Origin: Rhizobium indicum
GTDB taxonomy: Bacteria; Pseudomonadota; Alphaproteobacteria; Rhizobiales; Rhizobiaceae
NCBI RefSeq assembly: GCF_005862305.2
Contig: NZ_CP054025.1
Span: 248,001-312,000 of the forward strand
Length of the DNA stretch: 64,000 nt
Direction: 5' to 3'
A model generated the notes under the pieces. The model was not told where the DNA came from. It worked only from the letters and a program-made list of their open reading frames with translations, and did no database searches. Each line of letters starts with the position of its first letter. The first letter of the stretch is position 1. Shown here one piece after another: positions 1 through 64,000 of the stretch. Position numbers and translations under genes: made by a program.

Positions 1-1
1 G

Positions 2-673
2 CTGAAACAAATGGTCCTCGAGCGATATTCAAAATCGCCTGATTGTGTCCATGTCCTGTCGCATCCCGCCATTCATCGCTACGCGGAGCTCGCTCGGCGG
101 CACAAGATGGCGCGGCGCGGCGCAGATGGAACTTTGCGCGTTCTGCTTTTCGGACGGATTTTTGCTTACAAGGGATTGGAGCATCTGATCCGTGCCGAGG
201 CGATGCTCAAGGACCTGCTCCCCAATCTACGCATCACGGTGGCAGGCCGCGGCGATGATCCGTGGATCTTCGAGCCCCTTATGGGGGACGCCGTCCGCTA
301 TGATATTCGCAACCGCTTTATCGAGGATATGGAGGTCGCCCAGCTCTTTCTGGATGCCGACATCGTTGTCCTTCCCTATACGGAAGCCTCTCAAAGCGGA
401 GTCCTCAATCTTGCCGCGGCATTTGGCAAACCGGTTATCGTGACTGATGTCGGCGAATTGCGAGCCACCGTTCTGCCAAACGGACTGGGAATGGTGGTTC
501 CACCCGGGGATGTGGAACAGCTCGCGATAGCCATACGGACACTGGCGGAAAACAGCGAGCTCAGAAGCAGCTTCGGGATCAACGCGCTCGCATGGGCTAC
601 AGGTCCGAATTCGCCTCAACAGGTCGGAGCACAGGCTGCGGCCGTTTATCGTAAGGTGATCGGGGCATGCTGA
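2..673 (+). CDS. GT4-family glycosyltransferase, 5' end cut by the window
   Basis: This is the C-terminal part of a GT-B glycosyltransferase that transfers a sugar from a nucleotide donor during surface-polysaccharide assembly. The frame is open to the first base, so the true start lies upstream; the first ATG inside is at 11. A short strand-turn 'LLFGRIFAYKGLEHLI' opens the donor-binding Rossmann half. 'VVLPYTEASQSGVLNLA' follows and matches the E-x7-E region of GT4 enzymes with the usual 'P..Y.E..qSGV' spacing. The last 7 bp overlap the next glycosyltransferase, so the two are translationally coupled. Acceptor and donor cannot be read from sequence; the gmd/fcl genes downstream make fucose one possible donor. 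Confidence 0.85.
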   Translation: MKQMVLERYSKSPDCVHVLSHPAIHRYAELARRHKMARRGADGTLRVLLFGRIFAYKGLEHLIRAEAMLKDLLPNLRITVAGRGDDPWIFEPLMGDAVRYDIRNRFIEDMEVAQLFLDADIVVLPYTEASQSGVLNLAAAFGKPVIVTDVGELRATVLPNGLGMVVPPGDVEQLAIAIRTLAENSELRSSFGINALAWATGPNSPQQVGAQAAAVYRKVIGAC

Positions 674-1812
674 TGAACGCGCTCACGGATGGGAATCGGG
701 TAGCGACGCGCAACGCAGCAGCAACCGTCCGCCACTACGTCCCGGGTGGTTGCGAAAACGGTGGCGGAATTGGCAGGCTCGTCGGATACATATCGAACAC
801 GGCGAAGGAGGCCGGCGAAACACACCTCGTCACCGACACCAGAGGGCCTCGGTGGTCCTCAGTTGCGTCGCCTATGCGCCTGCTCGGCGCCGTCTTGATG
901 ATGGCAAAGGATCGGATAGTTGCTCCGGCACGCATTCACCATATTCATGTCGCGGGTCGCGGCAGCACCGCAAGAAAACTGATCCTGACCGAGGCTGCCC
1001 GTCTCCTCGGATGCTCTCACATATTGCACCTGCACGACTACGACTACGCGACCGACTTTGCCGCACGCTCGCCACGTCAACAAATGCTTGTACGCCGGAT
1101 GTTCCAACATGCCGACCAGGTCGTGGCACTGGGCCAGCGCGACCGCATCACGCTAACGACGCTTCTCGGCGTAGAAGAGCGCCGCGTAGTCGTCATCGGC
1201 AATTGTGTTCCCGACCCCGGGCCGCGCAATGTTCATGTCGGCGAGATGCCGTTGATCATATTTCTCGGCCGGCTGAGCGAACGTAAAGGCGTTCAGGAGC
1301 TTCTGCTTGCCTTAAGTCATCCGATCATGAAAGAACTCCGGTGGCGAGCCGTGCTGGCAGGCGATGGACCTGTGGAAGACTACCGGCGCCAGGCTGCCGC
1401 CATGGGGCTTTCAGATCTGGTGAAAATGCCGGGCTGGCTTGGCGCCGACGAGGCCCAAGCGCTGTGTACACGGGCAGATATCCTGGTCTTACCTTCGCAT
1501 GCCGAGGGCTTGGCAATGGCTGTGGTCGAAGGGCTTGCCCATGGGCTCGCCGTCGTCACCACGCGCGTCGGCGCGCATGGCGAAGTCATCTCCGATGGTG
1601 AAACCGGCGTCTTCGTACCTGTCGGAGACAAGGATGCCCTGGCTGCGGCGCTGGCTAAGCTCGTCACCGACCCGAAAGTCCGCAACTATCTGTCGGCCAA
1701 GGCCCGTGCTCATTATCTCAACAATTTCAGTATGAAGGCTTACATGCGATCGCTGGACAAACTCTACGACGCTATCTCCGCGCAACCTCAAACAACGGCT
1801 GGTGAACGATGA
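667..1812 (+). CDS. GT4-family glycosyltransferase
   Basis: A 381-residue GT-B glycosyltransferase. The N-terminal half carries 'HIHVAGRGSTARKL' and 'HLHDYDY', typical acceptor-side motifs. The C-terminal half has 'IIFLGRLSERKGVQELL', then 'PGWLGADEAQALCTRADILVLPS' split by the usual loop, then 'HAEGLAMAVVEGLAHG', the GT4 E-x7-E donor-binding motif. The ATG at 667 overlaps the previous gene by 7 bp, and its own stop overlaps the next start in an ATGA. It therefore belongs to one polysaccharide operon, probably adding one sugar of the repeat unit at the inner membrane. No signal peptide is visible. Family assignment is firm; sugar specificity is unknown. Confidence 0.9.
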   Translation: MLMNALTDGNRVATRNAAATVRHYVPGGCENGGGIGRLVGYISNTAKEAGETHLVTDTRGPRWSSVASPMRLLGAVLMMAKDRIVAPARIHHIHVAGRGSTARKLILTEAARLLGCSHILHLHDYDYATDFAARSPRQQMLVRRMFQHADQVVALGQRDRITLTTLLGVEERRVVVIGNCVPDPGPRNVHVGEMPLIIFLGRLSERKGVQELLLALSHPIMKELRWRAVLAGDGPVEDYRRQAAAMGLSDLVKMPGWLGADEAQALCTRADILVLPSHAEGLAMAVVEGLAHGLAVVTTRVGAHGEVISDGETGVFVPVGDKDALAAALAKLVTDPKVRNYLSAKARAHYLNNFSMKAYMRSLDKLYDAISAQPQTTAGER

Positions 1813-4016
1813 CTATTTCGACTGTGCCGCCAGACCGCAACCCCTCGCTCTCGTCGATGCGCTACGATCCCCGGCTTCAGGTAGAGACTCGTTCGGACGA
1901 AATTGATCTGACTTCAGGCCTGCGCCTTATCCGGCGACGGATGGTCATGATAATGGCCATCATCATGGTATTTATGGCGGTTGCCGTAACCGTGATTTCT
2001 GGATTGAAGCCGACTTATCATGCCGAGTCCCGGCTGATCATCCACACGCCTCTGGCGACAAAGCTCGGCACCGACGAGTCCGGCCGCAACGATCCGCTGG
2101 ACGCCACATCTGAGACCGAACGGCTTCTTTCCAGAAGCATCGCAGAGCGGGTAATCCGCGACCTGCGGCTCAATGAATGGCCGGAATTCAATCCGGCGCT
2201 GCAAGAAATCTCGCCTATCGACAAGATCCGATCAATGCTGCGCGGTTGGGTCGATAGTGAAAAACCGTCCTTGCCGATACGGGACAGCATCGAGCCGATA
2301 ATCCCGAAGTACTACAAGGCCCTCCGCGTTTGGCGCGATGGCCAGGGTGACGTCATTCAGATCGGTTTCGATGCGAGCGACCCCGAACGGGCCGCTTCTG
2401 TCCCGAACCGGCTCATCAGCATCTACCTCGAAGAGCGCAAGGACAGCCTGCGTGGTCGAGTGGACGCAGCAGAAGAATGGCTTCTGCTGCGCATCGACGA
2501 ACAGATGGGGCGCGCCAAGGCAGCACGCGATGCCGCCGACGTGTACCAGAAAACTACCGACGTTGCCTCAAATGACGACGATCAGGTTGAACAGATCAAG
2601 TCGATCATGGAGCTGGGCGAGCGGCGGACAAAAATCGAACAAGGCCGCGCTGAAGCGAGAGCAACGATATCCGCACTCGAAGCGGCCGACGACCCCTCGC
2701 TCGTCCTGCAGAATATGGTCATTCCCGACAGCATTGTTGCAATGCAACGCGAGCTTCGTGCGAAGGAGCAAGATCTCGAGCGCCTTCTTGAGACATATGG
2801 CAACACCGCCGAAGCCGTGGTCGACGCGCGCGCCAAGATCCTCAAAACTCGCACCGATCTCAGCCTTGCAACCGATCGATATCTCCAATCGATACACGCC
2901 AAGCTTGCGGCGCTCGATCATGAGGACGACACAATCCGGTCGGCATTGGCGACTGCTCATGAGAAACGCACTCGCTCTGCCCTGGCGCAAACCGAGTTGG
3001 CCCGACTCCAGCGCATGGCTGACAAAGAGCAAACGGCGCTGGACAAGCTCGAGGAGCAGCGCCGTGGCCTGGCTGCGCAAGCCATGTTGCCGGGCGCGGA
3101 ACTGGAAGTCTTGTCACCGGCCGCGGTGCCGCTGGCGCCGCAGGGACGCGGGCGGCTTTTCTATTTGATCGGCGCCCTTTTGGCTTCGATATCGATCGCG
3201 GTGACGGCCGCTTTCGTGGTCGAGATGTTGGACAATTCAGTCCGCAGCTTCGACCAGATGGCCGGAATGTCGCGCATCGTACCCGCCGGATTCATCCCAC
3301 ACCTGAAACGGAAAGACCGGAGAGATCCGTCGATGCTCTTCGGGAGCATCCAAGACGGGATGTTTGACGAAGCAATTCGCTCCGTCATGACTTCGCTCAA
3401 ACAATCCAACGGCGGAAAGTTGCCCAACAGTATCGTTGTGACGTCGGCTCACAGCGGAGAGGGCAAGTCACTTGTCGCCAGATCCCTGGCAATCGATCTC
3501 GCCGCCAACGGAATTCCGGTGCTGCTTGTCGATGGCGACCTCAGACTCGGAAATCTCGACTCGTTTTTCAAATCAGAGCTAAAGCAGGGGTTGAACGAAT
3601 TCCTGTGTGGACAGGCCGGAATGCGGGACATCATCCATCACCATCCAAGCGGCATCGACTTCATCCCGGCTGGCAATGCCGGTCTCCATCGGCGCGTTCG
3701 TTTGACTGATGCGGCTGACATCATCGCGAGGGCCGCCTCACTCGGCCAAATCGTCATCTTCGACAGCGCGCCGGTGCTCGCCTCGGCTGATACGATGCAT
3801 CTGACAGCGTTAGCAGAACGAACGCTGGTGGTCGTAAAATGGGGAAAGACGAGCCGTCGCGCGGTAGAGTTTTGCCTACATCAGCTGAAGACCGCGCGCA
3901 ACGCAGAGATTGCCGTTGCCATAAATAACGTCAATCCGAAACAACACGCCATGTACAACTTCAGCGATTCAGAACTGTTTGTGAGCTCACTGAGGAAGTA
4001 CCACGAGTACACATGA
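1809..4016 (+). CDS. Wzz-type polysaccharide co-polymerase fused to BY-kinase (ExoP/Wzc-like)
   Basis: A 735-residue inner-membrane protein controlling chain length and export of a surface polysaccharide. Two membrane segments, roughly residues 45-66 and 447-472, bracket a long periplasmic coiled-coil Wzz domain; the second follows a proline-rich stretch as in the family. The C-terminal cytoplasmic bacterial tyrosine-kinase domain has Walker A 'SAHSGEGKS' near 548, Walker A' 'LLVDGDLR' near 571 and Walker B 'IVIFDSAPV' near 646. Tyrosines at the extreme C-terminus ('MYNF', 'KYHEY') are candidate autophosphorylation sites, but the cluster is short. The start overlaps the preceding glycosyltransferase by 4 bp. 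Succinoglycan ExoP is the closest named relative by architecture; orthology is not proven. Confidence 0.9.
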   Translation: MTISTVPPDRNPSLSSMRYDPRLQVETRSDEIDLTSGLRLIRRRMVMIMAIIMVFMAVAVTVISGLKPTYHAESRLIIHTPLATKLGTDESGRNDPLDATSETERLLSRSIAERVIRDLRLNEWPEFNPALQEISPIDKIRSMLRGWVDSEKPSLPIRDSIEPIIPKYYKALRVWRDGQGDVIQIGFDASDPERAASVPNRLISIYLEERKDSLRGRVDAAEEWLLLRIDEQMGRAKAARDAADVYQKTTDVASNDDDQVEQIKSIMELGERRTKIEQGRAEARATISALEAADDPSLVLQNMVIPDSIVAMQRELRAKEQDLERLLETYGNTAEAVVDARAKILKTRTDLSLATDRYLQSIHAKLAALDHEDDTIRSALATAHEKRTRSALAQTELARLQRMADKEQTALDKLEEQRRGLAAQAMLPGAELEVLSPAAVPLAPQGRGRLFYLIGALLASISIAVTAAFVVEMLDNSVRSFDQMAGMSRIVPAGFIPHLKRKDRRDPSMLFGSIQDGMFDEAIRSVMTSLKQSNGGKLPNSIVVTSAHSGEGKSLVARSLAIDLAANGIPVLLVDGDLRLGNLDSFFKSELKQGLNEFLCGQAGMRDIIHHHPSGIDFIPAGNAGLHRRVRLTDAADIIARAASLGQIVIFDSAPVLASADTMHLTALAERTLVVVKWGKTSRRAVEFCLHQLKTARNAEIAVAINNVNPKQHAMYNFSDSELFVSSLRKYHEYT

Positions 4017-4055
4017 GTTCGAACAGCATGTTCGCCTGATTCTCCGAAATAAATT

Positions 4056-5159
4056 ATGGAGACCGCATTGAAAAACGAAAATAAGGTTGCGCTGGTTACG
4101 GGTATAACTGGCCAGGACGGTGCGTATTTGGCCGAATTGCTCCTGGAGAAGGGCTATAATGTTCACGGCCTCAAGCGACGCTCATCGTCGTTCAACACCA
4201 GTCGCATCGAGCATCTATACGAGGATCCCCATGTCGAAAATCCTCGCTTTATTCTGCATTACGGGGACATGACCGATTCAACGAACCTCATCCGCGTCGT
4301 TCAGGAAACGCAGCCGGACGAGATCTACAATCTCGCCGCACAGAGCCACGTTCAAGTCTCTTTCGAGACGCCGGAATATACGGCTAACGCCGATGGAACC
4401 GGCACCCTTCGGCTCCTTGAAGCAATTCGCCTCCTGGGACTGACCAAGAGGACCCGCTTCTATCAAGCGTCCACCTCAGAGCTCTACGGCAAAGTTCAGG
4501 AAGTCCCGCAGAGCGAAACGACGCCCTTCTACCCTCGATCCCCCTACGCCGCGGCCAAGCTCTACGCCTATTGGATTGTGGTCAATTATCGCGAAGCATA
4601 TGGCATGCACGCCTCGAACGGCATTTTGTTCAATCATGAAAGCCCGATCCGCGGCGAAACATTCGTGACGCGCAAAATCACCCGGGCGGCGGCTGCGATC
4701 CATCTTGGGCTGCAGGAAAGGCTCTATCTCGGCAACTTGGACGCCAAGCGCGACTGGGGACATGCGCGAGAATATGTCCGCGGCATGTGGCTGATGCTGC
4801 AACAGGATGAACCGGAGGACTATGTCCTTGCGACCGGCGAAACGCACTCGGTTCGTTCCTTTGTCGACAAGGCCTTTGCCCAGGTGGGCATGCCGATTGA
4901 TTGGCGTGGGAACGGGGTTGAGGAAAAGGGATACGATAAGACATCCGGCAAGTGTTTGGTGGAGATCGATCCAGCTTACTTCCGTCCGACCGAAGTTGAT
5001 CTTCTGATTGGCGATCCGACGAAGGCGCACACGAAGCTTGGCTGGAAACATGAGACCAATCTTGATCAGCTGGTTGCGGAGATGGTTCGCGAGGATCTGA
5101 AACTCATGGCACGAAATGTTCCGTCGGTCGGTGTAACTAAAGGTTTTGCCTATGCCTGA
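4056..5159 (+). CDS. gmd: GDP-mannose 4,6-dehydratase
   Basis: Converts GDP-D-mannose to GDP-4-keto-6-deoxy-D-mannose, the first step to GDP-L-fucose and related 6-deoxyhexoses. The 367-residue length is normal. The NAD(P)-binding glycine motif '[10 protein letters not shown]' is near residue 17, and '[17 protein letters not shown]' is the family signature after it. The catalytic set is visible as 'STSELYGK' and '[15 protein letters not shown]' (YxxxK). A 39-nt gap separates it from the BY-kinase gene. It overlaps fcl at the 3' end, so the two enzymes are made together. Recognition is firm. Confidence 0.97.
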
Positions 5160-6222
5160 GGTGATTTACAGCCTTGCCGGAAAGAGGGTCTATGTCGCCG
5201 GCCACCGCGGAATGGTGGGCTCTGCGATCGTGCGGCGTCTCGCTTCCGAGGGCTGCGAGATTTTGACGGCCACCCGCGCCGAGGTCGATCTCAGACGGCA
5301 GGAGCAGGTGGAGGCCTGGATGAGTAAGCATCGTCCCGATGCTGTCTTCCTGGCTGCTGCGAGGGTCGGCGGTATTCTCGCGAATGCTACCTATCCGGCC
5401 GACTTCCTTTACGACAACTTGATTCTCCAGGCGAACGTCATCCACGCCGCCCATAGAACTCAAGTCGAAAAACTGATGTTTCTGGGCTCGTCCTGCATCT
5501 ATCCGAAATTCGCCGATCAGCCGATCGTTGAGGACTCACTTCTGACCGGATCGCTTGAGCCCACGAATGAATGGTATGCGATCGCCAAAATTGCCGGATT
5601 AAAGCTCTGCCAAGCCTATCGCAAACAGTACGGTAGAGATTTCATCTCGGCCATGCCTACCAATCTTTACGGTCCAGGCGACAATTTTGACCTCGGGTCA
5701 AGCCATGTCATGCCAGCGCTCATACGCAAGACACATGAGGCCAAGGTCAACCAGCAACAAGAGATATGCGTCTGGGGTACCGGCACGCCGCGGCGCGAAT
5801 TCCTGCATGTTGACGATTGCGCCGACGCCTGCGTCCAGCTCATGAAGACCTATTCCGCCGAAAGTCATGTGAACGTAGGTTGTGGCGAAGACATTACCAT
5901 CCTCGAATTGGCATACCTCGTCTCCGAGATCGTTGGTTTCGAAGGCAAGATCACGCGCGACCTCACCAAGCCAGATGGCACGCCACGTAAACTCCTGAGC
6001 GTCGACAAGCTTCGCACTCTCGGCTGGTCTCCTAAGATAGGTCTGAAGGAGGGTATCGCAGATGCCTATCGCTCCTTCCTTGATGGCCATCATCTCGAAC
6101 GCAGCGACAGAGCTACGTCCGGCGACTTGATCGGTCAAAGCGACATCAGTTTCGAGAAAGCGAAGGGTTCGGCGCCGCATGCGCCCACGCTCTCGACCGT
6201 TGCGCATCATCCCTCGCCATAG
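5152..6222 (+). CDS. fcl: GDP-L-fucose synthase (epimerase/reductase)
   Basis: Performs 3,5-epimerisation and NADPH reduction of GDP-4-keto-6-deoxymannose to GDP-L-fucose. The N-terminal glycine motif '[10 protein letters not shown]', the catalytic 'GSSCIYPK' region and '[12 protein letters not shown]' (YxxxK) are all present. I chose ATG 5152 over the in-frame TTG 5146 because an AAAGG sits at a good distance; either way it overlaps the end of gmd. After the usual end near residue 320 there is a tail of about 35 residues ('[15 protein letters not shown]...') with no family match I recognise. It may be a harmless extension or a fused 3' junction. Confidence 0.95.
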
Positions 6223-6288
6223 GGAATTTGCACGAGGGATAACAGGGTTTTGTCTCGGGGGGACGCATATGCTGGGACGGCGCAAATA

Positions 6289-6420
6289 ATGCAGCCTGTA
6301 GACATCAGGATTGCAGCGCTCATTTTCCTGATAGTCGCGTGGGTGATGATTATCGGTGCAGCAATGGATTTTTTCGCGGTCGAAATGCCGATATCGCTTG
6401 TCGCGCTATTAGGCAGATAG
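6289..6420 (+). CDS. Possible 43-residue single-pass membrane peptide
   Basis: A short frame in the 383-bp gap between fcl and the convergent CoA-transferase gene. It begins with ATG at 6289 and reads MQPVDIRI followed by one hydrophobic segment (residues 8-27), then a second semi-hydrophobic part and a stop at 6418-6420. A six-codon frame (MLGRRK) ends in a TAATG that overlaps this start, which could couple translation. No strong Shine-Dalgarno is seen. It could be the last gene of the polysaccharide operon or a chance frame. The rest of the gap (6223-6288 and 6421-6605) shows nothing recognisable. Confidence 0.3.
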   Translation: MQPVDIRIAALIFLIVAWVMIIGAAMDFFAVEMPISLVALLGR

Positions 6421-6605
6421 TCCACATCGGACGGCTCCACCGGGCCTTACCTTCAACCTCATCGCTTGCAGTCGCCACATCGACGGTTTCGCCGTTCTCA
6501 TCGCCTCGGTAATTTCGCAGAAGATAGGCGAAGCGTAGAACCCGGCTGACATCGGCACTGTGAACGCCGAAATGCGGCACGGCGTTGCTGACGCTGGAGC
6601 AGGTT

Positions 6606-7802
6606 TCATACAGAACTTGGAGGTAGAGATGCTCCTTCGCGGCCAGGCTGACGAGCATCGGGTATCGGCGACCAGTCCGACTGAATCTTTCCATTGTGCT
6701 CACCCAGCTTGGGCGACTTGTTGTGAGATGTCATCGGGATTCCTGAAAAGATGATCGGTGTCCGGATGCCCGGTACTCCGTCATTCATGATCGCCATTCC
6801 GCGGTGCTCAACTTGCGGATCCGCGAAAACGTCTTTCACCGTGTTGATCGGCCCAGCGGGCACGCCCACACGTTCAAGTTCGGCGAGCAGATCGGCGCGA
6901 TTAAAATGTTTCGTCCGCGCCTCTAGAATGGATGTCAAATCGGCTCGATGATGTACGCGGTCTGCGTTTGTCTTGAAACGGATGTCGTCAGCCAAGCTCG
7001 CTATCTGCAGAACATCGCAAACCCGAGAGAATTGAGCGTCATTGCCACAAGCGATGATGACGCTACCGTCGGAGACCGGAAATACCTGGTAGGGCGCAAT
7101 GTTAGGATGCGCATTGCCAAGCCGTGTCGGTGACTTCCCGGACGCAAGGAAATTCATCGCCTGATTGGCGAGCACTCCCACGGCACTGTCCAGGAGAGCC
7201 ATATCTATGTGCTGGCCCTCTCCCGTGGCACTGCGAAGAAGCAAGGCTGCTTGAATAGCAATGACCGAATAGAGGCCTGTGAATATATCGCCGAACGCCA
7301 CGCCTATTTTTTGAGGCTCCCGACCGGGCTCGCCGGTCAGATCCATGATCCCCGCCATGCCCTGAACGATGAAATCGTATCCGGCACGTTCGGCATAAGG
7401 GCCTGACTGGCCAAAACCGGTGATCGAGCAATAAATTAGACGCGGGTTGATCCGTTTGAGGCTCTCGTAGTCGAGGCCGAACTTCTTAAGCCCACCAACC
7501 TTGAAGTTCTCGATGACGACATCGGCATTGGCAATCAGTTCGCGAACTTTTGCGGTGTCTTCTTTAGACTTGAAGTCGGCGGTGATGCTGAGCTTTCCTC
7601 GGTTGCAACTATGGAAGTAGGCCGCGGCGACATCATTTCCATCTTCGATAAAAGGAGGGCCCCAGCGACGTGTATCGTCGCCCTCTGGGCTTTCCACCTT
7701 GACGACCGTCGCTCCCAAATCCGCAAGGGTCTGACCTGCCCAAGGGCCAGCCAAAATTCGCGCGAGTTCCACAACCCGGATGCCTTGAAGCGGAAATTGC
7801 AT
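6606..7802 (-). CDS. gcdG: Class III (CaiB/BaiF) CoA-transferase, probable glutarate CoA-transferase
   Basis: Moves CoA from an acyl-CoA to a carboxylic acid; next to gcdH the likely job is activating glutarate from succinyl-CoA. 'QGIRVVELARILAGPWAGQ' is the classic N-terminus, 'GYDFIVQGMAGIMDLTG' the core signature, and the Asp of 'VAFGDIFTGLYS' the expected catalytic residue. ATG 7802 is preferred over an upstream TTG because AGAGGAG precedes it by 6 nt. After 'SPKLGEHN' the last ~25 residues do not resemble the usual family end, though total length (398) is normal. The 3' neighbour gap suggests the end may have been rebuilt by recombination. The glutarate role is inferred from context. Confidence 0.88.
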   Translation of the reverse strand: MQFPLQGIRVVELARILAGPWAGQTLADLGATVVKVESPEGDDTRRWGPPFIEDGNDVAAAYFHSCNRGKLSITADFKSKEDTAKVRELIANADVVIENFKVGGLKKFGLDYESLKRINPRLIYCSITGFGQSGPYAERAGYDFIVQGMAGIMDLTGEPGREPQKIGVAFGDIFTGLYSVIAIQAALLLRSATGEGQHIDMALLDSAVGVLANQAMNFLASGKSPTRLGNAHPNIAPYQVFPVSDGSVIIACGNDAQFSRVCDVLQIASLADDIRFKTNADRVHHRADLTSILEARTKHFNRADLLAELERVGVPAGPINTVKDVFADPQVEHRGMAIMNDGVPGIRTPIIFSGIPMTSHNKSPKLGEHNGKIQSDWSPIPDARQPGREGASLPPSSV

Positions 7803-7850
7803 CGATACTCCTCTTAAACTCTCATAGTCAAAAGCAGCCCGCAATGGCTG

Positions 7851-9512
7851 CTACATATTCGGATAGACCGGCCCCTCGCCGCCCTGCGGCGGCACCCAGT
7901 TGATGTTCTGGTTGGGATCCTTGATGTCGCAGGTCTTGCAGTGCACGCAGTTCTGGGCGTTGATGACGAAGACGTCCTTGCCGTCCTTCTCCACCCATTC
8001 ATAGACGCCGGCCGGACAGTAACGCGTCGACGGGCCGGCATAGATGTCGTGTTCCGAACTCTTCTGCAGGTTCATGTCCTTGACCTGCAGATGCACCGGC
8101 TGGTCTTCCTCGTGATTGGTGTTCGACAGGAACACCGAGGACAGGCGATCGAAGGTCAAGACGCCATCGGGTTTCGGATAGGCGATCGGCTTGTGCTGTG
8201 ACGCCGGCTCCAGGCTCTCAGCATCGGTCTTGCCATGTTTCAGCGTGCCGAAGACGGAAAAGCCGAACAGCGTGTTGGTCCACATGTCGAAGCCGCCAAG
8301 CGCCACGCCGAGTGCCGTGCCGAACTTCGACCACAGCGGCTTGACGTTGCGGACGCGCTTCAAATCCTTGCCGATGTCACCCTTGCGCCATTCATTCTCG
8401 ATCTCGACGATCTCGTCATGGCTGCGACCGGCGGTAATCGCGGCGGCGATCTTCTCGGCCGCGAGCATGCCCGACAGCACCGCATTGTGGCTGCCCTTGA
8501 TGCGCGGCACGTTGACCAGACCGGCCGAACAGCCGATCAGCGCCCCGCCGGGGAAGGAAAGCTTCGGTACCGACTGGTAACCGCCCTCGGTGATGGCACG
8601 CGCGCCATAGGACAGCCGCTTGCCGCCCTCGAAGGTGGTGCGGATCGCCGGATGGGTCTTGAAGCGCTGGAATTCCTCGAAGGGATAGAGATAAGGGTTC
8701 TTGTAATTGAGGTGGACGACGAAGCCGACGGCGACCAGATTGTCTTCCAGGTGATAGAGGAAGGAGCCGCCGCCGGTCTTCATGCCGAGCGGCCAGCCGA
8801 AGGAGTGCTGCACCAGGCCCGGCCTATGGTTTTCCGGCTTGACCTGCCAGAGCTCCTTGATGCCGATGCCGAACTTTTGCGGTTCACGGTCCTTCGAAAG
8901 ATCGAACTTGGCAATCAGCTGCTTGGCGAGCGAGCCACGCACACCCTCACCGATCAGCACGTATTTGCCGAGCAGTTCCATGCCGCGGGTATAGTTCGGG
9001 CCGGGCTCGCCGTTCTTCTCGATGCCCATGTCGCCGGTGGCGACCCCGATGACGGCACCTTCGTCATTGTAGAGCACTTCGGTTGCGGCAAAACCCGGAT
9101 AGATCTCGACCCCGAGTTCTTCGGCTTTGGTCGCCAGCCAGCGACAGACGAGCCCAAGCGAGACGATGTAGTTGCCGTGATTGTTCATCAGCGGCGGCAT
9201 CAGCATATTCGGCAGGCGAACAGAGCCGGCCGGACCGAGCAGCAGGAAGTGATCTGATGTGACCTTGGTCTTGAACGGATGCTCGGCCTCGTCGCGCCAG
9301 CCGGGCAGCAGCCGGTCGATGCCGATCGGATCGACGACGGCGCCAGAGAGAATATGCGCGCCGACTTCCGCGCCCTTTTCGAGAACAACGATCGACAGCT
9401 CCAGATTGACCTGCTTCAGCCGGATCGCCGCCGCAAGACCGGCAGGACCAGCGCCGACGATCACAACGTCGAATTCCATCATTTCCCGAGGAGTGTCATT
9501 TCGTTCACTCAT
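7851..9512 (-). CDS. Electron transfer flavoprotein-ubiquinone oxidoreductase
   Basis: Passes electrons from acyl-CoA dehydrogenases, via electron transfer flavoprotein, to membrane ubiquinone. The 553-residue protein opens with an FAD-binding motif 'DVVIVGAGPAGLAAAIRL'. The C-terminal 4Fe-4S ligands appear as 'RYCPAGVYEW' and 'CVHCKTCDIKDP', and 'GEGPVYPNM' is the usual terminus. It lies between the CoA-transferase and 3-hydroxyacyl-CoA dehydrogenase genes, so it supplies the electron outlet for the glutaryl-CoA dehydrogenase encoded in the same run. No ETF alpha/beta genes occur in this window, so those must be elsewhere. Confidence 0.96.
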   Translation of the reverse strand: MSERNDTPREMMEFDVVIVGAGPAGLAAAIRLKQVNLELSIVVLEKGAEVGAHILSGAVVDPIGIDRLLPGWRDEAEHPFKTKVTSDHFLLLGPAGSVRLPNMLMPPLMNNHGNYIVSLGLVCRWLATKAEELGVEIYPGFAATEVLYNDEGAVIGVATGDMGIEKNGEPGPNYTRGMELLGKYVLIGEGVRGSLAKQLIAKFDLSKDREPQKFGIGIKELWQVKPENHRPGLVQHSFGWPLGMKTGGGSFLYHLEDNLVAVGFVVHLNYKNPYLYPFEEFQRFKTHPAIRTTFEGGKRLSYGARAITEGGYQSVPKLSFPGGALIGCSAGLVNVPRIKGSHNAVLSGMLAAEKIAAAITAGRSHDEIVEIENEWRKGDIGKDLKRVRNVKPLWSKFGTALGVALGGFDMWTNTLFGFSVFGTLKHGKTDAESLEPASQHKPIAYPKPDGVLTFDRLSSVFLSNTNHEEDQPVHLQVKDMNLQKSSEHDIYAGPSTRYCPAGVYEWVEKDGKDVFVINAQNCVHCKTCDIKDPNQNINWVPPQGGEGPVYPNM

Positions 9513-9566
9513 AATACCCCGCCTAAATTGTCCATGCTTTAGAGATGCCGGTGGCCGCTACAACGC

Positions 9567-10454
9567 CTATCGCGTGGGTCGCGGTGGATCGCACCTGTAA
9601 TCGTAAAATCCCCTGCCCGCCTTGCGCCCTAGCCAGCCAGCTTCCACGTATTTAACCAGCAGGGGGCAAGGACGATATTTGCTATCGGCCAATCCTTCAT
9701 GGAGCACCTGCATGATCGAAAGGCATGTGTCCAACCCGATGAAATCGGCCAGTTCAAGCGGCCCCATCGGATGATTGGCTCCGAGCTTCATCCCTGTATC
9801 AATTGCCTCTACGTTGCCGACCCCTTCATACAAAGTGTAGATGGCCTCATTGATCATCGGGATAAGAATCCGATTCACGATGAAAGCTGGGAAGTCCTCG
9901 GAAACTGTCACGCTTTTGCCAATTGAGACGGCAAAGTCCTTGGCTGCGGCAAAAGTCTCTTGGCTGGTTCCGATACCGCGAACAAGCTCAACCAACTTCA
10001 TGACCGGTACTGGATTCATGAAATGAACTCCCAAAAAGCGATCTGGCCGGTCCGTGGAGGCAGCAAGGCGCGTGATGGAAAGAGAAGATGTATTGGTTGC
10101 CAGGATTGCTTGAGGCTTCAAGACTTTGGAAATGTCCCTGAAGACAGTTGTCTTGAGGGCTTCATTTTCGCTTACAGCCTCAATGACCAGGTCCGCATCC
10201 GCCAAATCTGAAAGCGCAAAAGCTCCTCTGATGCGAGAGACAGCGCCCTGAGCCTCACTCTCTGACATCTTTCCCGTCTGCGCCTGGCGGCTGAAATACC
10301 TGGCACCACCTTCGACGCTCTCGCTGACCCGATTTTCGGCCACATCATAAACCAACACCTGGTATCCATGTTTTGCCACGGCCTGTGCGATTCCGCTGCC
10401 CATCTGTCCTGCACCGATGACTGCGACGGTTGAAATATTGGAAGCCATAGGCAT
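9567..10454 (-). CDS. 3-hydroxyacyl-CoA (3-hydroxybutyryl-CoA) dehydrogenase
   Basis: NAD-dependent oxidation of (S)-3-hydroxybutyryl-CoA to acetoacetyl-CoA, two steps below crotonyl-CoA. The NAD fold starts with 'VAVIGAGQMGSGIAQ', the catalytic His is in 'FLGVHFMNPVPVMKLVEL', and the C-terminal domain has 'ANHPMGPLELADFIGLD'. Length 295 is normal. Two close ATGs (10454 and 10448) are possible; AAAGGCG lies upstream of both. It sits in the glutarate run between ETF-QO and gcdH. No crotonase (enoyl-CoA hydratase) gene is present to link it to GcdH, so that step must be provided from elsewhere. Confidence 0.95.
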   Translation of the reverse strand: MPMASNISTVAVIGAGQMGSGIAQAVAKHGYQVLVYDVAENRVSESVEGGARYFSRQAQTGKMSESEAQGAVSRIRGAFALSDLADADLVIEAVSENEALKTTVFRDISKVLKPQAILATNTSSLSITRLAASTDRPDRFLGVHFMNPVPVMKLVELVRGIGTSQETFAAAKDFAVSIGKSVTVSEDFPAFIVNRILIPMINEAIYTLYEGVGNVEAIDTGMKLGANHPMGPLELADFIGLDTCLSIMQVLHEGLADSKYRPCPLLVKYVEAGWLGRKAGRGFYDYRCDPPRPTR

Positions 10455-10580
10455 GTCGCCTTTCGGTAGATCGGAGGGAAAGTGAGGGGCGGCCTGTGCC
10501 GGAACCGATGCTCAGCATTGATGGTTCGCCACCCCGGCCCGACCGCTTTCACCGCCGGACCGCAATTAAGGCCCTGTTCC

Positions 10581-11756
10581 TTAGAAGAAAGCCTGGATAC
10601 CCGTCTGCGCACGACCAAGGATCAGCGCATGGACATCATGAGTGCCCTCGTACGTGTTGGTCGTTTCCAGGTTCTGCGCGTGGCGCATGACGTGGTATTC
10701 GATCTGGATGCCGTTGCCGCCGTGCATGTCGCGGGCTTGCCGGGCAATGTCCAACGCCTTCCCGCAGTTATTCCGTTTCACGATGGATATCATCTCGGGA
10801 GCCATCTTGTGTTGGTCCATCAGCTGGCCGACGCGCAGGGAACCCTGAAGCCCAAGCGTAATCTCGGTCATCATGTCGGCTAGCTTCTTCTGGTACAGTT
10901 GCATGCCTGCGAGCGGCTTGCCGAACTGCTTGCGGTCCAGCCCATACTGGCGTGCGCGAAACCAGCAGTCCTCCGCGGCTCCCATGACGCCCCAAGAAAT
11001 GCCATAACGAGCGCGGTTGAGGCAGCCGAACGGGCCTTTGAGGCCGGAGATGCCCGGAAGAAGTGCGTCTTCCGTAACTTCGACGCTGTCCAGTACAATT
11101 TCCCCGGTAATCGAGGCACGCAGCGACAGCTTGCCACCAATTTTCGGAGCAGAAAGGCCCTTCATGCCCTTTTCAAGCACGAAGCCGCGGATTTCGTTGT
11201 TATGAGCTTCCGACTTTGCCCAGACGACAAAGACGTCTGCTATGGGCGCGTTGGAGATCCAGGTTTTGGAGCCCCGCAGGCGGTAGCCGCCTTCGATTTT
11301 CTCGGCGCGGGTCTTCATACCACCCGGGTCGGAGCCTGCGTCGGGCTCAGTGAGGCCGAAACAGCCGATGAGATCGCCGGAAACGAGGCCCGGCAGGTAC
11401 TTCTTCTTCTGTTCGTCGGAGCCGTAGGCAAAGATCGGGTAGATGACCAGCGAGGACTGTACGCTCATCATCGAGCGATAGCCGGAATCGACGCGCTCGA
11501 CTTCGCGAGCGACCAGGCCGTAGGCGACGTAAGATGCGTTGGCGGCGCCATATTCTTCCGGAAGCGTTACTCCGAGCAGACCTGTCCGGCCCATCAGCTT
11601 GAAAAGCTCAGGCTCTGTCGTTTCATCGAGATAAGCTTCCTGGATGCGCGGCATAAGCTCGGATTTTGCAAAGGCCGCAGCTGAGTCGCGGATCATCCGC
11701 TCATCTTCCGTCAATTGATCATCGAGCAGAAAAGGGTCGTTCCAGGAAAAGGCCAA
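10581..11756 (-). CDS. gcdH: Glutaryl-CoA dehydrogenase
   Basis: FAD enzyme that oxidises and decarboxylates glutaryl-CoA to crotonyl-CoA in lysine, tryptophan or glutarate breakdown. The 391-residue sequence follows the family closely: '[11 protein letters not shown]' (substrate-binding region), '[14 protein letters not shown]', '[17 protein letters not shown]', '[13 protein letters not shown]', and '[17 protein letters not shown]', whose Glu is the catalytic base. The start is TTG at 11756 with GGAGG about 10 nt before it. It is first in the - strand run and divergent from a LysR gene 116 bp away, the arrangement known for gcdR-gcdH in pseudomonads. Confidence 0.96.
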
Positions 11757-11872
11757 GGGGGGTCGTCCTCCGTTTGAGGTTTTGGCAGTTCGAAGTTTCC
11801 GGAATTATCGCTGGCGGCTCGCGAAGGACAAGCACCGTTTACTCATCGGGCTATGAGCTATAGTAATAGGTC

Positions 11873-12790
11873 ATGGTGAACCTTTCTAGAAAACTACTTC
11901 CGTCCACTTCTGCTCTCGCGGCCTTCGATTCTGTCGCGCGATTGGGCAGCTTTTCCGCTGCGGCGGAGGAACTTTCGCTGACGCAGGGAGCGATAAGCCG
12001 CCAGGTATCTGGGTTGGAGGAACAGTTGGGCATTTTACTATTCGACCGAACCAGTCGCGGCGTAAATCTCACTGAGGTAGGCGCAGAATATTCGAAGACG
12101 ATCGCCGGCGCCTTGGCACAGATACGTTACGCATCGCTTCAAGCCATGACTAAACAACATAACGATCAGCTTAATCTCGCGATTCTGCCGACTTTCGGTA
12201 CCCGCTGGTTGATGCCGCGCATGCCGCAATTCGTCGCTCGCCATCCGGAGATCACATTGAATTTCGCCACGCGTATCGGCGTCTTCGATTTCGACCGGGA
12301 CGGCATCGACATGGCAATCCATATCGGCCAGCCCAATTGGCCGGGCGCAGACTGCACATTTCTCATGGATGAGATGGTGGCGCCGGTCGCTTCACCCAGC
12401 TTCCTCAACTCGCATCCGATCGGCAAGGCGGAAGACCTGCTACACATGCCACTGCTGCATATGGCATCTCGACCCGGAGCCTGGAACCACTGGTTCGAGA
12501 GCCTTCGAATTGCAGCAACTCCCTCTCAAGCCATGCGGTTCGAGCAGTTCGGCAGCGTGGCGCAAGCCTGCATCGCGGGACTTGGTCTGGCGCTAATGCC
12601 ACTCTTTCTGATCGACTCGGAACTCGCCAGTGGTCAGCTCGTCGAAGCCTTTCCCCATCAGATTAAGAGTCCCAGCGCCTACTATGCGGTCGCACCGCTC
12701 AGCAAGACGGATTTCCGTCCAGTCGCCGCGTTTCGCGCCTGGTTGCTGGAGGAAATCGGCCGCTACAAGGAAGGTGTCGTCGAGCGGTAA
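11873..12790 (+). CDS. LysR-family regulator (GcvA/GcdR-like)
   Basis: A 305-residue transcription factor. The N-terminal winged helix-turn-helix reads 'ALAAFDSVARLGSFSAAAEE' and 'LTQGAISRQVSGLEEQLG', with the GcvA-type wing 'LFDRTSRGVNLTEVG'. The rest is a LysR effector-binding domain with 'GLGLALMPLFLI' near the end. It is divergent from gcdH, and the shared 116-bp intergenic region is the natural operator. By analogy with GcdR of Pseudomonas it would activate gcdH-gcdG in response to glutarate. The inducer is inferred from position only. Confidence 0.92.
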   Translation: MVNLSRKLLPSTSALAAFDSVARLGSFSAAAEELSLTQGAISRQVSGLEEQLGILLFDRTSRGVNLTEVGAEYSKTIAGALAQIRYASLQAMTKQHNDQLNLAILPTFGTRWLMPRMPQFVARHPEITLNFATRIGVFDFDRDGIDMAIHIGQPNWPGADCTFLMDEMVAPVASPSFLNSHPIGKAEDLLHMPLLHMASRPGAWNHWFESLRIAATPSQAMRFEQFGSVAQACIAGLGLALMPLFLIDSELASGQLVEAFPHQIKSPSAYYAVAPLSKTDFRPVAAFRAWLLEEIGRYKEGVVER

Positions 12791-12869
12791 TCGATCCTGG
12801 GGAGCACAAGGCTACGGCCGGGAACCCGGTGTGTCGGCCTTGACTCGAGCCGGAAATGCTGTCAGTTGA

Positions 12870-12883
12870 TGCTAACGTTAGCA
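12870..12883. promoter_or_regulatory. LacI-type operator TGCTAACGTTAGCA before ppc
   Basis: Perfect 14-bp palindrome TGCTAACGTTAGCA with the central CG typical of LacI-family sites. It lies 41 bp upstream of the ppc ATG. The same word or close variants recur before other operons of the island (15740, 22257, 27655, 29760, 30731), and a LacI-family gene is at 27970. Confidence 0.85.
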
Positions 12884-12924
12884 TTCGATGTGTTTCGTAT
12901 GAACGTCGTTTCAGGAAGAAAAAC

Positions 12925-15681
12925 ATGCATGGTAAGCGGCTCTCAGCCAGTAGGGCTTTGGTGAAGGACGTTCAGTTACTTGGCCGCCTTCTGTGCAATG
13001 CCATCGAGGCAACTGATGGCAAAGATGTACGAGAGGTCGTCGAACAGGTCCGAACAATCTCTGTGAATGACCATAGGAAGGCATGCTCCCGCCTATACGA
13101 CAAGCTGACCCCATTCTGCGCAGAAATGACACTACCGACTCTGAACCGCGTCATCAGGGCATTCAGTCAGTTCTCGCAGCTCGTCAATATTGCCGAAGAC
13201 TGTCATCAAGCGAGAATACAGCGGCTTGGTATTGTTGATGGAGCCTCTGAAATTCCCGGAACGGTCACCCGATCGCTTTCCGTCCTTGCGGCCGCCGGGG
13301 TGACTTCCCAGGACCTACGCACACTCATATCAGGGTTGATCATCTCACCGGTGTTCACGGCGCATCCCACGGAAGTGCGACGCAAGAGCGTCATCGACAT
13401 CGAGCAAGAGCTTTCAAAGTGCCTGTCGCAGCTCGACCAGGTCGGCCTGACAGACCAAGAGATAGGTTCCCATCAGAAGGATCTCGAAAGAGCGACCACG
13501 ACACTTTGGCAAACGAATAGTTTGCGAGGGCAAAGTCTAAGGGTTGTTGATGAGATCCTCAATGGCCTGTCCTATTACGACAGTACGATCTTAAGGGTGC
13601 TTCCAGAGGCTTACGAAACGCTGGAAACCCAGTTGCGAGCCGCTCCCTGGAACTTCGGCCAGGAGGCGCTGCCGCCATTCCTGCGTATGGGCTCCTGGAT
13701 CGGCGGCGACCGGGATGGCAATCCCTACGTTAATGGCGAGACCTTGAGAGAAGCGTTACGTCTTCAAAGCGAGAGAGTCTTCTCGTTCTACCTTGGCGAA
13801 CTCCACAGCCTTGGAGCTGAGCTCTCTCTGGATGATCGGTATGTAAACGTATCAACGGACCTTCGTCGCCTCGCGACCGACTCGCCTGATCGATCGGAGC
13901 CGCGCCGACACGAACCCTATCGCTTGGCCATCTCGGGCATGTACGCTCGGCTAGCGGCCACGGCCCGCAAGTTTGGAAGCACAGAGCTGGTTCGCAAGCC
14001 TGTCGCCACTGCCCCATGCTATGTCAATCCCGATGAGTTCAGCAAGGATTTGGCGACGATCAGCAAATCCCTCACGGCGAATGGGGCTGCAACCATCGCC
14101 TCCGGCAGATTACGAAAGCTGCAACGCGCAATCGACGTGTTCGGATTTCACCTTGTGAGCCTCGATCTGAGGCAAAATTCCGAGGTTCATCAGCGCGTTG
14201 TGCATGAGTTATTCGAAACCGTCAGGCCGGGTACCAACTATGAATCGCTCTCCGATGCCAAGAGGATGACATTGCTCACAGAGGAGCTCAGATCGTCTCA
14301 GCTGTTGATCACACCGCTCAAGGCCTATTCTGCGGAGACGACGTCCGAACTATCTGTCCTGCGTGAAGCCGCAGAAGCTCACAAGCGCTATGGCTGCGGC
14401 AGCATCCCGAACTACATCATTTCGAAAGCAGGAAGCCCATCGGACATCCTCGAGGTCATGGTACTCCTCCGAGAGGTAGGACTGTATAGGCCCGATGAGC
14501 CAAAGGCAGCATCCGTAAACATCATACCTCTTTTCGAGACGATCTCGGACCTCAGAAACTCCCGAGATGTGATGGAGACCACCCTGGCTGTCGACGGGTA
14601 CCGAGCGTACGTGAAAGCGCTCGGCAATAGACAAGAGATCATGCTTGGGTATTCCGACAGCAACAAGGACGGAGGATACCTTACCTCCGGATGGGAACTC
14701 TACAAGGCGGAGACTGCTTTCATTCTGCTTTTTGAGAAAGAAGGCATTCGCCTGAGTTTATTCCATGGTCGCGGTGGCTCCGTCGGCCGTGGAGGCGGTC
14801 CCAGCTATGAAGCGATCACTGCCCTGCCCCCGGGTGCAGTAGCCGGTTCGATTCGAGTGACCGAACAAGGTGAAGTGATCGCGGCGAAATATTCCAACCC
14901 GGACCTTGGACGTCGAAACCTTGAACTTCTGATCGCAGCGACACTGGAGGCTTCTCTTCTGCCGTCCGACGCGCAAGAGCCCAAACCGGGCTACCTCGAT
15001 GCCATGGAAGAACTGTCGGAACTTGCGTTCGACAGCTATCGCTGCCTTGTCTACAAGACCGACGGTTTTGAACGGTTCTTCTGGGAAGCCACGATCATTG
15101 GAGAAATCGCAAAGCTGAACATTGGCAGCCGTCCGGCATCTCGCAGCTCGTCAGGTCGCATTGAAGACCTTCGCGCAATACCGTGGGTGTTCGGCTGGTC
15201 GCAGAGCCGGATTATGTTGCCCGGTTGGTTTGGGTTCGGCTCTGCTGTCAAACAATGGCTTTCGTCACATCCCGACGGTCTGACGACCCTTCAGGCGATG
15301 TATCGCCATTGGCCTTTTTTCCGAACATTGATCGCCAACATGGAAATGGTCCTGGCCAAGACAAACCTGGCCATCGCCACCAGCTACGTCGATCTTGTCG
15401 CCGATTGCCCGTCCCACGAAACCATTTTTGCCCGCATAAAAGACGAATGGGCCGATACGGTGGGCGCCCTTCTCGGCATCACGGAACAGACTTCGCTCCT
15501 GGAGAATAATCCAGCGCTTAAACAGTCAATCTATCACCGCTTTCCATGCCTTGATCCTCTGAACTACATGCAAGTCGATCTCCTTCGTCGTCATCGCGCC
15601 GGAGAACGCGATCACGACACCGAAGAAGCACTGCATCTAACCATCAATGGCATTGCGGCCGCCCTTCGCAACAGCGGGTGA
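12925..15681 (+). CDS. ppc: Phosphoenolpyruvate carboxylase
   Basis: Carboxylates PEP with bicarbonate to oxaloacetate. The 918-residue protein has a complete active site: 'VFTAHPTEVRRKSV' (catalytic His), 'GSWIGGDRDGNPYV', 'LRQNSEVH', 'GYSDSNKDGGYL' (Lys loop), 'FHGRGGSVGRGGGPSYEA', and 'VFGWSQSRIMLPGWFG'. The C-terminal 'AAALRNSG' is the conserved terminus. ATG 12925 is chosen because AGGAAGA precedes it; the longer frame from 12856 would run through the operator. It stands alone behind a LacI-type operator, so here it appears to be a pathway-controlled enzyme rather than simple housekeeping anaplerosis. Whether another ppc exists in the genome cannot be seen. Confidence 0.97.
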   Translation: MHGKRLSASRALVKDVQLLGRLLCNAIEATDGKDVREVVEQVRTISVNDHRKACSRLYDKLTPFCAEMTLPTLNRVIRAFSQFSQLVNIAEDCHQARIQRLGIVDGASEIPGTVTRSLSVLAAAGVTSQDLRTLISGLIISPVFTAHPTEVRRKSVIDIEQELSKCLSQLDQVGLTDQEIGSHQKDLERATTTLWQTNSLRGQSLRVVDEILNGLSYYDSTILRVLPEAYETLETQLRAAPWNFGQEALPPFLRMGSWIGGDRDGNPYVNGETLREALRLQSERVFSFYLGELHSLGAELSLDDRYVNVSTDLRRLATDSPDRSEPRRHEPYRLAISGMYARLAATARKFGSTELVRKPVATAPCYVNPDEFSKDLATISKSLTANGAATIASGRLRKLQRAIDVFGFHLVSLDLRQNSEVHQRVVHELFETVRPGTNYESLSDAKRMTLLTEELRSSQLLITPLKAYSAETTSELSVLREAAEAHKRYGCGSIPNYIISKAGSPSDILEVMVLLREVGLYRPDEPKAASVNIIPLFETISDLRNSRDVMETTLAVDGYRAYVKALGNRQEIMLGYSDSNKDGGYLTSGWELYKAETAFILLFEKEGIRLSLFHGRGGSVGRGGGPSYEAITALPPGAVAGSIRVTEQGEVIAAKYSNPDLGRRNLELLIAATLEASLLPSDAQEPKPGYLDAMEELSELAFDSYRCLVYKTDGFERFFWEATIIGEIAKLNIGSRPASRSSSGRIEDLRAIPWVFGWSQSRIMLPGWFGFGSAVKQWLSSHPDGLTTLQAMYRHWPFFRTLIANMEMVLAKTNLAIATSYVDLVADCPSHETIFARIKDEWADTVGALLGITEQTSLLENNPALKQSIYHRFPCLDPLNYMQVDLLRRHRAGERDHDTEEALHLTINGIAAALRNSG

Positions 15682-15739
15682 CCAAACAGTGGAGCCGCGT
15701 TGTATCCGCCTATTTTCCTTGACCATAACAGGCATATTG

Positions 15740-15753
15740 CGCTAACGTTCGCA
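15740..15753. promoter_or_regulatory. LacI-type operator CGCTAACGTTCGCA
   Basis: Variant of the island operator, 20 bp before the 2-hydroxyacid dehydrogenase ATG. The flanked word ATTGCGCTAACGTTCGCACA is identical over 20 bp to the copy before the Liv transporter operon at 27651-27670, which argues strongly for a shared regulator. Confidence 0.85.
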
Positions 15754-15773
15754 CAGATACAGGAGGACTCTTC

Positions 15774-16736
15774 ATGACACGCACCGTGCTGTTGACGGAC
15801 TATGCATGGCCGGATGACAAGGTGGAGCGGCAGACAATCGAAGGCGCCGGTTTCAGCCTGGTCAGCGGTCCCGCCAAGCCAGCTCCAGCTGCTGAAATCG
15901 AGGCATTGGCAGCTCAGCATCAGCCGGATGCGATTTTGACCTGCTGGGCTGAGGTCAGCGCCACCGCAATAGCGGCGTCACCTGCCCTCAAAATCGTCGC
16001 GCGTCTGGGTGTCGGATTGGACAACATTGCTGTCGATGCGGCCACAGAGCGCGGCATCTGGGTCACCAACGTGCCCGATTATTGCGTAGCAGAGGTTTCG
16101 GATCACGCCGTCGGATTCGCCATCGCTTGGGCTCGTGGTCTCATCCATTTTGACCGCGAAGTGCGTTCCGGGCGTTGGGATCCTGCCTCCGCCAATCTCC
16201 GTAGGCTGTCGGAACTCACCTGCGGCATCGCTGGCTTCGGTCGTATCGGTCGTGCGACCGCAGCAAAGATGCAGGCACTAGGATGCCGGGTATTGGCGCA
16301 CGACCCCTACACGTCCAATGCTCCCGACAATATCGAACTGGTCGATTTCGAAACCCTTCTTGCCAGCAGCGACATCGTCGTGATCCACACACCGCTGTCG
16401 CCTTCAACGCACCACCTGATCAATCGGGACGCGATCTCAAAAATGCGTCGGGGCAGCCTGTTGATCAACGTCAGCCGAGGCGGCGTCGTCGACACTGCCG
16501 CCGTCATCGAAGGACTGGCCTCCGGCATTTTAAGCGGCGTCGGCCTTGACGTCCTCGAGGATGAGCCGCGCATTCCGCCGGAATTGATTGCTCACCCTGG
16601 CGCGATGATCACTCCGCATGTCGCTTTCTCTTCGGACGCATCGCTTATCGAGCTGCGCCGACGTGCCGCGGAAGAAGTTGTCAGAGTTCTCTCTGGAGAG
16701 ATGCCTGAACAGCCCCGTAACAGCCCCCGCCGTTAG
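15774..16736 (+). CDS. D-isomer-specific 2-hydroxyacid dehydrogenase
   Basis: NAD(P)-dependent dehydrogenase for 2-hydroxyacids (hydroxypyruvate/glyoxylate reductase or phosphoglycerate dehydrogenase type), 320 residues. Visible motifs are 'VARLGVGLDNIAVDAATERG', the Rossmann 'GIAGFGRIGRATAAKM', 'IHTPLSPSTHHLI', 'LINVSRGGVVDT' (substrate-binding Arg) and 'LDVLEDEP'. The catalytic His is in 'MITPHVAF'. AGGAGG precedes the ATG by 8 nt. Its stop codon overlaps the kinase start (TAGTG), so the pair is one operon under the operator at 15740. A glycerate/hydroxypyruvate role is suggested by the enolase-like and PEP carboxylase genes of the same regulon, but the substrate is not proven. Confidence 0.92.
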   Translation: MTRTVLLTDYAWPDDKVERQTIEGAGFSLVSGPAKPAPAAEIEALAAQHQPDAILTCWAEVSATAIAASPALKIVARLGVGLDNIAVDAATERGIWVTNVPDYCVAEVSDHAVGFAIAWARGLIHFDREVRSGRWDPASANLRRLSELTCGIAGFGRIGRATAAKMQALGCRVLAHDPYTSNAPDNIELVDFETLLASSDIVVIHTPLSPSTHHLINRDAISKMRRGSLLINVSRGGVVDTAAVIEGLASGILSGVGLDVLEDEPRIPPELIAHPGAMITPHVAFSSDASLIELRRRAAEEVVRVLSGEMPEQPRNSPRR

Positions 16737-17755
16737 TGCCTCATAGGATCTTCAAATTCATGTCTGCAGCTGAGACGACGATTTTCGATGACTTCTTGCT
16801 GAGAAGCGGGCTGAAAGGTGCTTCGGAAAAAGCAGCATACAAGCCTCTGACGGGTGGTGTTTCTTCGGACATCTATCGGGTCGAACTTCCTGGGCGGATT
16901 CTTTGCGTAAAGCGTGCCCTCGCCAAGCTGAAAGTGGCTGCCGATTGGCACGCGCCGGTGTCTCGAAATGAGTACGAATGGAATTGGATCTCGTTCGTAG
17001 CTCAACATTTCCCCTCCGCTGTTCCGAAACCTCTCGCCCATGACGCATCGTCTGGCGTGTTTGCGATGGAATTCCTTCCCGGCGAAGAGTATCCGCTCTG
17101 GAAAGCCGATCTCCTCCAAGGCCACGCTGATCCAAAAGCGGCAGAGATTATTGGGCGACGGATCGGACAGATTCACTCTGTGAGCGCCCGCACACCCGGG
17201 CTACCGGCGAAATTCGACTCCGGCACCAACTTCTATGCTCTGCGGCTTGAGCCCTACCTGGTCGCAACCGCTGACAAACACCCCTTCGTCGGCGACCGCC
17301 TTTCAGACCTCGTGGGCCGCACTGCCGATACGAAGCTGGCACTCGTTCATGGTGATGTTAGCCCGAAGAACATTCTGCTGGGCAAGAGCGGGCCTGTCTT
17401 CCTGGATGCGGAATGCGCATGGTTTGGCGATCCCGCCTTCGATCTCGCCTTCTGCCTAAACCATCTCCTTTTGAAAAAGCTCGTTGTTGAGAAGGCGTCC
17501 CCTGAACTCGCAGCCTCCTTTGCGGCGCTGTCGTCTGCGTATCTCAACGAGGTCGATTGGGAAGATCGTGAAGCTGTCGAAGCTCGAGCAGCAAGTCTCC
17601 TGCCCGCCCTCTTCCTAGCCCGCGTCGATGGCAAATCGCCGGTCGAGTATGTGACGGAAGAAAGCCAAAGAATGCTTGTTCGCAAAACGGCTATCCCGTT
17701 GATCGCGTCACCCCGCACAAAACTGGCTGAAATCGCGCAAGCCTGGTTTTCCTAA
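16736..17755 (+). CDS. APH-fold small-molecule kinase, substrate unknown
   Basis: A 339-residue kinase of the aminoglycoside-phosphotransferase / choline-kinase fold. The catalytic loop is 'LVHGDVSPKNILLG' (Brenner motif with catalytic Asp) and the metal-binding Asp is in 'PVFLDAECAWFGDPAFDLAF'. The nucleotide-binding N-lobe contains 'LTGGVSSDIYRVE' and Lys in 'LCVKRAL'. GTG 16736 overlaps the dehydrogenase stop by one base; ATG 16760 is an alternative. Coupling to a 2-hydroxyacid dehydrogenase suggests it phosphorylates that enzyme's product or substrate, for example a glycerate-like acid, although known glycerate kinases are other folds. Antibiotic resistance is unlikely in this context. 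Confidence 0.85.
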   Translation: MPHRIFKFMSAAETTIFDDFLLRSGLKGASEKAAYKPLTGGVSSDIYRVELPGRILCVKRALAKLKVAADWHAPVSRNEYEWNWISFVAQHFPSAVPKPLAHDASSGVFAMEFLPGEEYPLWKADLLQGHADPKAAEIIGRRIGQIHSVSARTPGLPAKFDSGTNFYALRLEPYLVATADKHPFVGDRLSDLVGRTADTKLALVHGDVSPKNILLGKSGPVFLDAECAWFGDPAFDLAFCLNHLLLKKLVVEKASPELAASFAALSSAYLNEVDWEDREAVEARAASLLPALFLARVDGKSPVEYVTEESQRMLVRKTAIPLIASPRTKLAEIAQAWFS

Positions 17756-18089
17756 TACGGAAAAGCTCCGCCAACAGCGCGGCGCCACTCCGCGGAGCGA
17801 TGACAGGTCGTCTTGCTTGCTCTGCCGAGCTCAACAGACAATGGTAGATGTCATCGACGCCCGAGGCAGAATTTGTGCAAAAGCCAGCAGGAAATAACTG
17901 CTTGCCTTCGGCTCTCCGCGACGCGCCGCGGCGAGAAACGAATTTACTTCCAGGAATGATCCGGCGCAAAGCAGATCGACTTCATCGATCGAAAAGATCG
18001 GTTAGAGCACCAGCGTCAAAGAGAGGCCGTCGCCCTCTTAGAGCGACGGCAGTCGACCAGCCATTCACGGAGGTTTCGGTATTGTTGGC
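17756..18089. other. 334-bp convergent intergenic region with a hairpin
   Basis: Gap between the convergent kinase and FMN-reductase genes. The only structure I see is an inverted repeat GCCGTCGC (18026-18033) and GCGACGGC (18043-18050) with a 9-nt loop, about 40 bp beyond the FMN-reductase stop. It has no U-tract, so it could be a weak terminator or RNA 3'-end stabiliser. No convincing gene is present. Confidence 0.5.
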
Positions 18090-18644
18090 TCACTTGAACC
18101 GAGCGAGCCACACCTCAAACGCGGCCAGAAAGGTTTCGATGAATTTCTGCGTCCCTTCGTTGAGAATCTCCCCATTATCGCCCACCAGCTTGTCCGCCCC
18201 GCTGAGATATACTTCCGGCTGCGGCAAGGTGGGAACGTTGATGTTGGTGAGAATAACTCGGAGCTGAAGCGCCGCGACGGCACCACCAATGAGACCGGGA
18301 GAAGCGCTGGTTATTGCGCCGGGTTTATGGTCCCACACGCTTTTTCCGTAGGGCCGAGACCCGACCTCGATTGCGTTCTTCAGAACAGCAGGTACCGACC
18401 TGTTGTATTCAGGGGTCACAAAAATCACCCCGTCGCAGCTTTTGATACGTTCGCGAAAAGACGTCCATGCCACAGGAGACGTCTCGGCGTCCAGGTCTTG
18501 ATTGTAGAGCGGGAGATCGCCGATCGGCACGATTTCCAGATTTAAATTGTCCGGCGCCACTCTCTGCATCGCACGAGCCAATTTCAGGTTGATCGAAGCC
18601 TGTCGAAGACTACCGACCAAGACCGCAACATCTTTCTTGGACAT
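18090..18644 (-). CDS. NAD(P)H-dependent FMN reductase (ChrR/azoreductase-like)
   Basis: Flavodoxin-fold quinone/FMN reductase, 184 residues from ATG 18644, which has AAAAGGG upstream. The FMN phosphate-binding loop is 'VLVGSLRQASINLKLA', and 'FVTPEYNRSVPAVLKNAIE' is the family's flavin-binding signature. 'HKPGAITSASPGLIGG' follows. It is last in the - strand series that starts at the dioxygenase. In an aromatic-type catabolic island it may feed reduced flavin to an oxygenase or scavenge quinones. A second copy of the family lies at 35004-35555. Confidence 0.93.
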   Translation of the reverse strand: MSKKDVAVLVGSLRQASINLKLARAMQRVAPDNLNLEIVPIGDLPLYNQDLDAETSPVAWTSFRERIKSCDGVIFVTPEYNRSVPAVLKNAIEVGSRPYGKSVWDHKPGAITSASPGLIGGAVAALQLRVILTNINVPTLPQPEVYLSGADKLVGDNGEILNEGTQKFIETFLAAFEVWLARFK

Positions 18645-18665
18645 GTTTTCCCTTTTCGCGTCGGG

Positions 18666-18687
18666 GGCGTCGGCCGGAGCCGACGCC
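18666..18687 (-). terminator. Intergenic hairpin between alcohol dehydrogenase and FMN reductase genes
   Basis: Perfect inverted repeat GGCGTCGG (18666-18673) and CCGACGCC (18680-18687) with a 6-nt loop in the 54-bp spacer. There is no U-tract, so it more likely attenuates or protects the transcript than fully terminates it. Confidence 0.45.
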
Positions 18688-18698
18688 AGCACTTGTTA

Positions 18699-19826
18699 TC
18701 AATGCGACGTTGGAACCGGAGGAATGATGACGTAATTGCTGAAGCCGCCATCGCGTTCGCCGATGCCGGAAATCGCTTCATTCACCCGCTCAAGAGGATA
18801 GATTTTGTGCTCAAGGTACGAAAGGTCCAGCGCACCCGTCGCCACCATATCCGCCATTTCCTGCCCTTGCGCAGCGGTGAACCAATTGGAACCGATGAGC
18901 TGGACTTGCTCGTCCATCAGCCACTTCACGTCGACCGGAACATCCTCGGAGACCCCGCCAACGACAACCACGCGACCGCCCCGACGAACGCCGCGCATGG
19001 AGTCGATCATGGTAGATGCCGGTGCCCTGGCACCCAAAGCACTGATAACGAAGTCGGCGCCTTCGCCGCCGGTCTGGGCCTTCGCCCATTCTCCGGTCGA
19101 GCCCTCCCCGAGCACGATCGTGTCGATACGATCAGGGGCGATAGCCTTTATGCGATCGAGCAGTTCCTTGCTTCTGCCTGTTCCAAGGATCTTGGAAAGA
19201 CCCATTGCGAGGCCGAGCTTCGTTGCGGCGAGGCCAAGGGTGCCAGTGATCCCATCGATGAGGCCAACCTGACCAGGCCCAGCTTGCGCATTTTTCAGAG
19301 CGCCATAGGAAGTACCGAGATAGCCGAAGCGGCCCGCCTGTTCAAAGCTAAGGTTGTCCGGCAGGCAGACAAGTGAATATTCCGGCGCGGTCATGTACTG
19401 GCTGAAACCGCCATATGGGTAAAGGTCGAAGATCCTCTGACCATCGCGGCTGGTACTGAAGTAGCCGTTCAAGGTATAGTAACGGCATTGGCTGCGATGG
19501 CCGGACCGGCACGCCTTGCAGGAACCACAGGACCTGAGTGGGCTCACATAAACCCGGTCCCCGACCCTGACATTCGTAACCGCCTCACCAACTTCGGCAA
19601 CCACACCGGCAGGGTCCAGGCCAAAAACAGCCGGAAGTTTCGGCAGCGGCTGGTGCGGAAACCACGTTGGCCAGTTATTAATGACATTTGCCATGTTCGG
19701 AACGATACCGCAGGCCCTGACCTGTACAAGGACGTCGCTGGGCCGGGGCTTCGGAACCGGGATCTCGTCCAACGACATCGGCTGATGCAGTGCATGCAAC
19801 CGAGCTGCGATCATAGTCTTAACCAT
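18699..19826 (-). CDS. Zinc-type medium-chain alcohol dehydrogenase (altered catalytic site)
   Basis: A 375-residue MDR-superfamily oxidoreductase. Four structural-zinc cysteines are seen in 'CGSCKACRSGHRSQC' (residues 100-114). The catalytic-zinc site looks degraded: 'ACGIVPNM' keeps Cys39, but the usual 'GHE' motif is replaced by 'FGLDPAG' (68-74). The cofactor domain has 'GLIDGITGTLGLAATKLGLA', similar to GxGxxG-type loops, and 'GRVVVVGGVSEDVPVD'. ATG 19826 is chosen because GGAGGAG lies 7 nt upstream, although the frame extends further. It follows the substrate-binding protein gene on the same strand. It may act as a non-zinc reductase or a dehydrogenase on a bulky substrate; the substrate is unknown. 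Confidence 0.88.
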   Translation of the reverse strand: MVKTMIAARLHALHQPMSLDEIPVPKPRPSDVLVQVRACGIVPNMANVINNWPTWFPHQPLPKLPAVFGLDPAGVVAEVGEAVTNVRVGDRVYVSPLRSCGSCKACRSGHRSQCRYYTLNGYFSTSRDGQRIFDLYPYGGFSQYMTAPEYSLVCLPDNLSFEQAGRFGYLGTSYGALKNAQAGPGQVGLIDGITGTLGLAATKLGLAMGLSKILGTGRSKELLDRIKAIAPDRIDTIVLGEGSTGEWAKAQTGGEGADFVISALGARAPASTMIDSMRGVRRGGRVVVVGGVSEDVPVDVKWLMDEQVQLIGSNWFTAAQGQEMADMVATGALDLSYLEHKIYPLERVNEAISGIGERDGGFSNYVIIPPVPTSH

Positions 19827-19925
19827 TAACTCCTCCATAGGGCGCACCGGCCGGGCCTCGCCCGACCGACTGCATCTTTGCTGTTTCATAAAAGTTTGCT
19901 CGGCAAAGCACCGAAGCAATATTCG

Positions 19926-21140
19926 TTAGGGTGCGAGAAACTTCGCCTCGGCCGGACGGAATTCGGTGGGCCAAACGGTGACCCAATCATTTCCTTGGAC
20001 CTGCTTGAGTTTCGTCGACTGCTTCCCGGCATTGAATTTGCCCTCGAAGGTTCTCGGGCCTACGACGGTTTCCACCGTATTGGACCGCAGCCAGGCAGCC
20101 ATTGCTGCATCGTCGAACTTTCCTGCGCCTTCTGCCGCCGCGGCAAGGATTTGCCATGCAGCGAATTCGACAGCAGCCTGATATTCGGTGCGCGGATACG
20201 GGAAACCTGCAGCCTTCGCACTGTTGTTGTAGGCGGTCACGAACTCCTGGGCACCCGGATACGAAAGGAAGGGCTCCTGCGCTTCAAACCAGGTCAGCGA
20301 GGTCAAACCGTTGGCCTTGGGATGGGCGGCAGTCGGGCCTGGAGCCGGGAAGAGATAAAATTGGTTCCTCGGCTGGTAGTCGATGCGGCTCATTGCATCG
20401 AGGAGCTGGACGGCCTCCATACCAATGGCACCTGACCACAGTAGATCCGAATCGGCTGCCTTGATGCGGTTTGCGATTGCGCCGAAATCCTTCGTGCCGA
20501 ACTCGTACTCAAGGCTGAGAACATTCTCGATTCCGCGCCTCTCGGCAACTTCTTGCCCGCCCTTTGCGATCGTCAGCGCGGAGGGGAACTTGCTGGTGAT
20601 AAATGCGATCGTCTTCGGAGGGTTCGGAAGGCTCGTATAGGCATCCAAAACCACTTCCGAGTCCGTGAGATGGGGTTCAGGTCCGATCGGAAGGGACGGG
20701 AATTGCAGTGGATATGGCGCGAGACTCGGGTCACCCAAGCTGCTCTGAATAAGGAGTTTCTTGAAGCGTTGAGCGACACCCATCGCCGCAATGATCGAGG
20801 ACGTGCCATAAGGGCCCATCAGCAGATCAACCTTGTCGGCAGTTACCAGGCGTTCGTAGAGCGTGCGAGCGTTCGCAGGAAGCGACTGGTCGTCGAGCAG
20901 AACGAATTCTACTTTGCGGCCCAGGATACCACCCTTGGCATTAATCTGCTCGACAAAGACATTCGCCGCGAGCTTATGGATTGCGCCCACGCCAGCAAGC
21001 GGGCCTGTCAACGGTAGCGTGCCACCTACCCGGATGGGCGTCTCCTGTGCAAACGCGCTTGGCATCGAGCTAAAAACTGCCGCTGCTGCTGCAGAACCCA
21101 GAAACGACCTTCTGTTCATTTTAATGGAATTCACACTCAT
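19926..21140 (-). CDS. Liv-type ABC transporter substrate-binding protein
   Basis: Periplasmic receptor of the type I 'Peripla_BP_6' class used for branched-chain amino acids, amides and aromatic acids; 404 residues. The N-terminus carries a twin-arginine-like signal 'NRRSFLGSAAAAAVF' and an AQE cleavage region. The mature start 'TPIRVGGTLPLTGPLAGVG' is typical, as is 'INAKGGILGRKVEFVLLDD'. ATG 21140 is supported by GGGAGGATGAG. It should pair with the LivH/LivM-G/LivF genes 3 kb upstream, although the dioxygenase, enolase-like and cupin genes lie between. The combination with ring-cleavage-type enzymes suggests an aromatic or cyclic acid ligand. Confidence 0.93.
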   Translation of the reverse strand: MSVNSIKMNRRSFLGSAAAAAVFSSMPSAFAQETPIRVGGTLPLTGPLAGVGAIHKLAANVFVEQINAKGGILGRKVEFVLLDDQSLPANARTLYERLVTADKVDLLMGPYGTSSIIAAMGVAQRFKKLLIQSSLGDPSLAPYPLQFPSLPIGPEPHLTDSEVVLDAYTSLPNPPKTIAFITSKFPSALTIAKGGQEVAERRGIENVLSLEYEFGTKDFGAIANRIKAADSDLLWSGAIGMEAVQLLDAMSRIDYQPRNQFYLFPAPGPTAAHPKANGLTSLTWFEAQEPFLSYPGAQEFVTAYNNSAKAAGFPYPRTEYQAAVEFAAWQILAAAAEGAGKFDDAAMAAWLRSNTVETVVGPRTFEGKFNAGKQSTKLKQVQGNDWVTVWPTEFRPAEAKFLAP

Positions 21141-21236
21141 CTCATCCTCCCAGATGCATCCAGTTAACTACATCGCAGTACAGCGGACTTGGCATTAGTC
21201 CCCACGTCGTCCGCCGACACATCGACGGCGGTATTG

Positions 21237-22238
21237 TCAGCCCTTTGTGAGGCCTTCGGCGTAACGCTCCAGCGTCATCGGGTTCGGCAACTTTTCGGGG
21301 TGCTCCAGCCGTACCCCTGTAAAATCGCTGGCCTCGAAGTACCATTTGGAAACCGCAGGCAGGCCCCAATGCACATTGGTGCTCAGTGATGCCGCGTCCC
21401 AACGGATCGGTTCCAGCTCGACGTCAATAGTGGTGTAATGATTGTTGAAGAACTCGACTCGATGCCCATCCGGATCGCGCAGGTAGACAAACAGGACGCC
21501 TGACGGACCGTGCCGTCCCGGTCCGCGTTCTACGTTCTCGGCATATCCGTAACGGCTGGCAAAATCGCACACGGCGAAGATGTCGCTGCTCTCCGAAACA
21601 ATATAAGCGAAGTGATGCATTCTTGGTCCGACGCCCGGCACCAGGGCCAGATCCAGACATCCGCCCTTGCGATACATGAAGTTCGCAAGGAGGTCATCGC
21701 CAGCCGCGATGTACTCTGAAGTCCGGAAGCCCAGTTCCCCGTAGAAGGCGCTCAGGGACAACGGATCAGGGACAATGACCTGGCAGTGATCCAGACCTTG
21801 AGCCCGTGCACCGCGATGCTCATGCACCTCCAAAAATTTACGGGGATGGACAGTCATCGAGGCGCAAAGTTCGATGCGAGCGCCTGCAGGATCACTTACC
21901 AGAAGGGTCCGCCCTTGGTTTGGAACGTCAACCCACTCCGCCGGGAGGCCCTTTTCGTCAAAGAATACTTTGGCTTTGTCGAGGTCCTCCTCCAGAAACA
22001 CCCGATAACCAATTCGTTTGCAAGTCGGCCTCCCCTTGGCCGGCGAAAGAACGAGACTGTGATGGCAGGCCTCGGACAATCCGCGAAGATAAGAAACGCC
22101 ATCCGCGAATTCGGTTTCAACCAAGCCTCCGACGTTCACGTAGAAATCGCGGCTACGTTCAACATCATTCACCTCAAGCACAATGTGGCTGAAGCGTGTG
22201 ATGTTGAAAGGCGGCTTCAAATTAACAGCCGGAAGCAT
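21237..22238 (-). CDS. Extradiol (VOC) dioxygenase, homoprotocatechuate 2,3-dioxygenase-like
   Basis: Two-domain VOC protein, 333 residues from ATG 22238 (GAGGATGAT upstream). An earlier in-frame ATG at 22271 lies inside the operator and is less likely. The C-terminal half matches HPCD closely: metal ligands His151 ('GLDHCQVIVPD'), His209 ('GPRMHHFAY') and Glu262 ('GHRVEFF'), plus 'ERGPGRHGPSG' and 'YLRDPDG'. HPCD's active-site acid/base His200 corresponds to Leu195 here ('GCLDLAL'), so chemistry or substrate may differ. It is first of the - strand series dioxygenase, receptor, dehydrogenase and FMN reductase, behind the operator at 22257. Confidence 0.9.
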   Translation of the reverse strand: MLPAVNLKPPFNITRFSHIVLEVNDVERSRDFYVNVGGLVETEFADGVSYLRGLSEACHHSLVLSPAKGRPTCKRIGYRVFLEEDLDKAKVFFDEKGLPAEWVDVPNQGRTLLVSDPAGARIELCASMTVHPRKFLEVHEHRGARAQGLDHCQVIVPDPLSLSAFYGELGFRTSEYIAAGDDLLANFMYRKGGCLDLALVPGVGPRMHHFAYIVSESSDIFAVCDFASRYGYAENVERGPGRHGPSGVLFVYLRDPDGHRVEFFNNHYTTIDVELEPIRWDAASLSTNVHWGLPAVSKWYFEASDFTGVRLEHPEKLPNPMTLERYAEGLTKG

Positions 22239-22256
22239 ATCATCCTCATCCATCTT

Positions 22257-22270
22257 TGCGAACGTTAGCA
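22257..22270. promoter_or_regulatory. LacI-type operator TGCGAACGTTAGCA before the dioxygenase gene
   Basis: Thirteen of 14 bases match the TGCTAACGTTAGCA consensus. It sits 19-32 bp upstream of the preferred dioxygenase start. It implies a second promoter inside the - strand run, since the upstream enolase-like gene ends 66 bp away. Confidence 0.8.
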
Positions 22271-22335
22271 TAAAAAGGCCGGTTTGTTTGTCAACGCTTG
22301 TTTTTGAGTGAAATGCACATTTGGCCCATGGAATG

Positions 22336-23652
22336 TCATCCCACCGCAGCCGCTGAGACCGGGTTTTCAGCCAGGTTCAGTGCCGACCAGCCAGCAAACA
22401 CGGCCTCCTTTCCGAGCACTTCTTCGATGCGAAGAACCTCATTCCACTTGGCCATGCGTTCGGAGCGAGAGAACGAGCCGACTTTGAGTTGCTTCGCGCC
22501 CCAACCCACCGCCAAATGAGCAATTGTAACGTCCTCGGTCTCGCCAGACCGAGCGGAAACGATAGTTCGGAAGCCGGCATTCTTGGCGACAGACAGCGCC
22601 TCGAAGGTCTCCGTAATCGTTCCAGCCTGGTTCGGTTTAATCAGAACCGCATTGACGCTGCCCGTCTTGATCGCCTCAGTAACTCGCGCGGCATTCGTCA
22701 CGAGGAAATCATCGCCAATGATCTGGCAACTGGAGCCGTACCGGGAGGTAAATTCTTCGAAGCCCGCCGGATCATCCTCGGCGAGTGGATCTTCAATCGA
22801 TACGATCGGATAGGCCTTCAGCCACCCACCGAGCATTTCAATCATGTCGGCGGTATCAAGCTTTCTGTCTTCCAACGCCAGCGAATACTTGCCGCCACGA
22901 CCGAACTCAGAGGCCGCGATATCGAGTGAAATTGCGACCTGACTGCCCGGCTTCAAACCTGCGGCTTCGATCGAACGCACCAAGGTATCCAGCGCCTCTT
23001 CGTTGTTTGCGAAGGCGGGCCAGTAGCCTCCCTCGTCCGCTACACCCTGGAGCTTCCCGGCGCGTTTCATGATGTCCCCGGCCGCACGGTATACCTCAGC
23101 GGTCCACTCCAGCGCCTCCGAGAAAGACGAGGCAGCGGGGCACATGATCATGAAGTCCTGCACATCGACGCGGCGTGCCGCGTGTGCCCCACCCCCGAAA
23201 ATCTGGATTTCCGGCAGTGGCATAATGACCCTTCCGTCGGGGCCGGCAAGATGCCGCCAGATGGGATGACCCGACGCAGCAGCAGTGGCGTGCAGCAGAG
23301 CCATCGACGTGGCAACGGTCGCATTTCCTCCCAGCCTGCTCCGGTTCGGAGTACCGTCCAGCTCGATCAGGGCATGGTCGAGTTCGGCTTGGTCTTTAGC
23401 GTCGCGACCAATCAGCAAGGAGGCGATTTCGCCGTTTACGGCAGCCAAAGCCGTGTTGATGCCCAGGCCACCAAGGGCACTACCGCCGTCACGAAGGTCG
23501 AGGGCTTCGCCAGTGCCGGTCGACGCCCCCGCGGGCGCAATGGCCCTGCCGGTGACGTTAGAAGCAAGTGTGATCTCCACTTCGACTGTAGGCCTGCCGC
23601 GGGAATCCCAGACGCGACGGCCCTGTACTTTTCGAATTTCGGTGCTGCTCAT
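22336..23652 (-). CDS. Enolase-family protein with substituted catalytic residues
   Basis: A 438-residue member of the true enolase family (2-phosphoglycerate to PEP). The ATG at 23652 matches the family N-terminus, although no good Shine-Dalgarno is seen. Mg ligands Asp244 ('SLDIAAS'), Glu287 ('SIEDPLAEDD') and Asp314 ('GDDFLVTN') are kept, as are Glu207 ('ADEGG'), Lys339 ('LIKPNQAGT') and Lys390. Two usually invariant positions differ: the 'LQEF' Glu is Asp166 ('VQDF'), and the 'SHRSGETED' His is Ala367 ('SARSGETED'). The Ser of 'PSGASTG' is also Ala. It lies in the LacI-controlled island after the cupin gene. It is either a slow or specialised enolase or acts on an analogue; it does not look like the housekeeping copy. 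Confidence 0.9.
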   Translation of the reverse strand: MSSTEIRKVQGRRVWDSRGRPTVEVEITLASNVTGRAIAPAGASTGTGEALDLRDGGSALGGLGINTALAAVNGEIASLLIGRDAKDQAELDHALIELDGTPNRSRLGGNATVATSMALLHATAAASGHPIWRHLAGPDGRVIMPLPEIQIFGGGAHAARRVDVQDFMIMCPAASSFSEALEWTAEVYRAAGDIMKRAGKLQGVADEGGYWPAFANNEEALDTLVRSIEAAGLKPGSQVAISLDIAASEFGRGGKYSLALEDRKLDTADMIEMLGGWLKAYPIVSIEDPLAEDDPAGFEEFTSRYGSSCQIIGDDFLVTNAARVTEAIKTGSVNAVLIKPNQAGTITETFEALSVAKNAGFRTIVSARSGETEDVTIAHLAVGWGAKQLKVGSFSRSERMAKWNEVLRIEEVLGKEAVFAGWSALNLAENPVSAAAVG

Positions 23653-23699
23653 GTTCAAATGGTCCACATAGTCAGATTGAAATTTGCGTTTCCGATAGG

Positions 23700-24293
23700 T
23701 CAAAGACCGTCTTCATAGTCCTGCTCATCAGGCGTTCGTGCACCAATCAGAACCACTGCTATGGTCGCTGGTTTGTCGCTCTTGTTGCGCCAGGCATGGC
23801 GCGTTCCGTTCTGCACAAACGTGTCGAATTGCCCCAGACGGGTCTCGTTGCCGTTGTCGAGTTCCATCCAGATCTCCCCGTCGAGCACGATTCCGTAATC
23901 GACCGTCGGAGTTCGATGTTTGCCATCTGGCTCGAAGCGCTCAGCCAGCCCAGGACTGACGGCCAGATTTTCGGCCATTGCCGCTTGCGGGTCAAAATCA
24001 GGCGAGGCGAACACGGTATCTGGTGGGAACGTTAGCACTAAGAACCGTGTTTCTCCGGGCTCGGGAACGAAGTCCGTAACCAATGGAGTGGGATCGGTTC
24101 CGTCAAACGGAATAGCGGTCGACGACCGTGTCGCCCAAATCATTCGCGAGACCAGACCGGGGATGGACTTGAACACGTCTGTCCTCGGTGGAGTGCCGTC
24201 CTGAGAAAAGGTGGCGTGCCCCCTCATATCGTGTTCCGTGACCACGCGTCGAATGTTGATCGGCAGTTTGCCGTTTGAGTTGTCAGATGCCAA
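23700..24293 (-). CDS. Cupin-domain protein
   Basis: A 197-residue single-cupin protein. The conserved barrel reads 'DYGIVLDGEIWMELDNG' then 'GQFDTFVQNGTRHAWRNKS', with His of 'KHRTPTVDY' and His of 'TRHAW' as candidate metal ligands. I start it at TTG 24293, because GGGAGG lies 6 nt upstream inside the end of livF and the protein then begins MASDNSNGKLP. It overlaps livF by 11 bp, so translation is coupled. Such cupins often accompany FAH-type hydrolases in aromatic-degradation loci, where their enzymatic role is rarely known. Confidence 0.88.
   Translation of the reverse strand: MASDNSNGKLPINIRRVVTEHDMRGHATFSQDGTPPRTDVFKSIPGLVSRMIWATRSSTAIPFDGTDPTPLVTDFVPEPGETRFLVLTFPPDTVFASPDFDPQAAMAENLAVSPGLAERFEPDGKHRTPTVDYGIVLDGEIWMELDNGNETRLGQFDTFVQNGTRHAWRNKSDKPATIAVVLIGARTPDEQDYEDGL
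24024..24037. promoter_or_regulatory. Operator-like site inside the cupin gene
   Basis: TGGGAACGTTAGCA matches 12 of 14 bases of the island operator, but lies within cupin coding sequence. It could be a roadblock, an auxiliary site for DNA looping, or a promoter for the enolase-like gene 370 bp downstream. Chance coding-sequence similarity is also possible. Confidence 0.4.
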
Positions 24294-24990
24294 GGTATGC
24301 CTCCCTGATGCTTGGATCATTGATGAGAACTTGAGGCAGCCCGGACGCAGTCACGCGACCCTGTTCAAACACATAGGCTTGATGCGCGATCTCAAGGGCC
24401 TTGTTTACGTTCTGCTCGACGAGCAGCACGGCCACTCCCCGCTCATTGATCATCTGGATGATCTTGAACATGTCCCCGACAATCAGCGGCGATAGGCCTA
24501 ACGACGGTTCATCCATGAGGAGGATGCGAGGCTTTGCCATGAGGCCCCGACCAATGGCAACCATCTGCTGCTGGCCCCCTGACAATGAGCCCGCCAGCGA
24601 ATCCTGGCGATCTCTCAACACCGGAAACAGCTTGAAGACTTCCGCAAGAGTGGCATTTCGGTCGGCTCGGGCTGCGGATCGGAAAGCGCCGAGCAGGAGG
24701 TTATCCAACACGGTCATTTCCGTGAAAAGACGACGACCTTCCGGGACGATGGCGATGCCGTAGTCGCAAACGCGATGACTTGGAACCTTGGAAACATCAT
24801 TCCCCTCTATAACAATCTTCCCTTTGCGCGGACGTAAGATACCGGCGATGGCGTTTACAAGAGTGCTCTTCCCTGCTCCGTTCGGACCGACGACGGAAAC
24901 GATCTCACCCGGCTTTACGCTGATAGAAACATCCCAGAGAGCGGTGGCGTCGCCGTAACCGACTTCAACATTTGCGACTTCAAGCAGCAT
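24283..24990 (-). CDS. LivF-type ABC transporter ATPase
   Basis: Cytoplasmic ATPase of a branched-chain-amino-acid-type importer, 235 residues from ATG 24990. Walker A is 'GPNGAGKSTLVNAI', the signature is 'LSGGQQQMVAIGRGLMAKP', and Walker B is 'ILLMDEPSLGLSP'. The start overlaps the LivG end by 11 bp and the stop overlaps the cupin by 11 bp, so it is tightly coupled in the operon livH, livM-G, livF, cupin, enolase-like. Substrate is set by the receptor at 19926. Confidence 0.94.
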   Translation of the reverse strand: MLLEVANVEVGYGDATALWDVSISVKPGEIVSVVGPNGAGKSTLVNAIAGILRPRKGKIVIEGNDVSKVPSHRVCDYGIAIVPEGRRLFTEMTVLDNLLLGAFRSAARADRNATLAEVFKLFPVLRDRQDSLAGSLSGGQQQMVAIGRGLMAKPRILLMDEPSLGLSPLIVGDMFKIIQMINERGVAVLLVEQNVNKALEIAHQAYVFEQGRVTASGLPQVLINDPSIREAYLGI

Positions 24991-26727
24991 GACCGCCCCC
25001 CAGATATACACTGATGACCGCTGGATCTCGCATCGTTTCGGTCGGCTGTCCGAGGGCAAGAACCTTGCCCTGATCCAGCACGGCGACACGGTCTGCGAGT
25101 GCGACGACGGCCCTCATTAGGTGCTCAACGAAGATAATCGTCGTGCCACCGGCCTTAATTCGCTTGATCATTTCAACAGCGTGGTCGATCTCAGCCGGAT
25201 TCAGGCCACAGAGCACCTCGTCGAGTAAGAGAAGACGAGGTTTGGCGGCGAGTGCTCTTGCGAACTCGACAAACTTCCTGTCGTGGAGATTCAGGGCCTC
25301 GGGAAGCACGTTGGCCTTTTCCGCCAGTCCAGTGTAGACGAGAGCGGCCTTGGCAACCTCATCGGCACCAGCCACGCCCATGCCGCTCACGCTACCGAAC
25401 TCCGCACAGATCCGCACGTTCTCAAGGACCGTGAGATTATTGAACAGACGGGGATCTGATACGTACGCGCAATGCCGCTCTGAGCGATCTGATGAGGTGA
25501 TTTGCCGGAGATCTGTTCTCCTTCAAGCGTAATGGTACCGGAAGTCATGGCGTAGTGGCCGCTGATCATGTTGATCAACGTCGACTTGCCGGAACCATTT
25601 GGGCCCACCAGGGCAAGGATTTCCCCCCTCTGGACGTCCAGCGTTACCCCGTTCAGGGCGCGAAGACCGCCGAATGATTTGGTGACGTCTTCGCACTTCA
25701 AAAGGACAGGGCTCGAACTTCCATTGGTGGCCGGCGAGAGGTGGGCGGCTACTTGAGTGATCCTGTCACTGCCTCCCAGTCCACTACGCTTGTCGGCAAA
25801 CTTGCGGAGAATGCTCGGGACGATACCGGACGGCAGCACGAGGATCACGATAATCAGCGCAAGAGCCACGCCAGCACGGCCAAATTCCGCATGAGCACCG
25901 CTGACGATGGCACTTTGAAGCACGGTGATGATAGCCGCACCGATCGCAGGGCCTGCCCAGTGGCGAGCACCGCCAAGAATGCTCATGAGGACCACATACA
26001 GCGGGACCGTTACCGCAAAGGTCTCGCCGACAGTAACATAGCCGACATAGACGGCGTGGATCGCGCCCATTCCACCTGCGAGCGCCGACGACACCGCGAA
26101 GGAGAACAGCTTGTAGCGGAACGTTGGTACGCCCTTCACTTCAGCAACGTCCTCATCGTCGTGGATTGCGAGCAGCCCTTGGCCAAATTTGCTGTGAAAG
26201 ATGAAGTATGACGTCGCCAATGCGATCAAAGCCGCGATGAGCCCAAACAGGTATAGAGAGCCCGACGCCGTAACCCCGATCATCGGAATCTCGATGCCCG
26301 AAAGGAAAACTCCTGTCCCTGAATCCAGCGAGGTGTTGGAAACGATCGCCGCCACAACGAATGTCACCGACAGCGTCAGCAGAGCAAAGAACTCTCCGCG
26401 CAGGGATCTGGAGCGAAAGACCACCAGGCCAACGAGAACCGCAACGACCGCAGCGAGAAGTGCGGCAGCCGGTATCGTGGCGATGAACGGCCAGGAAAAC
26501 TGGGTAGCAAGAGTGGCCGTCGTATACACGCCAATTCCGAAAAATGCGGCGTGTCCGAAGCTCCAATAACCCGTGTAACCACTGAGGATGCCCCAGCTCG
26601 TTGCCAGGACGACCCAGAAGAAGATGATATAGAGATAGGAAAGGTAATAGTCAGCCAATCCAAGATAAGGCAGCGAGGCCAAAACCGCCAATACCGGCGC
26701 CGTGATCAGAAGCTTTTTCATAGTCAT
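24980..26727 (-). pseudogene. LivM-LivG permease/ATPase fusion, frameshifted near 25450
   Basis: One continuous frame from ATG 26727 encodes a LivM-type permease (about 330 residues, multiple membrane segments, 'GYTGYWSFGHAAFFGIGVY'). It runs without a stop into a LivG-type ATPase (Walker A 'GPNGSGKSTLINMI'). After 'GIARTYQIP' the frame is lost: the expected 'RLFNNLTVLENVRICAEF' continues in the next frame down to 24980, which holds the signature region and Walker B 'LLLLDEVLCGLNP'. One extra C in the CCCC run at 25450-25453 (GGGG on +) would restore it. So this is a fused gene with a 1-nt deletion, either genuine or a homopolymer sequencing error. If genuine, the importer is inactive. Note also 'HDRKFVEFARAL' where 'LSxGQ' is usual. 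The start overlaps livH in an ATGA. Confidence 0.85.
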
Positions 26728-27569
26728 ATCACCGGTTTGCGCAGGAGGATGACAATGAGCACGCTGAATGCCACGAGCGGCGCCCAAGCAGGATTCACCA
26801 CAGTCATCGTGAGGCTCTCGGCCAGACCGATCAGCATCCCGGCTGCCAATGCACCCGCGGGGCTACCCAATCCTCCAATAATAGCGACAGCAAAGACAAC
26901 TCCGATCCAGGACTCGATTTGTGAGGGCGCCAATGTCCCGATCAAGGCAATGAATACTCCCGCGATACCGGCAATGGCCGAGCAAAGGCCTGCTAGGATG
27001 TATGACACGCGGGTAGAGTTGATGCCGAAAGCGGAGGCGACGGAGGGGTCATGGGCGGCGGCACGCAGTGCTTTGCCGAGCATAGTTTTGTTCAACGCGA
27101 TCCAAGCGGCTCCCGCCAGCAGCACCGCGCAAACGAACGCCGACAAATCCAGCACGGGGACGAAGATCGAACCAATGCGAAAAGTGGTCTGTGCATAGGG
27201 CGTTTCGTAGCGGAGGAAGTCCGCCGACCAGATCCACTGAATCAGCGACTCGATCAGGATCGTGACACCGAAGGTAACCAATAGCGAGGCGAACTCCTTC
27301 ACCTTGAAGCGGACAAACACGCTATGAAGGGCAATGCCGAATAGGAAGAACAGCGGAGCTATCAACAGCGCACTGAGATATGCCGGAATACCGTGCACGG
27401 TTCCGAGTTCATAGGTTAGATAGGCACCAAGAAAGGCCAGAGCAAAATGGCTGAGATTTACGAGCTTTAGCAGACCCCAGCTCAGGCTGAGCCCCATCGC
27501 TAGCAGGCCGTAAATTCCCCCGAGCAAAATACCGCCGACCGCGGACTGCAAGAAAAGAGTGGCGGTCAT
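26724..27569 (-). CDS. LivH-type ABC transporter permease
   Basis: Inner-membrane permease of the Liv-type importer, 281 residues with about eight hydrophobic segments. 'GGILLGGIYGLLAMGLSLSW' and 'KLVNLSHFALAFLGAYLTY' form the typical LivH N-terminus, and 'GVVFAVAIIGGLGSPAGALA' the conserved cytoplasmic loop. The ATG at 27569 overlaps the stop of a 22-codon leader frame (ATGA) and has no strong Shine-Dalgarno of its own, so translation probably depends on that leader. The operon is behind the operator at 27655. Confidence 0.93.
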   Translation of the reverse strand: MTATLFLQSAVGGILLGGIYGLLAMGLSLSWGLLKLVNLSHFALAFLGAYLTYELGTVHGIPAYLSALLIAPLFFLFGIALHSVFVRFKVKEFASLLVTFGVTILIESLIQWIWSADFLRYETPYAQTTFRIGSIFVPVLDLSAFVCAVLLAGAAWIALNKTMLGKALRAAAHDPSVASAFGINSTRVSYILAGLCSAIAGIAGVFIALIGTLAPSQIESWIGVVFAVAIIGGLGSPAGALAAGMLIGLAESLTMTVVNPAWAPLVAFSVLIVILLRKPVI

Positions 27570-27634
27570 CGGATTTTGCGTCTCTCGGTGGACACGATGA
27601 CCGACACCGGCACCGACATGAATACGACACTCAT
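27566..27634 (-). CDS. 22-residue leader peptide coupled to livH
   Basis: A short frame starts at ATG 27634, eight bases after an unusually strong GGAGGAGG, and encodes MSVVFMSVPVSVIVSTERRK plus two residues. Its TGA overlaps the livH ATG as ATGA. livH itself lacks a good ribosome site, so ribosomes probably reach it by reinitiation. The peptide has no run of a single amino acid that would suggest classical attenuation. It may be just a coupling device or a misplaced livH N-terminus. Confidence 0.5.
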   Translation of the reverse strand: MSVVFMSVPVSVIVSTERRKIR

Positions 27635-27654
27635 ACGCTATGCCTCCTCCATTG

Positions 27655-27668
27655 CGCTAACGTTCGCA
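27655..27668. promoter_or_regulatory. LacI-type operator CGCTAACGTTCGCA before the Liv operon
   Basis: The same 14-mer as at 15740, with identical flanks over 20 bp. It lies 21 bp upstream of the leader ATG and 86 bp upstream of livH. Confidence 0.85.
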
Positions 27669-27928
27669 CAAACTTTCACAATGGAGGTTTGATGTCAAGG
27701 ACATTCAAGCCATTTCCTCATGACGCATGTCCGCAGCTAAACAACTGTTTCAGAGCTTTGCGCCATGAAGGAAACCGCCAGCCTCAGAGTTATCTATCTG
27801 ATATCAAATGATTTTTTTAAATACGAGTCTTGACCAATGGCCGAAAATCCGGAGCGGGCGTCAATCAGCCTCTCTGCTACATCTCGGGAACTGCGTGCAA
27901 TTCAGTGCTTTGACAACTGCCGAGTCAA

Positions 27929-27942
27929 TGCTATCGTTGGCT
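27929..27942. promoter_or_regulatory. Degenerate operator before the LacI-family gene
   Basis: TGCTATCGTTGGCT matches 11 of 14 positions of the island consensus and lies 28 bp upstream of the regulator ATG. It is a candidate for autoregulation by a weaker site. Confidence 0.4.
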
Positions 27943-27969
27943 GCAGAAAACTGTTCGGGCTAGGCAACT

Positions 27970-28980
27970 ATGGTAACAATCAAAGACATCGCAGCAATAC
28001 TGCAAGTTTCACCATCGACCGTAGGACGCGCTCTTGCTGATGATCGGCGCATCAGCGCTGAAATGAAGCGGAAGGTGAACGAAGCGGCAACTCAAGTGGG
28101 ATATGTCGCCAATCAGGCGGCCCGCATGATGCGCGGCGTTGAGAGCAATTTGGTTGGCCTGATCGTACCAGATATTCGGAACAGCTTTTATTCGACTATC
28201 GCTCACGCCCTCTCCCGCTGCCTTCTCTCTGCGAACTACCAGCTGACGCTTTGCGAAACGGATGACGATCGTCTGCTTGAGCTCCGTCACATCAAGGAGC
28301 TGACGAGTGTAAACGTAGCCGGGATAATCTTGGTCCCGAGCGCGAAACCTCTTCCCGACTCCGCTCGGTTTTTGAAGATGACCCCTCACATTCAACTGCT
28401 ACGGAAGCAACAGCTGCTTGGCGAGCAATGGTTCGGCATCGATGACAGGCGAGCGCTCTACGAAAGCACAATGCACATCTTGAGCGAAGGTCATCGACGG
28501 ATCGCTTACATCGGCGGTACAGAAGCTTTGCCAACAGGTGCAGCCCGCGTTCAAGGATTCCGGGAAGCGGTCAAAACCTCTTCTCATCAGATTGACACCT
28601 ACGAGGAACTCGGCGCGCCCTCGTCGCCAGAGTTCGGCAGGGAAGCCGTACGACGACTGCTGTCCCTGAAAGAGCGGCCCACGGCCCTCGTGATCGGTGC
28701 CGTGCAGAATACATCAGGCGTTATCGATGAGATACAGGATCAGGCGTTGAGCGTACCGCGAGATATTTCAGTCGTCGGCTTTGGAGATGAACTCGGGTAT
28801 CGGTGGTGGGGGCCAGGATTAACAACGGTACAGCTGCCTGTTTCGCAGCTCGCGACCGCTTGTGGACTTTGGTTCCTGCACCACCTTCAGAATAAGGGCG
28901 ACCTAGACACGCCATACAGCTTCATATCTCCACCCCAATTGATTGTTCGAGGCAGTACGGCCGCACCATCCAATCATTGA
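27970..28980 (+). CDS. LacI-family transcriptional regulator of the catabolic island
   Basis: A 336-residue repressor. The N-terminal helix-turn-helix is 'VTIKDIAAILQVSPSTVGRA' (residues 2-21), followed by 'VGYVANQAARMMRG', the hinge helix. The periplasmic-binding-protein-like core has 'LVGLIVPDIRNSFYSTIA' and the C-terminal 'DISVVGFGDE'. LacI-family proteins bind palindromes with a central CG, and TGCTAACGTTAGCA sites flank this gene's neighbourhood on both sides. It is divergent from the Liv operon and ends at a strong hairpin. The effector is unknown; a pathway intermediate is likely. Confidence 0.93.
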   Translation: MVTIKDIAAILQVSPSTVGRALADDRRISAEMKRKVNEAATQVGYVANQAARMMRGVESNLVGLIVPDIRNSFYSTIAHALSRCLLSANYQLTLCETDDDRLLELRHIKELTSVNVAGIILVPSAKPLPDSARFLKMTPHIQLLRKQQLLGEQWFGIDDRRALYESTMHILSEGHRRIAYIGGTEALPTGAARVQGFREAVKTSSHQIDTYEELGAPSSPEFGREAVRRLLSLKERPTALVIGAVQNTSGVIDEIQDQALSVPRDISVVGFGDELGYRWWGPGLTTVQLPVSQLATACGLWFLHHLQNKGDLDTPYSFISPPQLIVRGSTAAPSNH

Positions 28981-28992
28981 TAGCCAAAAGCA

Positions 28993-29027
28993 GAAAGAGG
29001 TGTCCGCCATTCGACGACACCTCTTTC
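28993..29027. terminator. Strong hairpin after the LacI gene
   Basis: Perfect 12-bp inverted repeat GAAAGAGGTGTC (28993-29004) and GACACCTCTTTC (29016-29027) with an 11-nt loop, 12 nt after the stop. The A-rich left and T-rich right ends suit transcription termination for the + strand gene. It may also serve the convergent CMD-family gene, whose stop is 118 bp away. Confidence 0.75.
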
Positions 29028-29144
29028 CTAAGTCTACTTCCTACCCGCCGCCGCGACCTCGAACAAGGACGCTATGAGCTCGAAATAACCGGCGCACAAC
29101 ACAGAAACCAGACTAACTTGAACTAGCAGGGAGATCCACGAGCG

Positions 29145-29681
29145 CTACTTCTTGTATGCGTCCTCGAGATCAATTTTCAATGCGCCCATCAACCGCACGC
29201 CAGAATTGTACCAGGCAACGTTGATCGCCAATTCGACCAACTGCTTCTCGGAAAGGAATTTGGCGACCTCGTTCCAAACCTCGTCGGAGACATCGACATT
29301 TAGAGTGGAGTCCTTGGCGAAGGCCATGACCGCCTTTTCCTCTTCAGAAAAAAGGTCGGAGGTCTCGAAATAACGAATGGCTTGGAACTGCTCTTCGGTG
29401 AGTCCTGCCTTCAGCCCGTGCGAATGGTGATGAACGATCTCATATTCCGAGTTGGTGCAGTACCCCACGGTTAGGATCGCCATCTCCCTCAACTTCGGAC
29501 TGAAGTCGGCAGCGCGAACTGCGTTGGCATAAGTCAAGAAGTCATTCAAAATTGCTGGCGCGTTCGCCAGTGCTAGAAAAATGTTTCCTGTCGGCACCTT
29601 TCTTTCCGCAAGCAGGCGCCCATTGAGTGCCGCTTGCGTTTCTGCCAATTCCGAATTCGGAACGTATCTAACTCGCGCCAT
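29145..29681 (-). CDS. Carboxymuconolactone-decarboxylase-family (AhpD-like) protein
   Basis: A 178-residue CMD-domain protein. ATG 29681 has GAGGG upstream and gives the N-terminus 'MARVRYVPNSEL'. The core 'LREMAILTVGYCTNSEYEIV' followed by 'HHHSHGLKAGLTEEQ' matches the CMD fold, but has one Cys instead of the AhpD CxxC, so thiol peroxidase activity is unlikely. It is a single gene behind the perfect operator at 29760. Family members act as decarboxylases, hydratases or unknown enzymes in aromatic catabolism; here the reaction is not identifiable. Confidence 0.9.
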   Translation of the reverse strand: MARVRYVPNSELAETQAALNGRLLAERKVPTGNIFLALANAPAILNDFLTYANAVRAADFSPKLREMAILTVGYCTNSEYEIVHHHSHGLKAGLTEEQFQAIRYFETSDLFSEEEKAVMAFAKDSTLNVDVSDEVWNEVAKFLSEKQLVELAINVAWYNSGVRLMGALKIDLEDAYKK

Positions 29682-29759
29682 TTCTCTACCCTCAGCTTGT
29701 CTCGACAATTTTCACCATTCAAGCGCCAGAAAACGGTTAGCAGCAAAAATCCAACGTAG

Positions 29760-29773
29760 TGCTAACGTTAGCA
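29760..29773. promoter_or_regulatory. LacI-type operator TGCTAACGTTAGCA before the CMD-family gene
   Basis: Perfect 14-bp palindrome identical to the ppc site, 79 bp upstream of the CMD-family start. A looser half-site with the sequence ACGGTTAGCA lies between it and the gene, near 29733-29742. Confidence 0.85.
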
Positions 29774-29899
29774 TTAGTATCACCCGGCAATATGAAGTCA
29801 ACCAAATTCTTCTCCTGCCAACATATAGGCGAGACTCCGGGTCACGCCCCTTGGAGTTGGCAATCGCCACAGTTAGAGCGGGCTACGGCTGATGCGGAG

Positions 29900-29926
29900 G
29901 GGCACCGATATCTGCGGTGCCCTTTT
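29900..29926 (+). terminator. Intrinsic-terminator-like hairpin on the + strand
   Basis: GGGCACCG (29900-29907) and CGGTGCCC (29915-29922), 7-nt loop, followed by TTTT. The U-tract orientation is for + strand transcripts, yet no + gene ends here. The hairpin also lies just beyond the stop of the - strand FAH gene, where it would lack a U-tract. Confidence 0.6.
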
Positions 29927-29942
29927 GAAGCTGTGGATGGGC

Positions 29943-30716
29943 TCAATATGCCGCAGCAACCACTGGATTCTTCAAAATGCCTATGCCGGGGATTTCCACT
30001 TCAAGATCATCACCTGGATTGATCGGGCCGACCCCAGCGGGCGTGCCTGTCATGATCACATCGCCTGGCAAAAGCGTCATGAAGCGGCTCAGATAAGCGA
30101 CGATGTCAGCCACAGAGTAAACTAGGTCGCTGGTGTTTCCGGACTGCTTGATGGTGCCATTTTGACGAAGAATGACGTCGAGATTCGCCGGATCAAGGTC
30201 GGTTACGATCGCCGGACCCATGGGCGCAAAGGTATCGTATCCTTTGCCCGCCAAAAGGCAGCCAAACTTGCTTTCCTGACGCTGGATGATGCGGTCGCTG
30301 ATGTCGTTGCCGCATGTATATCCAAGGACATGACCAAGCGCATCGTCATTGCTAATGTGTCGACCACCCTTCCCAATGATCGCGACCAGCTCAGCCTCGT
30401 AATGTACGATTTCGCCGTCTCGCGGAAATTCGATCGGATCTCCATTGCCGCTCGCCGCAGTGCTAGGCTTCATAAACAGGACCGGCAGTGTCGGCTGCTC
30501 TTTCCCGGACTCGTTGGTGTGCTCTCGGTAATTGTATGCCACGCCAAAAATGCGCGGACGATTGACCGGGCACAGCAGGCGAACTTCGGACAAATCGTCC
30601 ACCTTTCCAGTCCTCTCTATGGCGCTGAAGGGTTCACCAGCGATGCGCTGGACGCTGTCACCGTCCTCGACCCCATAGTGAATCCCATCGGCCGCCTCGT
30701 ATCGCACAATCCTCAT
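29943..30716 (-). CDS. Fumarylacetoacetate-hydrolase-family protein
   Basis: A 257-residue FAH-fold enzyme that splits or decarboxylates beta-diketo or hydroxy-keto acids, such as ring-cleavage products. Signatures are 'RIFGVAYNYREHTNESGK', the metal-binding 'EIVHYEAELVAIIG' (ExE), 'GYTCGNDISDR' and 'KGYDTFAPMGP'. 'LLPGDVIMTGTPAGVGP' is the conserved C-terminal element. AAGGAG lies 7 nt before the ATG. It is transcribed away from the operator at 30731 and is the natural partner of the extradiol dioxygenase in the same regulon, as HpaG-type enzymes are to HpaD. Confidence 0.93.
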   Translation of the reverse strand: MRIVRYEAADGIHYGVEDGDSVQRIAGEPFSAIERTGKVDDLSEVRLLCPVNRPRIFGVAYNYREHTNESGKEQPTLPVLFMKPSTAASGNGDPIEFPRDGEIVHYEAELVAIIGKGGRHISNDDALGHVLGYTCGNDISDRIIQRQESKFGCLLAGKGYDTFAPMGPAIVTDLDPANLDVILRQNGTIKQSGNTSDLVYSVADIVAYLSRFMTLLPGDVIMTGTPAGVGPINPGDDLEVEIPGIGILKNPVVAAAY

Positions 30717-30730
30717 CTCGATCTCCTTTT

Positions 30731-30744
30731 TGCTAACGTTAGCG
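30731..30744. promoter_or_regulatory. LacI-type operator TGCTAACGTTAGCG in a divergent promoter
   Basis: Thirteen of 14 bases match the consensus. It is 14 bp upstream of the FAH-family start on the - strand and 154 bp upstream of the GlcG-like gene on the + strand, so one bound repressor could control both directions. Confidence 0.85.
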
Positions 30745-30898
30745 CATGAAGATAGCTGTCGTCAACGTTATCTCGGACTTCCAACGCCAGCTTCGAAGAG
30801 GCTCGCAGCTGTCCGTAAGCGTCGCTCGGCCTTCCGGAACCGGATCGAAAGCTCGCAAAACGCGGGCCGATCAAAGCGAAGAACGAAAGGATACACCT

Positions 30899-31375
30899 AT
30901 GTCGATTTCCAACTGGACTGTCGCTGCTGCGATTGGCGTTCTTTCCATGTCTTCCATGGCCCACGCCGAGGATGAACCGAAGTACGGCACAGACATTTCC
31001 GTCGACACCGCGAAAGTCATCGCCGCCGCTGCGGTCAAAGAATGTGCGGCTCGCAAATGGTCGATGGCTATTGCCGTGACCGACACGCATGGCGCACTTG
31101 TCTACTACGAAAAAATGGACGACACCGAACTCGGCAGCGCACAGGCGGCTCAAGAAAAGGCTGCCGCAGCCGCTCTCTACAAGCGCCCGACCCGCGCCTT
31201 CTATGATGTAACCGCAAAGGCCGGTCCGTTCATGCTGACGATGCCCGGCGTCCTCGCCGCTCCTGGTGCTTGGCCGGTAGTCAGCGACGGCAAGATCATC
31301 GGCGCGATGGCTGCCAGCGGCGGCACCGGCGACCAGGACGACGTCTGCGCAAAGGCTGGCCTCGCTGCGATGTAA
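30899..31375 (+). CDS. Periplasmic GlcG/HbpS-family (DUF336) protein
   Basis: A 158-residue exported protein. The signal peptide spans about residues 1-23 and ends AHAED. The mature part 'VDTAKVIAAAAVKECAARKW' is followed by 'IAVTDTHGALVYYEKMDDTE', and 'VVSDGKIIGAMAASGGTGDQ' gives the GlcG/HbpS signature. ATG 30899 has AAAGGA upstream; the longer frame from 30746 is not needed. The family includes haem-binding HbpS and GlcG of glycolate loci, with no agreed enzymatic role. It heads a + strand run with the next secreted protein and an MFS transporter under the operator at 30731. Confidence 0.88.
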   Translation: MSISNWTVAAAIGVLSMSSMAHAEDEPKYGTDISVDTAKVIAAAAVKECAARKWSMAIAVTDTHGALVYYEKMDDTELGSAQAAQEKAAAAALYKRPTRAFYDVTAKAGPFMLTMPGVLAAPGAWPVVSDGKIIGAMAASGGTGDQDDVCAKAGLAAM

Positions 31376-31421
31376 GTCGCCGCCGCGCCGAAAATTCCTT
31401 CTCAATCAAAGGAAAGATATC

Positions 31422-32204
31422 ATGTTCAAGGCTCATCACTTGGATGTGGCATTGGTTCTCGCTGCTCTGGCAGCCCCGATCATGTCGATGCTGCCAATGC
31501 CTACAGCCGCCGAAGCCGCAGAAACGTTCAGCGGAAGCAACACCGACATTCGTACGATCCTCGCCTATAAGGCGTCGGATGCCGCACTTCGAAAGTTCGT
31601 GCCGGAAGGCTGGGAACTGAGCACTTTCAAAGAAGGCCCCTCGGCAGGCGCAAATCTACAGGTCGAGTTCGTCGACCAGCTTTTCGCCGTTGGAGCCGAC
31701 GGCAAAGTTGGTGCACCCTATCGGTACGTGCTCTTCGGGTTCCCGATCCATCACAAGGGCAGCGACCAAGATGTCCTTATGCTGTTCGACGGACTCTCCC
31801 GTGGTGGCGCTGGTCCCTATGGAATTGCTGAACAGGCAACGGACAACGTTTATCGCTCCGTCCAGTACAGCTCTGCGCCAACCATGGTGAAAGAGGCCTG
31901 GACCTTCGAAGGCGGTGGCGAGATGGTTTCGCTGGAGACCGAATTCGAGCGCGGTCCGCTGAACGCGGAGAAAGCTGAAAGCCACGTTTACTCGCAGCTG
32001 AAGCCGAGCTTCTCGCGCATCTACCGTTACAATGAAGCCGCCGACGTGGTTCAGGCAGCGGGCTCGAAGAGCGATCGTCTTCATTCCTACACCTTCAAAG
32101 CAACCGGCGGCAAACTCGCCACGGTCTTTGACGGCTCGGAGAGCTTGATCTCGGTCACGTCACTCCCTGCCTACTCCCGAGACATTTTCGTCCCTACGCC
32201 ATGA
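31422..32204 (+). CDS. Secreted protein of unknown function, possible acetoacetate-decarboxylase-like fold
   Basis: A 260-residue protein with a clear signal peptide (about residues 1-33, ending AAEAAE) and AAAGGAAAG before the ATG. The mature part contains 'ASDAALRKFVPEGWELS' and 'GANLQVEFVDQL', which vaguely recall the acetoacetate-decarboxylase fold, but no catalytic Lys can be pointed to with confidence. The gene follows the GlcG-like gene by 46 bp. I do not recognise a named family. Its position in a substrate-regulated operon suggests periplasmic handling of the island's substrate. Confidence 0.75.
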   Translation: MFKAHHLDVALVLAALAAPIMSMLPMPTAAEAAETFSGSNTDIRTILAYKASDAALRKFVPEGWELSTFKEGPSAGANLQVEFVDQLFAVGADGKVGAPYRYVLFGFPIHHKGSDQDVLMLFDGLSRGGAGPYGIAEQATDNVYRSVQYSSAPTMVKEAWTFEGGGEMVSLETEFERGPLNAEKAESHVYSQLKPSFSRIYRYNEAADVVQAAGSKSDRLHSYTFKATGGKLATVFDGSESLISVTSLPAYSRDIFVPTP

Positions 32205-32278
32205 CGAAAATGGTGGCGGTCCAATCCCGTACGTCAGTTTCGCTTCCCTAGAACACTGACGCGACCGCTTTAAGACCC

Positions 32279-32309
32279 GCAGGCCGACAATACCCCATGT
32301 CCGGCCTGC
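32279..32309. terminator. GC-rich hairpin before the MFS gene
   Basis: GCAGGCCGACA and TGTCCGGCCTGC form a stem with one bulged C and a short loop, 74 nt after the secreted-protein stop and 37 nt before the MFS gene. It lacks a U-tract. It could lower expression of the transporter relative to the two secreted proteins. Confidence 0.4.
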
Positions 32310-32346
32310 GGCCAAACCTGCCTCCAACCATGGACAAGAAGACCCC

Positions 32347-33539
32347 ATGACCCACCATCGTCAAAAATTTCGGACGCTTGCGGCAGAAGCGGCAATGATC
32401 CTTGGCGGCTTCATCTTCGGGACATCGGAATTTGCGGCAATGGGTCTCCTTCCCGAAATCGCGAAGGCAAACGGTGTGGCCGTCGATGTCGCTGGAGCCT
32501 CCGTCACGTCTTATGCCTGGGTGTGGTCTTCGGCGCTCCCCTGATCGCAATCGTCTCGGCCCGGACGCCGAGACACTTATCTATCCTGGTACTCCTCGCC
32601 ATTGGCGCCGTCGGGAACATCCTGACCTCCCTGACCGGAAATTTCCCCATGCTCATCGTTGCTCGGTTCGTTTCCGGACTGCCGCACGGGGCATATTTTG
32701 GCATAGCTGCGCTGATCGCGGCAGCAATGGCTGGGCATGGCAGACGGGCACAGGCTGTAGCTCGCGTCATGATGGGACTAAGTGTCGCCAACCTCTTTGG
32801 ATCGCCGATCGCCACTTTCATTGGCGAAAGCACAAGCTGGCGAATTCCCTATTTCCTTCTTGGAGCGGTTGCCCTGGTAGCGGCCTTGGGATGTCACCTA
32901 GCGATACCGAAGATGCCCGCTGCTGAAGGTTCCGGCGCAGCCAAGGAAATGGGCGCTCTGGCAAGGCCACAGGTTTGGTTGACCTTTGCGATCGGCTCCC
33001 TTGGCCTGTCTGGTCTTTTCGCAGTCTACACGTACCTCGTGCCGACCTTGATCTCGGTGACTGGGATCGGTGAGCAGAAGGCGCCGCTGTTTCTCGTCAT
33101 CATCGGCTGCGGAATGGTTGTCGGCAATTTCGTCGGAGGCTGGTTGGCAGATAAGGGCGTCATGCGTGCGATTGGGCTTCTGTTGGCCTTGAATGTCATC
33201 ACTTTTGCCCTGTTTCTGATCAGCGTTCACAGTGCCGTTTTGATTGCTGTTGCTGCATTTCTTGCAGGATTTTCTGCCCTTGCACTCGTCGCCCCGTTGC
33301 AGGCGCGACTGATGGATGTGGCCGGACACGCTCAGAGCCTGGGGGCGATGCTTAATGGCTGCGCGATCAACGTTGCCAATGCAGTTGGAGCGGCGCTTGG
33401 CGGAGCGCTCATCACGACGAGATTTGGGCCTGCATCGACAGGTGTTGTGGGTGTCGGTCTCGGTCTCGCAGCCTTGGTTGTGTTTTCGATCTCGCTCAAG
33501 ATTGAGCGGCACCATCACAAACGGTTGTCATTGGGCTAG
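32347..33539 (+). pseudogene. MFS transporter (DHA1 drug/sugar efflux type), frameshifted near 32515
   Basis: A 12-helix major facilitator of the AraJ/YdhP type. The first 57 residues ('GGFIFGTSEFAAMGLLPEIA', 'AGASVTSYA') are in one frame, ending at a TGA near 32543. The remaining ~340 residues ('VVFGAPLIAIVSARTP', 'ARFVSGLPHGAYFGIAALIA') are in the next. Reading GCCTTGGGTGTG instead of GCCTGGGTGTG would restore 'SYALGVVFGAPL', so one T is missing at about 32515. Either the gene is inactivated or the base call is wrong. The 3' end overlaps the convergent LysR gene by 12 bp. Confidence 0.88.
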
Positions 33540-34433
33540 CAACCATTCGGGGCCTGGCTTGTTCTCCCGCATGAACTTGATGAAAGCACTAAGGGCGGCA
33601 GGCATCTGCCGCTTGCTTGGGTAAAACAGGTAAATACCCGAGACCCAAGAGCTCCAACCGTCGAGAACCCGGACAAGCTCGCCAGTGGCGAGCGCCTCCT
33701 TGACCAGCACCTTCGGGACCAGGCCGATGCCACCTCCGCCGCGAATGGCTGAGGCCAGGACGCGAAGGTCGTTTGCCACGAAATGCATACCGGTCGCCGG
33801 TTCGGCTTTCTCATCGCCGTTCGTCAGTACCCAAGGACGAACAATTCCGTCCCAGGAGGACCGCAAGCGGATGCACCAATGTTCGCCCAGCTCGGACGGC
33901 GTGGCAGGAGCCACCCGATTTCGGAGATAGTCGGGCGATGCCATCAAAACCTCTTCGAATGCATCGACGAGCCGAACGGCGACCATGTCCTTTTCTATCC
34001 GCTCTCCAACTTGGATCCCCGCGTCTATCCGGTTTTCAACGAGATCGACGTGAAGATCGTCAACCAGCATTTCAACCTCGATATCCGGATGGGTAGACAA
34101 GAACTGGCCGATCAGTGGCGCTGCAAGCAGTGTCGCAGCAGTTCGCGAACCAATGATCCGAAGGCGTCCGCCGGTCTCACTGCGGAAGCGGTTTAGACCG
34201 TCCAGCGCCACATCAAGGCTTTCGAGCAGCGGCTCCAATGATTTCAGGAACTCGTCTCCCGCATCCGTCAGCGAGACGCTGCGGGTGGTTCGTGTAAGAA
34301 GGCGGACGCCGAGCTTCTCTTCAAGGCCGCGTAGAGTTTGACTAAAAGTCGGGACCGAGACGCCCACATTCGCGGCAGCCCGCGTGAAGTTGAGCTGGCG
34401 TGCCACTTCTACAAAAGCCACCAACTCCCGCAT
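33528..34433 (-). CDS. LysR-family transcriptional regulator
   Basis: A 301-residue regulator with the N-terminal helix-turn-helix 'ARQLNFTRAAANVGVSVPTF' and wing 'LGVRLLTRTTRSVSLTDAG'. The effector domain includes 'RLRIIGSRTAATLLAAPLIG' and 'GGGGIGLVPKVLV'. It converges on and slightly overlaps the MFS gene, an arrangement often seen for LysR/AraJ-type efflux pairs. Its target is therefore most likely that transporter or a neighbouring promoter. It does not appear to share the LacI operator. Confidence 0.9.
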   Translation of the reverse strand: MRELVAFVEVARQLNFTRAAANVGVSVPTFSQTLRGLEEKLGVRLLTRTTRSVSLTDAGDEFLKSLEPLLESLDVALDGLNRFRSETGGRLRIIGSRTAATLLAAPLIGQFLSTHPDIEVEMLVDDLHVDLVENRIDAGIQVGERIEKDMVAVRLVDAFEEVLMASPDYLRNRVAPATPSELGEHWCIRLRSSWDGIVRPWVLTNGDEKAEPATGMHFVANDLRVLASAIRGGGGIGLVPKVLVKEALATGELVRVLDGWSSWVSGIYLFYPSKRQMPAALSAFIKFMRENKPGPEWLLAQ

Positions 34434-34462
34434 TTCAGGTGGCCTATGGCCGTTGCGGAAAC

Positions 34463-34645
34463 TCAGCGCTTGTTGCGCAGGATGCTCTTTATGCGCTCTT
34501 CAATTTCGTCAGATGTGCGATGCGGATGCTGCTGATGTAAGGATTCTGCGATCCTTCTCAGTTCAGAGGGGTCGCGGCTATTTAGTTTACGATCAACGCC
34601 TACGATGGCGTATACGGCGATCAACAGATCCTGGTCGGTCGTCAT
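34463..34645 (-). CDS. Small hypothetical protein
   Basis: A 60-residue acidic/basic mixed peptide beginning MTTDQDLLIAVYAIVGVDRK and ending in 'EIEERIKSILRNKR', predicted helical with no signal or membrane segment. The Shine-Dalgarno is weak. It lies between the LysR and DUF3861 genes on the same strand. I do not recognise the family, but composition and codon pattern look coding. Confidence 0.45.
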   Translation of the reverse strand: MTTDQDLLIAVYAIVGVDRKLNSRDPSELRRIAESLHQQHPHRTSDEIEERIKSILRNKR

Positions 34646-34670
34646 CGAAAGTCTGGGAAGGCATAGAGCG

Positions 34671-34952
34671 CTACCGAGGTTCGTAGCGCTTCAACTGTTG
34701 CATGAATTCTTTGACGTGCGGGAAGAAGTCTGCAAACGGCGGCTTGGCGCGATGACGCAGCAGCACCTCAGCGAATAACTTGAACCCGATCGTCAGCTCG
34801 GCTGCCTCTTCAGGTGGAACGACTCTCTTTTCCTGAACCAGTTTCAGGATGTGCAACAGGTCATCATGATTGGTCACTTCGAAAACCAGAGGCTCCTTGG
34901 TGACCGCTTCATCGCCGATTTCTTCCACGGCGACCCTGTACTTGTGGGGCAT
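34671..34952 (-). CDS. DUF3861-family small protein
   Basis: A 93-residue cytosolic protein from ATG 34952, with AAGGAAG upstream. The pattern 'YRVAVEEIGDEA', 'FEVTNHDDLLHIL' and 'GFKLFAEVLLRHRAKPPFAD' is that of DUF3861, a small family of unknown function found in many proteobacteria. It follows the FMN-reductase gene at 35004 on the same strand by 51 bp and may be co-transcribed with it, which would place it under PadR control. Confidence 0.8.
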   Translation of the reverse strand: MPHKYRVAVEEIGDEAVTKEPLVFEVTNHDDLLHILKLVQEKRVVPPEEAAELTIGFKLFAEVLLRHRAKPPFADFFPHVKEFMQQLKRYEPR

Positions 34953-35003
34953 TACAAACTTCCTTGAGGGCAGCGGCAATAGCGCGGCGGCATTACGAGC
35001 TGG

Positions 35004-35555
35004 TCAATCTCCACCCATTCGGTCAATCCAACGGGCGAAGTGATCCACCCAGGTCTCCAGGAAGCCCCGTGTGGACTCGTTGACGATGTCTAGGTCGGCG
35101 TCGAACAAATCCTCCTTCCAAGAAAGGTAAACCTCGGGCTGTCCCATCGTAACGACGTGGATCGAAGCCAAGACCGTCCGCAACTGGCTCTGACCGACAG
35201 CCGAACCGATTGCACCGGGCGACGTGCCGACCACAGCGCCCGGCTTGTTCGAGAAAACGTTCTTTCCATAAGGGCGCGTGCCCCAATCGATGGCGTTTTT
35301 GAGAACCGGGGTGAACGAGCGATTATATTCGGGAGACACAAAAAGTACGCCATCGGCTTCCGAGATACGCCGCTTAAGCTCCAAAATGGACTCCGGTACG
35401 GTTTCCCAGAGGTCGTCGTTGTAAAGCGGGACATTGCTGAGGTCGACGATATCGAAGTGAAGGCGATCTTTGGCCAGGTGAGCGAGGACCTTCGCGAATT
35501 TTTTATTGATGGACTCGCGACGCAGCGAGCCAACGATGACTGCAACTTTCTTCAT
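35004..35555 (-). CDS. NAD(P)H-dependent FMN/quinone reductase (ChrR-like)
   Basis: Flavodoxin-fold reductase, 183 residues. ATG 35555 gives 'MKKVAVIVGSLRRESINKKF', the flavin phosphate loop. 'FVSPEYNRSFTPVLKNAID' and 'NKPGAVVGTSPGAIG' are the family motifs. It is divergent from a PadR regulator 114 bp away, a common arrangement for quinone- or electrophile-inducible reductases. It is a paralogue of the protein at 18090, with the same motifs in the same order. Confidence 0.93.
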   Translation of the reverse strand: MKKVAVIVGSLRRESINKKFAKVLAHLAKDRLHFDIVDLSNVPLYNDDLWETVPESILELKRRISEADGVLFVSPEYNRSFTPVLKNAIDWGTRPYGKNVFSNKPGAVVGTSPGAIGSAVGQSQLRTVLASIHVVTMGQPEVYLSWKEDLFDADLDIVNESTRGFLETWVDHFARWIDRMGGD

Positions 35556-35669
35556 TTTCGCTCTCACGCTTGAATGAGCCGCATTGACAATCGAGTGCGG
35601 CGTCGGCGTCATGTATACAACGCATTAAATCAGTGTCACGATATATCTTAGAGATGGCTTAGAGCTAAC

Positions 35670-36167
35670 ATGGCAAAGAATGATATCAATGTTGAAGCCC
35701 CCGCCGGACGTCGAATGCTCGACGGCGATGAGTTGGGATATCTTTTATTGCTGTTGATGGAAGGCGAAGTGCCGCGGCACGGGTATGATTTAATCAAAGA
35801 GATCAAAACGCGGTCCGGTGGTAATTACGCACCCAGTTCGGGGATCGTTTATCCAAAGCTTTCCATGATGATGGATCAGATGCTCCTATCCTCGTCGGCG
35901 CCGAGCGATCAGAAACGTGCGTATGTGCTGAACGCGGATGGAAAACATTACCTCGATGAGCATCGCACGGAGGCGCAGGGTGTGCTGGCAAGGATCGAGG
36001 CTTTGCGTTTTCGTGGCACTGATGTGTCGGCCGGTCCTGTCGGACGCGCGATGCAAGGGCTGAAGACCGCCCTGGGTCAGAAGTTGGCGGGAGACCCTAC
36101 CCGTGACCTTCAGTTGGATGTTGCGGATATTATTGACGAAGCGGTCCGTAAGATCGAGCGTCTTTGA
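35670..36167 (+). CDS. PadR-family transcriptional regulator
   Basis: A 165-residue repressor. The winged-helix domain carries 'LLLLLMEGEVPRHGYDLIKE' and 'APSSGIVYPKLSMMMDQMLL', then 'KRAYVLNADGKHYLDEHR', the PadR wing. A C-terminal helical dimerisation segment follows. It is divergent from the FMN reductase, so the intergenic region 35556-35669 is the probable operator; ATGTATAC and an AT-rich stretch occur there but no clean palindrome. Likely signals are phenolic or quinone compounds, by analogy with the family. Confidence 0.9.
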   Translation: MAKNDINVEAPAGRRMLDGDELGYLLLLLMEGEVPRHGYDLIKEIKTRSGGNYAPSSGIVYPKLSMMMDQMLLSSSAPSDQKRAYVLNADGKHYLDEHRTEAQGVLARIEALRFRGTDVSAGPVGRAMQGLKTALGQKLAGDPTRDLQLDVADIIDEAVRKIERL

Positions 36168-36170
36168 GTA

Positions 36171-36302
36171 CAGTTGCGACCCGTTGCTCCGGCAACTGCC
36201 TTCGGGCGCCGTGGTGCGCTGCTTTTTCGCCGCCGGCACTTTTGCCGTTGCATCCGTTTCAGCAACCGCGGTAACGGGGCCTGTCCTGTTTTCGTCAGCC
36301 AT
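36171..36302 (-). pseudogene. Possible SyrB-like N-terminal fragment
   Basis: An ATG at 36302 with a strong GAGGGAG upstream begins MADENRTGPVTAVAETDATA and continues to 'AAKKQR'. This resembles the start of rhizobial SyrB-family regulators. The similarity ends after about 36 residues, where the frame runs into sequence antisense to padR. I interpret it as a truncated remnant joined to padR DNA. The identification is from memory of the family pattern and is tentative. Confidence 0.35.
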
Positions 36303-36443
36303 AAGTCATCTCCCTCTGTAGCCAAGAGTTCTTTTCGGCTGAGTGGAAGAGGGATTCAACGTCAGCGTGGATTGGATCAGCAGGCGCCTACTCGCTCTCG
36401 GAGGAGACGGGACGAAGAGAGGAGCCGGACGGAACCACGCATC

Positions 36444-36788
36444 TCAGTTCATTGGCAGTTCCGCATCGATGTGACCGGGCGGCAAACTTGGCTGACCGAG
36501 CCCGAAGAACGCGCGCGCGGTCAAGCAAGCGTCATCGCCTGGGACACAGGCGCGGCAGACGTCAGGCCGAAGATCGTATACTTGACAGGATGTCTCTGAA
36601 CCGACGCGACCGACCAGTGCGGAGCAGCGCGCACCGTCGCAACGCATCCCTTGCTGGTTCGCGGCTACGAAATGCGCCGGCAGCAAATCGAGAGCAGCGT
36701 CTGTTTCGGTGGAGAATCTGGGCCAGGTCGGCGAAAAGGAGCAGCAGGCTCCGCAGCCTTGGCAATCGAAATCGATCAATGATGTCAT
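36444..36788 (-). CDS. YkgJ-family cysteine-cluster protein
   Basis: A 114-residue protein with the YkgJ metal-binding pattern: 'FDCQGCGACCSFSP', 'GMRCDGARCSALVG', 'CQVYDLRPDVCRACVPG' and 'DACLTAR'. The conserved cysteines probably bind zinc or an Fe-S cluster; the function of the family is unknown. GGAG lies 8 nt before the ATG. It stands alone between the SyrB-like fragment and the methyltransferase gene. Confidence 0.88.
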   Translation of the reverse strand: MTSLIDFDCQGCGACCSFSPTWPRFSTETDAALDLLPAHFVAANQQGMRCDGARCSALVGRVGSETSCQVYDLRPDVCRACVPGDDACLTARAFFGLGQPSLPPGHIDAELPMN

Positions 36789-37099
36789 GGCACGCTCCTA
36801 CCACACAGCCCGCCAAGAGCAAAGCCTTCGGCTATGCGCTTAACCTGGCGCGAGCGCATCTACCTTCATCAGGCTCCTCGAAGGCTCGTTCATGAAGTCG
36901 TATCTGTCCAAGTGAATTTGGGATCAATGGATATTCTTACTTCGACAGTTGCCGTCAGGCCGACAATCAGATGCATGGTTTACCGCCGCCGTTGACGATG
37001 GGGCGGCTGGCGTGCTCCTGCAAGCCGTCGCCGCACTCGTCGACTTTCCTGACGAGGCCGGGAATGCGGCGCAGCATTTCCAACGGGAGGCGCGGCCTG
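36789..37099. other. 311-bp region with no recognisable gene
   Basis: Gap between the YkgJ gene start and the methyltransferase stop. Short frames here look like chance. I see no promoter-like palindrome or strong hairpin. Confidence 0.5.
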
Positions 37100-38149
37100 T
37101 CAGGTGGCCTCGAGGATCATGTTGAGGGGCGTCTGGGCTGCACGCCGGATATGAGTGAAACCGCCTGAGCGGATCACCTCGGCCAATCGCCGCTCTCCCG
37201 CTTGCGCACCGAGTGCCAGCCCTGTCTCCTGCGCAAGCGAGGTCGGAACGCAGATCATCGTCGAGGCTGAGTAGTAGAGCCGTCCAACCGGATTGATATT
37301 CTCCTCCAGCGTATCTCCGGCCATTGGTTCGACCACCATCCAGACGCCGCCCTCTTTTAACGCCTTTCGGATATGAGCCGCAGCGGCTTTCGGGTCGCCC
37401 ATGTCGTGCAAGCAGTCGAAGCAGGTGATCAAATCGAAATCTCGGCCGTCGAAGTCCTGCGCCCTGCCGACCTCGAAGTGCAGGTTCGTCAAACCGTGTG
37501 CCTGGGCGTGCGCGGACGCAGCAACAATCGAGCCTGGATGGAAGTCGTAGCCCACAAACCGGGAATTGGGAAACGCCTGCGCCATCAGGATCGTCGATAG
37601 CCCGTGCCCACATCCGACGTCCGCCACCTTCGCACCCGTTTTCAACCTGTCGGTGACACCGTCGAGCGCCGGCAGCCAGTCCTGCACAAGGGCATTGACA
37701 TAACCCGGGCGGAACAGCCGCGCGACAGCGCAGAACATGCAGCCAGCCTGATCGCCCCAGGCAACGCCTCGGCCGGTTTTGAAGGCGGACTGCACCTTCG
37801 GCTGGTTCTCGACCATCGCAGCAGCGGTATCGAACGCGCCGATCAGATTGACCGGGCTGTCCGGCTCGGCAAACACGAAGGCCTGTTCGGGGGTCAGCGA
37901 GAACAATCCTCGCTCATGGTGCACATAACCCGAGGCAGCCTGCGCCGCCAGCCACTCGCGCACATAGCGAGGTGCGCATCCCGAGGCATCGGCAAGTTCG
38001 TCGGCCTTCACCGGCCCGATCTCCTTAAGCGACCTGTATAGTCCGAGAGCATCTCCTATCCGGACCAGCGGCACGCTAACCGCTCCACCAAGGTCGCCAA
38101 GGACGCGGCCCACGAGTTCATTGAGCGTGGTTTCGTTGATTTCCGTCAC
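37100..38149 (-). CDS. Class I SAM-dependent methyltransferase with winged-helix N-domain
   Basis: About 349 residues from a GTG near 38149, where GGGAGGAA is well placed; the frame is open further upstream. The N-terminal third is a dimerisation/winged-helix region ('DALGLYRSLKEIGPVKADEL', 'ASGCAPRYVREWLAAQAAS') as in O-methyltransferases of the plant/bacterial hydroxylated-aromatics type. The SAM motif is 'VADVGCGHGLSTI', followed by 'VGYDFHPGSI' and 'ITCFDCLHDMGDP'. Substrate is unknown. It stands 175 bp from the hydrolase-LuxR gene on the same strand and may be its target. Confidence 0.88.
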   Translation of the reverse strand: MTEINETTLNELVGRVLGDLGGAVSVPLVRIGDALGLYRSLKEIGPVKADELADASGCAPRYVREWLAAQAASGYVHHERGLFSLTPEQAFVFAEPDSPVNLIGAFDTAAAMVENQPKVQSAFKTGRGVAWGDQAGCMFCAVARLFRPGYVNALVQDWLPALDGVTDRLKTGAKVADVGCGHGLSTILMAQAFPNSRFVGYDFHPGSIVAASAHAQAHGLTNLHFEVGRAQDFDGRDFDLITCFDCLHDMGDPKAAAAHIRKALKEGGVWMVVEPMAGDTLEENINPVGRLYYSASTMICVPTSLAQETGLALGAQAGERRLAEVIRSGGFTHIRRAAQTPLNMILEAT

Positions 38150-38323
38150 GTGAATTCCTCCCGGTGCTCGGATGGCGTCCTGCCATCCGTGACGCCAAGG
38201 GTGAAGCTTGCCGTCTCGGCGGGCATGAGGCGGTTGTCCCGCGTCTGCGAAGAAATCCCGTTCCTTGGAGGGACACATGTCCCATCGGCATCGGAGGAGG
38301 TCTATCTACCTACAGAAGCGGGA

Positions 38324-39382
38324 CTATCGGGAGAGCGCGAGGACAATCGCTTGCGAGCGGCTATGAACGCCGAGTTTGGTGAAGATCACCGACAGCTGGT
38401 TTCGCACGGTCTTTGCACTCTTGCCAAGCCGTTCTGCAATCACGCGGTTGTCTAGCCCCTCCGCGACGAGGTCGAGAAGGGCGGCTTCGGCGGGTGTCAG
38501 ACCGGCCTCACGAACTGCGCGCGGCTGCACGGCTCGATCCTGTCCGAGGAAGGCGGCAAGTTCGGCTTGAAACAGGTTCCACGCAGGCTCGTCCGGCAAG
38601 AGCACATGGTTTTTGCTCTCAAGTGGCACGAAGCGCGCGCCCGGAATCGCGGCGGCGAGCTTGCAACCCTGGTCAAACGGCACGCGCATGTCGCCGCGGC
38701 TGTGTGCGATCAACGTCGGGACGCGCAGCATCGCCGCAAGGTCCAGGACATCGATCCCCTGCATCTGCCAAAGAAGTTGTGCGGCGACGTCGGGCGTTGC
38801 CGTTTGGCGTTCGAGATCGCCCCACCAGCGATGCTGTTCAGCTGTGCCGTCGGGGATAAAGAGATTGGTGAAGAACCGGCAAAACGCCGGATTATCGCGT
38901 CCCCAGCCGATGCGAACGAAATTGACAAGGGTCTCGGCTTCCAGCCGCTCGGCCTCGGTCTGGGCTCTGGCGCGGGCACCCTGACCGTAGGCGTTCAAAA
39001 GCACGAGATGCGATACTCGCTCGGGATACTTGAGGGCGTATGCGATAGCGAGTGCGCCGCCCTGCGAAAGACCGAGGAGGACGAAGCGCGGCTCCTCGAT
39101 CGACGCTGCCACCGCAGCAAGGTCTGCGTGCCACGCTTCGACCGAAAGGTCAAAGACATGCCGGTCCGACAGACCGCAGCCGCGCGGATCGTAGCGCACA
39201 AACCGGTTATGGGCGGACAGCGCCTGGAGCCACGGCCGCCACACCGGGCTTTCGAGATCGTAATCGACATGGCTCAGCCAGTGCGCCGCCCGCAGGATCA
39301 CCTGGCCCTGCCCGCAAGACGCCATGGCGATACGGGTGCCGTCCTCGGCTGTAGCGAACCGTATGGTCTGACTGAGTTTCAT
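38324..39382 (-). CDS. Alpha/beta-hydrolase fused to a LuxR-type helix-turn-helix
   Basis: A 352-residue two-domain protein. Residues 1-275 form an alpha/beta-hydrolase with nucleophile elbow 'LLGLSQGGALA', acid Asp in 'AHSRGDMRVPF' and His in 'ESKNHVLLPDEP', so the triad looks complete. Residues about 290-352 are a LuxR/FixJ helix-turn-helix: 'LTPAEAALLDLVAEGLDNRV', 'IAERLGKSAKTVRNQLSVIF'. The hydrolase part probably acts as the ligand sensor and may turn over the ligand. It lies upstream of the methyltransferase on the same strand. Confidence 0.92.
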   Translation of the reverse strand: MKLSQTIRFATAEDGTRIAMASCGQGQVILRAAHWLSHVDYDLESPVWRPWLQALSAHNRFVRYDPRGCGLSDRHVFDLSVEAWHADLAAVAASIEEPRFVLLGLSQGGALAIAYALKYPERVSHLVLLNAYGQGARARAQTEAERLEAETLVNFVRIGWGRDNPAFCRFFTNLFIPDGTAEQHRWWGDLERQTATPDVAAQLLWQMQGIDVLDLAAMLRVPTLIAHSRGDMRVPFDQGCKLAAAIPGARFVPLESKNHVLLPDEPAWNLFQAELAAFLGQDRAVQPRAVREAGLTPAEAALLDLVAEGLDNRVIAERLGKSAKTVRNQLSVIFTKLGVHSRSQAIVLALSR

Positions 39383-39502
39383 CGGTCGAGAATATCGCAG
39401 CCGAAGATCGCATAACAGACCTATCTCCTAGAGGGGCGATTCCAATTGCTCCAGCGATGGCCTGTAGGTTGTGAATTTTATGATCTTCATGATGTGCCCA
39501 GT

Positions 39503-41125
39503 CTATGCGAGGATAAGGCCGGCAGCTTTGCCTGCCGCAGCCATGACGGCAGCGTTGGTGTTGCCGCTGACGATCGTTGGCATCAGAGACGCGTCTACGA
39601 CCCGCAAGCCTCGTGTGCCCCGGACCCTGAGGCTGGTATCCAGGACCGCTTCCGGGTCGCTGTCTTGACCCATCTTGCACGTGCCGACAGGGTGATAGCC
39701 GGTTTTAACAGTGCGCTTGCAATGAGCGGCGAGGGCCTCGTCACTTGTCACGTCCGCGCCAGGGAATATCTCTTTTTCGATCAGCTCACGCATGGGGGAG
39801 GCTTCGAGAACCATCCGGGCGAACCGGAACCCTGCAATGGTCAGGCGCAGGTCATCGGGATGGCCGAAGATCTGGGTGTCGACGATCGGGTTTTCGAATG
39901 GATCGCTCGACGCCAACGTCACCGATCCCCTCGCCTTTGGACGAAGCAGAAGCGAGTTGATCGTGACGCCATCACCGGGTTCGGTGCCCATGACGTCCCG
40001 GTCCAGGTAGACGGTCGGCACACAGAACATCTGGATCGTCGGTCGATCGTTATTGCCGTCAGGGTCGTAGAACGCGCAGGTCTCCACCCCAGTCGTCGAG
40101 ACCGGACCCGTCTTGAACATGAGATACTGCAGCCCAGCCTTGATCATTGGCCAGCCTTGGTCCGCACCGTAATAGCCAAAGGCCCCCTTCGTGGTTGCAA
40201 CGACCGGGCACTCGTAATGATCCTGCAGGTTCTTGCCGACGCCAGGCAGCACGACTTTCTTCTGAATATTATGCTTGGTGAGTTCTTCGTCCGGTCCAAC
40301 ACCAGAAATCATCAACAGTTTTGGCGTCTGGTAGGCTCCAGCGGCGAGAATGATCTCCCCTGCGCTCGCGGATTTCCGGCTCCCGTTGCGTATGTAATCG
40401 ACGCCAGTGGCGCGATCGCTTTCCATCCTAATCGAGGTGACGGTCGCTTCCGTCTCGATGGTCAGCAGCGGATCGCTCATCACTGGTGCGAGGAAGGCAT
40501 CGACGGCGCTAGACCGCCTTCTGGTCTTCCAGTCTATGGTATGCTGCATGAATCCGACGCCAAACTGATGTGCGCCGTTAAAGTCCGGGTTGTAGGGGAT
40601 CCCCATGGCTTGCAGGGTTTTCACGTAGGTCCGCGTCATCGCGCTTGTGTGTCCAAGATGTGAGATCTTCAGCGGCCCGCCGACACCATGGAAGTCACCG
40701 CCAAGATGATCATTGTCCTCCTGCGCCTTAAAATACGGAAGCAGGTCGCCGTAGGACCAGGCGCCGTCATTGGATCCTTTCGACGTGACCAGTTCGTTCC
40801 AAAGATCAAAATCAGCCGCCTGTCCGCGCATGTAGACCATTGCGTTGACGGCGCTGCCGCCGCCTAAAACCCTGCCTTGCGGCACAATGGGACCACGGCC
40901 GTTCAGATGGGGCTGCGGCTTGGTTTGATGCATGGCAAGATATGTGTCTTTGGCAAGAAACTTCATGTACCCGGCTGGAAAGCTCATGATCGGATTGGCT
41001 TTTGCGGGTCCGCGCTCCAGAAGCAGGACGCGCGCCTTGCCCTCGCGCACCAGTTTCTCGGCGACGACGCAGGCGGAGCTTCCTCCACCAACGATGATGT
41101 AATCGTAACGGTCACTCGCAGGCAT
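39503..41125 (-). CDS. GMC-family FAD oxidoreductase (choline-dehydrogenase-like)
   Basis: A 540-residue flavoprotein that oxidises alcohols or sugars. The N-terminal FAD motif is 'YDYIIVGGGSSACVVAEKL', the first GMC signature 'QGRVLGGGSAVNAMVYMRG', and the second 'GEIILAAGAYQTPKLLMISG'. The active-site His and Asn are in 'GYHPVGTCKMG' and 'SGNTNAAVMAAAGKAAG'. It is last in the - strand sugar operon (receptor, ATPase, permease, epimerase, GMC), 21 bp after the epimerase gene, and so likely oxidises the imported sugar or polyol, passing electrons to quinone. Confidence 0.94.
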   Translation of the reverse strand: MPASDRYDYIIVGGGSSACVVAEKLVREGKARVLLLERGPAKANPIMSFPAGYMKFLAKDTYLAMHQTKPQPHLNGRGPIVPQGRVLGGGSAVNAMVYMRGQAADFDLWNELVTSKGSNDGAWSYGDLLPYFKAQEDNDHLGGDFHGVGGPLKISHLGHTSAMTRTYVKTLQAMGIPYNPDFNGAHQFGVGFMQHTIDWKTRRRSSAVDAFLAPVMSDPLLTIETEATVTSIRMESDRATGVDYIRNGSRKSASAGEIILAAGAYQTPKLLMISGVGPDEELTKHNIQKKVVLPGVGKNLQDHYECPVVATTKGAFGYYGADQGWPMIKAGLQYLMFKTGPVSTTGVETCAFYDPDGNNDRPTIQMFCVPTVYLDRDVMGTEPGDGVTINSLLLRPKARGSVTLASSDPFENPIVDTQIFGHPDDLRLTIAGFRFARMVLEASPMRELIEKEIFPGADVTSDEALAAHCKRTVKTGYHPVGTCKMGQDSDPEAVLDTSLRVRGTRGLRVVDASLMPTIVSGNTNAAVMAAAGKAAGLILA

Positions 41126-41146
41126 TGGAAACTCCGGTAATCGATA

Positions 41147-42037
41147 TCAGTTGCTGGAGGGGCGCATGTGGATGCTGCCAGAGATGGCTTCACCGGATTT
41201 CAAAACCTTGAGGCCGCCAAGGTCGGGCAGATTGTGTCCGTTGGCGAGATGGCTCATCGGCTCAAAGCAAAAGTAGTCACGCTTGAAGCTCGTATCGAAA
41301 GTCGTATCTGATACGAACGCAAAGGCGTGCTTGAAAATGGCGTCGGCAGTTAAGTGGAGCGATGTATTCCGCTCCGGCCAAGTGATGAGTGCTTCACCAC
41401 TCCAATCCTCGAACCCGTTGTTGACCCAATGTTGGGGCAGCGGCGCCGGAGAACTAAAGTCCAACTCCTTCGGTATTTCGGTCTGGTGGCCTGGCAGCCA
41501 TCCTTCGACTTCCGTCCAAAACTTGCGAGCGGGAGCAAGCAAGGTCGTCTTCGGCGTCATCGGAAAGTAAGGATGCCAGCCGAGTCCGAATGGCAGTGAG
41601 CGCTGGCCACGATTTTCGACCGCAAGCGTCATGGTCAGCCCTTGTTCGTCGAGGGCGAAGCGCTGCCAGGCTTGGTATTCGTATGGGGTGCCTTGGCCTT
41701 CGTGGGCGAAAGCCAATTCAACCGAGGTCGATGTCTTCCGTCCGATCGACCAGTCCGCCTGCCAACCCTCGCCATGCAGATAGTGCTTGTCCCAGTCCGT
41801 GTTCGGGGGGAAGTGATAGTCGTTTCCTTCAAACGAGAACTTATTGTCCTTCACCCTGTTGCCGAATGGCACAAGCGGGTAGCAGGAAGAGCCAAGCGCA
41901 TCGACGTCGTCGGACAGGCAGGGACGCAGAAGCGCTGTCCTGGCCGACCCCACATCTCGCCAAAAGCCGAGCACAAGCCCTCCTCTTGTCGAGACGCGAA
42001 GAGACAGCGGCCCTGCCTCAAGGCTTACAATGGACAT
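41147..42037 (-). CDS. Aldose 1-epimerase-family protein
   Basis: Galactose-mutarotase-fold protein of 296 residues. Expected catalytic residues are present: His in 'LPFGLGWHPYFPM' and Glu in 'YFCFEPMSHLANG'. 'SSCYPLVPFGNRVKDNKFSF' is the N-terminal signature. The ATG is 4 bp from the permease stop. It would interconvert anomers of the imported sugar before oxidation or phosphorylation. Confidence 0.93.
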   Translation of the reverse strand: MSIVSLEAGPLSLRVSTRGGLVLGFWRDVGSARTALLRPCLSDDVDALGSSCYPLVPFGNRVKDNKFSFEGNDYHFPPNTDWDKHYLHGEGWQADWSIGRKTSTSVELAFAHEGQGTPYEYQAWQRFALDEQGLTMTLAVENRGQRSLPFGLGWHPYFPMTPKTTLLAPARKFWTEVEGWLPGHQTEIPKELDFSSPAPLPQHWVNNGFEDWSGEALITWPERNTSLHLTADAIFKHAFAFVSDTTFDTSFKRDYFCFEPMSHLANGHNLPDLGGLKVLKSGEAISGSIHMRPSSN

Positions 42038-42041
42038 GAGA

Positions 42042-43049
42042 TCAGCTCTTGTTACGTGACATGCTGCGCTTGATCGCCTGGATATTGGCGAGCACCGCGA
42101 TGACGATGATCAGACCGCGCACAACCTGCTGGAAGAAAGGATTGATTCCAAGCAGGACAAGGCCGTTACCGATGAGGGTGATAACCAGCACGCCCAGAAG
42201 CGTGCCAAGCATCGAGCCCCGCCCGCCAGACAGCGAGGTCCCTCCGACCACGACAGCTGCGATAACGTCGAACTCGAGGCCGGTGGCTGCGGTCGCGTTG
42301 CCCGATCCCAGTCGTGAGAGCAGGAGAATACCGGAAATCGCCGCCATGGCACCGGCGATCGCAAAGAGCGCGACGCGTATCCTGGAGACGCTGATGCCGC
42401 TCAGAAACGCTGCGTGAGCATTGCCGCCGATCGCGAAGACGGACCTGCCGAAAGCTGTCTTTCGGCTGATGAAGGTGAACAACGCAAACAAGATCAGCAT
42501 GATGATCGCGGCAGGCGGAATACCAAGAAACGAACGATCAAGGGCGTCCAGAGTATCGTTGCGACCGATAGAAACGGGCAGCGCATCGGTCACGAACAAC
42601 GCGGTCCCGCGAAGAGCACTCCACAGACCGAGGGTGCCAACGAAGGACGGGACGTCGAAGTATGCTCGCAGAGCTCCGGCGATCGAACCAAGCAAAGCAC
42701 CGACCAAAATCGCAAGTGCGAAGGCGATCGGCGTCGGAACGCCCCACTGAAGCAGAAATGCAAGCACGACGGAAATGAACGCCACCATCGGACCGACGCT
42801 GACATCGATTTCACCCGCAATGATAATGAGCGTAGCCGCCCACGCAGCGATCCCAATCGTAGCAGCGTCTCGAAGGATGTTGATCTGGTTATTGAACGAA
42901 AGGAAACCGTTCGCCGTGGTTGTAAAAACGACGTAAAGTATTACGATCGCAACGAACAAACTGAGTTCGTTCATATGTTGCGACAACGAGAAACGAGATC
43001 TTGTTCCTTCGGTCGCCGATTCTGACTTTGCAGTCTGGTCGAGTGACAT
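42042..43049 (-). CDS. Ribose-type sugar ABC transporter permease
   Basis: Inner-membrane permease of the RbsC/BPD_transp_2 type, 335 residues from ATG 43049 with AGGGAGAG upstream. There are eight to ten hydrophobic segments; 'IIIAGEIDVSVGPMVAF' and 'VVVGGTSLSGGRGSMLGTLL' are the conserved motifs of this family. It follows the ATPase gene by 14 bp. Confidence 0.95.
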   Translation of the reverse strand: MSLDQTAKSESATEGTRSRFSLSQHMNELSLFVAIVILYVVFTTTANGFLSFNNQINILRDAATIGIAAWAATLIIIAGEIDVSVGPMVAFISVVLAFLLQWGVPTPIAFALAILVGALLGSIAGALRAYFDVPSFVGTLGLWSALRGTALFVTDALPVSIGRNDTLDALDRSFLGIPPAAIIMLILFALFTFISRKTAFGRSVFAIGGNAHAAFLSGISVSRIRVALFAIAGAMAAISGILLLSRLGSGNATAATGLEFDVIAAVVVGGTSLSGGRGSMLGTLLGVLVITLIGNGLVLLGINPFFQQVVRGLIIVIAVLANIQAIKRSMSRNKS

Positions 43050-43063
43050 ATCGCGTCTCTCCC

Positions 43064-44590
43064 TCAATGTCCGGCGATGCAGGCAGCCATCAAGGCGTCC
43101 TGATCGATCTTGGGTGATTTGAATTCTTCTTTGAGGGTGCCGTCCCTGAGGACCAGCACTCGATCGCAGACGAGCGGCAGTTCCTCAATCTCGCTGGAGA
43201 CGAAGATCACGCTCCGCCCTTCCGCTGCAAGCTGACGAATGATGGCGTAGATCTGAGCCTTCGCTTCGACGTCCACGCCTCTGGTGGGCTCGTCCAGGAG
43301 CAGGACGCGGCTGTTGGCATAAACCCATCTGCCGATAACGACCTTTTGCTGGTTTCCGCCCGACAGCGTGCCAATCGGGGTGTCCGTCTGGGCTGTCTTG
43401 ATATGCAGGCGCTGGATCACCTTGCGTGTGGCATCCGCCATCATCTTGGTAGATAGGGTTCCGTACTTGCTAACGCCGGCAAAATTTGTCGAAAGCGTAT
43501 TCTCGTCGACACCGAGAAGAGGAACGATCCCCTCCTCTTTCCGGCTTTCGGGCGTATAGGCGAAGCCCATGGCAATCATTCTTTTGTAGCGGCCGGGTTG
43601 AGCGGCCTGACCGTCAACGAGGACTTGCCCGTGATCGTAGGAACGGACGCCCATGATTGCCTGAAGAAGCTCTGTCCGCCCGGAGCCTAGAAGCCCGGCA
43701 ATCCCGAGCACTTCTCCAGCCTTGAGTTGAAAGGAAACGGAAGTCAGTTTGGGCGCCAGGGCGATGTCTCGAACTTCCAGAACGGTCTTCTCTTGGCTTC
43801 GATTGTCCAATGCCGCTGCCTTTGAAGCCTCGGCGCCAAGCATGAGCCGAACGATCTCTCGGGTATCGGCGCCCTTGACGTCGACAGTATCGATGATGCG
43901 CCCATCGCGCATGATCGTTGCTGAATGCGCAATTTGACGGATCTCGTTCATTCTATGGCTGACATAGATGACCGCGATGCCTTCCGAGGCGATGCGGGTT
44001 ACCGCCGCCATGACCTTCTCGGCTTCGGCGGCAGCAAGCGAACTGGTCGGCTCGTCGAGAATGACGAGTTTCGGCCTTCCAAGGAGAACGCGAGCAATCT
44101 CGAGGAGCTGGCGCTCAGCCGGGCTCAGGCTTGCAACCAGGGCATTGGGGGCACGGTTAAGCCCTAGTCGTCGCATGGCCGCGGATGCTTCCGCTTCCAT
44201 GTCGGCGTATTGGATGACACCACCCTTCCTTGGCCAACGGCCAAGGAATAGGTTTTCCGCAAGTGTCATGCCAGGAACGAGACTGAGTTCCTGGTAGACG
44301 ACCCGAACACCCTTTTCGAATGCATCCTGGGCGCGGCTGGATCCCGAGTGTCGCAGTTCCTCGCCGTCGATCATCACGGTTCCGCTATCGGGGATTTCAG
44401 CTCCAGTGAGGAGTCTGATCAGCGTCGATTTGCCCGCGCCGTTCTTCCCAAGTAGCGCCCTCACCTCTCCGGCCGCTACTGAAAACGATGCATTGTCGAG
44501 AGCTAGCACGCCGGGATATTGACGTGTGCACCCCGCAATCGATGCGATCGGATGGGAAGCGAGTTCGGCCGTTCGCGATGTCTGTGTCAT
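43064..44590 (-). CDS. Ribose-type sugar ABC transporter ATPase (tandem domains)
   Basis: A 508-residue RbsA/MglA-type protein with two ABC domains. The first is complete: Walker A 'GKNGAGKSTLIRLL', signature 'SLSPAERQLLEIARVL', Walker B 'LVILDEPTSSL'. The second has the usual degenerate Walker A ('GLLGSGRTELLQAI') but a good signature 'LSGGNQQKVVIGRW' and 'VLLLDEPTRGVDV'. It lies between receptor and permease genes and drives sugar import. Confidence 0.96.
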   Translation of the reverse strand: MTQTSRTAELASHPIASIAGCTRQYPGVLALDNASFSVAAGEVRALLGKNGAGKSTLIRLLTGAEIPDSGTVMIDGEELRHSGSSRAQDAFEKGVRVVYQELSLVPGMTLAENLFLGRWPRKGGVIQYADMEAEASAAMRRLGLNRAPNALVASLSPAERQLLEIARVLLGRPKLVILDEPTSSLAAAEAEKVMAAVTRIASEGIAVIYVSHRMNEIRQIAHSATIMRDGRIIDTVDVKGADTREIVRLMLGAEASKAAALDNRSQEKTVLEVRDIALAPKLTSVSFQLKAGEVLGIAGLLGSGRTELLQAIMGVRSYDHGQVLVDGQAAQPGRYKRMIAMGFAYTPESRKEEGIVPLLGVDENTLSTNFAGVSKYGTLSTKMMADATRKVIQRLHIKTAQTDTPIGTLSGGNQQKVVIGRWVYANSRVLLLDEPTRGVDVEAKAQIYAIIRQLAAEGRSVIFVSSEIEELPLVCDRVLVLRDGTLKEEFKSPKIDQDALMAACIAGH

Positions 44591-44613
44591 TCAATTTCCA
44601 CCTTCGAAAAGGC

Positions 44614-44633
44614 GCCGCCGGTCGCCCGGCGGC
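44614..44633 (-). terminator. Hairpin between receptor and ATPase genes
   Basis: GCCGCCGG (44614-44621) and CCGGCGGC (44626-44633) with a TCGC loop in the 71-bp spacer. Such hairpins commonly stabilise the receptor mRNA or attenuate downstream genes, giving an excess of binding protein over ATPase and permease. Confidence 0.6.
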
Positions 44634-44661
44634 CTCGACGCTCGTGACTTGGGAGGTGATC

Positions 44662-45642
44662 TTACGGAATGCCGTCGGAGTGGGCCTTCAGCCACGCCTT
44701 GCCGTCTTCGGAAGATTTGTAGAGATCGATATTGTAGGCGACCTTGATGCCTTCCGGCGGTTGCCCATCGATCGACTTGATGGCCTGAGCGAGCGCAAGC
44801 TTGCCGAGGCCTTGGCCGGAGATATCGACAACGGCCTTGATGACGGTGAAGTCGGCCAGTTCCTGAGCGATCTCGGTCGTCATGTCACCACCGAAGACGA
44901 CAACCTTTCCGGTCTTGCCCTGGCTCTTCACGGCACGAGCGGCACCGAGTGTTGCACCACCTGCTTCGCCGAAAAAGGCATCGATATCGGGGTTCGACGA
45001 CAGCATCGTGCTTGCTACCGAAACCGCCTTGTCGAGGACAGCGCCTTCCTGGTTTGCGACGATCTGTGCGCCTGGAACCTTTGCCTTCAGAGCCTCCTCA
45101 AAACCCTTACGGCGAGTCACGCACACCTCCACGAATTCGCAGTTCAGGACGGCGATCTTCGGCGCATCGTTCTTTTCCGCGATGAAGTAGTCGGCTGCAG
45201 CATCACCAAGCTTGTGACCGAAATCATAGGGATCGCCGACAGCGTAGGCCGAGATATATTCCTTCATGTCGGCGTCGTTGAGGCATGTGTTGTAGCAGAC
45301 GACCGGAATGCCGGCTTCATGAGCGCGGCGGATCGCGCGATACGAACCATCTGCGGAGACAGGCGATACGATGATGGCCTGCACGCCTGATGAGATCAGG
45401 GAGTCGATGAACGAAGATTCTTTGCTTACATCACCCTGAGCGTTGGTCTCGACGATATCCAGCTTGCGGCCGGCATCATTCGCGCCGGTCTGGATGCCTT
45501 TGCGAACACCTGCATAAAACCCCTGAGCATCCATGTAGATGGCGCCGACCTTCAGGTCCTTGTCCTGCGCGAAAGCTGACGTGGCATGTGATCCAGCAAT
45601 TGTGGTGAGCGCCAGGATCGCGGCGCGTACGACGAGCTTCAT
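44662..45642 (-). CDS. Sugar ABC transporter substrate-binding protein (RbsB-type)
   Basis: A 326-residue periplasmic receptor. The signal peptide spans about residues 1-25 ('SAFAQDKD' cleavage region). The mature part shows 'LKVGAIYMDAQGFYAGVRKG', 'SSGVQAIIVSPVSADG' and 'GIPVVCYNTCLND', the type I sugar-binding pattern. It is first in the operon behind an AT-rich intergenic region shared with the divergent FadR-type regulator. The ligand is probably a pentose, pentitol or related sugar, judged from the kinase and epimerase nearby. Confidence 0.94.
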   Translation of the reverse strand: MKLVVRAAILALTTIAGSHATSAFAQDKDLKVGAIYMDAQGFYAGVRKGIQTGANDAGRKLDIVETNAQGDVSKESSFIDSLISSGVQAIIVSPVSADGSYRAIRRAHEAGIPVVCYNTCLNDADMKEYISAYAVGDPYDFGHKLGDAAADYFIAEKNDAPKIAVLNCEFVEVCVTRRKGFEEALKAKVPGAQIVANQEGAVLDKAVSVASTMLSSNPDIDAFFGEAGGATLGAARAVKSQGKTGKVVVFGGDMTTEIAQELADFTVIKAVVDISGQGLGKLALAQAIKSIDGQPPEGIKVAYNIDLYKSSEDGKAWLKAHSDGIP

Positions 45643-45883
45643 TGCTCCCTCCCGTTATCTTCAACGACAGGCTCCATGGCGGAGCCAACCGACCAGGCGA
45701 ATTTAAATTAGGTATGATTATTGTCAATATAAATAGGATTTATTTTTTTAAAGATATGGCGGGCGACTCTTTTCATGTGCTACAACCCAACTGACGCGGC
45801 GCGCAGAAACAAGGCCTGGAAAAAGAGTTTCCGGTCGTCGCAAGTTTCGGATAAGCCGCAATAGGGGTTATGGGAGGCAGCCA

Positions 45884-46654
45884 GTGACAATCTCACGCAA
45901 CGAGTGGAAGCTCACCGACGGGGGCATCGAGATCGCATCTCGCGGCAAGCGTTCCGTTCGCGAGGCGCTGCTATCCAAGTTCGTAGAAAGGATTGTCTCC
46001 GGCGCGTTGCCTGAGGGTTCTACGCTCCCCAATGAAGCGGACCTGACGGATCAATTCGGCGTCAGCAGAACGACATTGCGCGAAGCCATGCAGTATCTAT
46101 CGGCAATCGGGTTGATCCGGTCCAGAACCCGAGCCGGAACCACAGTGCTTCCGCGAGAAAACTGGAACTACCTGGATCCGCTCGTTCTTGACGTAATGCT
46201 TTCCCTCGGTGGCGATGAGTCCTTTTACACATCACTGATCGACGCGCGTCATTTGCTCGAACCTGCCGCTGCGGAGCATGCCGCGACAAAGGCAACCGCC
46301 AAACAACTGGCCCGAATTGCCCAGGCATTCGAGGACATGGTCGACGCAAACGCCCGTGACAACGAGGAATGGAGCCGAGCGGACCTTGAGTTCCATACAG
46401 CAATCATCAATGCCAGCGGAAACTGGGTCTTCAGGCAGTTTGCGAGCGCCATTCGGGCCGCGCTTCTTGCGAGCTTTCGCCTCACCAACCGCGCCAGTCA
46501 GTCTCACGAACAAGCCATTCAAAAACACCTGGACGTCCTGGAAGCGATACGCGTTCGCGATCCAGCCGCGGCTAGAAAGGCGATGGAAACCTTGATCGGA
46601 GTTGCGAGAGCGGAAATAACGGACGCGCTTCGAAAGAACAAAGGGAGCAGCTAA
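45884..46654 (+). CDS. GntR-family (FadR/FCD) transcriptional regulator
   Basis: A 256-residue repressor from GTG 45884 with GGGAGG upstream. The winged helix reads 'LPEGSTLPNEADLTDQFGVS' then 'RTTLREAMQYLSAIGLIRSR'. The C-terminal FCD domain has 'DARHLLEPAAAEHAATKAT', 'ADLEFHTAIINASGN' and the metal-binding His in 'KHLDVLEAIR'. It is divergent from the sugar ABC operon. The 241-bp intergenic region has a very AT-rich core near 45700-45765 that probably holds both promoters and the operator. Confidence 0.93.
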   Translation: MTISRNEWKLTDGGIEIASRGKRSVREALLSKFVERIVSGALPEGSTLPNEADLTDQFGVSRTTLREAMQYLSAIGLIRSRTRAGTTVLPRENWNYLDPLVLDVMLSLGGDESFYTSLIDARHLLEPAAAEHAATKATAKQLARIAQAFEDMVDANARDNEEWSRADLEFHTAIINASGNWVFRQFASAIRAALLASFRLTNRASQSHEQAIQKHLDVLEAIRVRDPAAARKAMETLIGVARAEITDALRKNKGSS

Positions 46655-47167
46655 GGTAACAAGACGTGCTTCGCTCAGCGATGGGGATAAGCTGGATTCA
46701 ACGCGCGAGCATGCAGGCGCCGTCACGGGGGGCCTTCGCCCCCATCCCAAGCCCTGTTCATCGGCCTGTCGTCTCGAATTCAGGAGGGGATCATAGTTGC
46801 GGCAATGACGGCCGTTGCTGTCCCAAACGGTCGTCGCGCCTGCTGGCGTTTGAGCACGAAGCGAAGTCGCCGCAACGTGGACGCTGTACCTCCGTTGACT
46901 GTCGCTGAGCTTACGGTCTTGTGGCAAGAGCAAGGAGGCCATCGTAAAGCGCGGTGGCAAGCGGGTCGACATCCGGTGCCTCCTGGTGGAGGCGGAAGAG
47001 GAAGAGGATCGGTCTCAGCCAGTTTCTGTTCGATGCCGGCCCCGACCGATTGAGCGACCGCAGCAGCATCAGCGGCAATAGCTTTTCAAGATCCTTCGGT
47101 GAGCAGTCATAGTGCCGCCACAGAATTCAGCCCAATCAGGCTTGTTCAACAAGCGGATGGCGACAAG
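46655..47167. other. 513-bp region with no recognisable gene
   Basis: Lies between the FadR-type regulator and the L,D-transpeptidase. Frames here are short and compositionally odd, and none matches a family I know. It may hold the transpeptidase promoter or decayed sequence. Confidence 0.5.
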
Positions 47168-47779
47168 ATGAGATTGCTGGCTCTCGTGGCTGCGGCCTTT
47201 TTGCTGACGGTCTTTCAGACTCAAGCCCAGATCTATGGGCCGTATGATGGATATGACGACTTTGGTGGATATGGTTACGACGATCCCTACAGCCCCTATC
47301 CGCCACCACTCGATTACGATCCAGCGCCTCCCTATCAAGAGCCCCTGCATGATCGCAGGCAATCGCCGAGAGGGCGTGCAAAAGGAACCATCGAAATCGT
47401 GACGAGCGAGCATACGCTCATTTACACCACCCCTTGGGGCGAACAATTCGCTTACCCCATAGCGGTCGGCCGTGAGGGCAAGCAATGGTATGGATCCACG
47501 CGGGTCGTGTCGAAGCGAGCGCATCCTGAATGGCGACCCACGGCCGGCATGCGGCAGAAGAACCCTCGGCTTCCAGCGGTCGTGAAGCCCGGCCCCGCCA
47601 ATCCGCTTGGAACCCGCGCGATCTATCTCGCCGATGGCCTGTTGCGCATCCACGGCACCAACGACCCCTCGTCTATCGGCACCAACGCGTCGAGCGGGTG
47701 CTTTCGAATGTACCGTCAAGATGTCGAAGAGCTTTACGAGATCGTCCAGCCGGGAACCAAGGTCATCGTTCGGCGCTAG
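47168..47779 (+). CDS. L,D-transpeptidase (YkuD domain)
   Basis: Periplasmic peptidoglycan cross-linking or lipoprotein-anchoring enzyme, 203 residues from ATG 47168. A signal peptide (about residues 1-21, ending TQAQ) is followed by a Gly/Tyr/Pro/Asp-rich low-complexity stretch. The YkuD domain contains 'RIHGTNDPSSIGTNASSGCF', with the catalytic His, Ser-Gly-Cys and following Arg-Met. Only the Cys motif's 'ShGC' His is replaced ('SSGC'), which is a known variation. It interrupts the sugar locus and is probably unrelated to it. Confidence 0.92.
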   Translation: MRLLALVAAAFLLTVFQTQAQIYGPYDGYDDFGGYGYDDPYSPYPPPLDYDPAPPYQEPLHDRRQSPRGRAKGTIEIVTSEHTLIYTTPWGEQFAYPIAVGREGKQWYGSTRVVSKRAHPEWRPTAGMRQKNPRLPAVVKPGPANPLGTRAIYLADGLLRIHGTNDPSSIGTNASSGCFRMYRQDVEELYEIVQPGTKVIVRR

Positions 47780-47829
47780 CTCTTGGCCGATCGATCGCTG
47801 ATGGACATCTGCGGATTGGCGTTGGATAT

Positions 47830-49467
47830 CTAACCGTCGATACGCAGCTTGCGCGCCAGAGCCTGAAGCTCCTTGAATCCTTCATAGCGTTTATGATGAA
47901 TATCGGGGATCGGACCTTCTGATGGCAGGAATGTCGTTTCGACCGCCGAGAGTGTTGTCATCGCTTGGCGTAGATCCGCAAACAGCCCGCTGGCGACAGC
48001 GCCCAAGATGGCGGCCCCCAGGAGGACCGGTTCTTCTGCCTTTGTCGCGATGACCGGCTTGCCGCTCGCATCGGCAAGCAGCTGGCGAACGAAGTCGTGC
48101 TGGCCGGCGCCACCGCTGATGACGATGTTTTCGATGGTAACGCCCGCATCGGCCTGCGTCTCGATGATCTGCCTGAGGCCGTAGCCGATACCGCAAAGCC
48201 CTGCGACGTAAAGAGAAACCAGGCTGCCGATATCGTCCTCCATCCCGAGACCGGCAATGATTGCGCGGGCATGCGGATCGGCAAAGGGCGCGCGGTTGCC
48301 GAGGAACTCGGGAACGACGTGCAATCCGGTCGCAAGCGTGACGGCATCGGAAGAACGGCCCGCCTTTCGGGCGGCCATATCTGCGAGCAGAACCGGCAGC
48401 GGAACGCCCGCCTTCTTCGAAAGCTCCCTCGCTTCCGCGGCAGCCGGATGGAAGGAGAGCAACTGGTCGATCGCAGCGCCGGCGGCACTCTGGCCACCCT
48501 CGTTCAGCCATAGTCCCGGCACCATGGCCGAATAATAAGGCCCCCAGACGCCGGGCACGAACGACGGCTCAGCTGTCGATGTCATCGTGCAGGAGGAAGT
48601 ACCGAAGACATAGGCCAGATTGGCTTGTGGACCGGCACCCGTGCCAACGGTTCCGATTCCGCCCGCATGGGCATCGATCAGTCCGGCAGCGACGGGCGTT
48701 TCCGGCTTCAGGCCGAGCTCGCCGGCTGCAGCCGCGGTCAGTCCTCGACCGAGTGCCGAACCGGGCTCGACGATAGCCTGCCCGATGCGGGCAAACTCTT
48801 CGTCGGCGAGCGTGCCGAGGCCGATCTGGTGAAAATAATCTCCATCCCAGCGCTTCTCATGGGCGAGATAGGTCCACTTGCAGGTGACCGTGCAGGTCGA
48901 ACGCGACAGATCGCCAGTCGCTCGCCAGGTCAGAAAATCTGCAAGATCGAAGAATTGCCACGCGGCATCAAAAACCTCAGGGCGATTTTCCCTCAGCCAG
49001 AGCAGCTTGGGCGTTTCCATCTCAGGCGAGATACGGCCGCCAACGTAACGCAGGACGTCATGGCCGAGCTCATTGATGCGCGCCGCCTGTGGGACGGCGC
49101 GGTGGTCCATCCATACGATGATGTCCCGGTTCGGATCTTCCGAGGGTCCGACGGGAAGCGGCTTGCCGCCTTCGCCGAGGACGACGAGCGAACAGGTGGC
49201 ATCGAACCCGAGCCCCATGACGGACGCCGGATCGACCCCGGCCGAGGAAACCGCTTCGCGCACTGCCGCGCAAACGGCCGCCCAGATCTCGGTGCTCGAT
49301 TGCTCAACCATGGAACCCGGTTCGTGAAACAGGGTGATATTCCGCTTGGCGGACGCCAGCATCCGGCCGGTCAGGTCGAACAGGCCGGCGCGGGCGCTGC
49401 CGGTGCCAACGTCGACGCCGATGACATGTTTGGCATCTGCTTTTGGTGTGCGAGATTTGTCGCTCAT
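47830..49467 (-). CDS. FGGY-family pentulose kinase (D-ribulokinase type)
   Basis: A 545-residue sugar kinase from ATG 49467, with AAAGGAG upstream. The N-terminal phosphate motif is 'VIGVDVGTGSARAGLFDL' with 'GLGFDATCSLVVL'. The C-terminal ATP-binding motif is 'ISGGAGQHDFVRQLLAD', followed by 'EEPVLLGAAILGAVASG'. Length and the 'GTGSARAG' motif point to the ribulokinase/FGGY pentulose subgroup rather than xylulokinase or glycerol kinase. It probably phosphorylates the keto-sugar produced from the substrate of the ABC operon at 39.5-45.6 kb, though it is separated from it and faces the same way. Confidence 0.92.
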   Translation of the reverse strand: MSDKSRTPKADAKHVIGVDVGTGSARAGLFDLTGRMLASAKRNITLFHEPGSMVEQSSTEIWAAVCAAVREAVSSAGVDPASVMGLGFDATCSLVVLGEGGKPLPVGPSEDPNRDIIVWMDHRAVPQAARINELGHDVLRYVGGRISPEMETPKLLWLRENRPEVFDAAWQFFDLADFLTWRATGDLSRSTCTVTCKWTYLAHEKRWDGDYFHQIGLGTLADEEFARIGQAIVEPGSALGRGLTAAAAGELGLKPETPVAAGLIDAHAGGIGTVGTGAGPQANLAYVFGTSSCTMTSTAEPSFVPGVWGPYYSAMVPGLWLNEGGQSAAGAAIDQLLSFHPAAAEARELSKKAGVPLPVLLADMAARKAGRSSDAVTLATGLHVVPEFLGNRAPFADPHARAIIAGLGMEDDIGSLVSLYVAGLCGIGYGLRQIIETQADAGVTIENIVISGGAGQHDFVRQLLADASGKPVIATKAEEPVLLGAAILGAVASGLFADLRQAMTTLSAVETTFLPSEGPIPDIHHKRYEGFKELQALARKLRIDG

Positions 49468-50052
49468 GGTCTCTCCTTTGAAATCGGCAAGGATCAGGCT
49501 AACTGCAGTCTGGGCCAATCTTTACAGATCCACGCTATTTGGCAGAATCACCAGATCGCGGACGGTCACCTTAGGAATATGCCATAGGGCTCGCCACCCG
49601 CAGCAGGAGCGAGATCGAAAAACACGTTCCGGGCATCGAATAGGCGCCGACAGGATTAGTCATGAGAACGTTCTCTAATGTTTGGATAAGAGGATAGGGA
49701 AGGGAAATTGATGTCGGTGTGGTTCATTGGCCAGGTTTCAAAGCTTTTCACGTCGGTGCAACTCTTTGCTGATATCCTGACTTCCGCGAAAGCGCATCAT
49801 CGCCATCATGGTTCGGACGTTTACAGAGGCTGATCTAACCTAGTTCCGGGCCGCGGCAGTGCTTCCGGAACGCTCGCGACGGCCGGTGCTGAAGGGGGTT
49901 CTTCTATTTTGACACCGCCTCGCACATCGTTATGGTTGCAGTCAGGCCTTGTCCCGCTCCGAAGGGCTTTAGGCGGGAGTGAGAAGGTAGCTTTTCTGAT
50001 GGAGAGCGAACCCGAAAAGCAATACTTTCCCTCTCGAGTTTCAACTCAGACT
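49468..50052. other. 585-bp region upstream of the pentulose kinase, one palindrome
   Basis: No convincing gene. The perfect 12-bp palindrome GAGAACGTTCTC at 49664-49675 has a central CG and is listed separately. The stretch 49680-50040 has scattered short frames with stops and may be decayed coding sequence. Confidence 0.5.
49664..49675. promoter_or_regulatory. Perfect palindrome GAGAACGTTCTC
   Basis: A 12-bp perfect palindrome with central ACGT, about 200 bp upstream of the pentulose kinase start. It resembles a LacI/GalR-type operator but differs from the island consensus. No cognate regulator is adjacent, so its role is unproven. Confidence 0.4.
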
Positions 50053-51816
50053 TCAATCGCCAGACTTGCGCATCCCGGCCATGCGCATGCCCTCGATTAG
50101 CACCTCGATTCTGTGCGGGTCGATGGCATGTTGGCCGCGACGGATGCGTGCGAGGTTGATGCCAGGCGAAATGCTCTCGAGCGCAGCAAGGTGCTTGCGC
50201 GCTTCATCCATGTGTCCGAGGTAAGCATTGGCGGCGATCAGCATCCAATGATTGGCGTCGTACCCTGAATTGACCGCTTGCGAGCGCATCGACCAATCCA
50301 GTGCCTCCTCGTAGCGCCCCTCGGCCATACGGATATGCGCCATGCCGGTCAACTGCCAATGCGTCCCGAGTTCATTCGGGTTGAGCCGCAGCGCCCGTTG
50401 CAGATAGTCGGCGGCCTCGCCGAGATCGCCACCCAACAGCGCTCCGACGCCCGCTTGTTGCAGGACCATCGCGTTGTTGGGATTTTCCGAGATCGCCCGC
50501 CGCAGCAAGGCAATCCCAGTGTGATAGTCGCCCCCCATGTGGATCAGCACGAAGCCGCCATAGCTCAGCACCATCGCGTCGTCGCGGGCAATCGCCAGTG
50601 CCGCTCGCGCCACCGCTAGCGCGCGCTCCGCATCGGCGTTCGACGCTCCGGGAAACTGCATGGCTACCCGCAACAGATAGGCCTGACCGGTCATCGCCAA
50701 GGCGGGCGCGAATCCCGGATCGAGGGCAATCGACCGCTCCAGCAGCACGATCGCACGCGCATTGGCCTCGGGCCGCGAGACAAACACGTCCGGTAATGCC
50801 TGTAGATAGAGATCGTATGCATCAAGGCTCTCGGGCCGCTCACGGCGTGAGCGATCGATTTCGGCTCGCTGGATTTTTGGTTCGACCACCGCGACCACGC
50901 TTTCCGTGATCCTATCCTGTACGTCGAACACGTCCTCGAAGGCCCCGTCGAACTTGTCCGCCCATATGTGCGCTCCTGAAATTCCATCCACCAATTGTGC
51001 GCTGATGCGCAGCCGGTTGCCGGCTCGCCGGCCGCTTCCTTCAAGTACGTAGCGAACGCCCAGTTCCTTGGCTATCTGTCGCACGTCGACGGCATGGCCT
51101 TTGTATACGAAGCTCGAATTGCGGGCGATCACCGCGAACGACTTGAAACGGCTCAGGGCCGTGATGATGTCCTCGACGATACCGTCGACGAAGTATTCCT
51201 GTTCGGGGTCACCGCTCATGTTTTCAAACGGCAGGACGGCGAGCGACGGAAACATCCCGTGGGCGACAGGTGGGGTCGCTGGCGCGGGCGCAGTGTTCAG
51301 AGCATAGGCGCGCACCGGCCGAGCGATGTTCTTGAGTGTTTTCTCTCCCAAGTCGCAAAACCGCACGGTTACCCGGTCCCGCACGTCGTCGAACACCTTG
51401 CCCGAGATGCAAACTCCGCCTGGCTCGGCCAGTGCTTCCAGCCGCGTGGCGATGTTGACGCCGTCGCCATAGATATCGCTGCCGTCCCCGATGACGTCGC
51501 CCAGATTGATGCCAATGCGCAGCACGATGCGGCGGTTCTCGGGCATCGGCTCGTTGGCCTCCGCCATCTTTTTCTGCAGTTCGATCGCCGCGGTGACGGC
51601 GTTCACCGCACTGGCGAACTCCACGAGCACCCCGTCACCCATCACCTTGACGATGCGCCCGCCATGTTCGCGCACCGTGGGGTTGAGAATCTCAGTCCGA
51701 AGCTGTCTCAGCGCCGCCAGCGTTCCATTCTCGTCGGCACCCATCAGCCGCGAGTATCCGACCACATCGGCGACAGCGATGGCGGCAAGTCGGCGTTGGA
51801 CGGGTAATTCAGCCAT
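50053..51816 (-). CDS. Class III adenylate/guanylate cyclase with TolB-like and TPR domains
   Basis: A 587-residue protein. The N-terminal cyclase homology domain has 'VADVVGYSRLMGADENG' (metal Asp), 'VMGDGVLVEFAS' and 'RIGINLGDVIGDGSDIYGDG'. A TolB/FlgO-like segment follows ('LAVLPFENMSGDPEQEYFVD'), then 'KELGVRYVLEGSGRRAGNRL'. The last ~250 residues are tetratricopeptide repeats ('NPNELGTHWQLTGMAHIRMA'). Rhizobial genomes carry many such proteins, most without known function. It may make cAMP. It is monocistronic on the - strand. Confidence 0.93.
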   Translation of the reverse strand: MAELPVQRRLAAIAVADVVGYSRLMGADENGTLAALRQLRTEILNPTVREHGGRIVKVMGDGVLVEFASAVNAVTAAIELQKKMAEANEPMPENRRIVLRIGINLGDVIGDGSDIYGDGVNIATRLEALAEPGGVCISGKVFDDVRDRVTVRFCDLGEKTLKNIARPVRAYALNTAPAPATPPVAHGMFPSLAVLPFENMSGDPEQEYFVDGIVEDIITALSRFKSFAVIARNSSFVYKGHAVDVRQIAKELGVRYVLEGSGRRAGNRLRISAQLVDGISGAHIWADKFDGAFEDVFDVQDRITESVVAVVEPKIQRAEIDRSRRERPESLDAYDLYLQALPDVFVSRPEANARAIVLLERSIALDPGFAPALAMTGQAYLLRVAMQFPGASNADAERALAVARAALAIARDDAMVLSYGGFVLIHMGGDYHTGIALLRRAISENPNNAMVLQQAGVGALLGGDLGEAADYLQRALRLNPNELGTHWQLTGMAHIRMAEGRYEEALDWSMRSQAVNSGYDANHWMLIAANAYLGHMDEARKHLAALESISPGINLARIRRGQHAIDPHRIEVLIEGMRMAGMRKSGD

Positions 51817-52042
51817 CTACGGTGACATCGCTTCAATATTTGTTTCCGCTAATGTTATTCTTGATGCCGGGAGAAGTCCAATAAAGCGCCGCTTATTCCG
51901 GCATTGAAGGCAATGAACTCGTGGAGGACGCCTTTGCCGAAAACCTGCTCCTCTCAGGAACTCCCCGGTCGCCCATTTGTTTACATTCTGCACCGCCCAG
52001 AAGTTTGTCCCCAGATGCAATCGGCGACAGTGGAGCTGGTCC

Positions 52043-52560
52043 ATGGATATGACGTGCATCCGAGATCGCATGGTGGAGCACCACGTGATGCGTCGTGGCA
52101 TTCACGATCAAAGCGTCATCAAGGCGATGCGCATGGTACCGCGCGAAAAATTCGTTCCTCCAGGCTCCGAGGAATTCGCCTATGAGGATGCACCGCTGTC
52201 GATCGGCGAGGGCCAGACAATCTCGCAGCCGTTCATCGTGGCTCTGATGCTCGAAAAGGCCAGTCTGAATGCCGGTCACAAAGTGCTCGAGGTCGGAACG
52301 GGCTCCGGCTATGAAAGCTGGGATACCGCAACATCGACGTTCGCGTCGGCGATGGCAGCAAGGGCTGGGCGAAAGCCGCTCCGTTCGATGCCATTATCGT
52401 TTCTGCGGGCACACCCGAGGTGCCAACCGCCTTGAAAGAACAGCTGCACCTCGGAGGGCGGCTGATCATCCCAGTCGGCGGCGGTGAAGGGCAGCGCCTG
52501 AAACGGATGGTGCTAGGATACTGTAACATACCCGATGCTACGGGCATTCAGGCGCGCAAG
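52043..52560 (+). pseudogene. pcm: Protein-L-isoaspartate O-methyltransferase remnant
   Basis: The first ~90 residues from ATG 52043 are a good Pcm N-terminus: 'MRRGIHDQSVIKAMRMVPRE', 'EDAPLSIGEGQTISQPFIVA' and the SAM motif 'LEVGTGSGY'. Right after 'GSGY' the frame breaks. The continuation 'YRNIDVRVGDGSKGWAKAAP' and 'GGRLIIPVGGGEGQRLKRM' is in another frame, and about 30 residues normally lying between are missing. This is an internal deletion with frame loss, so the gene is dead. Confidence 0.82.
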
Positions 52561-52687
52561 CCTGTATGGTGTTTTTTTCTAAGTATGCAGTCGTCCTGAT
52601 CAGGAACGATCCTGCGTAGACAAGTCTCAAGGGCCCCATTCGGATCAAGTCGACATCTGCGTCAACTTCAAAATGGAGGACACTTCG

Positions 52688-53500
52688 ATGAGAACCATAA
52701 GGCTAATTCCAGTCTGGCGCACAGCGATCGCACTTTCAACGGTGGCGCTGTCCGTGATCGTCGTATCAGGCGCATCTTCACGGGCGTTGGCAGACGAGGC
52801 TGAGGCAAAGACCATGCTAAAGGCGATGTCCGACTACATCGCGGGACAAAAGGCCATATCATTTGCCTACGATACCAATTTTGAGGTCGTTACCGGAGAT
52901 CATCAGAAGCTGCTCCTTGCAAGCTCTGGCAAAGTTGAAATGGGCCGACCTGACAAATTCCGCGCGACCCGGTTTGGAGGTTTCGCCAATGTCGAGATGA
53001 GTTTCGACGGGAAAACCCTGACGCTACTTGCCAAGGATGACAACCTCTACGCCCAGTTTGAGGTGCCCGGTACAATCGACCATCTGATCGACGAGTTGAG
53101 AGACAAGTACCAAAAGCCCGTCCCTGGCGCCGATCTTCTCCTGACCAATGTTTACGAGGAGCTAATGCGTGACGTCATCGACGTAAAGGACCTCGGCAGT
53201 GGTGTGATCGGCGGCACGGAATGCGACCATCTCGCGTTTCGGACCAAGGAGGTCGACTGGCAGATCTGGATCGCCCAAGGCGAAAATCCCTATCCCTGCA
53301 GATATGTCATCACTTCAACCCAAGTAGACCAAGGTCCCCAATACAGCGTCCAGATAAGCGATTGGAGGACCGGGTCGAGCGTCGTCGCGAAGGATTATAG
53401 TTTTAAAAACTCCACCGAGGCCAAAAAGGTCGATGACCCGAAAAAACTTGTAAACACCGATGAACTTCCAGATGTCTTTGCCGTGGGAGGTGCAAAATGA
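52688..53500 (+). CDS. DUF2092-family exported protein
   Basis: A 270-residue protein from ATG 52688, with GGAGG upstream. The signal peptide is long (about residues 1-36, ending 'SRALADEAE'). The mature part, 'LKAMSDYIAGQKAISFAYDT', 'GKVEMGRPDKFRATRFGG' and 'DGKTLTLLAKDDNLYAQFEV', fits DUF2092, which has a LolA/LppX-like lipid-carrier type fold in related families. It is the first gene of an ordered + strand module through CobW, overlapping the next start in ATGA. A role in carrying a lipid or envelope component is inferred from fold only. Confidence 0.85.
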   Translation: MRTIRLIPVWRTAIALSTVALSVIVVSGASSRALADEAEAKTMLKAMSDYIAGQKAISFAYDTNFEVVTGDHQKLLLASSGKVEMGRPDKFRATRFGGFANVEMSFDGKTLTLLAKDDNLYAQFEVPGTIDHLIDELRDKYQKPVPGADLLLTNVYEELMRDVIDVKDLGSGVIGGTECDHLAFRTKEVDWQIWIAQGENPYPCRYVITSTQVDQGPQYSVQISDWRTGSSVVAKDYSFKNSTEAKKVDDPKKLVNTDELPDVFAVGGAK

Positions 53501-53709
53501 ACGCTTTAAGGAAACTGAAGATCGTTGTGCTGACCGGAACGATAGGTCTGTTTGTGATCGAGGCGGGATCGGAGCTTCCGATCCCACACCTGCAGGGCTT
53601 TGTCGGAACCGCCGAAGCCAGGGTTGGGCGACCTCTGACGCCCGTCAGCGTCGCAGGCGTTGCCCGGCGCACTGTGCGCCGCTGCGCCGCCGGCGTGTAC
53701 TACTGCTAG
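53497..53709 (+). CDS. Small exported protein of the DUF2092 module
   Basis: A 70-residue protein whose ATG overlaps the DUF2092 stop (ATGA). It has a hydrophobic N-terminus (residues 9-24), then 'TAEARVGRPLTPVSVAGVAR' and 'RTVRRCAAGVYYC' with two cysteines at the end. The 'ARVGRPLTPxSVAGVARR' motif is recurrent in small secreted proteins beside DUF2092 genes, as far as I recall. The function is unknown; the basic, Cys-ended mature peptide could bind a partner or metal. Confidence 0.75.
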   Translation: MNALRKLKIVVLTGTIGLFVIEAGSELPIPHLQGFVGTAEARVGRPLTPVSVAGVARRTVRRCAAGVYYC

Positions 53710-53804
53710 GCTGTGGAGTTTGCGGGTGGCAAATTGCTGCCGCACGCGAACACCGCAACTGCCTGCCAGATATCCTGGTCTTCTCCCTAACACGAGCGTT
53801 TGTC

Positions 53805-54710
53805 GACATGGCTCAGATAGGTCCTCACAATCGTCGCACACTCTGGAGGGAGCCGCTGCTGCATTTCACTCTCGTCGGCGCAGCATTGTTCGGCGGCTAT
53901 CACTGGCTGGACCCCGGCTTACCAAAGTCTGACCGAGCGGTACCCATAAACATCGGCGAAGGCGATGTGCGGTGGCTGAAACAGACATGGTCGAGCCAAT
54001 GGCTTCGCGATCCCACCATCGAGGAGTTGAGCGGTCTGGTGAACGATCTCGTTGGCGAACAACTTCTGGCACGAGAGGCGGAGGCAATGGGCCTCGGGGA
54101 AAATGATACAATCATCCGCCGGCGTCTGGCGCAGAAGCTAAAGTTCCTGATCGACGACACCGCCCAGTTGACCGAACCCACAGACGAAGAGTTGCTGCAG
54201 TTTTACGCCAGCCATGCTGAGAGCTTCGCCCGGCCTGGCACCGTCTCTTTCAAGCAAATCTACTTCAATCCTGAGCAGCATAAGGATCCAGCAGCGGATG
54301 CCGCTGCTTTGATCGTCGAGATTCAATCAAAGGAAAACGGCGGTTCTGTTGCGGGCGATAGGTTGCTGCTCGGAGACGACTTCCAGCGGTTAGAGAATTC
54401 CGCCGTTTCCAGAATGTTCGGAGATGATTTTGCCGATGCGGTGTTCGCGCTGGAGCCAGGAGAGTGGAAAGGACCGATCAAGTCCGGATACGGCCTGCAC
54501 ATCGTCATGGTCACGGACCGCACACCGACCGAGCCCAGACCCTTCGACACCGTCAGAGACGCCGTAATGGCGCAGTGGCGGAATAGCAAGCAAGAAGACA
54601 TCAGCCGTGCCTACCTCGCCGATCTGCGCAACAAATATGGCGTGCAGTACGATGAGAGTACGAAAGAATTGCTGACACCGCAAAGCGCACCTAGCGTGGC
54701 AGCAAAATGA
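53805..54710 (+). CDS. Membrane-anchored PpiC-type peptidyl-prolyl isomerase
   Basis: A 301-residue protein from ATG 53805. One N-terminal membrane segment ('LLHFTLVGAALFGGYHWL', about 17-34) anchors it facing the periplasm. A SurA/PpiC-like helical chaperone region ('GLVNDLVGEQLLAREAEAMG') is followed by a parvulin domain ('GEWKGPIKSGYGLHIVMVTD'). It probably folds exported partners encoded in the same module. It lies 95 bp after the small exported protein, and its stop overlaps the HupE-like start in ATGA. Confidence 0.88.
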   Translation, partial: DMAQIGPHNRRTLWREPLLHFTLVGAALFGGYHWLDPGLPKSDRAVPINIGEGDVRWLKQTWSSQWLRDPTIEELSGLVNDLVGEQLLAREAEAMGLGENDTIIRRRLAQKLKFLIDDTAQLTEPTDEELLQFYASHAESFARPGTVSFKQIYFNPEQHKDPAADAAALIVEIQSKENGGSVAGDRLLLGDDFQRLENSAVSRMFGDDFADAVFALEPGEWKGPIKSGYGLHIVMVTDRTPTEPRPFDTVRDAVMAQWRNSKQEDISRAYLADLRNKYGVQYDESTKELLTPQSAPSVAAK

Positions 54711-55732
54711 AGTGGCTCGGCACAGCGTTATCAAGCCAGATTTGCCGGTGCGTTTCTGCCTTGGTGATCGCACTTTTGACTGTTGCTTCGGCCCATTCCC
54801 ACGAAGTTAGACCGGCTTACCTGAGCGTTGAGGAAAAGATGCCAGGCGAGTTCAGCGTGCTTTTCAAGACACCGATGCAAGGCGATGCGCGGCTCGCCTT
54901 GGCTGCCCTGTTTTCGGGCAGGGTCGAGGCCCTCACGCCTGTGGTTTCCCGACAGACGGGCGATGCAATGGTCCAAACATGGCACATGCGCACCGTCGAG
55001 CCGCTTTCTGGCCAGAACGTCTTAATCGACGGGCTGCAGAACAGCATGACCGATGCCCTTGTGCATGTCGTGCTTGCCAACGGCAATACATGGACAACGC
55101 GGTTAACGCCCAATGAACCCTCCGCCGCCATCCCTGCCGCCCAAAGCCGTTGGACAGTTTTTGCTGTCTACGTGCGCCACGGCATCGAGCACATCGCCTT
55201 CGGCTTCGACCACTTGCTCTTCGTTGCGGCGCTGATGCTGATCGTGCGCGACTGGCGCAAGCTGGTGAAAGCGGTCACCGCGTTCACAGCCGCCCATTCC
55301 ATCACCCTGACCTCCGCTACACTCGGATGGGTTACCCTTCCATCGGCTCCCGTGGAGACCATGATCGCGATCAGCATCGTCTTGGTCGCTGCCGAGGTCG
55401 TTCGTATGGAACGCGGCCAGCTCAGCTTGGCCATCACCAGCCCGTGGCTAGTGGCCTTCGCGTTTGGTCTTCTGCACGGATTTGGCTTTGCGGGCGCCTT
55501 GATTGAGCTTGGCCTGCCGCGAAACGATATCCCCTTGGCGCTGCTTGCCTTTAATGTCGGCGTGGAGCTCGGGCAGCTTGCCTTCATCGCTGTGATACTG
55601 ACTGCGGTCTATTCTGTGAGGCGTATCGTCGCGATCCCGCGACGGGCGATCATCGGCTCGGCATATGCGATCGGCATCATAGCAGCGTTCTGGAGCGTCC
55701 AGCGGCTGGATGCGATGTTCTCACAATTTTGA
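54707..55732 (+). CDS. HupE/UreJ-family membrane protein
   Basis: A 341-residue protein with a signal peptide (about 1-31, ending 'SAHSHEVRP'), a ~120-residue periplasmic beta-type domain, and a six-to-seven-helix C-terminal membrane domain. The latter carries the HupE/UreJ signature 'HGIEHIAFGFDHLLFVAALM' and 'GLLHGFGFAGALIELGLP'. Relatives of HupE and UreJ are nickel or cobalt permeases in hydrogenase and urease loci, but none of those enzymes is here. It is coupled to the isomerase gene by ATGA. Confidence 0.9.
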   Translation: MKWLGTALSSQICRCVSALVIALLTVASAHSHEVRPAYLSVEEKMPGEFSVLFKTPMQGDARLALAALFSGRVEALTPVVSRQTGDAMVQTWHMRTVEPLSGQNVLIDGLQNSMTDALVHVVLANGNTWTTRLTPNEPSAAIPAAQSRWTVFAVYVRHGIEHIAFGFDHLLFVAALMLIVRDWRKLVKAVTAFTAAHSITLTSATLGWVTLPSAPVETMIAISIVLVAAEVVRMERGQLSLAITSPWLVAFAFGLLHGFGFAGALIELGLPRNDIPLALLAFNVGVELGQLAFIAVILTAVYSVRRIVAIPRRAIIGSAYAIGIIAAFWSVQRLDAMFSQF

Positions 55733-55750
55733 TCTTAGAGGAGGAAGTCG

Positions 55751-57706
55751 ATGAAAGCGGTCCAAGCCAGAACAGGTCTTCTTTGTGGAGCCGCATTTGC
55801 AGGACTCTTTACGGCCTTCCTCTGTTACCCGGGCTGGGCACAGGACGGCGTCGCAACTGACGTCGGAACGTTCGACGCCGACACGGCCGCGAAGCTTTAT
55901 CCCGCCAAGCGGCCTTATTCGCCTTGGGCAGGACGCAACTTCCCCTCGCGTCCCTTCTTCGGCGACACTCATCTGCATACATCCTTTTCGATGGACGCTG
56001 GCGCGTTCGGCGCGCGGCTTGGACCCGCCGACGCTTATCGTTTCGCCAAGGGGGAGGAGATCATGGCCTCTTCCGGCCAACTTGCGAAGCTGTCGCGGCC
56101 GCTCGATTTCCTCGTCGTGGCGGATCATTCCGACAATATGGGTTTCTTCCCTGACCTATTGGCGGGAAAGCCCGAGCTTCTGGCGGATCCGCTGGGACGC
56201 AAATGGTACGATATGATGCAATCTGGCCAGGGCGCGGCGGCGGCCGTCGATATAATTACTGCATTCGGTGCCGGCAAATTCAAAGGACCAATCCTCTACT
56301 CCCCCGATTCAACTGCCTATCGCGGGGCCTGGCAAGCAACGATCAAGGCGGCCGAGGAGGCAAATGAGCCTGGCCGGTTCACGGCCTTCATCGGCTACGA
56401 GTGGACTTCGAATACAGGGGGCAACAATCTACACCGCAACATAATTTTCCGCGACAATGGCGATAGGGCAAGTCAGGTCGTTCCGTACACTACTCTGCCG
56501 CCTGGAAGCGACAATCCTCGCGATCTGTGGAAGTGGATGGCCGGCTATGAGGACAAGACCGGCGGCAGCGTTCTTGCGATTGCACATAATGGCAATCTGT
56601 CGAACGGGCGAATGTTTCCGATGATCGAGCCGGGGACGAATTCTCCGATCGACCGCGAGTACGCGGAAATCCGCAACAAGTGGGAGCGACTTTATGAGGT
56701 GACGCAGATCAAGGGCGACGGCGAGAGCCATCCCTTCCTGTCGCCTAATGACGAGTTCGCCAATTTCGAGCGCTGGGACAAGGGCAATCTCGACCTGACT
56801 GTCGCAAAGACGCCCGACATGCTCGAATACGAATATGCGCGCTCGGCCTTCAAGAACGGCCTCAAGCTGGAGGAGAAACTCGGCGTCAACCCCTACAAGT
56901 TCGGACTGGTGGGATCAACCGATGCCCATACCGGACTTACGGCGGTCGAGGAGGACAATTTCTTCGGCAAGACATCCAGCAGTGAACCAGGCGCGGAGCG
57001 GGCTTCGCACCCCTTCATAAAGCAAGGGGATCGCGTCATCATGGGATGGGAGCAGACGGCTTCCGGCTACGCTGGTGTGTGGGCGACCGAAAACACGCGC
57101 GAGGCGCTTTTCGATGCGATGCAACGTCGCGAGACCTACGCCACCACTGGTCCCCGGATGCTGGTCCGCTTCTTCGGTGGCTTCGACTTCGAAGCAAGTG
57201 ACGCCAATACGCGCAGTCCTGCGATCTCCGGTTACACCAAGGGGGTGCCGATGGGGGGCGACATAGGTCCAGCGCCAGCCGGAAAGGTGCCGACCTTCCT
57301 CGTCGCGGCGCTGAAGGATCCAATCGGGGCCAATCTCGATCGATACCAGATCGTCAAGGGCTGGCTCGATGCTGCGGGTGAGGTCCATGAAAAAGTGTAT
57401 GACGTGGCTTGGTCGGGAGATCGCAAGCCAAGCGGTGACGGCAAACTGCCACCGGTCGGCGACACTGTGGACATCGCTAACGCAACCTGGAGCAATACGG
57501 TGGGGGCGCCCGAGTTAATCTCGGTGTGGAAGGATCCTGAATTCGATGGAGCCCAACGGGCTTTCTACTACGGCCGCGTCATCGAGATTCCAACGCCGCG
57601 ATGGACAGCCTATGATGCCAAATATTTTGGCAGAGATATGCCAGCGGAAGCAGCGATGAAGATGCAGGAGCGGGCTTACACCTCGCCGATTTGGTACAAC
57701 CCATAA
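55751..57706 (+). CDS. DUF3604-family exported metal-dependent hydrolase
   Basis: A 651-residue protein with a signal peptide (about 1-30, ending 'GWAQDG'). PHP-like metal motifs are clear: 'FFGDTHLHTSFSMD' (72-76 DTHLH), 'VVADHSDNMGF', 'LAIAHNGNLSNGRMF' and 'GLVGSTDAHTGL'. DUF3604 proteins are uncharacterised or poorly characterised periplasmic enzymes, plausibly phosphoesterases or amidohydrolase-like. AGAGGAGG lies before the ATG. It sits 18 bp after the HupE-like gene, in a module rich in metal-linked families. Confidence 0.9.
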   Translation: MKAVQARTGLLCGAAFAGLFTAFLCYPGWAQDGVATDVGTFDADTAAKLYPAKRPYSPWAGRNFPSRPFFGDTHLHTSFSMDAGAFGARLGPADAYRFAKGEEIMASSGQLAKLSRPLDFLVVADHSDNMGFFPDLLAGKPELLADPLGRKWYDMMQSGQGAAAAVDIITAFGAGKFKGPILYSPDSTAYRGAWQATIKAAEEANEPGRFTAFIGYEWTSNTGGNNLHRNIIFRDNGDRASQVVPYTTLPPGSDNPRDLWKWMAGYEDKTGGSVLAIAHNGNLSNGRMFPMIEPGTNSPIDREYAEIRNKWERLYEVTQIKGDGESHPFLSPNDEFANFERWDKGNLDLTVAKTPDMLEYEYARSAFKNGLKLEEKLGVNPYKFGLVGSTDAHTGLTAVEEDNFFGKTSSSEPGAERASHPFIKQGDRVIMGWEQTASGYAGVWATENTREALFDAMQRRETYATTGPRMLVRFFGGFDFEASDANTRSPAISGYTKGVPMGGDIGPAPAGKVPTFLVAALKDPIGANLDRYQIVKGWLDAAGEVHEKVYDVAWSGDRKPSGDGKLPPVGDTVDIANATWSNTVGAPELISVWKDPEFDGAQRAFYYGRVIEIPTPRWTAYDAKYFGRDMPAEAAMKMQERAYTSPIWYNP

Positions 57707-57883
57707 GCCAGGAAGCTTTCCGCTTACAGCCAAGTTGAAGCGGGGAGCAGATGTCGTTCCGCGTTTCGGGTTTTGTTTCGAGCGCTGAGGCCCGCACAGC
57801 TCGCCGCCGTTGGTGGACAACGTCCACATTTGAAGCGCTCCATGCAACCCTCGGCCTTGCCTAGCCAATCGAGGAGAAAAACC

Positions 57884-59359
57884 ATGACAGCCGAAAACGA
57901 ACCTGGTCAGCGACGCATCAGCCGCCGCGACGCCCTTACAGCAGGCCTGGCCGGAGCTGCCGCTCTGTCGACGACCAAAGTGGCGTCGGCGCAGACGCAG
58001 GAGGAAACGGCAGCCTCAAAGAACCCTTACGGTGGAGTGCCGAGTGGGGGCATCACGCTTCCGCCCTACTACCGGCCCACGCCCTACCTGAAGAGCAACA
58101 ACATCTACTTTCCCGGACAGGAGGAGATCGGTCTCGACGAAATGCGGGTCTCCTTCATCGGCAGCACACCCATGCCAGTGACCCGCGCGCAGGCCGGCAC
58201 CTGCATCATGGTCGAGCTGGGAAACGGCAAGCGCTTCTTCTTCGATTTCGGTTCGGGCTGCGTTCGCAACATTATCGCGATGGGTGTCCCGCTGTCGGTG
58301 GTCAATGACATCTTCTTCACTCACCTGCATGTGGATCACTACGCAGACCTGCCATATCTCTATGCCTTCGCACCGTGGGTCGGACGCTGGAAGCCGCTGC
58401 GCGTGCACGGGCCATCCGGCCGCATGCCCAAGGACGGCACCAAGGCGATGATCGAGGCCCTGCAGGTGATGACCCATTGGCACACCGACTCCTTCAACGC
58501 TTGCCCGATCGGCGACGGCTACGAGATCGAAGTCAACGAGTTCGACTTCCGTGATGACAATGGCATCTGCTACGATCAGGATGGCGTGACCATCCGCCAC
58601 TGGCGACGGTCGCACTCCAAGGACGGAGCTTCTGGTTACAGGCTCGATTGGAATGGTCTCTCGTTCGTGTGGACCGGCGACGGGCGTCCCGACGAACGCT
58701 CGATTGAGTTCTCCAAGGGAGTGGACGTCTTCGTGACCGAAGTGCAGCCGGACATCGCCAACCTCCAGTCCATGAAAATGGGCATGCCCGCGGTGATCAT
58801 GTCAACGACGATCGACCAGGCACACACTCCGCATTATGCCGCCGGTTACATGTTCGACAAGGTCCAGCCACGCCTGGCGATGGTCACGCACACGGCTTAT
58901 GATGAAGAACTGATCCCGGAGATCACGGCAGGGATTCGCGCCCACTACGCCGGGCTGTTTCAGTTCGGCGCGCCCGACGTCGTTGTTGTCAACGTCACCA
59001 AGGATGCGATCTGGTCGCGCAAGGCGGCGATCCCGGAAGCTGGCAACATGGCGCGCCCGTCCCCCGCTGAAGCGGTCGATCTATTCGACCTCAGCCCCGC
59101 CAATCTCAACGTGGCGTTTCCAAATCCCCGATCTGATGTCGCTGACCTCATCGAGGCGGATATTCTGGGCGGTGACATCGATCCGAAGAAGTACTATCCG
59201 CCGGACGTCTATCGGGCGCCAAACAAGGCCTATCCCAAGGACTTCACGCTCGATGTCCGCGAAATCGCGCTGATGAAGGCGAAACGAGCCCAGGTCAAGC
59301 TTTCGGAGAAAAGTGCCAGACTCCAAGCGATCATCGACGCTATCGAAGGCACGAAGTAA
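57884..59359 (+). CDS. Tat-exported metallo-beta-lactamase-fold hydrolase
   Basis: A 491-residue MBL-fold enzyme from ATG 57884, with GAGGAG upstream. The N-terminus carries a twin-arginine signal 'RRISRRDALTAGLAGAAALS'. The zinc motif is 'FFTHLHVDHYADLPYL' (His147, His149, Asp151, His152), and downstream 'FVWTGDGRPDERS' gives the bridging Asp. Tat export implies folding with metal in the cytoplasm before secretion. The stop overlaps the CobW-family start by one base, suggesting that the GTPase may deliver metal to it. Confidence 0.91.
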   Translation: MTAENEPGQRRISRRDALTAGLAGAAALSTTKVASAQTQEETAASKNPYGGVPSGGITLPPYYRPTPYLKSNNIYFPGQEEIGLDEMRVSFIGSTPMPVTRAQAGTCIMVELGNGKRFFFDFGSGCVRNIIAMGVPLSVVNDIFFTHLHVDHYADLPYLYAFAPWVGRWKPLRVHGPSGRMPKDGTKAMIEALQVMTHWHTDSFNACPIGDGYEIEVNEFDFRDDNGICYDQDGVTIRHWRRSHSKDGASGYRLDWNGLSFVWTGDGRPDERSIEFSKGVDVFVTEVQPDIANLQSMKMGMPAVIMSTTIDQAHTPHYAAGYMFDKVQPRLAMVTHTAYDEELIPEITAGIRAHYAGLFQFGAPDVVVVNVTKDAIWSRKAAIPEAGNMARPSPAEAVDLFDLSPANLNVAFPNPRSDVADLIEADILGGDIDPKKYYPPDVYRAPNKAYPKDFTLDVREIALMKAKRAQVKLSEKSARLQAIIDAIEGTK

Positions 59360-60459
59360 TGGCTGGCGATCAGCAGTTGTTATTGTCCGCGTCCCACGTG
59401 ACGGCAGCCGTGCCCTTGACCGTTCTGACCGGATTTCTCGGCGCGGGCAAGACCACGCTTTTGAACCGAATTCTTACGGGTGACCACGGGCTTCGGGTCG
59501 CGGTGCTGATCAACGACTTCGGTTCCATCAACATCGATGCCGAACTCGTCGTAGGGGTCGAAAGCGAGGGGGATGTGATCAATCTCGCCAATGGCTGCGT
59601 CTGCTGCAACATCCGCGACGATCTGGTGGCCGCGGTGATGCAGGTGATGACGCGCCCCGAGCGGCCCGAATACATACTGCTCGAGGCGAGCGGGGTGGCC
59701 GACCCATCCGGCATCGCACTCACCTTCATGGACGAGGACATGCGAGATCGCATCCGGTTGGACAGCATCATGTGCATCGTCGACGCGGAGCAGATTTTCT
59801 TGGCACCCGAACTGATGGAGCTGAAGCTTCGCCAGGTTGCTTTCGCGGACATGCTCATTCTCAACAAGGTCGATCTTGTCGCGCCGAAGGAGATTGAACG
59901 GATCAAGGCATGGCTCGACGACCGATTCCACCGTTATCGACTTGTGCAGGCGTCCCACGGAAACGTGCCGCTGGAAGTCCTGCTGTCAGTCGGTCGGTTT
60001 GATCCTTCGCAGCTCGACGCCAGTCCGCCGGTCAAGGATTCTGGTCATTCTTCTGACTGTCGAGATCACAATTGCGGGCATCGCCTTCACTATCACAGGC
60101 ATAACCACGCGCAGGGCTTCAGCACCTGGAAATACGAAGTGTCAGAGCCGCTCTCGCTCGAGGCCCTACGCGAAGCGGCGCGCAAACTCCCGGCCAGCGT
60201 CTACCGATGCAAAGGCATTATTCATGTCGCCGAAGAACCAGGCCGCCGGGTCATCCTTCAAGTTGTCGGCAAGCGAGTATATATTGCAGTTGGAGATAAA
60301 TGGAACGGCGAGGAACCACGGACGCGCATCGTCGCCATTGGAGCGCATGATGGGGTGGATGCTGTGGCATTGCGCCAGGTCTTCGGTCGATGCCATGCAG
60401 AGCCGGCGCAGCTGCACGAGCATTCCGCGACCTTGGGGCGTATGGTTGCTCTGTCCTAG
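59359..60459 (+). CDS. CobW/COG0523-family metal-chaperone GTPase
   Basis: A 366-residue cytosolic GTPase. Walker A 'GFLGAGKTTLLN' (25-36), the metal-binding 'GCVCC' (79-83, CxCC), 'EASGVADPSGIA' and 'LNKVDLVAPKEIERIK' (G4) are all present. A Cys/His-rich insert 'CRDHNCGHRLHYHRHNH' before the C-terminal CobW_C domain would bind zinc or another metal. It overlaps the MBL-hydrolase gene by 1 bp and converges with the outer-membrane gene. Metallating the MBL enzyme is the most direct inference. Confidence 0.93.
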   Translation: MAGDQQLLLSASHVTAAVPLTVLTGFLGAGKTTLLNRILTGDHGLRVAVLINDFGSINIDAELVVGVESEGDVINLANGCVCCNIRDDLVAAVMQVMTRPERPEYILLEASGVADPSGIALTFMDEDMRDRIRLDSIMCIVDAEQIFLAPELMELKLRQVAFADMLILNKVDLVAPKEIERIKAWLDDRFHRYRLVQASHGNVPLEVLLSVGRFDPSQLDASPPVKDSGHSSDCRDHNCGHRLHYHRHNHAQGFSTWKYEVSEPLSLEALREAARKLPASVYRCKGIIHVAEEPGRRVILQVVGKRVYIAVGDKWNGEEPRTRIVAIGAHDGVDAVALRQVFGRCHAEPAQLHEHSATLGRMVALS

Positions 60460-61241
60460 AAGTGGAATGACAACTGGGTAAACAGGCCATGCTGCGTGGC
60501 GTTGTACCGGAAGCCGTCGTCACTGTAGTCGGTATAAAGTGCCCGGTAGCCTAAGGACGACGAGATCGTCTCTGTCCAGTTGTAGCCCACCGTTGCCGTT
60601 CCCTGCAGCGTGATGTCCGAAGCGATGCCGAAGCCGCCGACATCGGCCATCGCGTCGACGAACCACCGGTCGTTTATGTCATAATGCAATGCCAAGCCAA
60701 CCACGGGATCGAACCAGCTTTGCGATCCGGTGCGGTCGATTCCCGGAAAAAAGACGGGGTCAATGGAGATGTCGACCTTGTAGTACTGGGAGCGCAGGCC
60801 GCCGGTGGCATAGAGCTCCAGGTTCTGGACATTCAACGGTAGCTCGTAGCCGACCAGCGCGGTGAACAGGATTTGCTCCTGCTCGAACCCGACGTTGCCG
60901 CCGAAGGGCCCGACATCCGCATCCGCGGAAATCTTCGACCACATGAAATCGGAATAGAGGAGCCAGCTATCACCAGTCGCCTTAAAAGACCCCGCAAACG
61001 CGCCCTCGAGGTGCTCGATGGCGTCGAGGGCGGACAAGTTCACATCGGACGCGGGTAAACCCCGAACGCCGACGCTTCCGTCCAAGGCTGTGAACCACCC
61101 ATCCAACGCCACCTGGTACTTCCAGCCGCTGTCGATCGGCGGAGCGCCGTAAGCGCCCGACGTATCGGCGGCTGCGACAGGTGTGGCGATTGCAAGCGCC
61201 AGCGGTAGTACCAGGTATCTGAATTTGCCAATCATCTGCAT
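60456..61241 (-). CDS. Outer-membrane beta-barrel protein
   Basis: A 261-residue exported protein from ATG 61241 (GGAG upstream). The signal peptide (about 1-25) ends 'VAAADTSG'. The mature chain alternates hydrophobic and polar residues in barrel strands ('SWLLYSDFMWSKISADADVG', 'LELYATGGLRSQYYKVDISI', 'WFVDAMADVGGFGI') and ends 'LFTQLSFHF', with the terminal Phe that directs barrel insertion. It overlaps the convergent CobW gene by 4 bp. It may be the outer-membrane partner of the DUF2092 module or a general small barrel. Confidence 0.82.
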   Translation of the reverse strand: MQMIGKFRYLVLPLALAIATPVAAADTSGAYGAPPIDSGWKYQVALDGWFTALDGSVGVRGLPASDVNLSALDAIEHLEGAFAGSFKATGDSWLLYSDFMWSKISADADVGPFGGNVGFEQEQILFTALVGYELPLNVQNLELYATGGLRSQYYKVDISIDPVFFPGIDRTGSQSWFDPVVGLALHYDINDRWFVDAMADVGGFGIASDITLQGTATVGYNWTETISSSLGYRALYTDYSDDGFRYNATQHGLFTQLSFHF

Positions 61242-61576
61242 ATGCACTCCATTTTGATCTCCCGATTCGCCGATGGTAACGCGTGACCGACTGCTAAATT
61301 AGCTATGTCGCGTAGAAATGCATGTATGTTCAGGTAAAACCCCTCTAAAATCGTTGGGCTTCATAGCGGCGACCGCCACCCCACCATGTGAAACCTGCGG
61401 GAGCCTGGACTGCCCAGGTCCCCCGATGCGTTAGAGCAGAAAGCTAGCAATACGGGCGTCCGGGCATGTAGGTTACGGTAACCTACTCCCCTGATCGATG
61501 TTCAGAGCGCAGGCTCGCGGCAAGCAATGAGCGATGGCTGCGGCCCGCTTCCAGAGCGAAGCAGGGGAAATATGAT
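61242..61576. other. 335-bp divergent promoter region
   Basis: Between the outer-membrane gene (-) and the DUF900 hydrolase (+). It holds the 19-bp palindrome at 61469-61487, listed separately. I see no gene. Confidence 0.5.
61469..61487. promoter_or_regulatory. Palindrome GTAGGTTACGGTAACCTAC
   Basis: Perfect 9-bp inverted repeat around one central G, 89 bp before the DUF900 hydrolase start. The symmetry and TTACGGTAA core recall MerR-family operators. No MerR gene is in the window. Confidence 0.45.
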
Positions 61577-62887
61577 TTGACGAACCATGACCTTGGCACC
61601 ATCCACACAGAGCGTCCATCCTACGCCTGGCTTCGGCGCGTTCTGCTCTGCGGCTTTCTCGCCATGGCGTCCTCCTGCGGAGGGCATCCGAAGGATGTGC
61701 TGACCCCGGTAGCCGACACGGTTCCGCACTCGAACAGGGTCGACATGCTCATCGCCACGACCCGCGCTCGCTCCACCGTCCCCGGCCAGATGTTCACGGG
61801 CGAGCGGGCACGCAAACCGACCTTCGCGGGGATCACCGTTTCGATACCGCCCGATGGGAAGCGCAAAGTTGGCGAAGTGTCCTGGCCGAAGAAGCTTCCG
61901 TCCAATCCGGCAACCGACTTCGCGACGCTCAAGGCGGACGAGCTCAGCGTCGCTGCCGCCAAGAGCTGGCTGAGTGCTTCCGTCCGCAAAAGTCCAGATG
62001 GCAGCGTGCTCGTGTTTATCCACGGTTTCAATACGAAGTTCGAGGACTCCGTCTATCGGTTCGCCCAGATCGTCAACGACACCCGCGTTAAGAGCGCGCC
62101 TATCCTCATCACCTAGCCCTCGCGCGGCAGCCTGCTCGCATACGGGTATGACCGCGAAAGCACCAACTACACCCGTAACGCGCTCGAGACGATGTTCCAA
62201 TATCTCGCGAACGACCGCGAGGTAAAGGAGGTCTCCATTCTCGCGCACTCGATGGGCAACTGGCTGACGCTGGAGGCGCTTCGGCAGATGGCCATCCGCA
62301 ACGATGGTCTCCCCGCCAAGTTCAAGAACGTGATGCTGGCGGCTCCCGATGTCGACGTCGACGTCTTCCGCTCCCAGATCGTCGACATGGGCGACCCGCA
62401 CCCGCAGTTCACGTTGTTCGTCTCACGGGACGACAAGGCATTGGCAGTCTCGCGCCGCGTTTGGGGCGATGTCGCGCGCCTCGGTTCGATCGACCCGGAA
62501 ACCGAACCCTACAAGCAGGAACTGGCAGACAGCAAGATCACCGTTATCGATCTCACCAAGATAAAGGCTGGGGACAGGCTCAACCACGGCAAGTTCGCCG
62601 CGTCTCCGGAGATCGTTCAGCTGATCGGCTCGCGCATCTCCGACGGCCAGACGTTGACAGACAGCCATGTCGGACCGGGCGACAAAATTCTCGCCGCAAC
62701 CACAGGCACGGCCGCTGCGGCAGGTAACGCCGCAGGACTGCTACTCGCCGCTCCGGTGGCAGCCGTCGACGCCGATACTCGCGACAACTTTTCGAGCCAG
62801 ATCGAAGCGCTGGGACCGAAGCGTGTGCCGGGCACAAAATCCAAGGCCGTCTGCAAAACAGTTACCTCCGTGAATTGCACGAACTGA
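61577..62887 (+). pseudogene. DUF900-family alpha/beta-hydrolase lipoprotein with in-frame TAG
   Basis: A 436-codon frame from TTG 61577 is interrupted by TAG at 62114-62116. Before it: a signal peptide with a lipobox-like 'LAMASSC' and 'VLVFIHGFNTKFEDSVYRFA'. After it, in the same frame: 'PSRGSLLAYGYDRESTNYTR', the nucleophile elbow 'ILAHSMGNWLTLEAL', and 'VMLAAPDVDVDVF'. Family members read 'WPSRG' at this point, so TGG (Trp) has become TAG by one base change. Unless amber is suppressed, only an inactive N-terminal piece is made. A 3' product could start at an internal ATG near 62192. Confidence 0.88.
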
Positions 62888-63389
62888 TGGCAGGCCGAGA
62901 AGGTGCAAGGGCCCCCGATCTCGCTTACGATCCACAGGTGCGATCTTGCCTTCTAAGCGTTGACCGGCCAGCAATGACAACAATGGCCCCTAGATGGGCG
63001 ACCCCTCTCGTACGCTGCGTTCGCCACCTCGTTCCGCGCTCACGCCGCACACCCCATCGATGGGCTCCCGGCGTTCGCCGTGATCGTCGCGACTTTGCCC
63101 GGCACGATGGGCTTCCCTCGACAACGTTGCTCGCGTTCGAGTTATCACGCCTGCGATTCTGTTTCGACCAGCGGCTCGTAGAGTTTGGTTGAGATACGAC
63201 GGCTTGAGGTTGCTGAGATAGTGAACGACGATGTCGCAGGGCCATGTAAATGCAGTTGGCGGCCACGGGCCCGAGCCTCTAGCGTGTTGGTTTTCGCTCC
63301 ATATGCATTCATGCTTTCCGTACCCATATTGTTGCCGGCGTGGCAGGTTATGTCGAACCGCAAGACTTTGTGGCGCGATAGGGGAAACC
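62888..63389. other. 502-bp region with no recognisable gene
   Basis: Between the DUF900 frame and the DUF2721 gene. The short frames on both strands look like chance, with biased Arg/Pro composition typical of noncoding GC-rich DNA. Confidence 0.5.
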
Positions 63390-63818
63390 ATGAGCTTCGT
63401 ACCGACGGTCGCCGCAATGACGGAGATGTTTTCGCGAGCCGCAGCTCCCGCTTTCTTCCTTGGAGCGGTTGCGGCCTTTATCTCCCTGCTGACAGCGAGA
63501 ATGAGTACAGTGGTTGCCCGAGCCAGACTTCTAAATGCAATCCCGCAAGACTCGGACAAAGCGCATATGAGAGATGACATTCCGCGTCTCAAGACAAGAG
63601 CGAGGCTACTTAAAAGCGGTATCCTACTATCGCTGGGTAGCGGCTTATGCGCAGGTCTGCTGCTCGGAACAGTTTTCGTTACTGGATTTTTCGCTCTTCA
63701 GTATTCGTATGGAGCCGGAATTCTTTTCATCACGGCGACGATGCTCCTTTGCGGAGCCATGATCCGGTTTGCGCAGGACGTCATCATGGATTTACACGAG
63801 TTTGACTATTTCGAGTGA
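63390..63818 (+). CDS. DUF2721-family membrane protein
   Basis: A 142-residue protein from ATG 63390, with GGGGAAA upstream. The N-terminal segment 'AAPAFFLGAVAAFISLLTAR' is followed by a charged cytoplasmic linker ('RDDIPRLKTRARLLKSG'), then two membrane helices ('GLLLGTVFVTGFFAL', 'AGILFITATMLLCGAMI') and an acidic tail. This pattern matches DUF2721, whose function is unknown. The longer upstream frame is not supported by a ribosome site. From 63819 to the window end I see no confident gene. Confidence 0.78.
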   Translation: MSFVPTVAAMTEMFSRAAAPAFFLGAVAAFISLLTARMSTVVARARLLNAIPQDSDKAHMRDDIPRLKTRARLLKSGILLSLGSGLCAGLLLGTVFVTGFFALQYSYGAGILFITATMLLCGAMIRFAQDVIMDLHEFDYFE

Positions 63819-64000
63819 ACCGCGCTCGATCTCGCGCGAGGCCGTCCCGCCATTTGATGGATCGGATCGACCCTGAATCTTTCGGGCCTTCCTCGCTGGG
63901 CATTCGAAGGCATGGGCAGGTCGGGAGCATTGGCGAGGAGAACGGCTGTGTGCCGCGTGCTCGGGGGCCGTGATGTCGGAGGACTTCATGAACGATCCGG

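Follow-up and report, generated by a model that had tools for sequence, protein, structure and literature searches.

A predicted LacI-family regulon in one plasmid-borne catabolic island of Rhizobium indicum and its unusual enolase

Results

Gene content of the island

The window analyzed here is a stretch of 64,000 nucleotides of Rhizobium indicum DNA, and it carries an 18 kb catabolic island with the genes and predicted operators listed below. Positions are those of the window, and mismatches are counted against the word TGCTAACGTTAGCA. The island is plasmid-borne.

12870..12883, no strand: operator 1, TGCTAACGTTAGCA, before PEP carboxylase; 0 mismatches; TTGAC 30 bp upstream
12925..15681, + strand: PEP carboxylase; NF000584 1113.7 bits (cut-off 815)
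15740..15753, no strand: operator 2, before the dehydrogenase-kinase operon; 2 mismatches; TTGAC 21 bp upstream
15774..16736, + strand: D-2-hydroxyacid dehydrogenase family protein; PF02826/PF00389
16760..17755, + strand: APH-fold small-molecule kinase; PF01636
18090..18650, - strand: NADPH-dependent FMN reductase family protein, last in the dioxygenase operon; PF03358
18699..19829, - strand: MDR zinc-type alcohol dehydrogenase family protein; PF08240/PF00107
19926..21140, - strand: Liv-type periplasmic binding protein; PF13458
21237..22247, - strand: HpaD-like extradiol dioxygenase, 1f1r-like; TIGR02295 275.5 bits (below the cut-off, 321.4)
22257..22270, no strand: operator 3, before the dioxygenase operon; 1 mismatch; TTGACA 24 bp upstream
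22336..23655, - strand: enolase with two active-site residues changed; TIGR01060 485.2 bits (cut-off 300)
23700..24320, - strand: cupin-domain protein; PF07883
24024..24037, no strand: probable operator 4, intragenic (cupin gene); 2 mismatches
24283..24990, - strand: LivF-type ATPase; profile match
24980..26727, - strand: LivM-LivG fusion, frame interrupted here (two ORFs, 25387-26787 and 24980-25417)
26724..27569, - strand: LivH-type permease; profile match
27655..27668, no strand: operator 5, before livH-livMG-livF-cupin-enolase; 2 mismatches; TTGACA 30 bp upstream
27929..27942, no strand: operator 6, over the lacI -10 box; 3 mismatches; TTGACA-16-TATCGT
27970..28980, + strand: LacI-family regulator; PF00356 38.9 bits (cut-off 27), PF13377 85.8 bits (cut-off 26.5)
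29145..29681, - strand: CMD/AhpD-family protein; PF02627
29760..29773, no strand: operator 7, before the CMD gene; 0 mismatches; TTGACT 28 bp upstream
29943..30716, - strand: FAH-family hydrolase; PF01557
30731..30744, no strand: operator 8, before FAH; 1 mismatch; TTGACG 21 bp upstream, facing FAH only

The PEP carboxylase, which scores above its profile cut-off, is the sole one found in the genome (a single genome match). The interrupted LivM-LivG fusion is one unbroken ORF in all 11 Rhizobium relatives. The dioxygenase falls short of the TIGR02295 cut-off for HpaD and carries a His-His-Glu triad (LDH, MHH and HRVE in the alignment with 1f1r), which we take to be the metal ligands. It differs from solved enzymes at positions aligned with a second-sphere histidine and a C-terminal arginine. 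The FAH-family hydrolase has its nearest solved sequence in 1gtt, an HpaG-type bifunctional enzyme. An adjoining CoA-ester operon (6606-11756) probably belongs to the same pathway as the island. Its 553-aa flavoprotein (7851-9512) could be taken for a ring hydroxylase from NCBIfam, but Pfam assigns it to ETF-ubiquinone oxidoreductase, and the hydroxylase reading was rejected.

An enolase subfamily with a kinase partner

The enolase matches TIGR01060 over its full length and exceeds the equivalog cut-off, but it departs from ordinary phosphopyruvate hydratase at two substrate-contact positions, with D in place of E167 and A in place of H369 (E. coli enolase numbering). S39, H158, E208, D245, E289, D316, K341, R370, S371 and K392 are kept. 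This enolase subfamily is nearly always found alongside an APH-type kinase. The structure predicted for the island kinase (model pLDDT 93) has 5-methylthioribose kinase as its best PDB fold, and a role as drug-resistance APH was rejected (APH_3p 20.2 bits, cut-off 205). Where other genomes carry the kinase-enolase pair, its neighbors point to no common substrate.

We propose that the regulated pathway opens a plant-derived aromatic ring, and that a three-carbon 2-keto acid would then be reduced, phosphorylated and converted by an enolase-type elimination into PEP, which would yield oxaloacetate. The serine-cycle segment HprA - glycerate 2-kinase - enolase - Ppc has matching reaction types from a three-carbon 2-keto acid to oxaloacetate; the island differs in the APH fold of its kinase and in the two enolase substitutions, and no C1 genes were recognized by profile searches among the named island genes. 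The island might run the ordinary route from D-glycerate through 2-phosphoglycerate to PEP with both substitutions neutral, a reading to which we give slightly less than an even chance. It accords with the order dehydrogenase, kinase, enolase, PEP carboxylase, which the serine cycle also follows, and with the retention of the remaining catalytic and metal residues. It is at odds with the invariance of E167D and H369A in all subfamily members examined and their absence from the housekeeping enolase, and with the kinase, which has no match to glycerate-kinase models of Pfam and NCBIfam at E ≤ 0.001. We tentatively raise another possibility, an undescribed pathway in which the APH-fold kinase and the E167D/H369A enolase act on something other than plain 2-phosphoglycerate and PEP carboxylase drains the PEP to oxaloacetate. 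Under that possibility the substrate of the kinase-enolase module might be a 2-phospho-3-substituted acid; alternatively, it might be a 3-O-substituted glycerate that loses an alcohol, not water, in the enolase step. A pathway substrate was sought in the literature, including passages of PMC4052901, PMC5237310, PMC10245427 and PMC11069340, and was not obtained; the operator and gene set were not described in the literature among the matches listed.

Copies of the operator word

A sequence-only reading of this DNA had placed six intergenic copies of one palindrome before the island operons, with two copies identical over 20 bp and no copy elsewhere in the window. A window scan found each of the six (operators 1, 2, 3, 5, 7 and 8) at its coordinate, and the identical pair is 15740 and 27655, which share ATTGCGCTAACGTTCGCACA. 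All six are intergenic, including 12870 and 22257, which are overrun by the nominal ORFs 12856 and 22271, because the likely gene starts are 12925 and 22247. The six are not the only copies in the window: 24024 in the cupin gene and 27929 in the lacI promoter also match, and both sites are conserved across 12 Rhizobium sequences. The palindrome is even with a central CG. At up to 3 mismatches the window holds 11 matches, against 1.23 ± 1.02 in 100 shuffles. Of the weaker sites, 20864 (3 mismatches) was rejected as an operator, being unconserved, with 9 of 10 relatives differing at 4 or more positions and one at 1, and 43468, which has a low matrix score (6.4), was set aside.

Because the operator matrix was trained on sites picked for resembling the word, the ranking it gives is not independent. 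Places across the genome were compared by mismatch counts against TGCTAACGTTAGCA. At up to 2 mismatches this word has 8 places in the 7.5 Mb genome, 7 of them within the island; for a reversed control word the count is 45. The one place outside the island, C1:742010, coincides with the start of a 501-aa ORF flanked by two same-strand ORFs. The many equally good sites elsewhere that would have spoken against the sequence-only reading thus did not appear.

Conservation among relatives bears on individual sites. Operator 1 is conserved ahead of ppc in two related loci (L057 and L063), operator 5 shows a sequence footprint in 12 Rhizobium, and the operator 6 region, TGCTATCGTTGGC, has no differences among 12 Rhizobium. 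The matrix score at 27929 (10.8) lies within the null (over 40 random sequences the maxima averaged 10.2 and reached 16.9), so its assignment as an operator rests on this footprint, which predicts autoregulation of lacI.

The intragenic site 24024 is less sure, and it may instead be plain conserved coding sequence, which we judge the lesser but still substantial prospect. It has no TTGAC at a fitting distance, and cupin genes outside Rhizobium lack an internal site at up to 2 mismatches, on gene maps that for GC-rich relatives come from a codon-usage caller and are approximate. Against this, its five codons form the longest invariant run in the cupin genes of 12 Rhizobium and include the less used Leu codon CTA; in those genes 35 of 123 amino-acid-invariant codons are themselves invariant.

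Promoter layout and regulon members

Each of the seven intergenic operators has a TTGAC box 19-30 bp upstream, an arrangement that argues for repression. The seven lie on or just past the -10 of sigma-70-type promoters, where a bound repressor would block RNA polymerase. The units blocked would be PEP carboxylase, dehydrogenase-kinase, dioxygenase-SBP-ADH-FMN reductase, Liv importer-cupin-enolase, CMD, FAH and lacI itself, until an inducer, probably a pathway intermediate, releases the repressor. Given this repressor layout, it seems very improbable that 27970 instead activates transcription, or both activates and represses it, from these operators. In favor of that reading, one LacI-family regulator of Rhizobiales, PckR, is predicted to be an activator of some genes (PMC4052901).

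The member list of the sequence-only reading had omitted the enolase, cupin and lacI genes, and the SBP, ADH and FMN reductase genes downstream of the dioxygenase. Its two periplasmic proteins, the HbpS-like 30899 and 31422, are not supported as members, as the site at 30731 has no TTGAC in their direction. We assign 30731 to FAH because its TTGAC box faces FAH only and because 8 of 10 Rhizobium relatives keep the site although 30899 and 31422 are both missing from the stretch read. The adjoining operon 6606-11756 has no operator: even with 3 mismatches allowed, the word does not occur near it.

Joint inheritance of regulator, helix and word

The 27970 product has an N-terminal LacI helix-turn-helix and a periplasmic-binding-protein-like core, and the best other LacI of this genome is at most 34% identical to it. 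All 25 LacIs compared share the recognition helix S-x-S-T-[VI]-G-R-A-L, and LacI orthologs occur in 3 of 297 family genomes, the very 3 that carry three or more sites with no more than 1 mismatch (P = 2.3×10−7, Fisher's exact test), a number reached in 0 of the remaining 294; these are not independent events, since 11 of the 25 LacIs are from Rhizobium and the 3 genomes are of one genus. Near LacI, sites with no more than 2 mismatches are present at each of the 17 genome loci and at each of the 8 plasmid loci read, out of 14 plasmid records found. Sites with no more than 1 mismatch number 68 in 17 named genomes, and 65 of these belong to the island or to contig fragments of it; one of the 3 others stands before a different LacI gene. 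It is evident from Rhizobium, Burkholderia, Sphingobium and Rhodococcus that LacI, recognition helix and word are inherited jointly, and the comparison with relatives that the sequence-only reading had called for shows S-x-S-T-V-G-R-A-L accompanying the word.

Variants of the helix follow the same trend. Two control LacIs with the helix SHMTVSRAL have TGTTCACGTGAACA as palindrome instead, and a 42%-identical LacI with the same helix as 27970 has TGCGAACGTTCGCA directly before its own gene. For a 35%-identical LacI without the helix, 18 kb of sequence contained no site within 2 mismatches. Evidence to the contrary comes from Ramlibacter WS9: the genes and LacI are retained, yet the 21 kb read contain only a single site, with 2 mismatches, and the genome has none with 1 mismatch or fewer.

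Another LacI among the 45 LacI domains of the genome, or a LysR encoded at 11873 or 33528, could in principle read the palindrome with 27970 a bystander, but this is most improbable, as word clusters and 27970-type LacIs are identically distributed over the 297 genomes, LacI is the word's constant companion from Rhizobium to Rhodococcus while neighbors vary, and STVGRAL occurs in 0 of 8 other LacIs of this genome aligned over the helix (11 fetched, 3 without alignment).

Comparative evidence thus supports one LacI regulon in one island. We are confident in the prediction that 27970 encodes a LacI repressor controlling the island through eight predicted operators, none comparable with a likely function being present elsewhere in the genome. 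The repressor dimer would bind the even palindrome TGCTAAC-GTTAGC(A/G) at each of them.

Discussion

The regulon is ordinary in kind, and its enolase is the unusual part. Local LacI regulons in the RegPrecise reconstruction likewise have an even CG-centered palindrome and a regulator within the controlled cluster, and 72% of LacI regulators there are autoregulated (PMC4052901). Most LacI sites there lie 140-30 bp from the start codon (PMC4052901); three of the seven intergenic sites here end at a similar distance (42-86 bp) and four lie nearer (10-28 bp). The island here is of aromatic catabolic type, and the words "aromatic" and "glycerate" are absent from the text of PMC4052901. PckR is likewise a rhizobial LacI-family regulator of genes around PEP, but it is described as global, controlling pckA and central sugar genes and lying mostly apart from its targets (PMC4052901), whereas the regulon of 27970 is one island, which includes an accessory enolase as well as PEP carboxylase. 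The fde/ifc clusters for flavonoid A-ring cleavage also use a glyoxalase-type dioxygenase; LacI and enolase are unmentioned in the text of PMC11069340.

The dioxygenase resembles HpaD and the FAH protein HpaG of the homoprotocatechuate pathway, from which the island differs in being under LacI control. That pathway is not known to involve a kinase, an enolase or PEP carboxylase of this sort.

The predicted regulator-operator pair comes with a matched series of variants in helix and operator, drawn from two phyla and several classes, and is useful for studies of LacI specificity. The enolase subfamily, which has two changed active-site residues and a kinase as its usual companion and which annotation labels simply phosphopyruvate hydratase, appears to have been overlooked. 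About 15 genes are tied to one catabolic pathway of legume symbionts and other soil bacteria, and because they would form a single regulon, one lacI deletion or one inducer screen can reveal the substrate.

Operator sites in the window and the genome

The window comprises bases 248001-312000 of contig 5 (313 kb) in a genome of 7.53 Mb. A mismatch search of the window recovered the six palindromes (TGCTAAC-GTTAGC(A/G), at 12870, 15740, 22257, 27655, 29760 and 30731) from which a sequence-only reading had proposed one LacI regulon, and all six are real. Genome-wide, 8 places lie within two mismatches of this word, 7 of them in the catabolic island (12870..30744). At three mismatches there are 71 places in the genome; the word is thus unspecific at this level, and weaker sites require other evidence.

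The region before lacI (27970) is poorly conserved among 12 Rhizobium sequences (the window and 11 relatives) except for four blocks: the livH-side operator, a TTTGACA block, the 13 bases TGCTATCGTTGGC at 27929, which are identical in 12 of 12, and the gene start. Since the lacI promoter in the window reads TTGACA, 16 bp, TATCGT, these 13 bases cover the -10 box, and the alignment is good evidence for a putative autoregulation of lacI. Site 24024, inside the cupin gene (23700), falls within the longest run of invariant codons in the 12 Rhizobium genes (5 codons; the next run has 4), where 35 of the 123 amino-acid-invariant codons are also codon-invariant; this conservation is suggestive of a further operator. 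When a scoring matrix was trained on 71 sites of 18 non-Rhizobium loci, the top six places in the window were the six palindromes (24.0-31.6), followed by 24024 (17.6) and 27929 (10.8). The highest score among 40 random sequences was 16.9. This ranking is a consistency check, because the training sites were chosen for resemblance to the word.

Promoter layout and predicted regulon members

A TTGAC box is found 19-30 bp upstream of all seven intergenic operators, oriented towards the gene.

Operons under an operator in the window, with the distance from the start of TTGAC to the operator
PEP carboxylase (PEPC): 30 bp
dehydrogenase-kinase: 21 bp
dioxygenase-periplasmic binding protein (SBP)-ADH-FMN reductase: 24 bp
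livH-livMG-livF-cupin-enolase: 30 bp
lacI: 19 bp
CMD: 28 bp
FAH hydrolase: 21 bp

The oriented search at the FAH-side operator found no TTGAC box towards the HbpS-like gene (30899). TTGAC occurs 55 times in 128 oriented flanks of Rhizobium loci versus 6 in shuffled flanks, and 52 times in 142 flanks of non-Rhizobium loci versus 10, with the same sites recurring across related genomes in these counts. By this spacing the operators sit at the -10 region or immediately beyond it, the position expected if the regulator is a repressor.

LacI and its probable operator in related genomes

The nearest named relative of the LacI is in R. chutanense (98% identical), and the window's close relatives are Rhizobium. 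LacI orthologs were found at 17 genome loci and in 14 plasmid records, and the word is present at no more than two mismatches in all 17 genome loci and in all 8 plasmid loci read (Rhizobium N324, Pararhizobium A13, two Cupriavidus, Paraburkholderia PGU19, two Rhodococcus and Sphingobium TomTYG74). Its Rhodococcus form is TGCTA(A/T)CGATAGCA. A set of 17 named genomes holds 68 places at one mismatch or fewer, 65 of them on the island or its contig pieces. One of the three elsewhere is in Ensifer BR816, where an FMN-reductase homolog far from the island (L046:6262-7011; 60% identical to its counterpart in the window) has a 1-mismatch operator 41 bp upstream of its ORF; the word may therefore travel with a member gene. 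Another, in Paraburkholderia panacisoli, is a 1-mismatch operator 17 bp before a different LacI gene (L056:5298-6407; 27% identical); the third is at L058. The exception among the relatives is Ramlibacter WS9, where the stretch read contains a single 2-mismatch site and the whole genome has none at one mismatch or fewer.

Among 297 genomes of the family, LacI (E ≤1e-100) is found in 3, and the same 3 have at least three sites at one mismatch or fewer (P = 2.3e-7, Fisher's exact test). These three belong to one genus and two share contig numbers and coordinates with R. ecuadorense and Rhizobium CF122 of the named set, so the result is not independent of that set. Seventeen other genomes have 1 or 2 scattered matches each.

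The recognition helix S-x-S-T-(V/I)-G-R-A-L is common to all 25 aligned LacIs, 11 of them from Rhizobium. The Roseibium and Paracoccus LacIs (30-31% identical), beside a kinase-enolase-FAH cluster, have the helix SHMTVSRAL; the palindrome at these clusters is TGTTCACGTGAACA, and they hold no copy of the island word at up to two mismatches. Kinase-enolase-FAH clusters with this other LacI and palindrome (L061:11881-16150 and L062:9850-14173) include sugar ABC transporters. A 42% identical LacI from a genome of the order (L121:16138-17191) keeps the helix as SVSTVGRAL, with TGCGAACGTTCGCA just before its gene; in its neighborhood is a kinase-enolase-FAH run together with genes for a TRAP transporter and TPP enzymes. 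At a 35% identical LacI carrying AHSTVSRAL, the 18 kb read contain no such site. Helix and operator vary together.

Gene content of the clusters

The same gene set recurs in relatives in variable order. Dehydrogenase and kinase genes lie close to LacI in those Rhizobium stretches long enough to include them (L057, L063) and in Pararhizobium, Ensifer, Microvirga, Burkholderia OK233, Cupriavidus, Paraburkholderia PGU19, Ramlibacter, Duganella, Pseudoduganella, Rhodococcus and Sphingobium, a list that leaves out P. panacisoli, whose LacI contig is too short. The transporter differs (Liv, MFS or TonB). In Duganella radicis, operator-preceded gene runs have added genes (L052:3096-4691 and L051:17631-19769), a chemotaxis receptor after the kinase gene and an alpha-rhamnosidase-like gene after the ADH gene. 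The Rhodococcus cluster has an HsaA-like flavin monooxygenase (146 bits versus a cut-off of 450), and the Sphingobium PEPC-like protein is remote (65 bits). Genes for PEPC, LacI, dehydrogenase and kinase are present in the Ensifer BR816 region read; there the kinase and the ADH are each broken into two ORFs, and the SBP is a short piece. The LivM-LivG fusion (24980-26787) is in two ORFs here versus one of 582-668 aa in all 11 Rhizobium relatives read, reflecting either real inactivation or a sequencing error. The alignment of an MFS transporter ORF (32523-33539) to its best-scoring families starts only at about profile position 51; its counterpart in a relative (L010) is a 397-aa ORF, and the window ORF may be truncated or start elsewhere.

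The accessory enolase and the kinase

In a set of 25 enolases, comprising the window's own, those of related islands and those of the Roseibium and Paracoccus clusters, all carry D and A at the positions of E and H in the genome's housekeeping enolase, as do 19 of 19 further loci (17 new, as two repeat earlier genomes). We take these positions to be E. coli E167 and H369. Their yeast counterparts, E168 and H373, are near the 3-hydroxyl of 2-phosphoglycerate. Glu168 is named among substrate-site residues in PMC10245427.

Among 347 genomes of the order, the enolase (E ≤1e-150) is found in 29, the kinase (E ≤1e-75) in 28 and both in 27 (P = 9e-37, Fisher's exact test), counts in which remoter members would be missed and congeneric genomes are not independent. 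Outside the genus 24 genomes have both, and in 23 of them the two genes are neighbors by coordinates (in the 24th they are on two different contigs); the kinase is 5′ of the enolase in all 12 loci fetched; in this genome they occupy separate operons. The kinase model (pLDDT 93) is nearest in fold to 5-methylthioribose kinase (TM 0.82 for the two best, 13-17% identity). The kinase product, be it 2-phosphoglycerate or another compound, is therefore very probably the substrate of the enolase.

A proposed pathway

The rhamnosidase, monooxygenase and extradiol-type enzyme suggest that the substrate may be a plant phenolic, perhaps a flavonoid glycoside. Cleavage by the FAH-type hydrolase would give a dicarboxylate together with a three-carbon 2-keto acid. 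The keto acid would be converted to PEP via dehydrogenase, kinase and enolase, and PEP to oxaloacetate via PEPC, the only one found in the genome. Breakdown of the dicarboxylate would fall to the operon next to the island (6606-11756), which is probably the second branch of this pathway. This operon encodes a succinate-glutarate CoA-transferase homolog (579.5 bits versus 750), ETF-QO, 3-hydroxybutyryl-CoA dehydrogenase and acyl-CoA dehydrogenase; it is without a LacI operator and adjoins a LysR gene. In Burkholderia OK233 an ETF-QO homolog is inside the LacI cluster, and in Sphingobium operator sites lie either side of a 3-hydroxybutyryl-CoA dehydrogenase gene. Also beside the island (4056-6222) is a GDP-mannose 4,6-dehydratase and GDP-L-fucose synthase pair.

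The proposal of a single-LacI regulon is correct in substance. The regulon is local and new but belongs to a well-known kind, and the surprise is what it controls.
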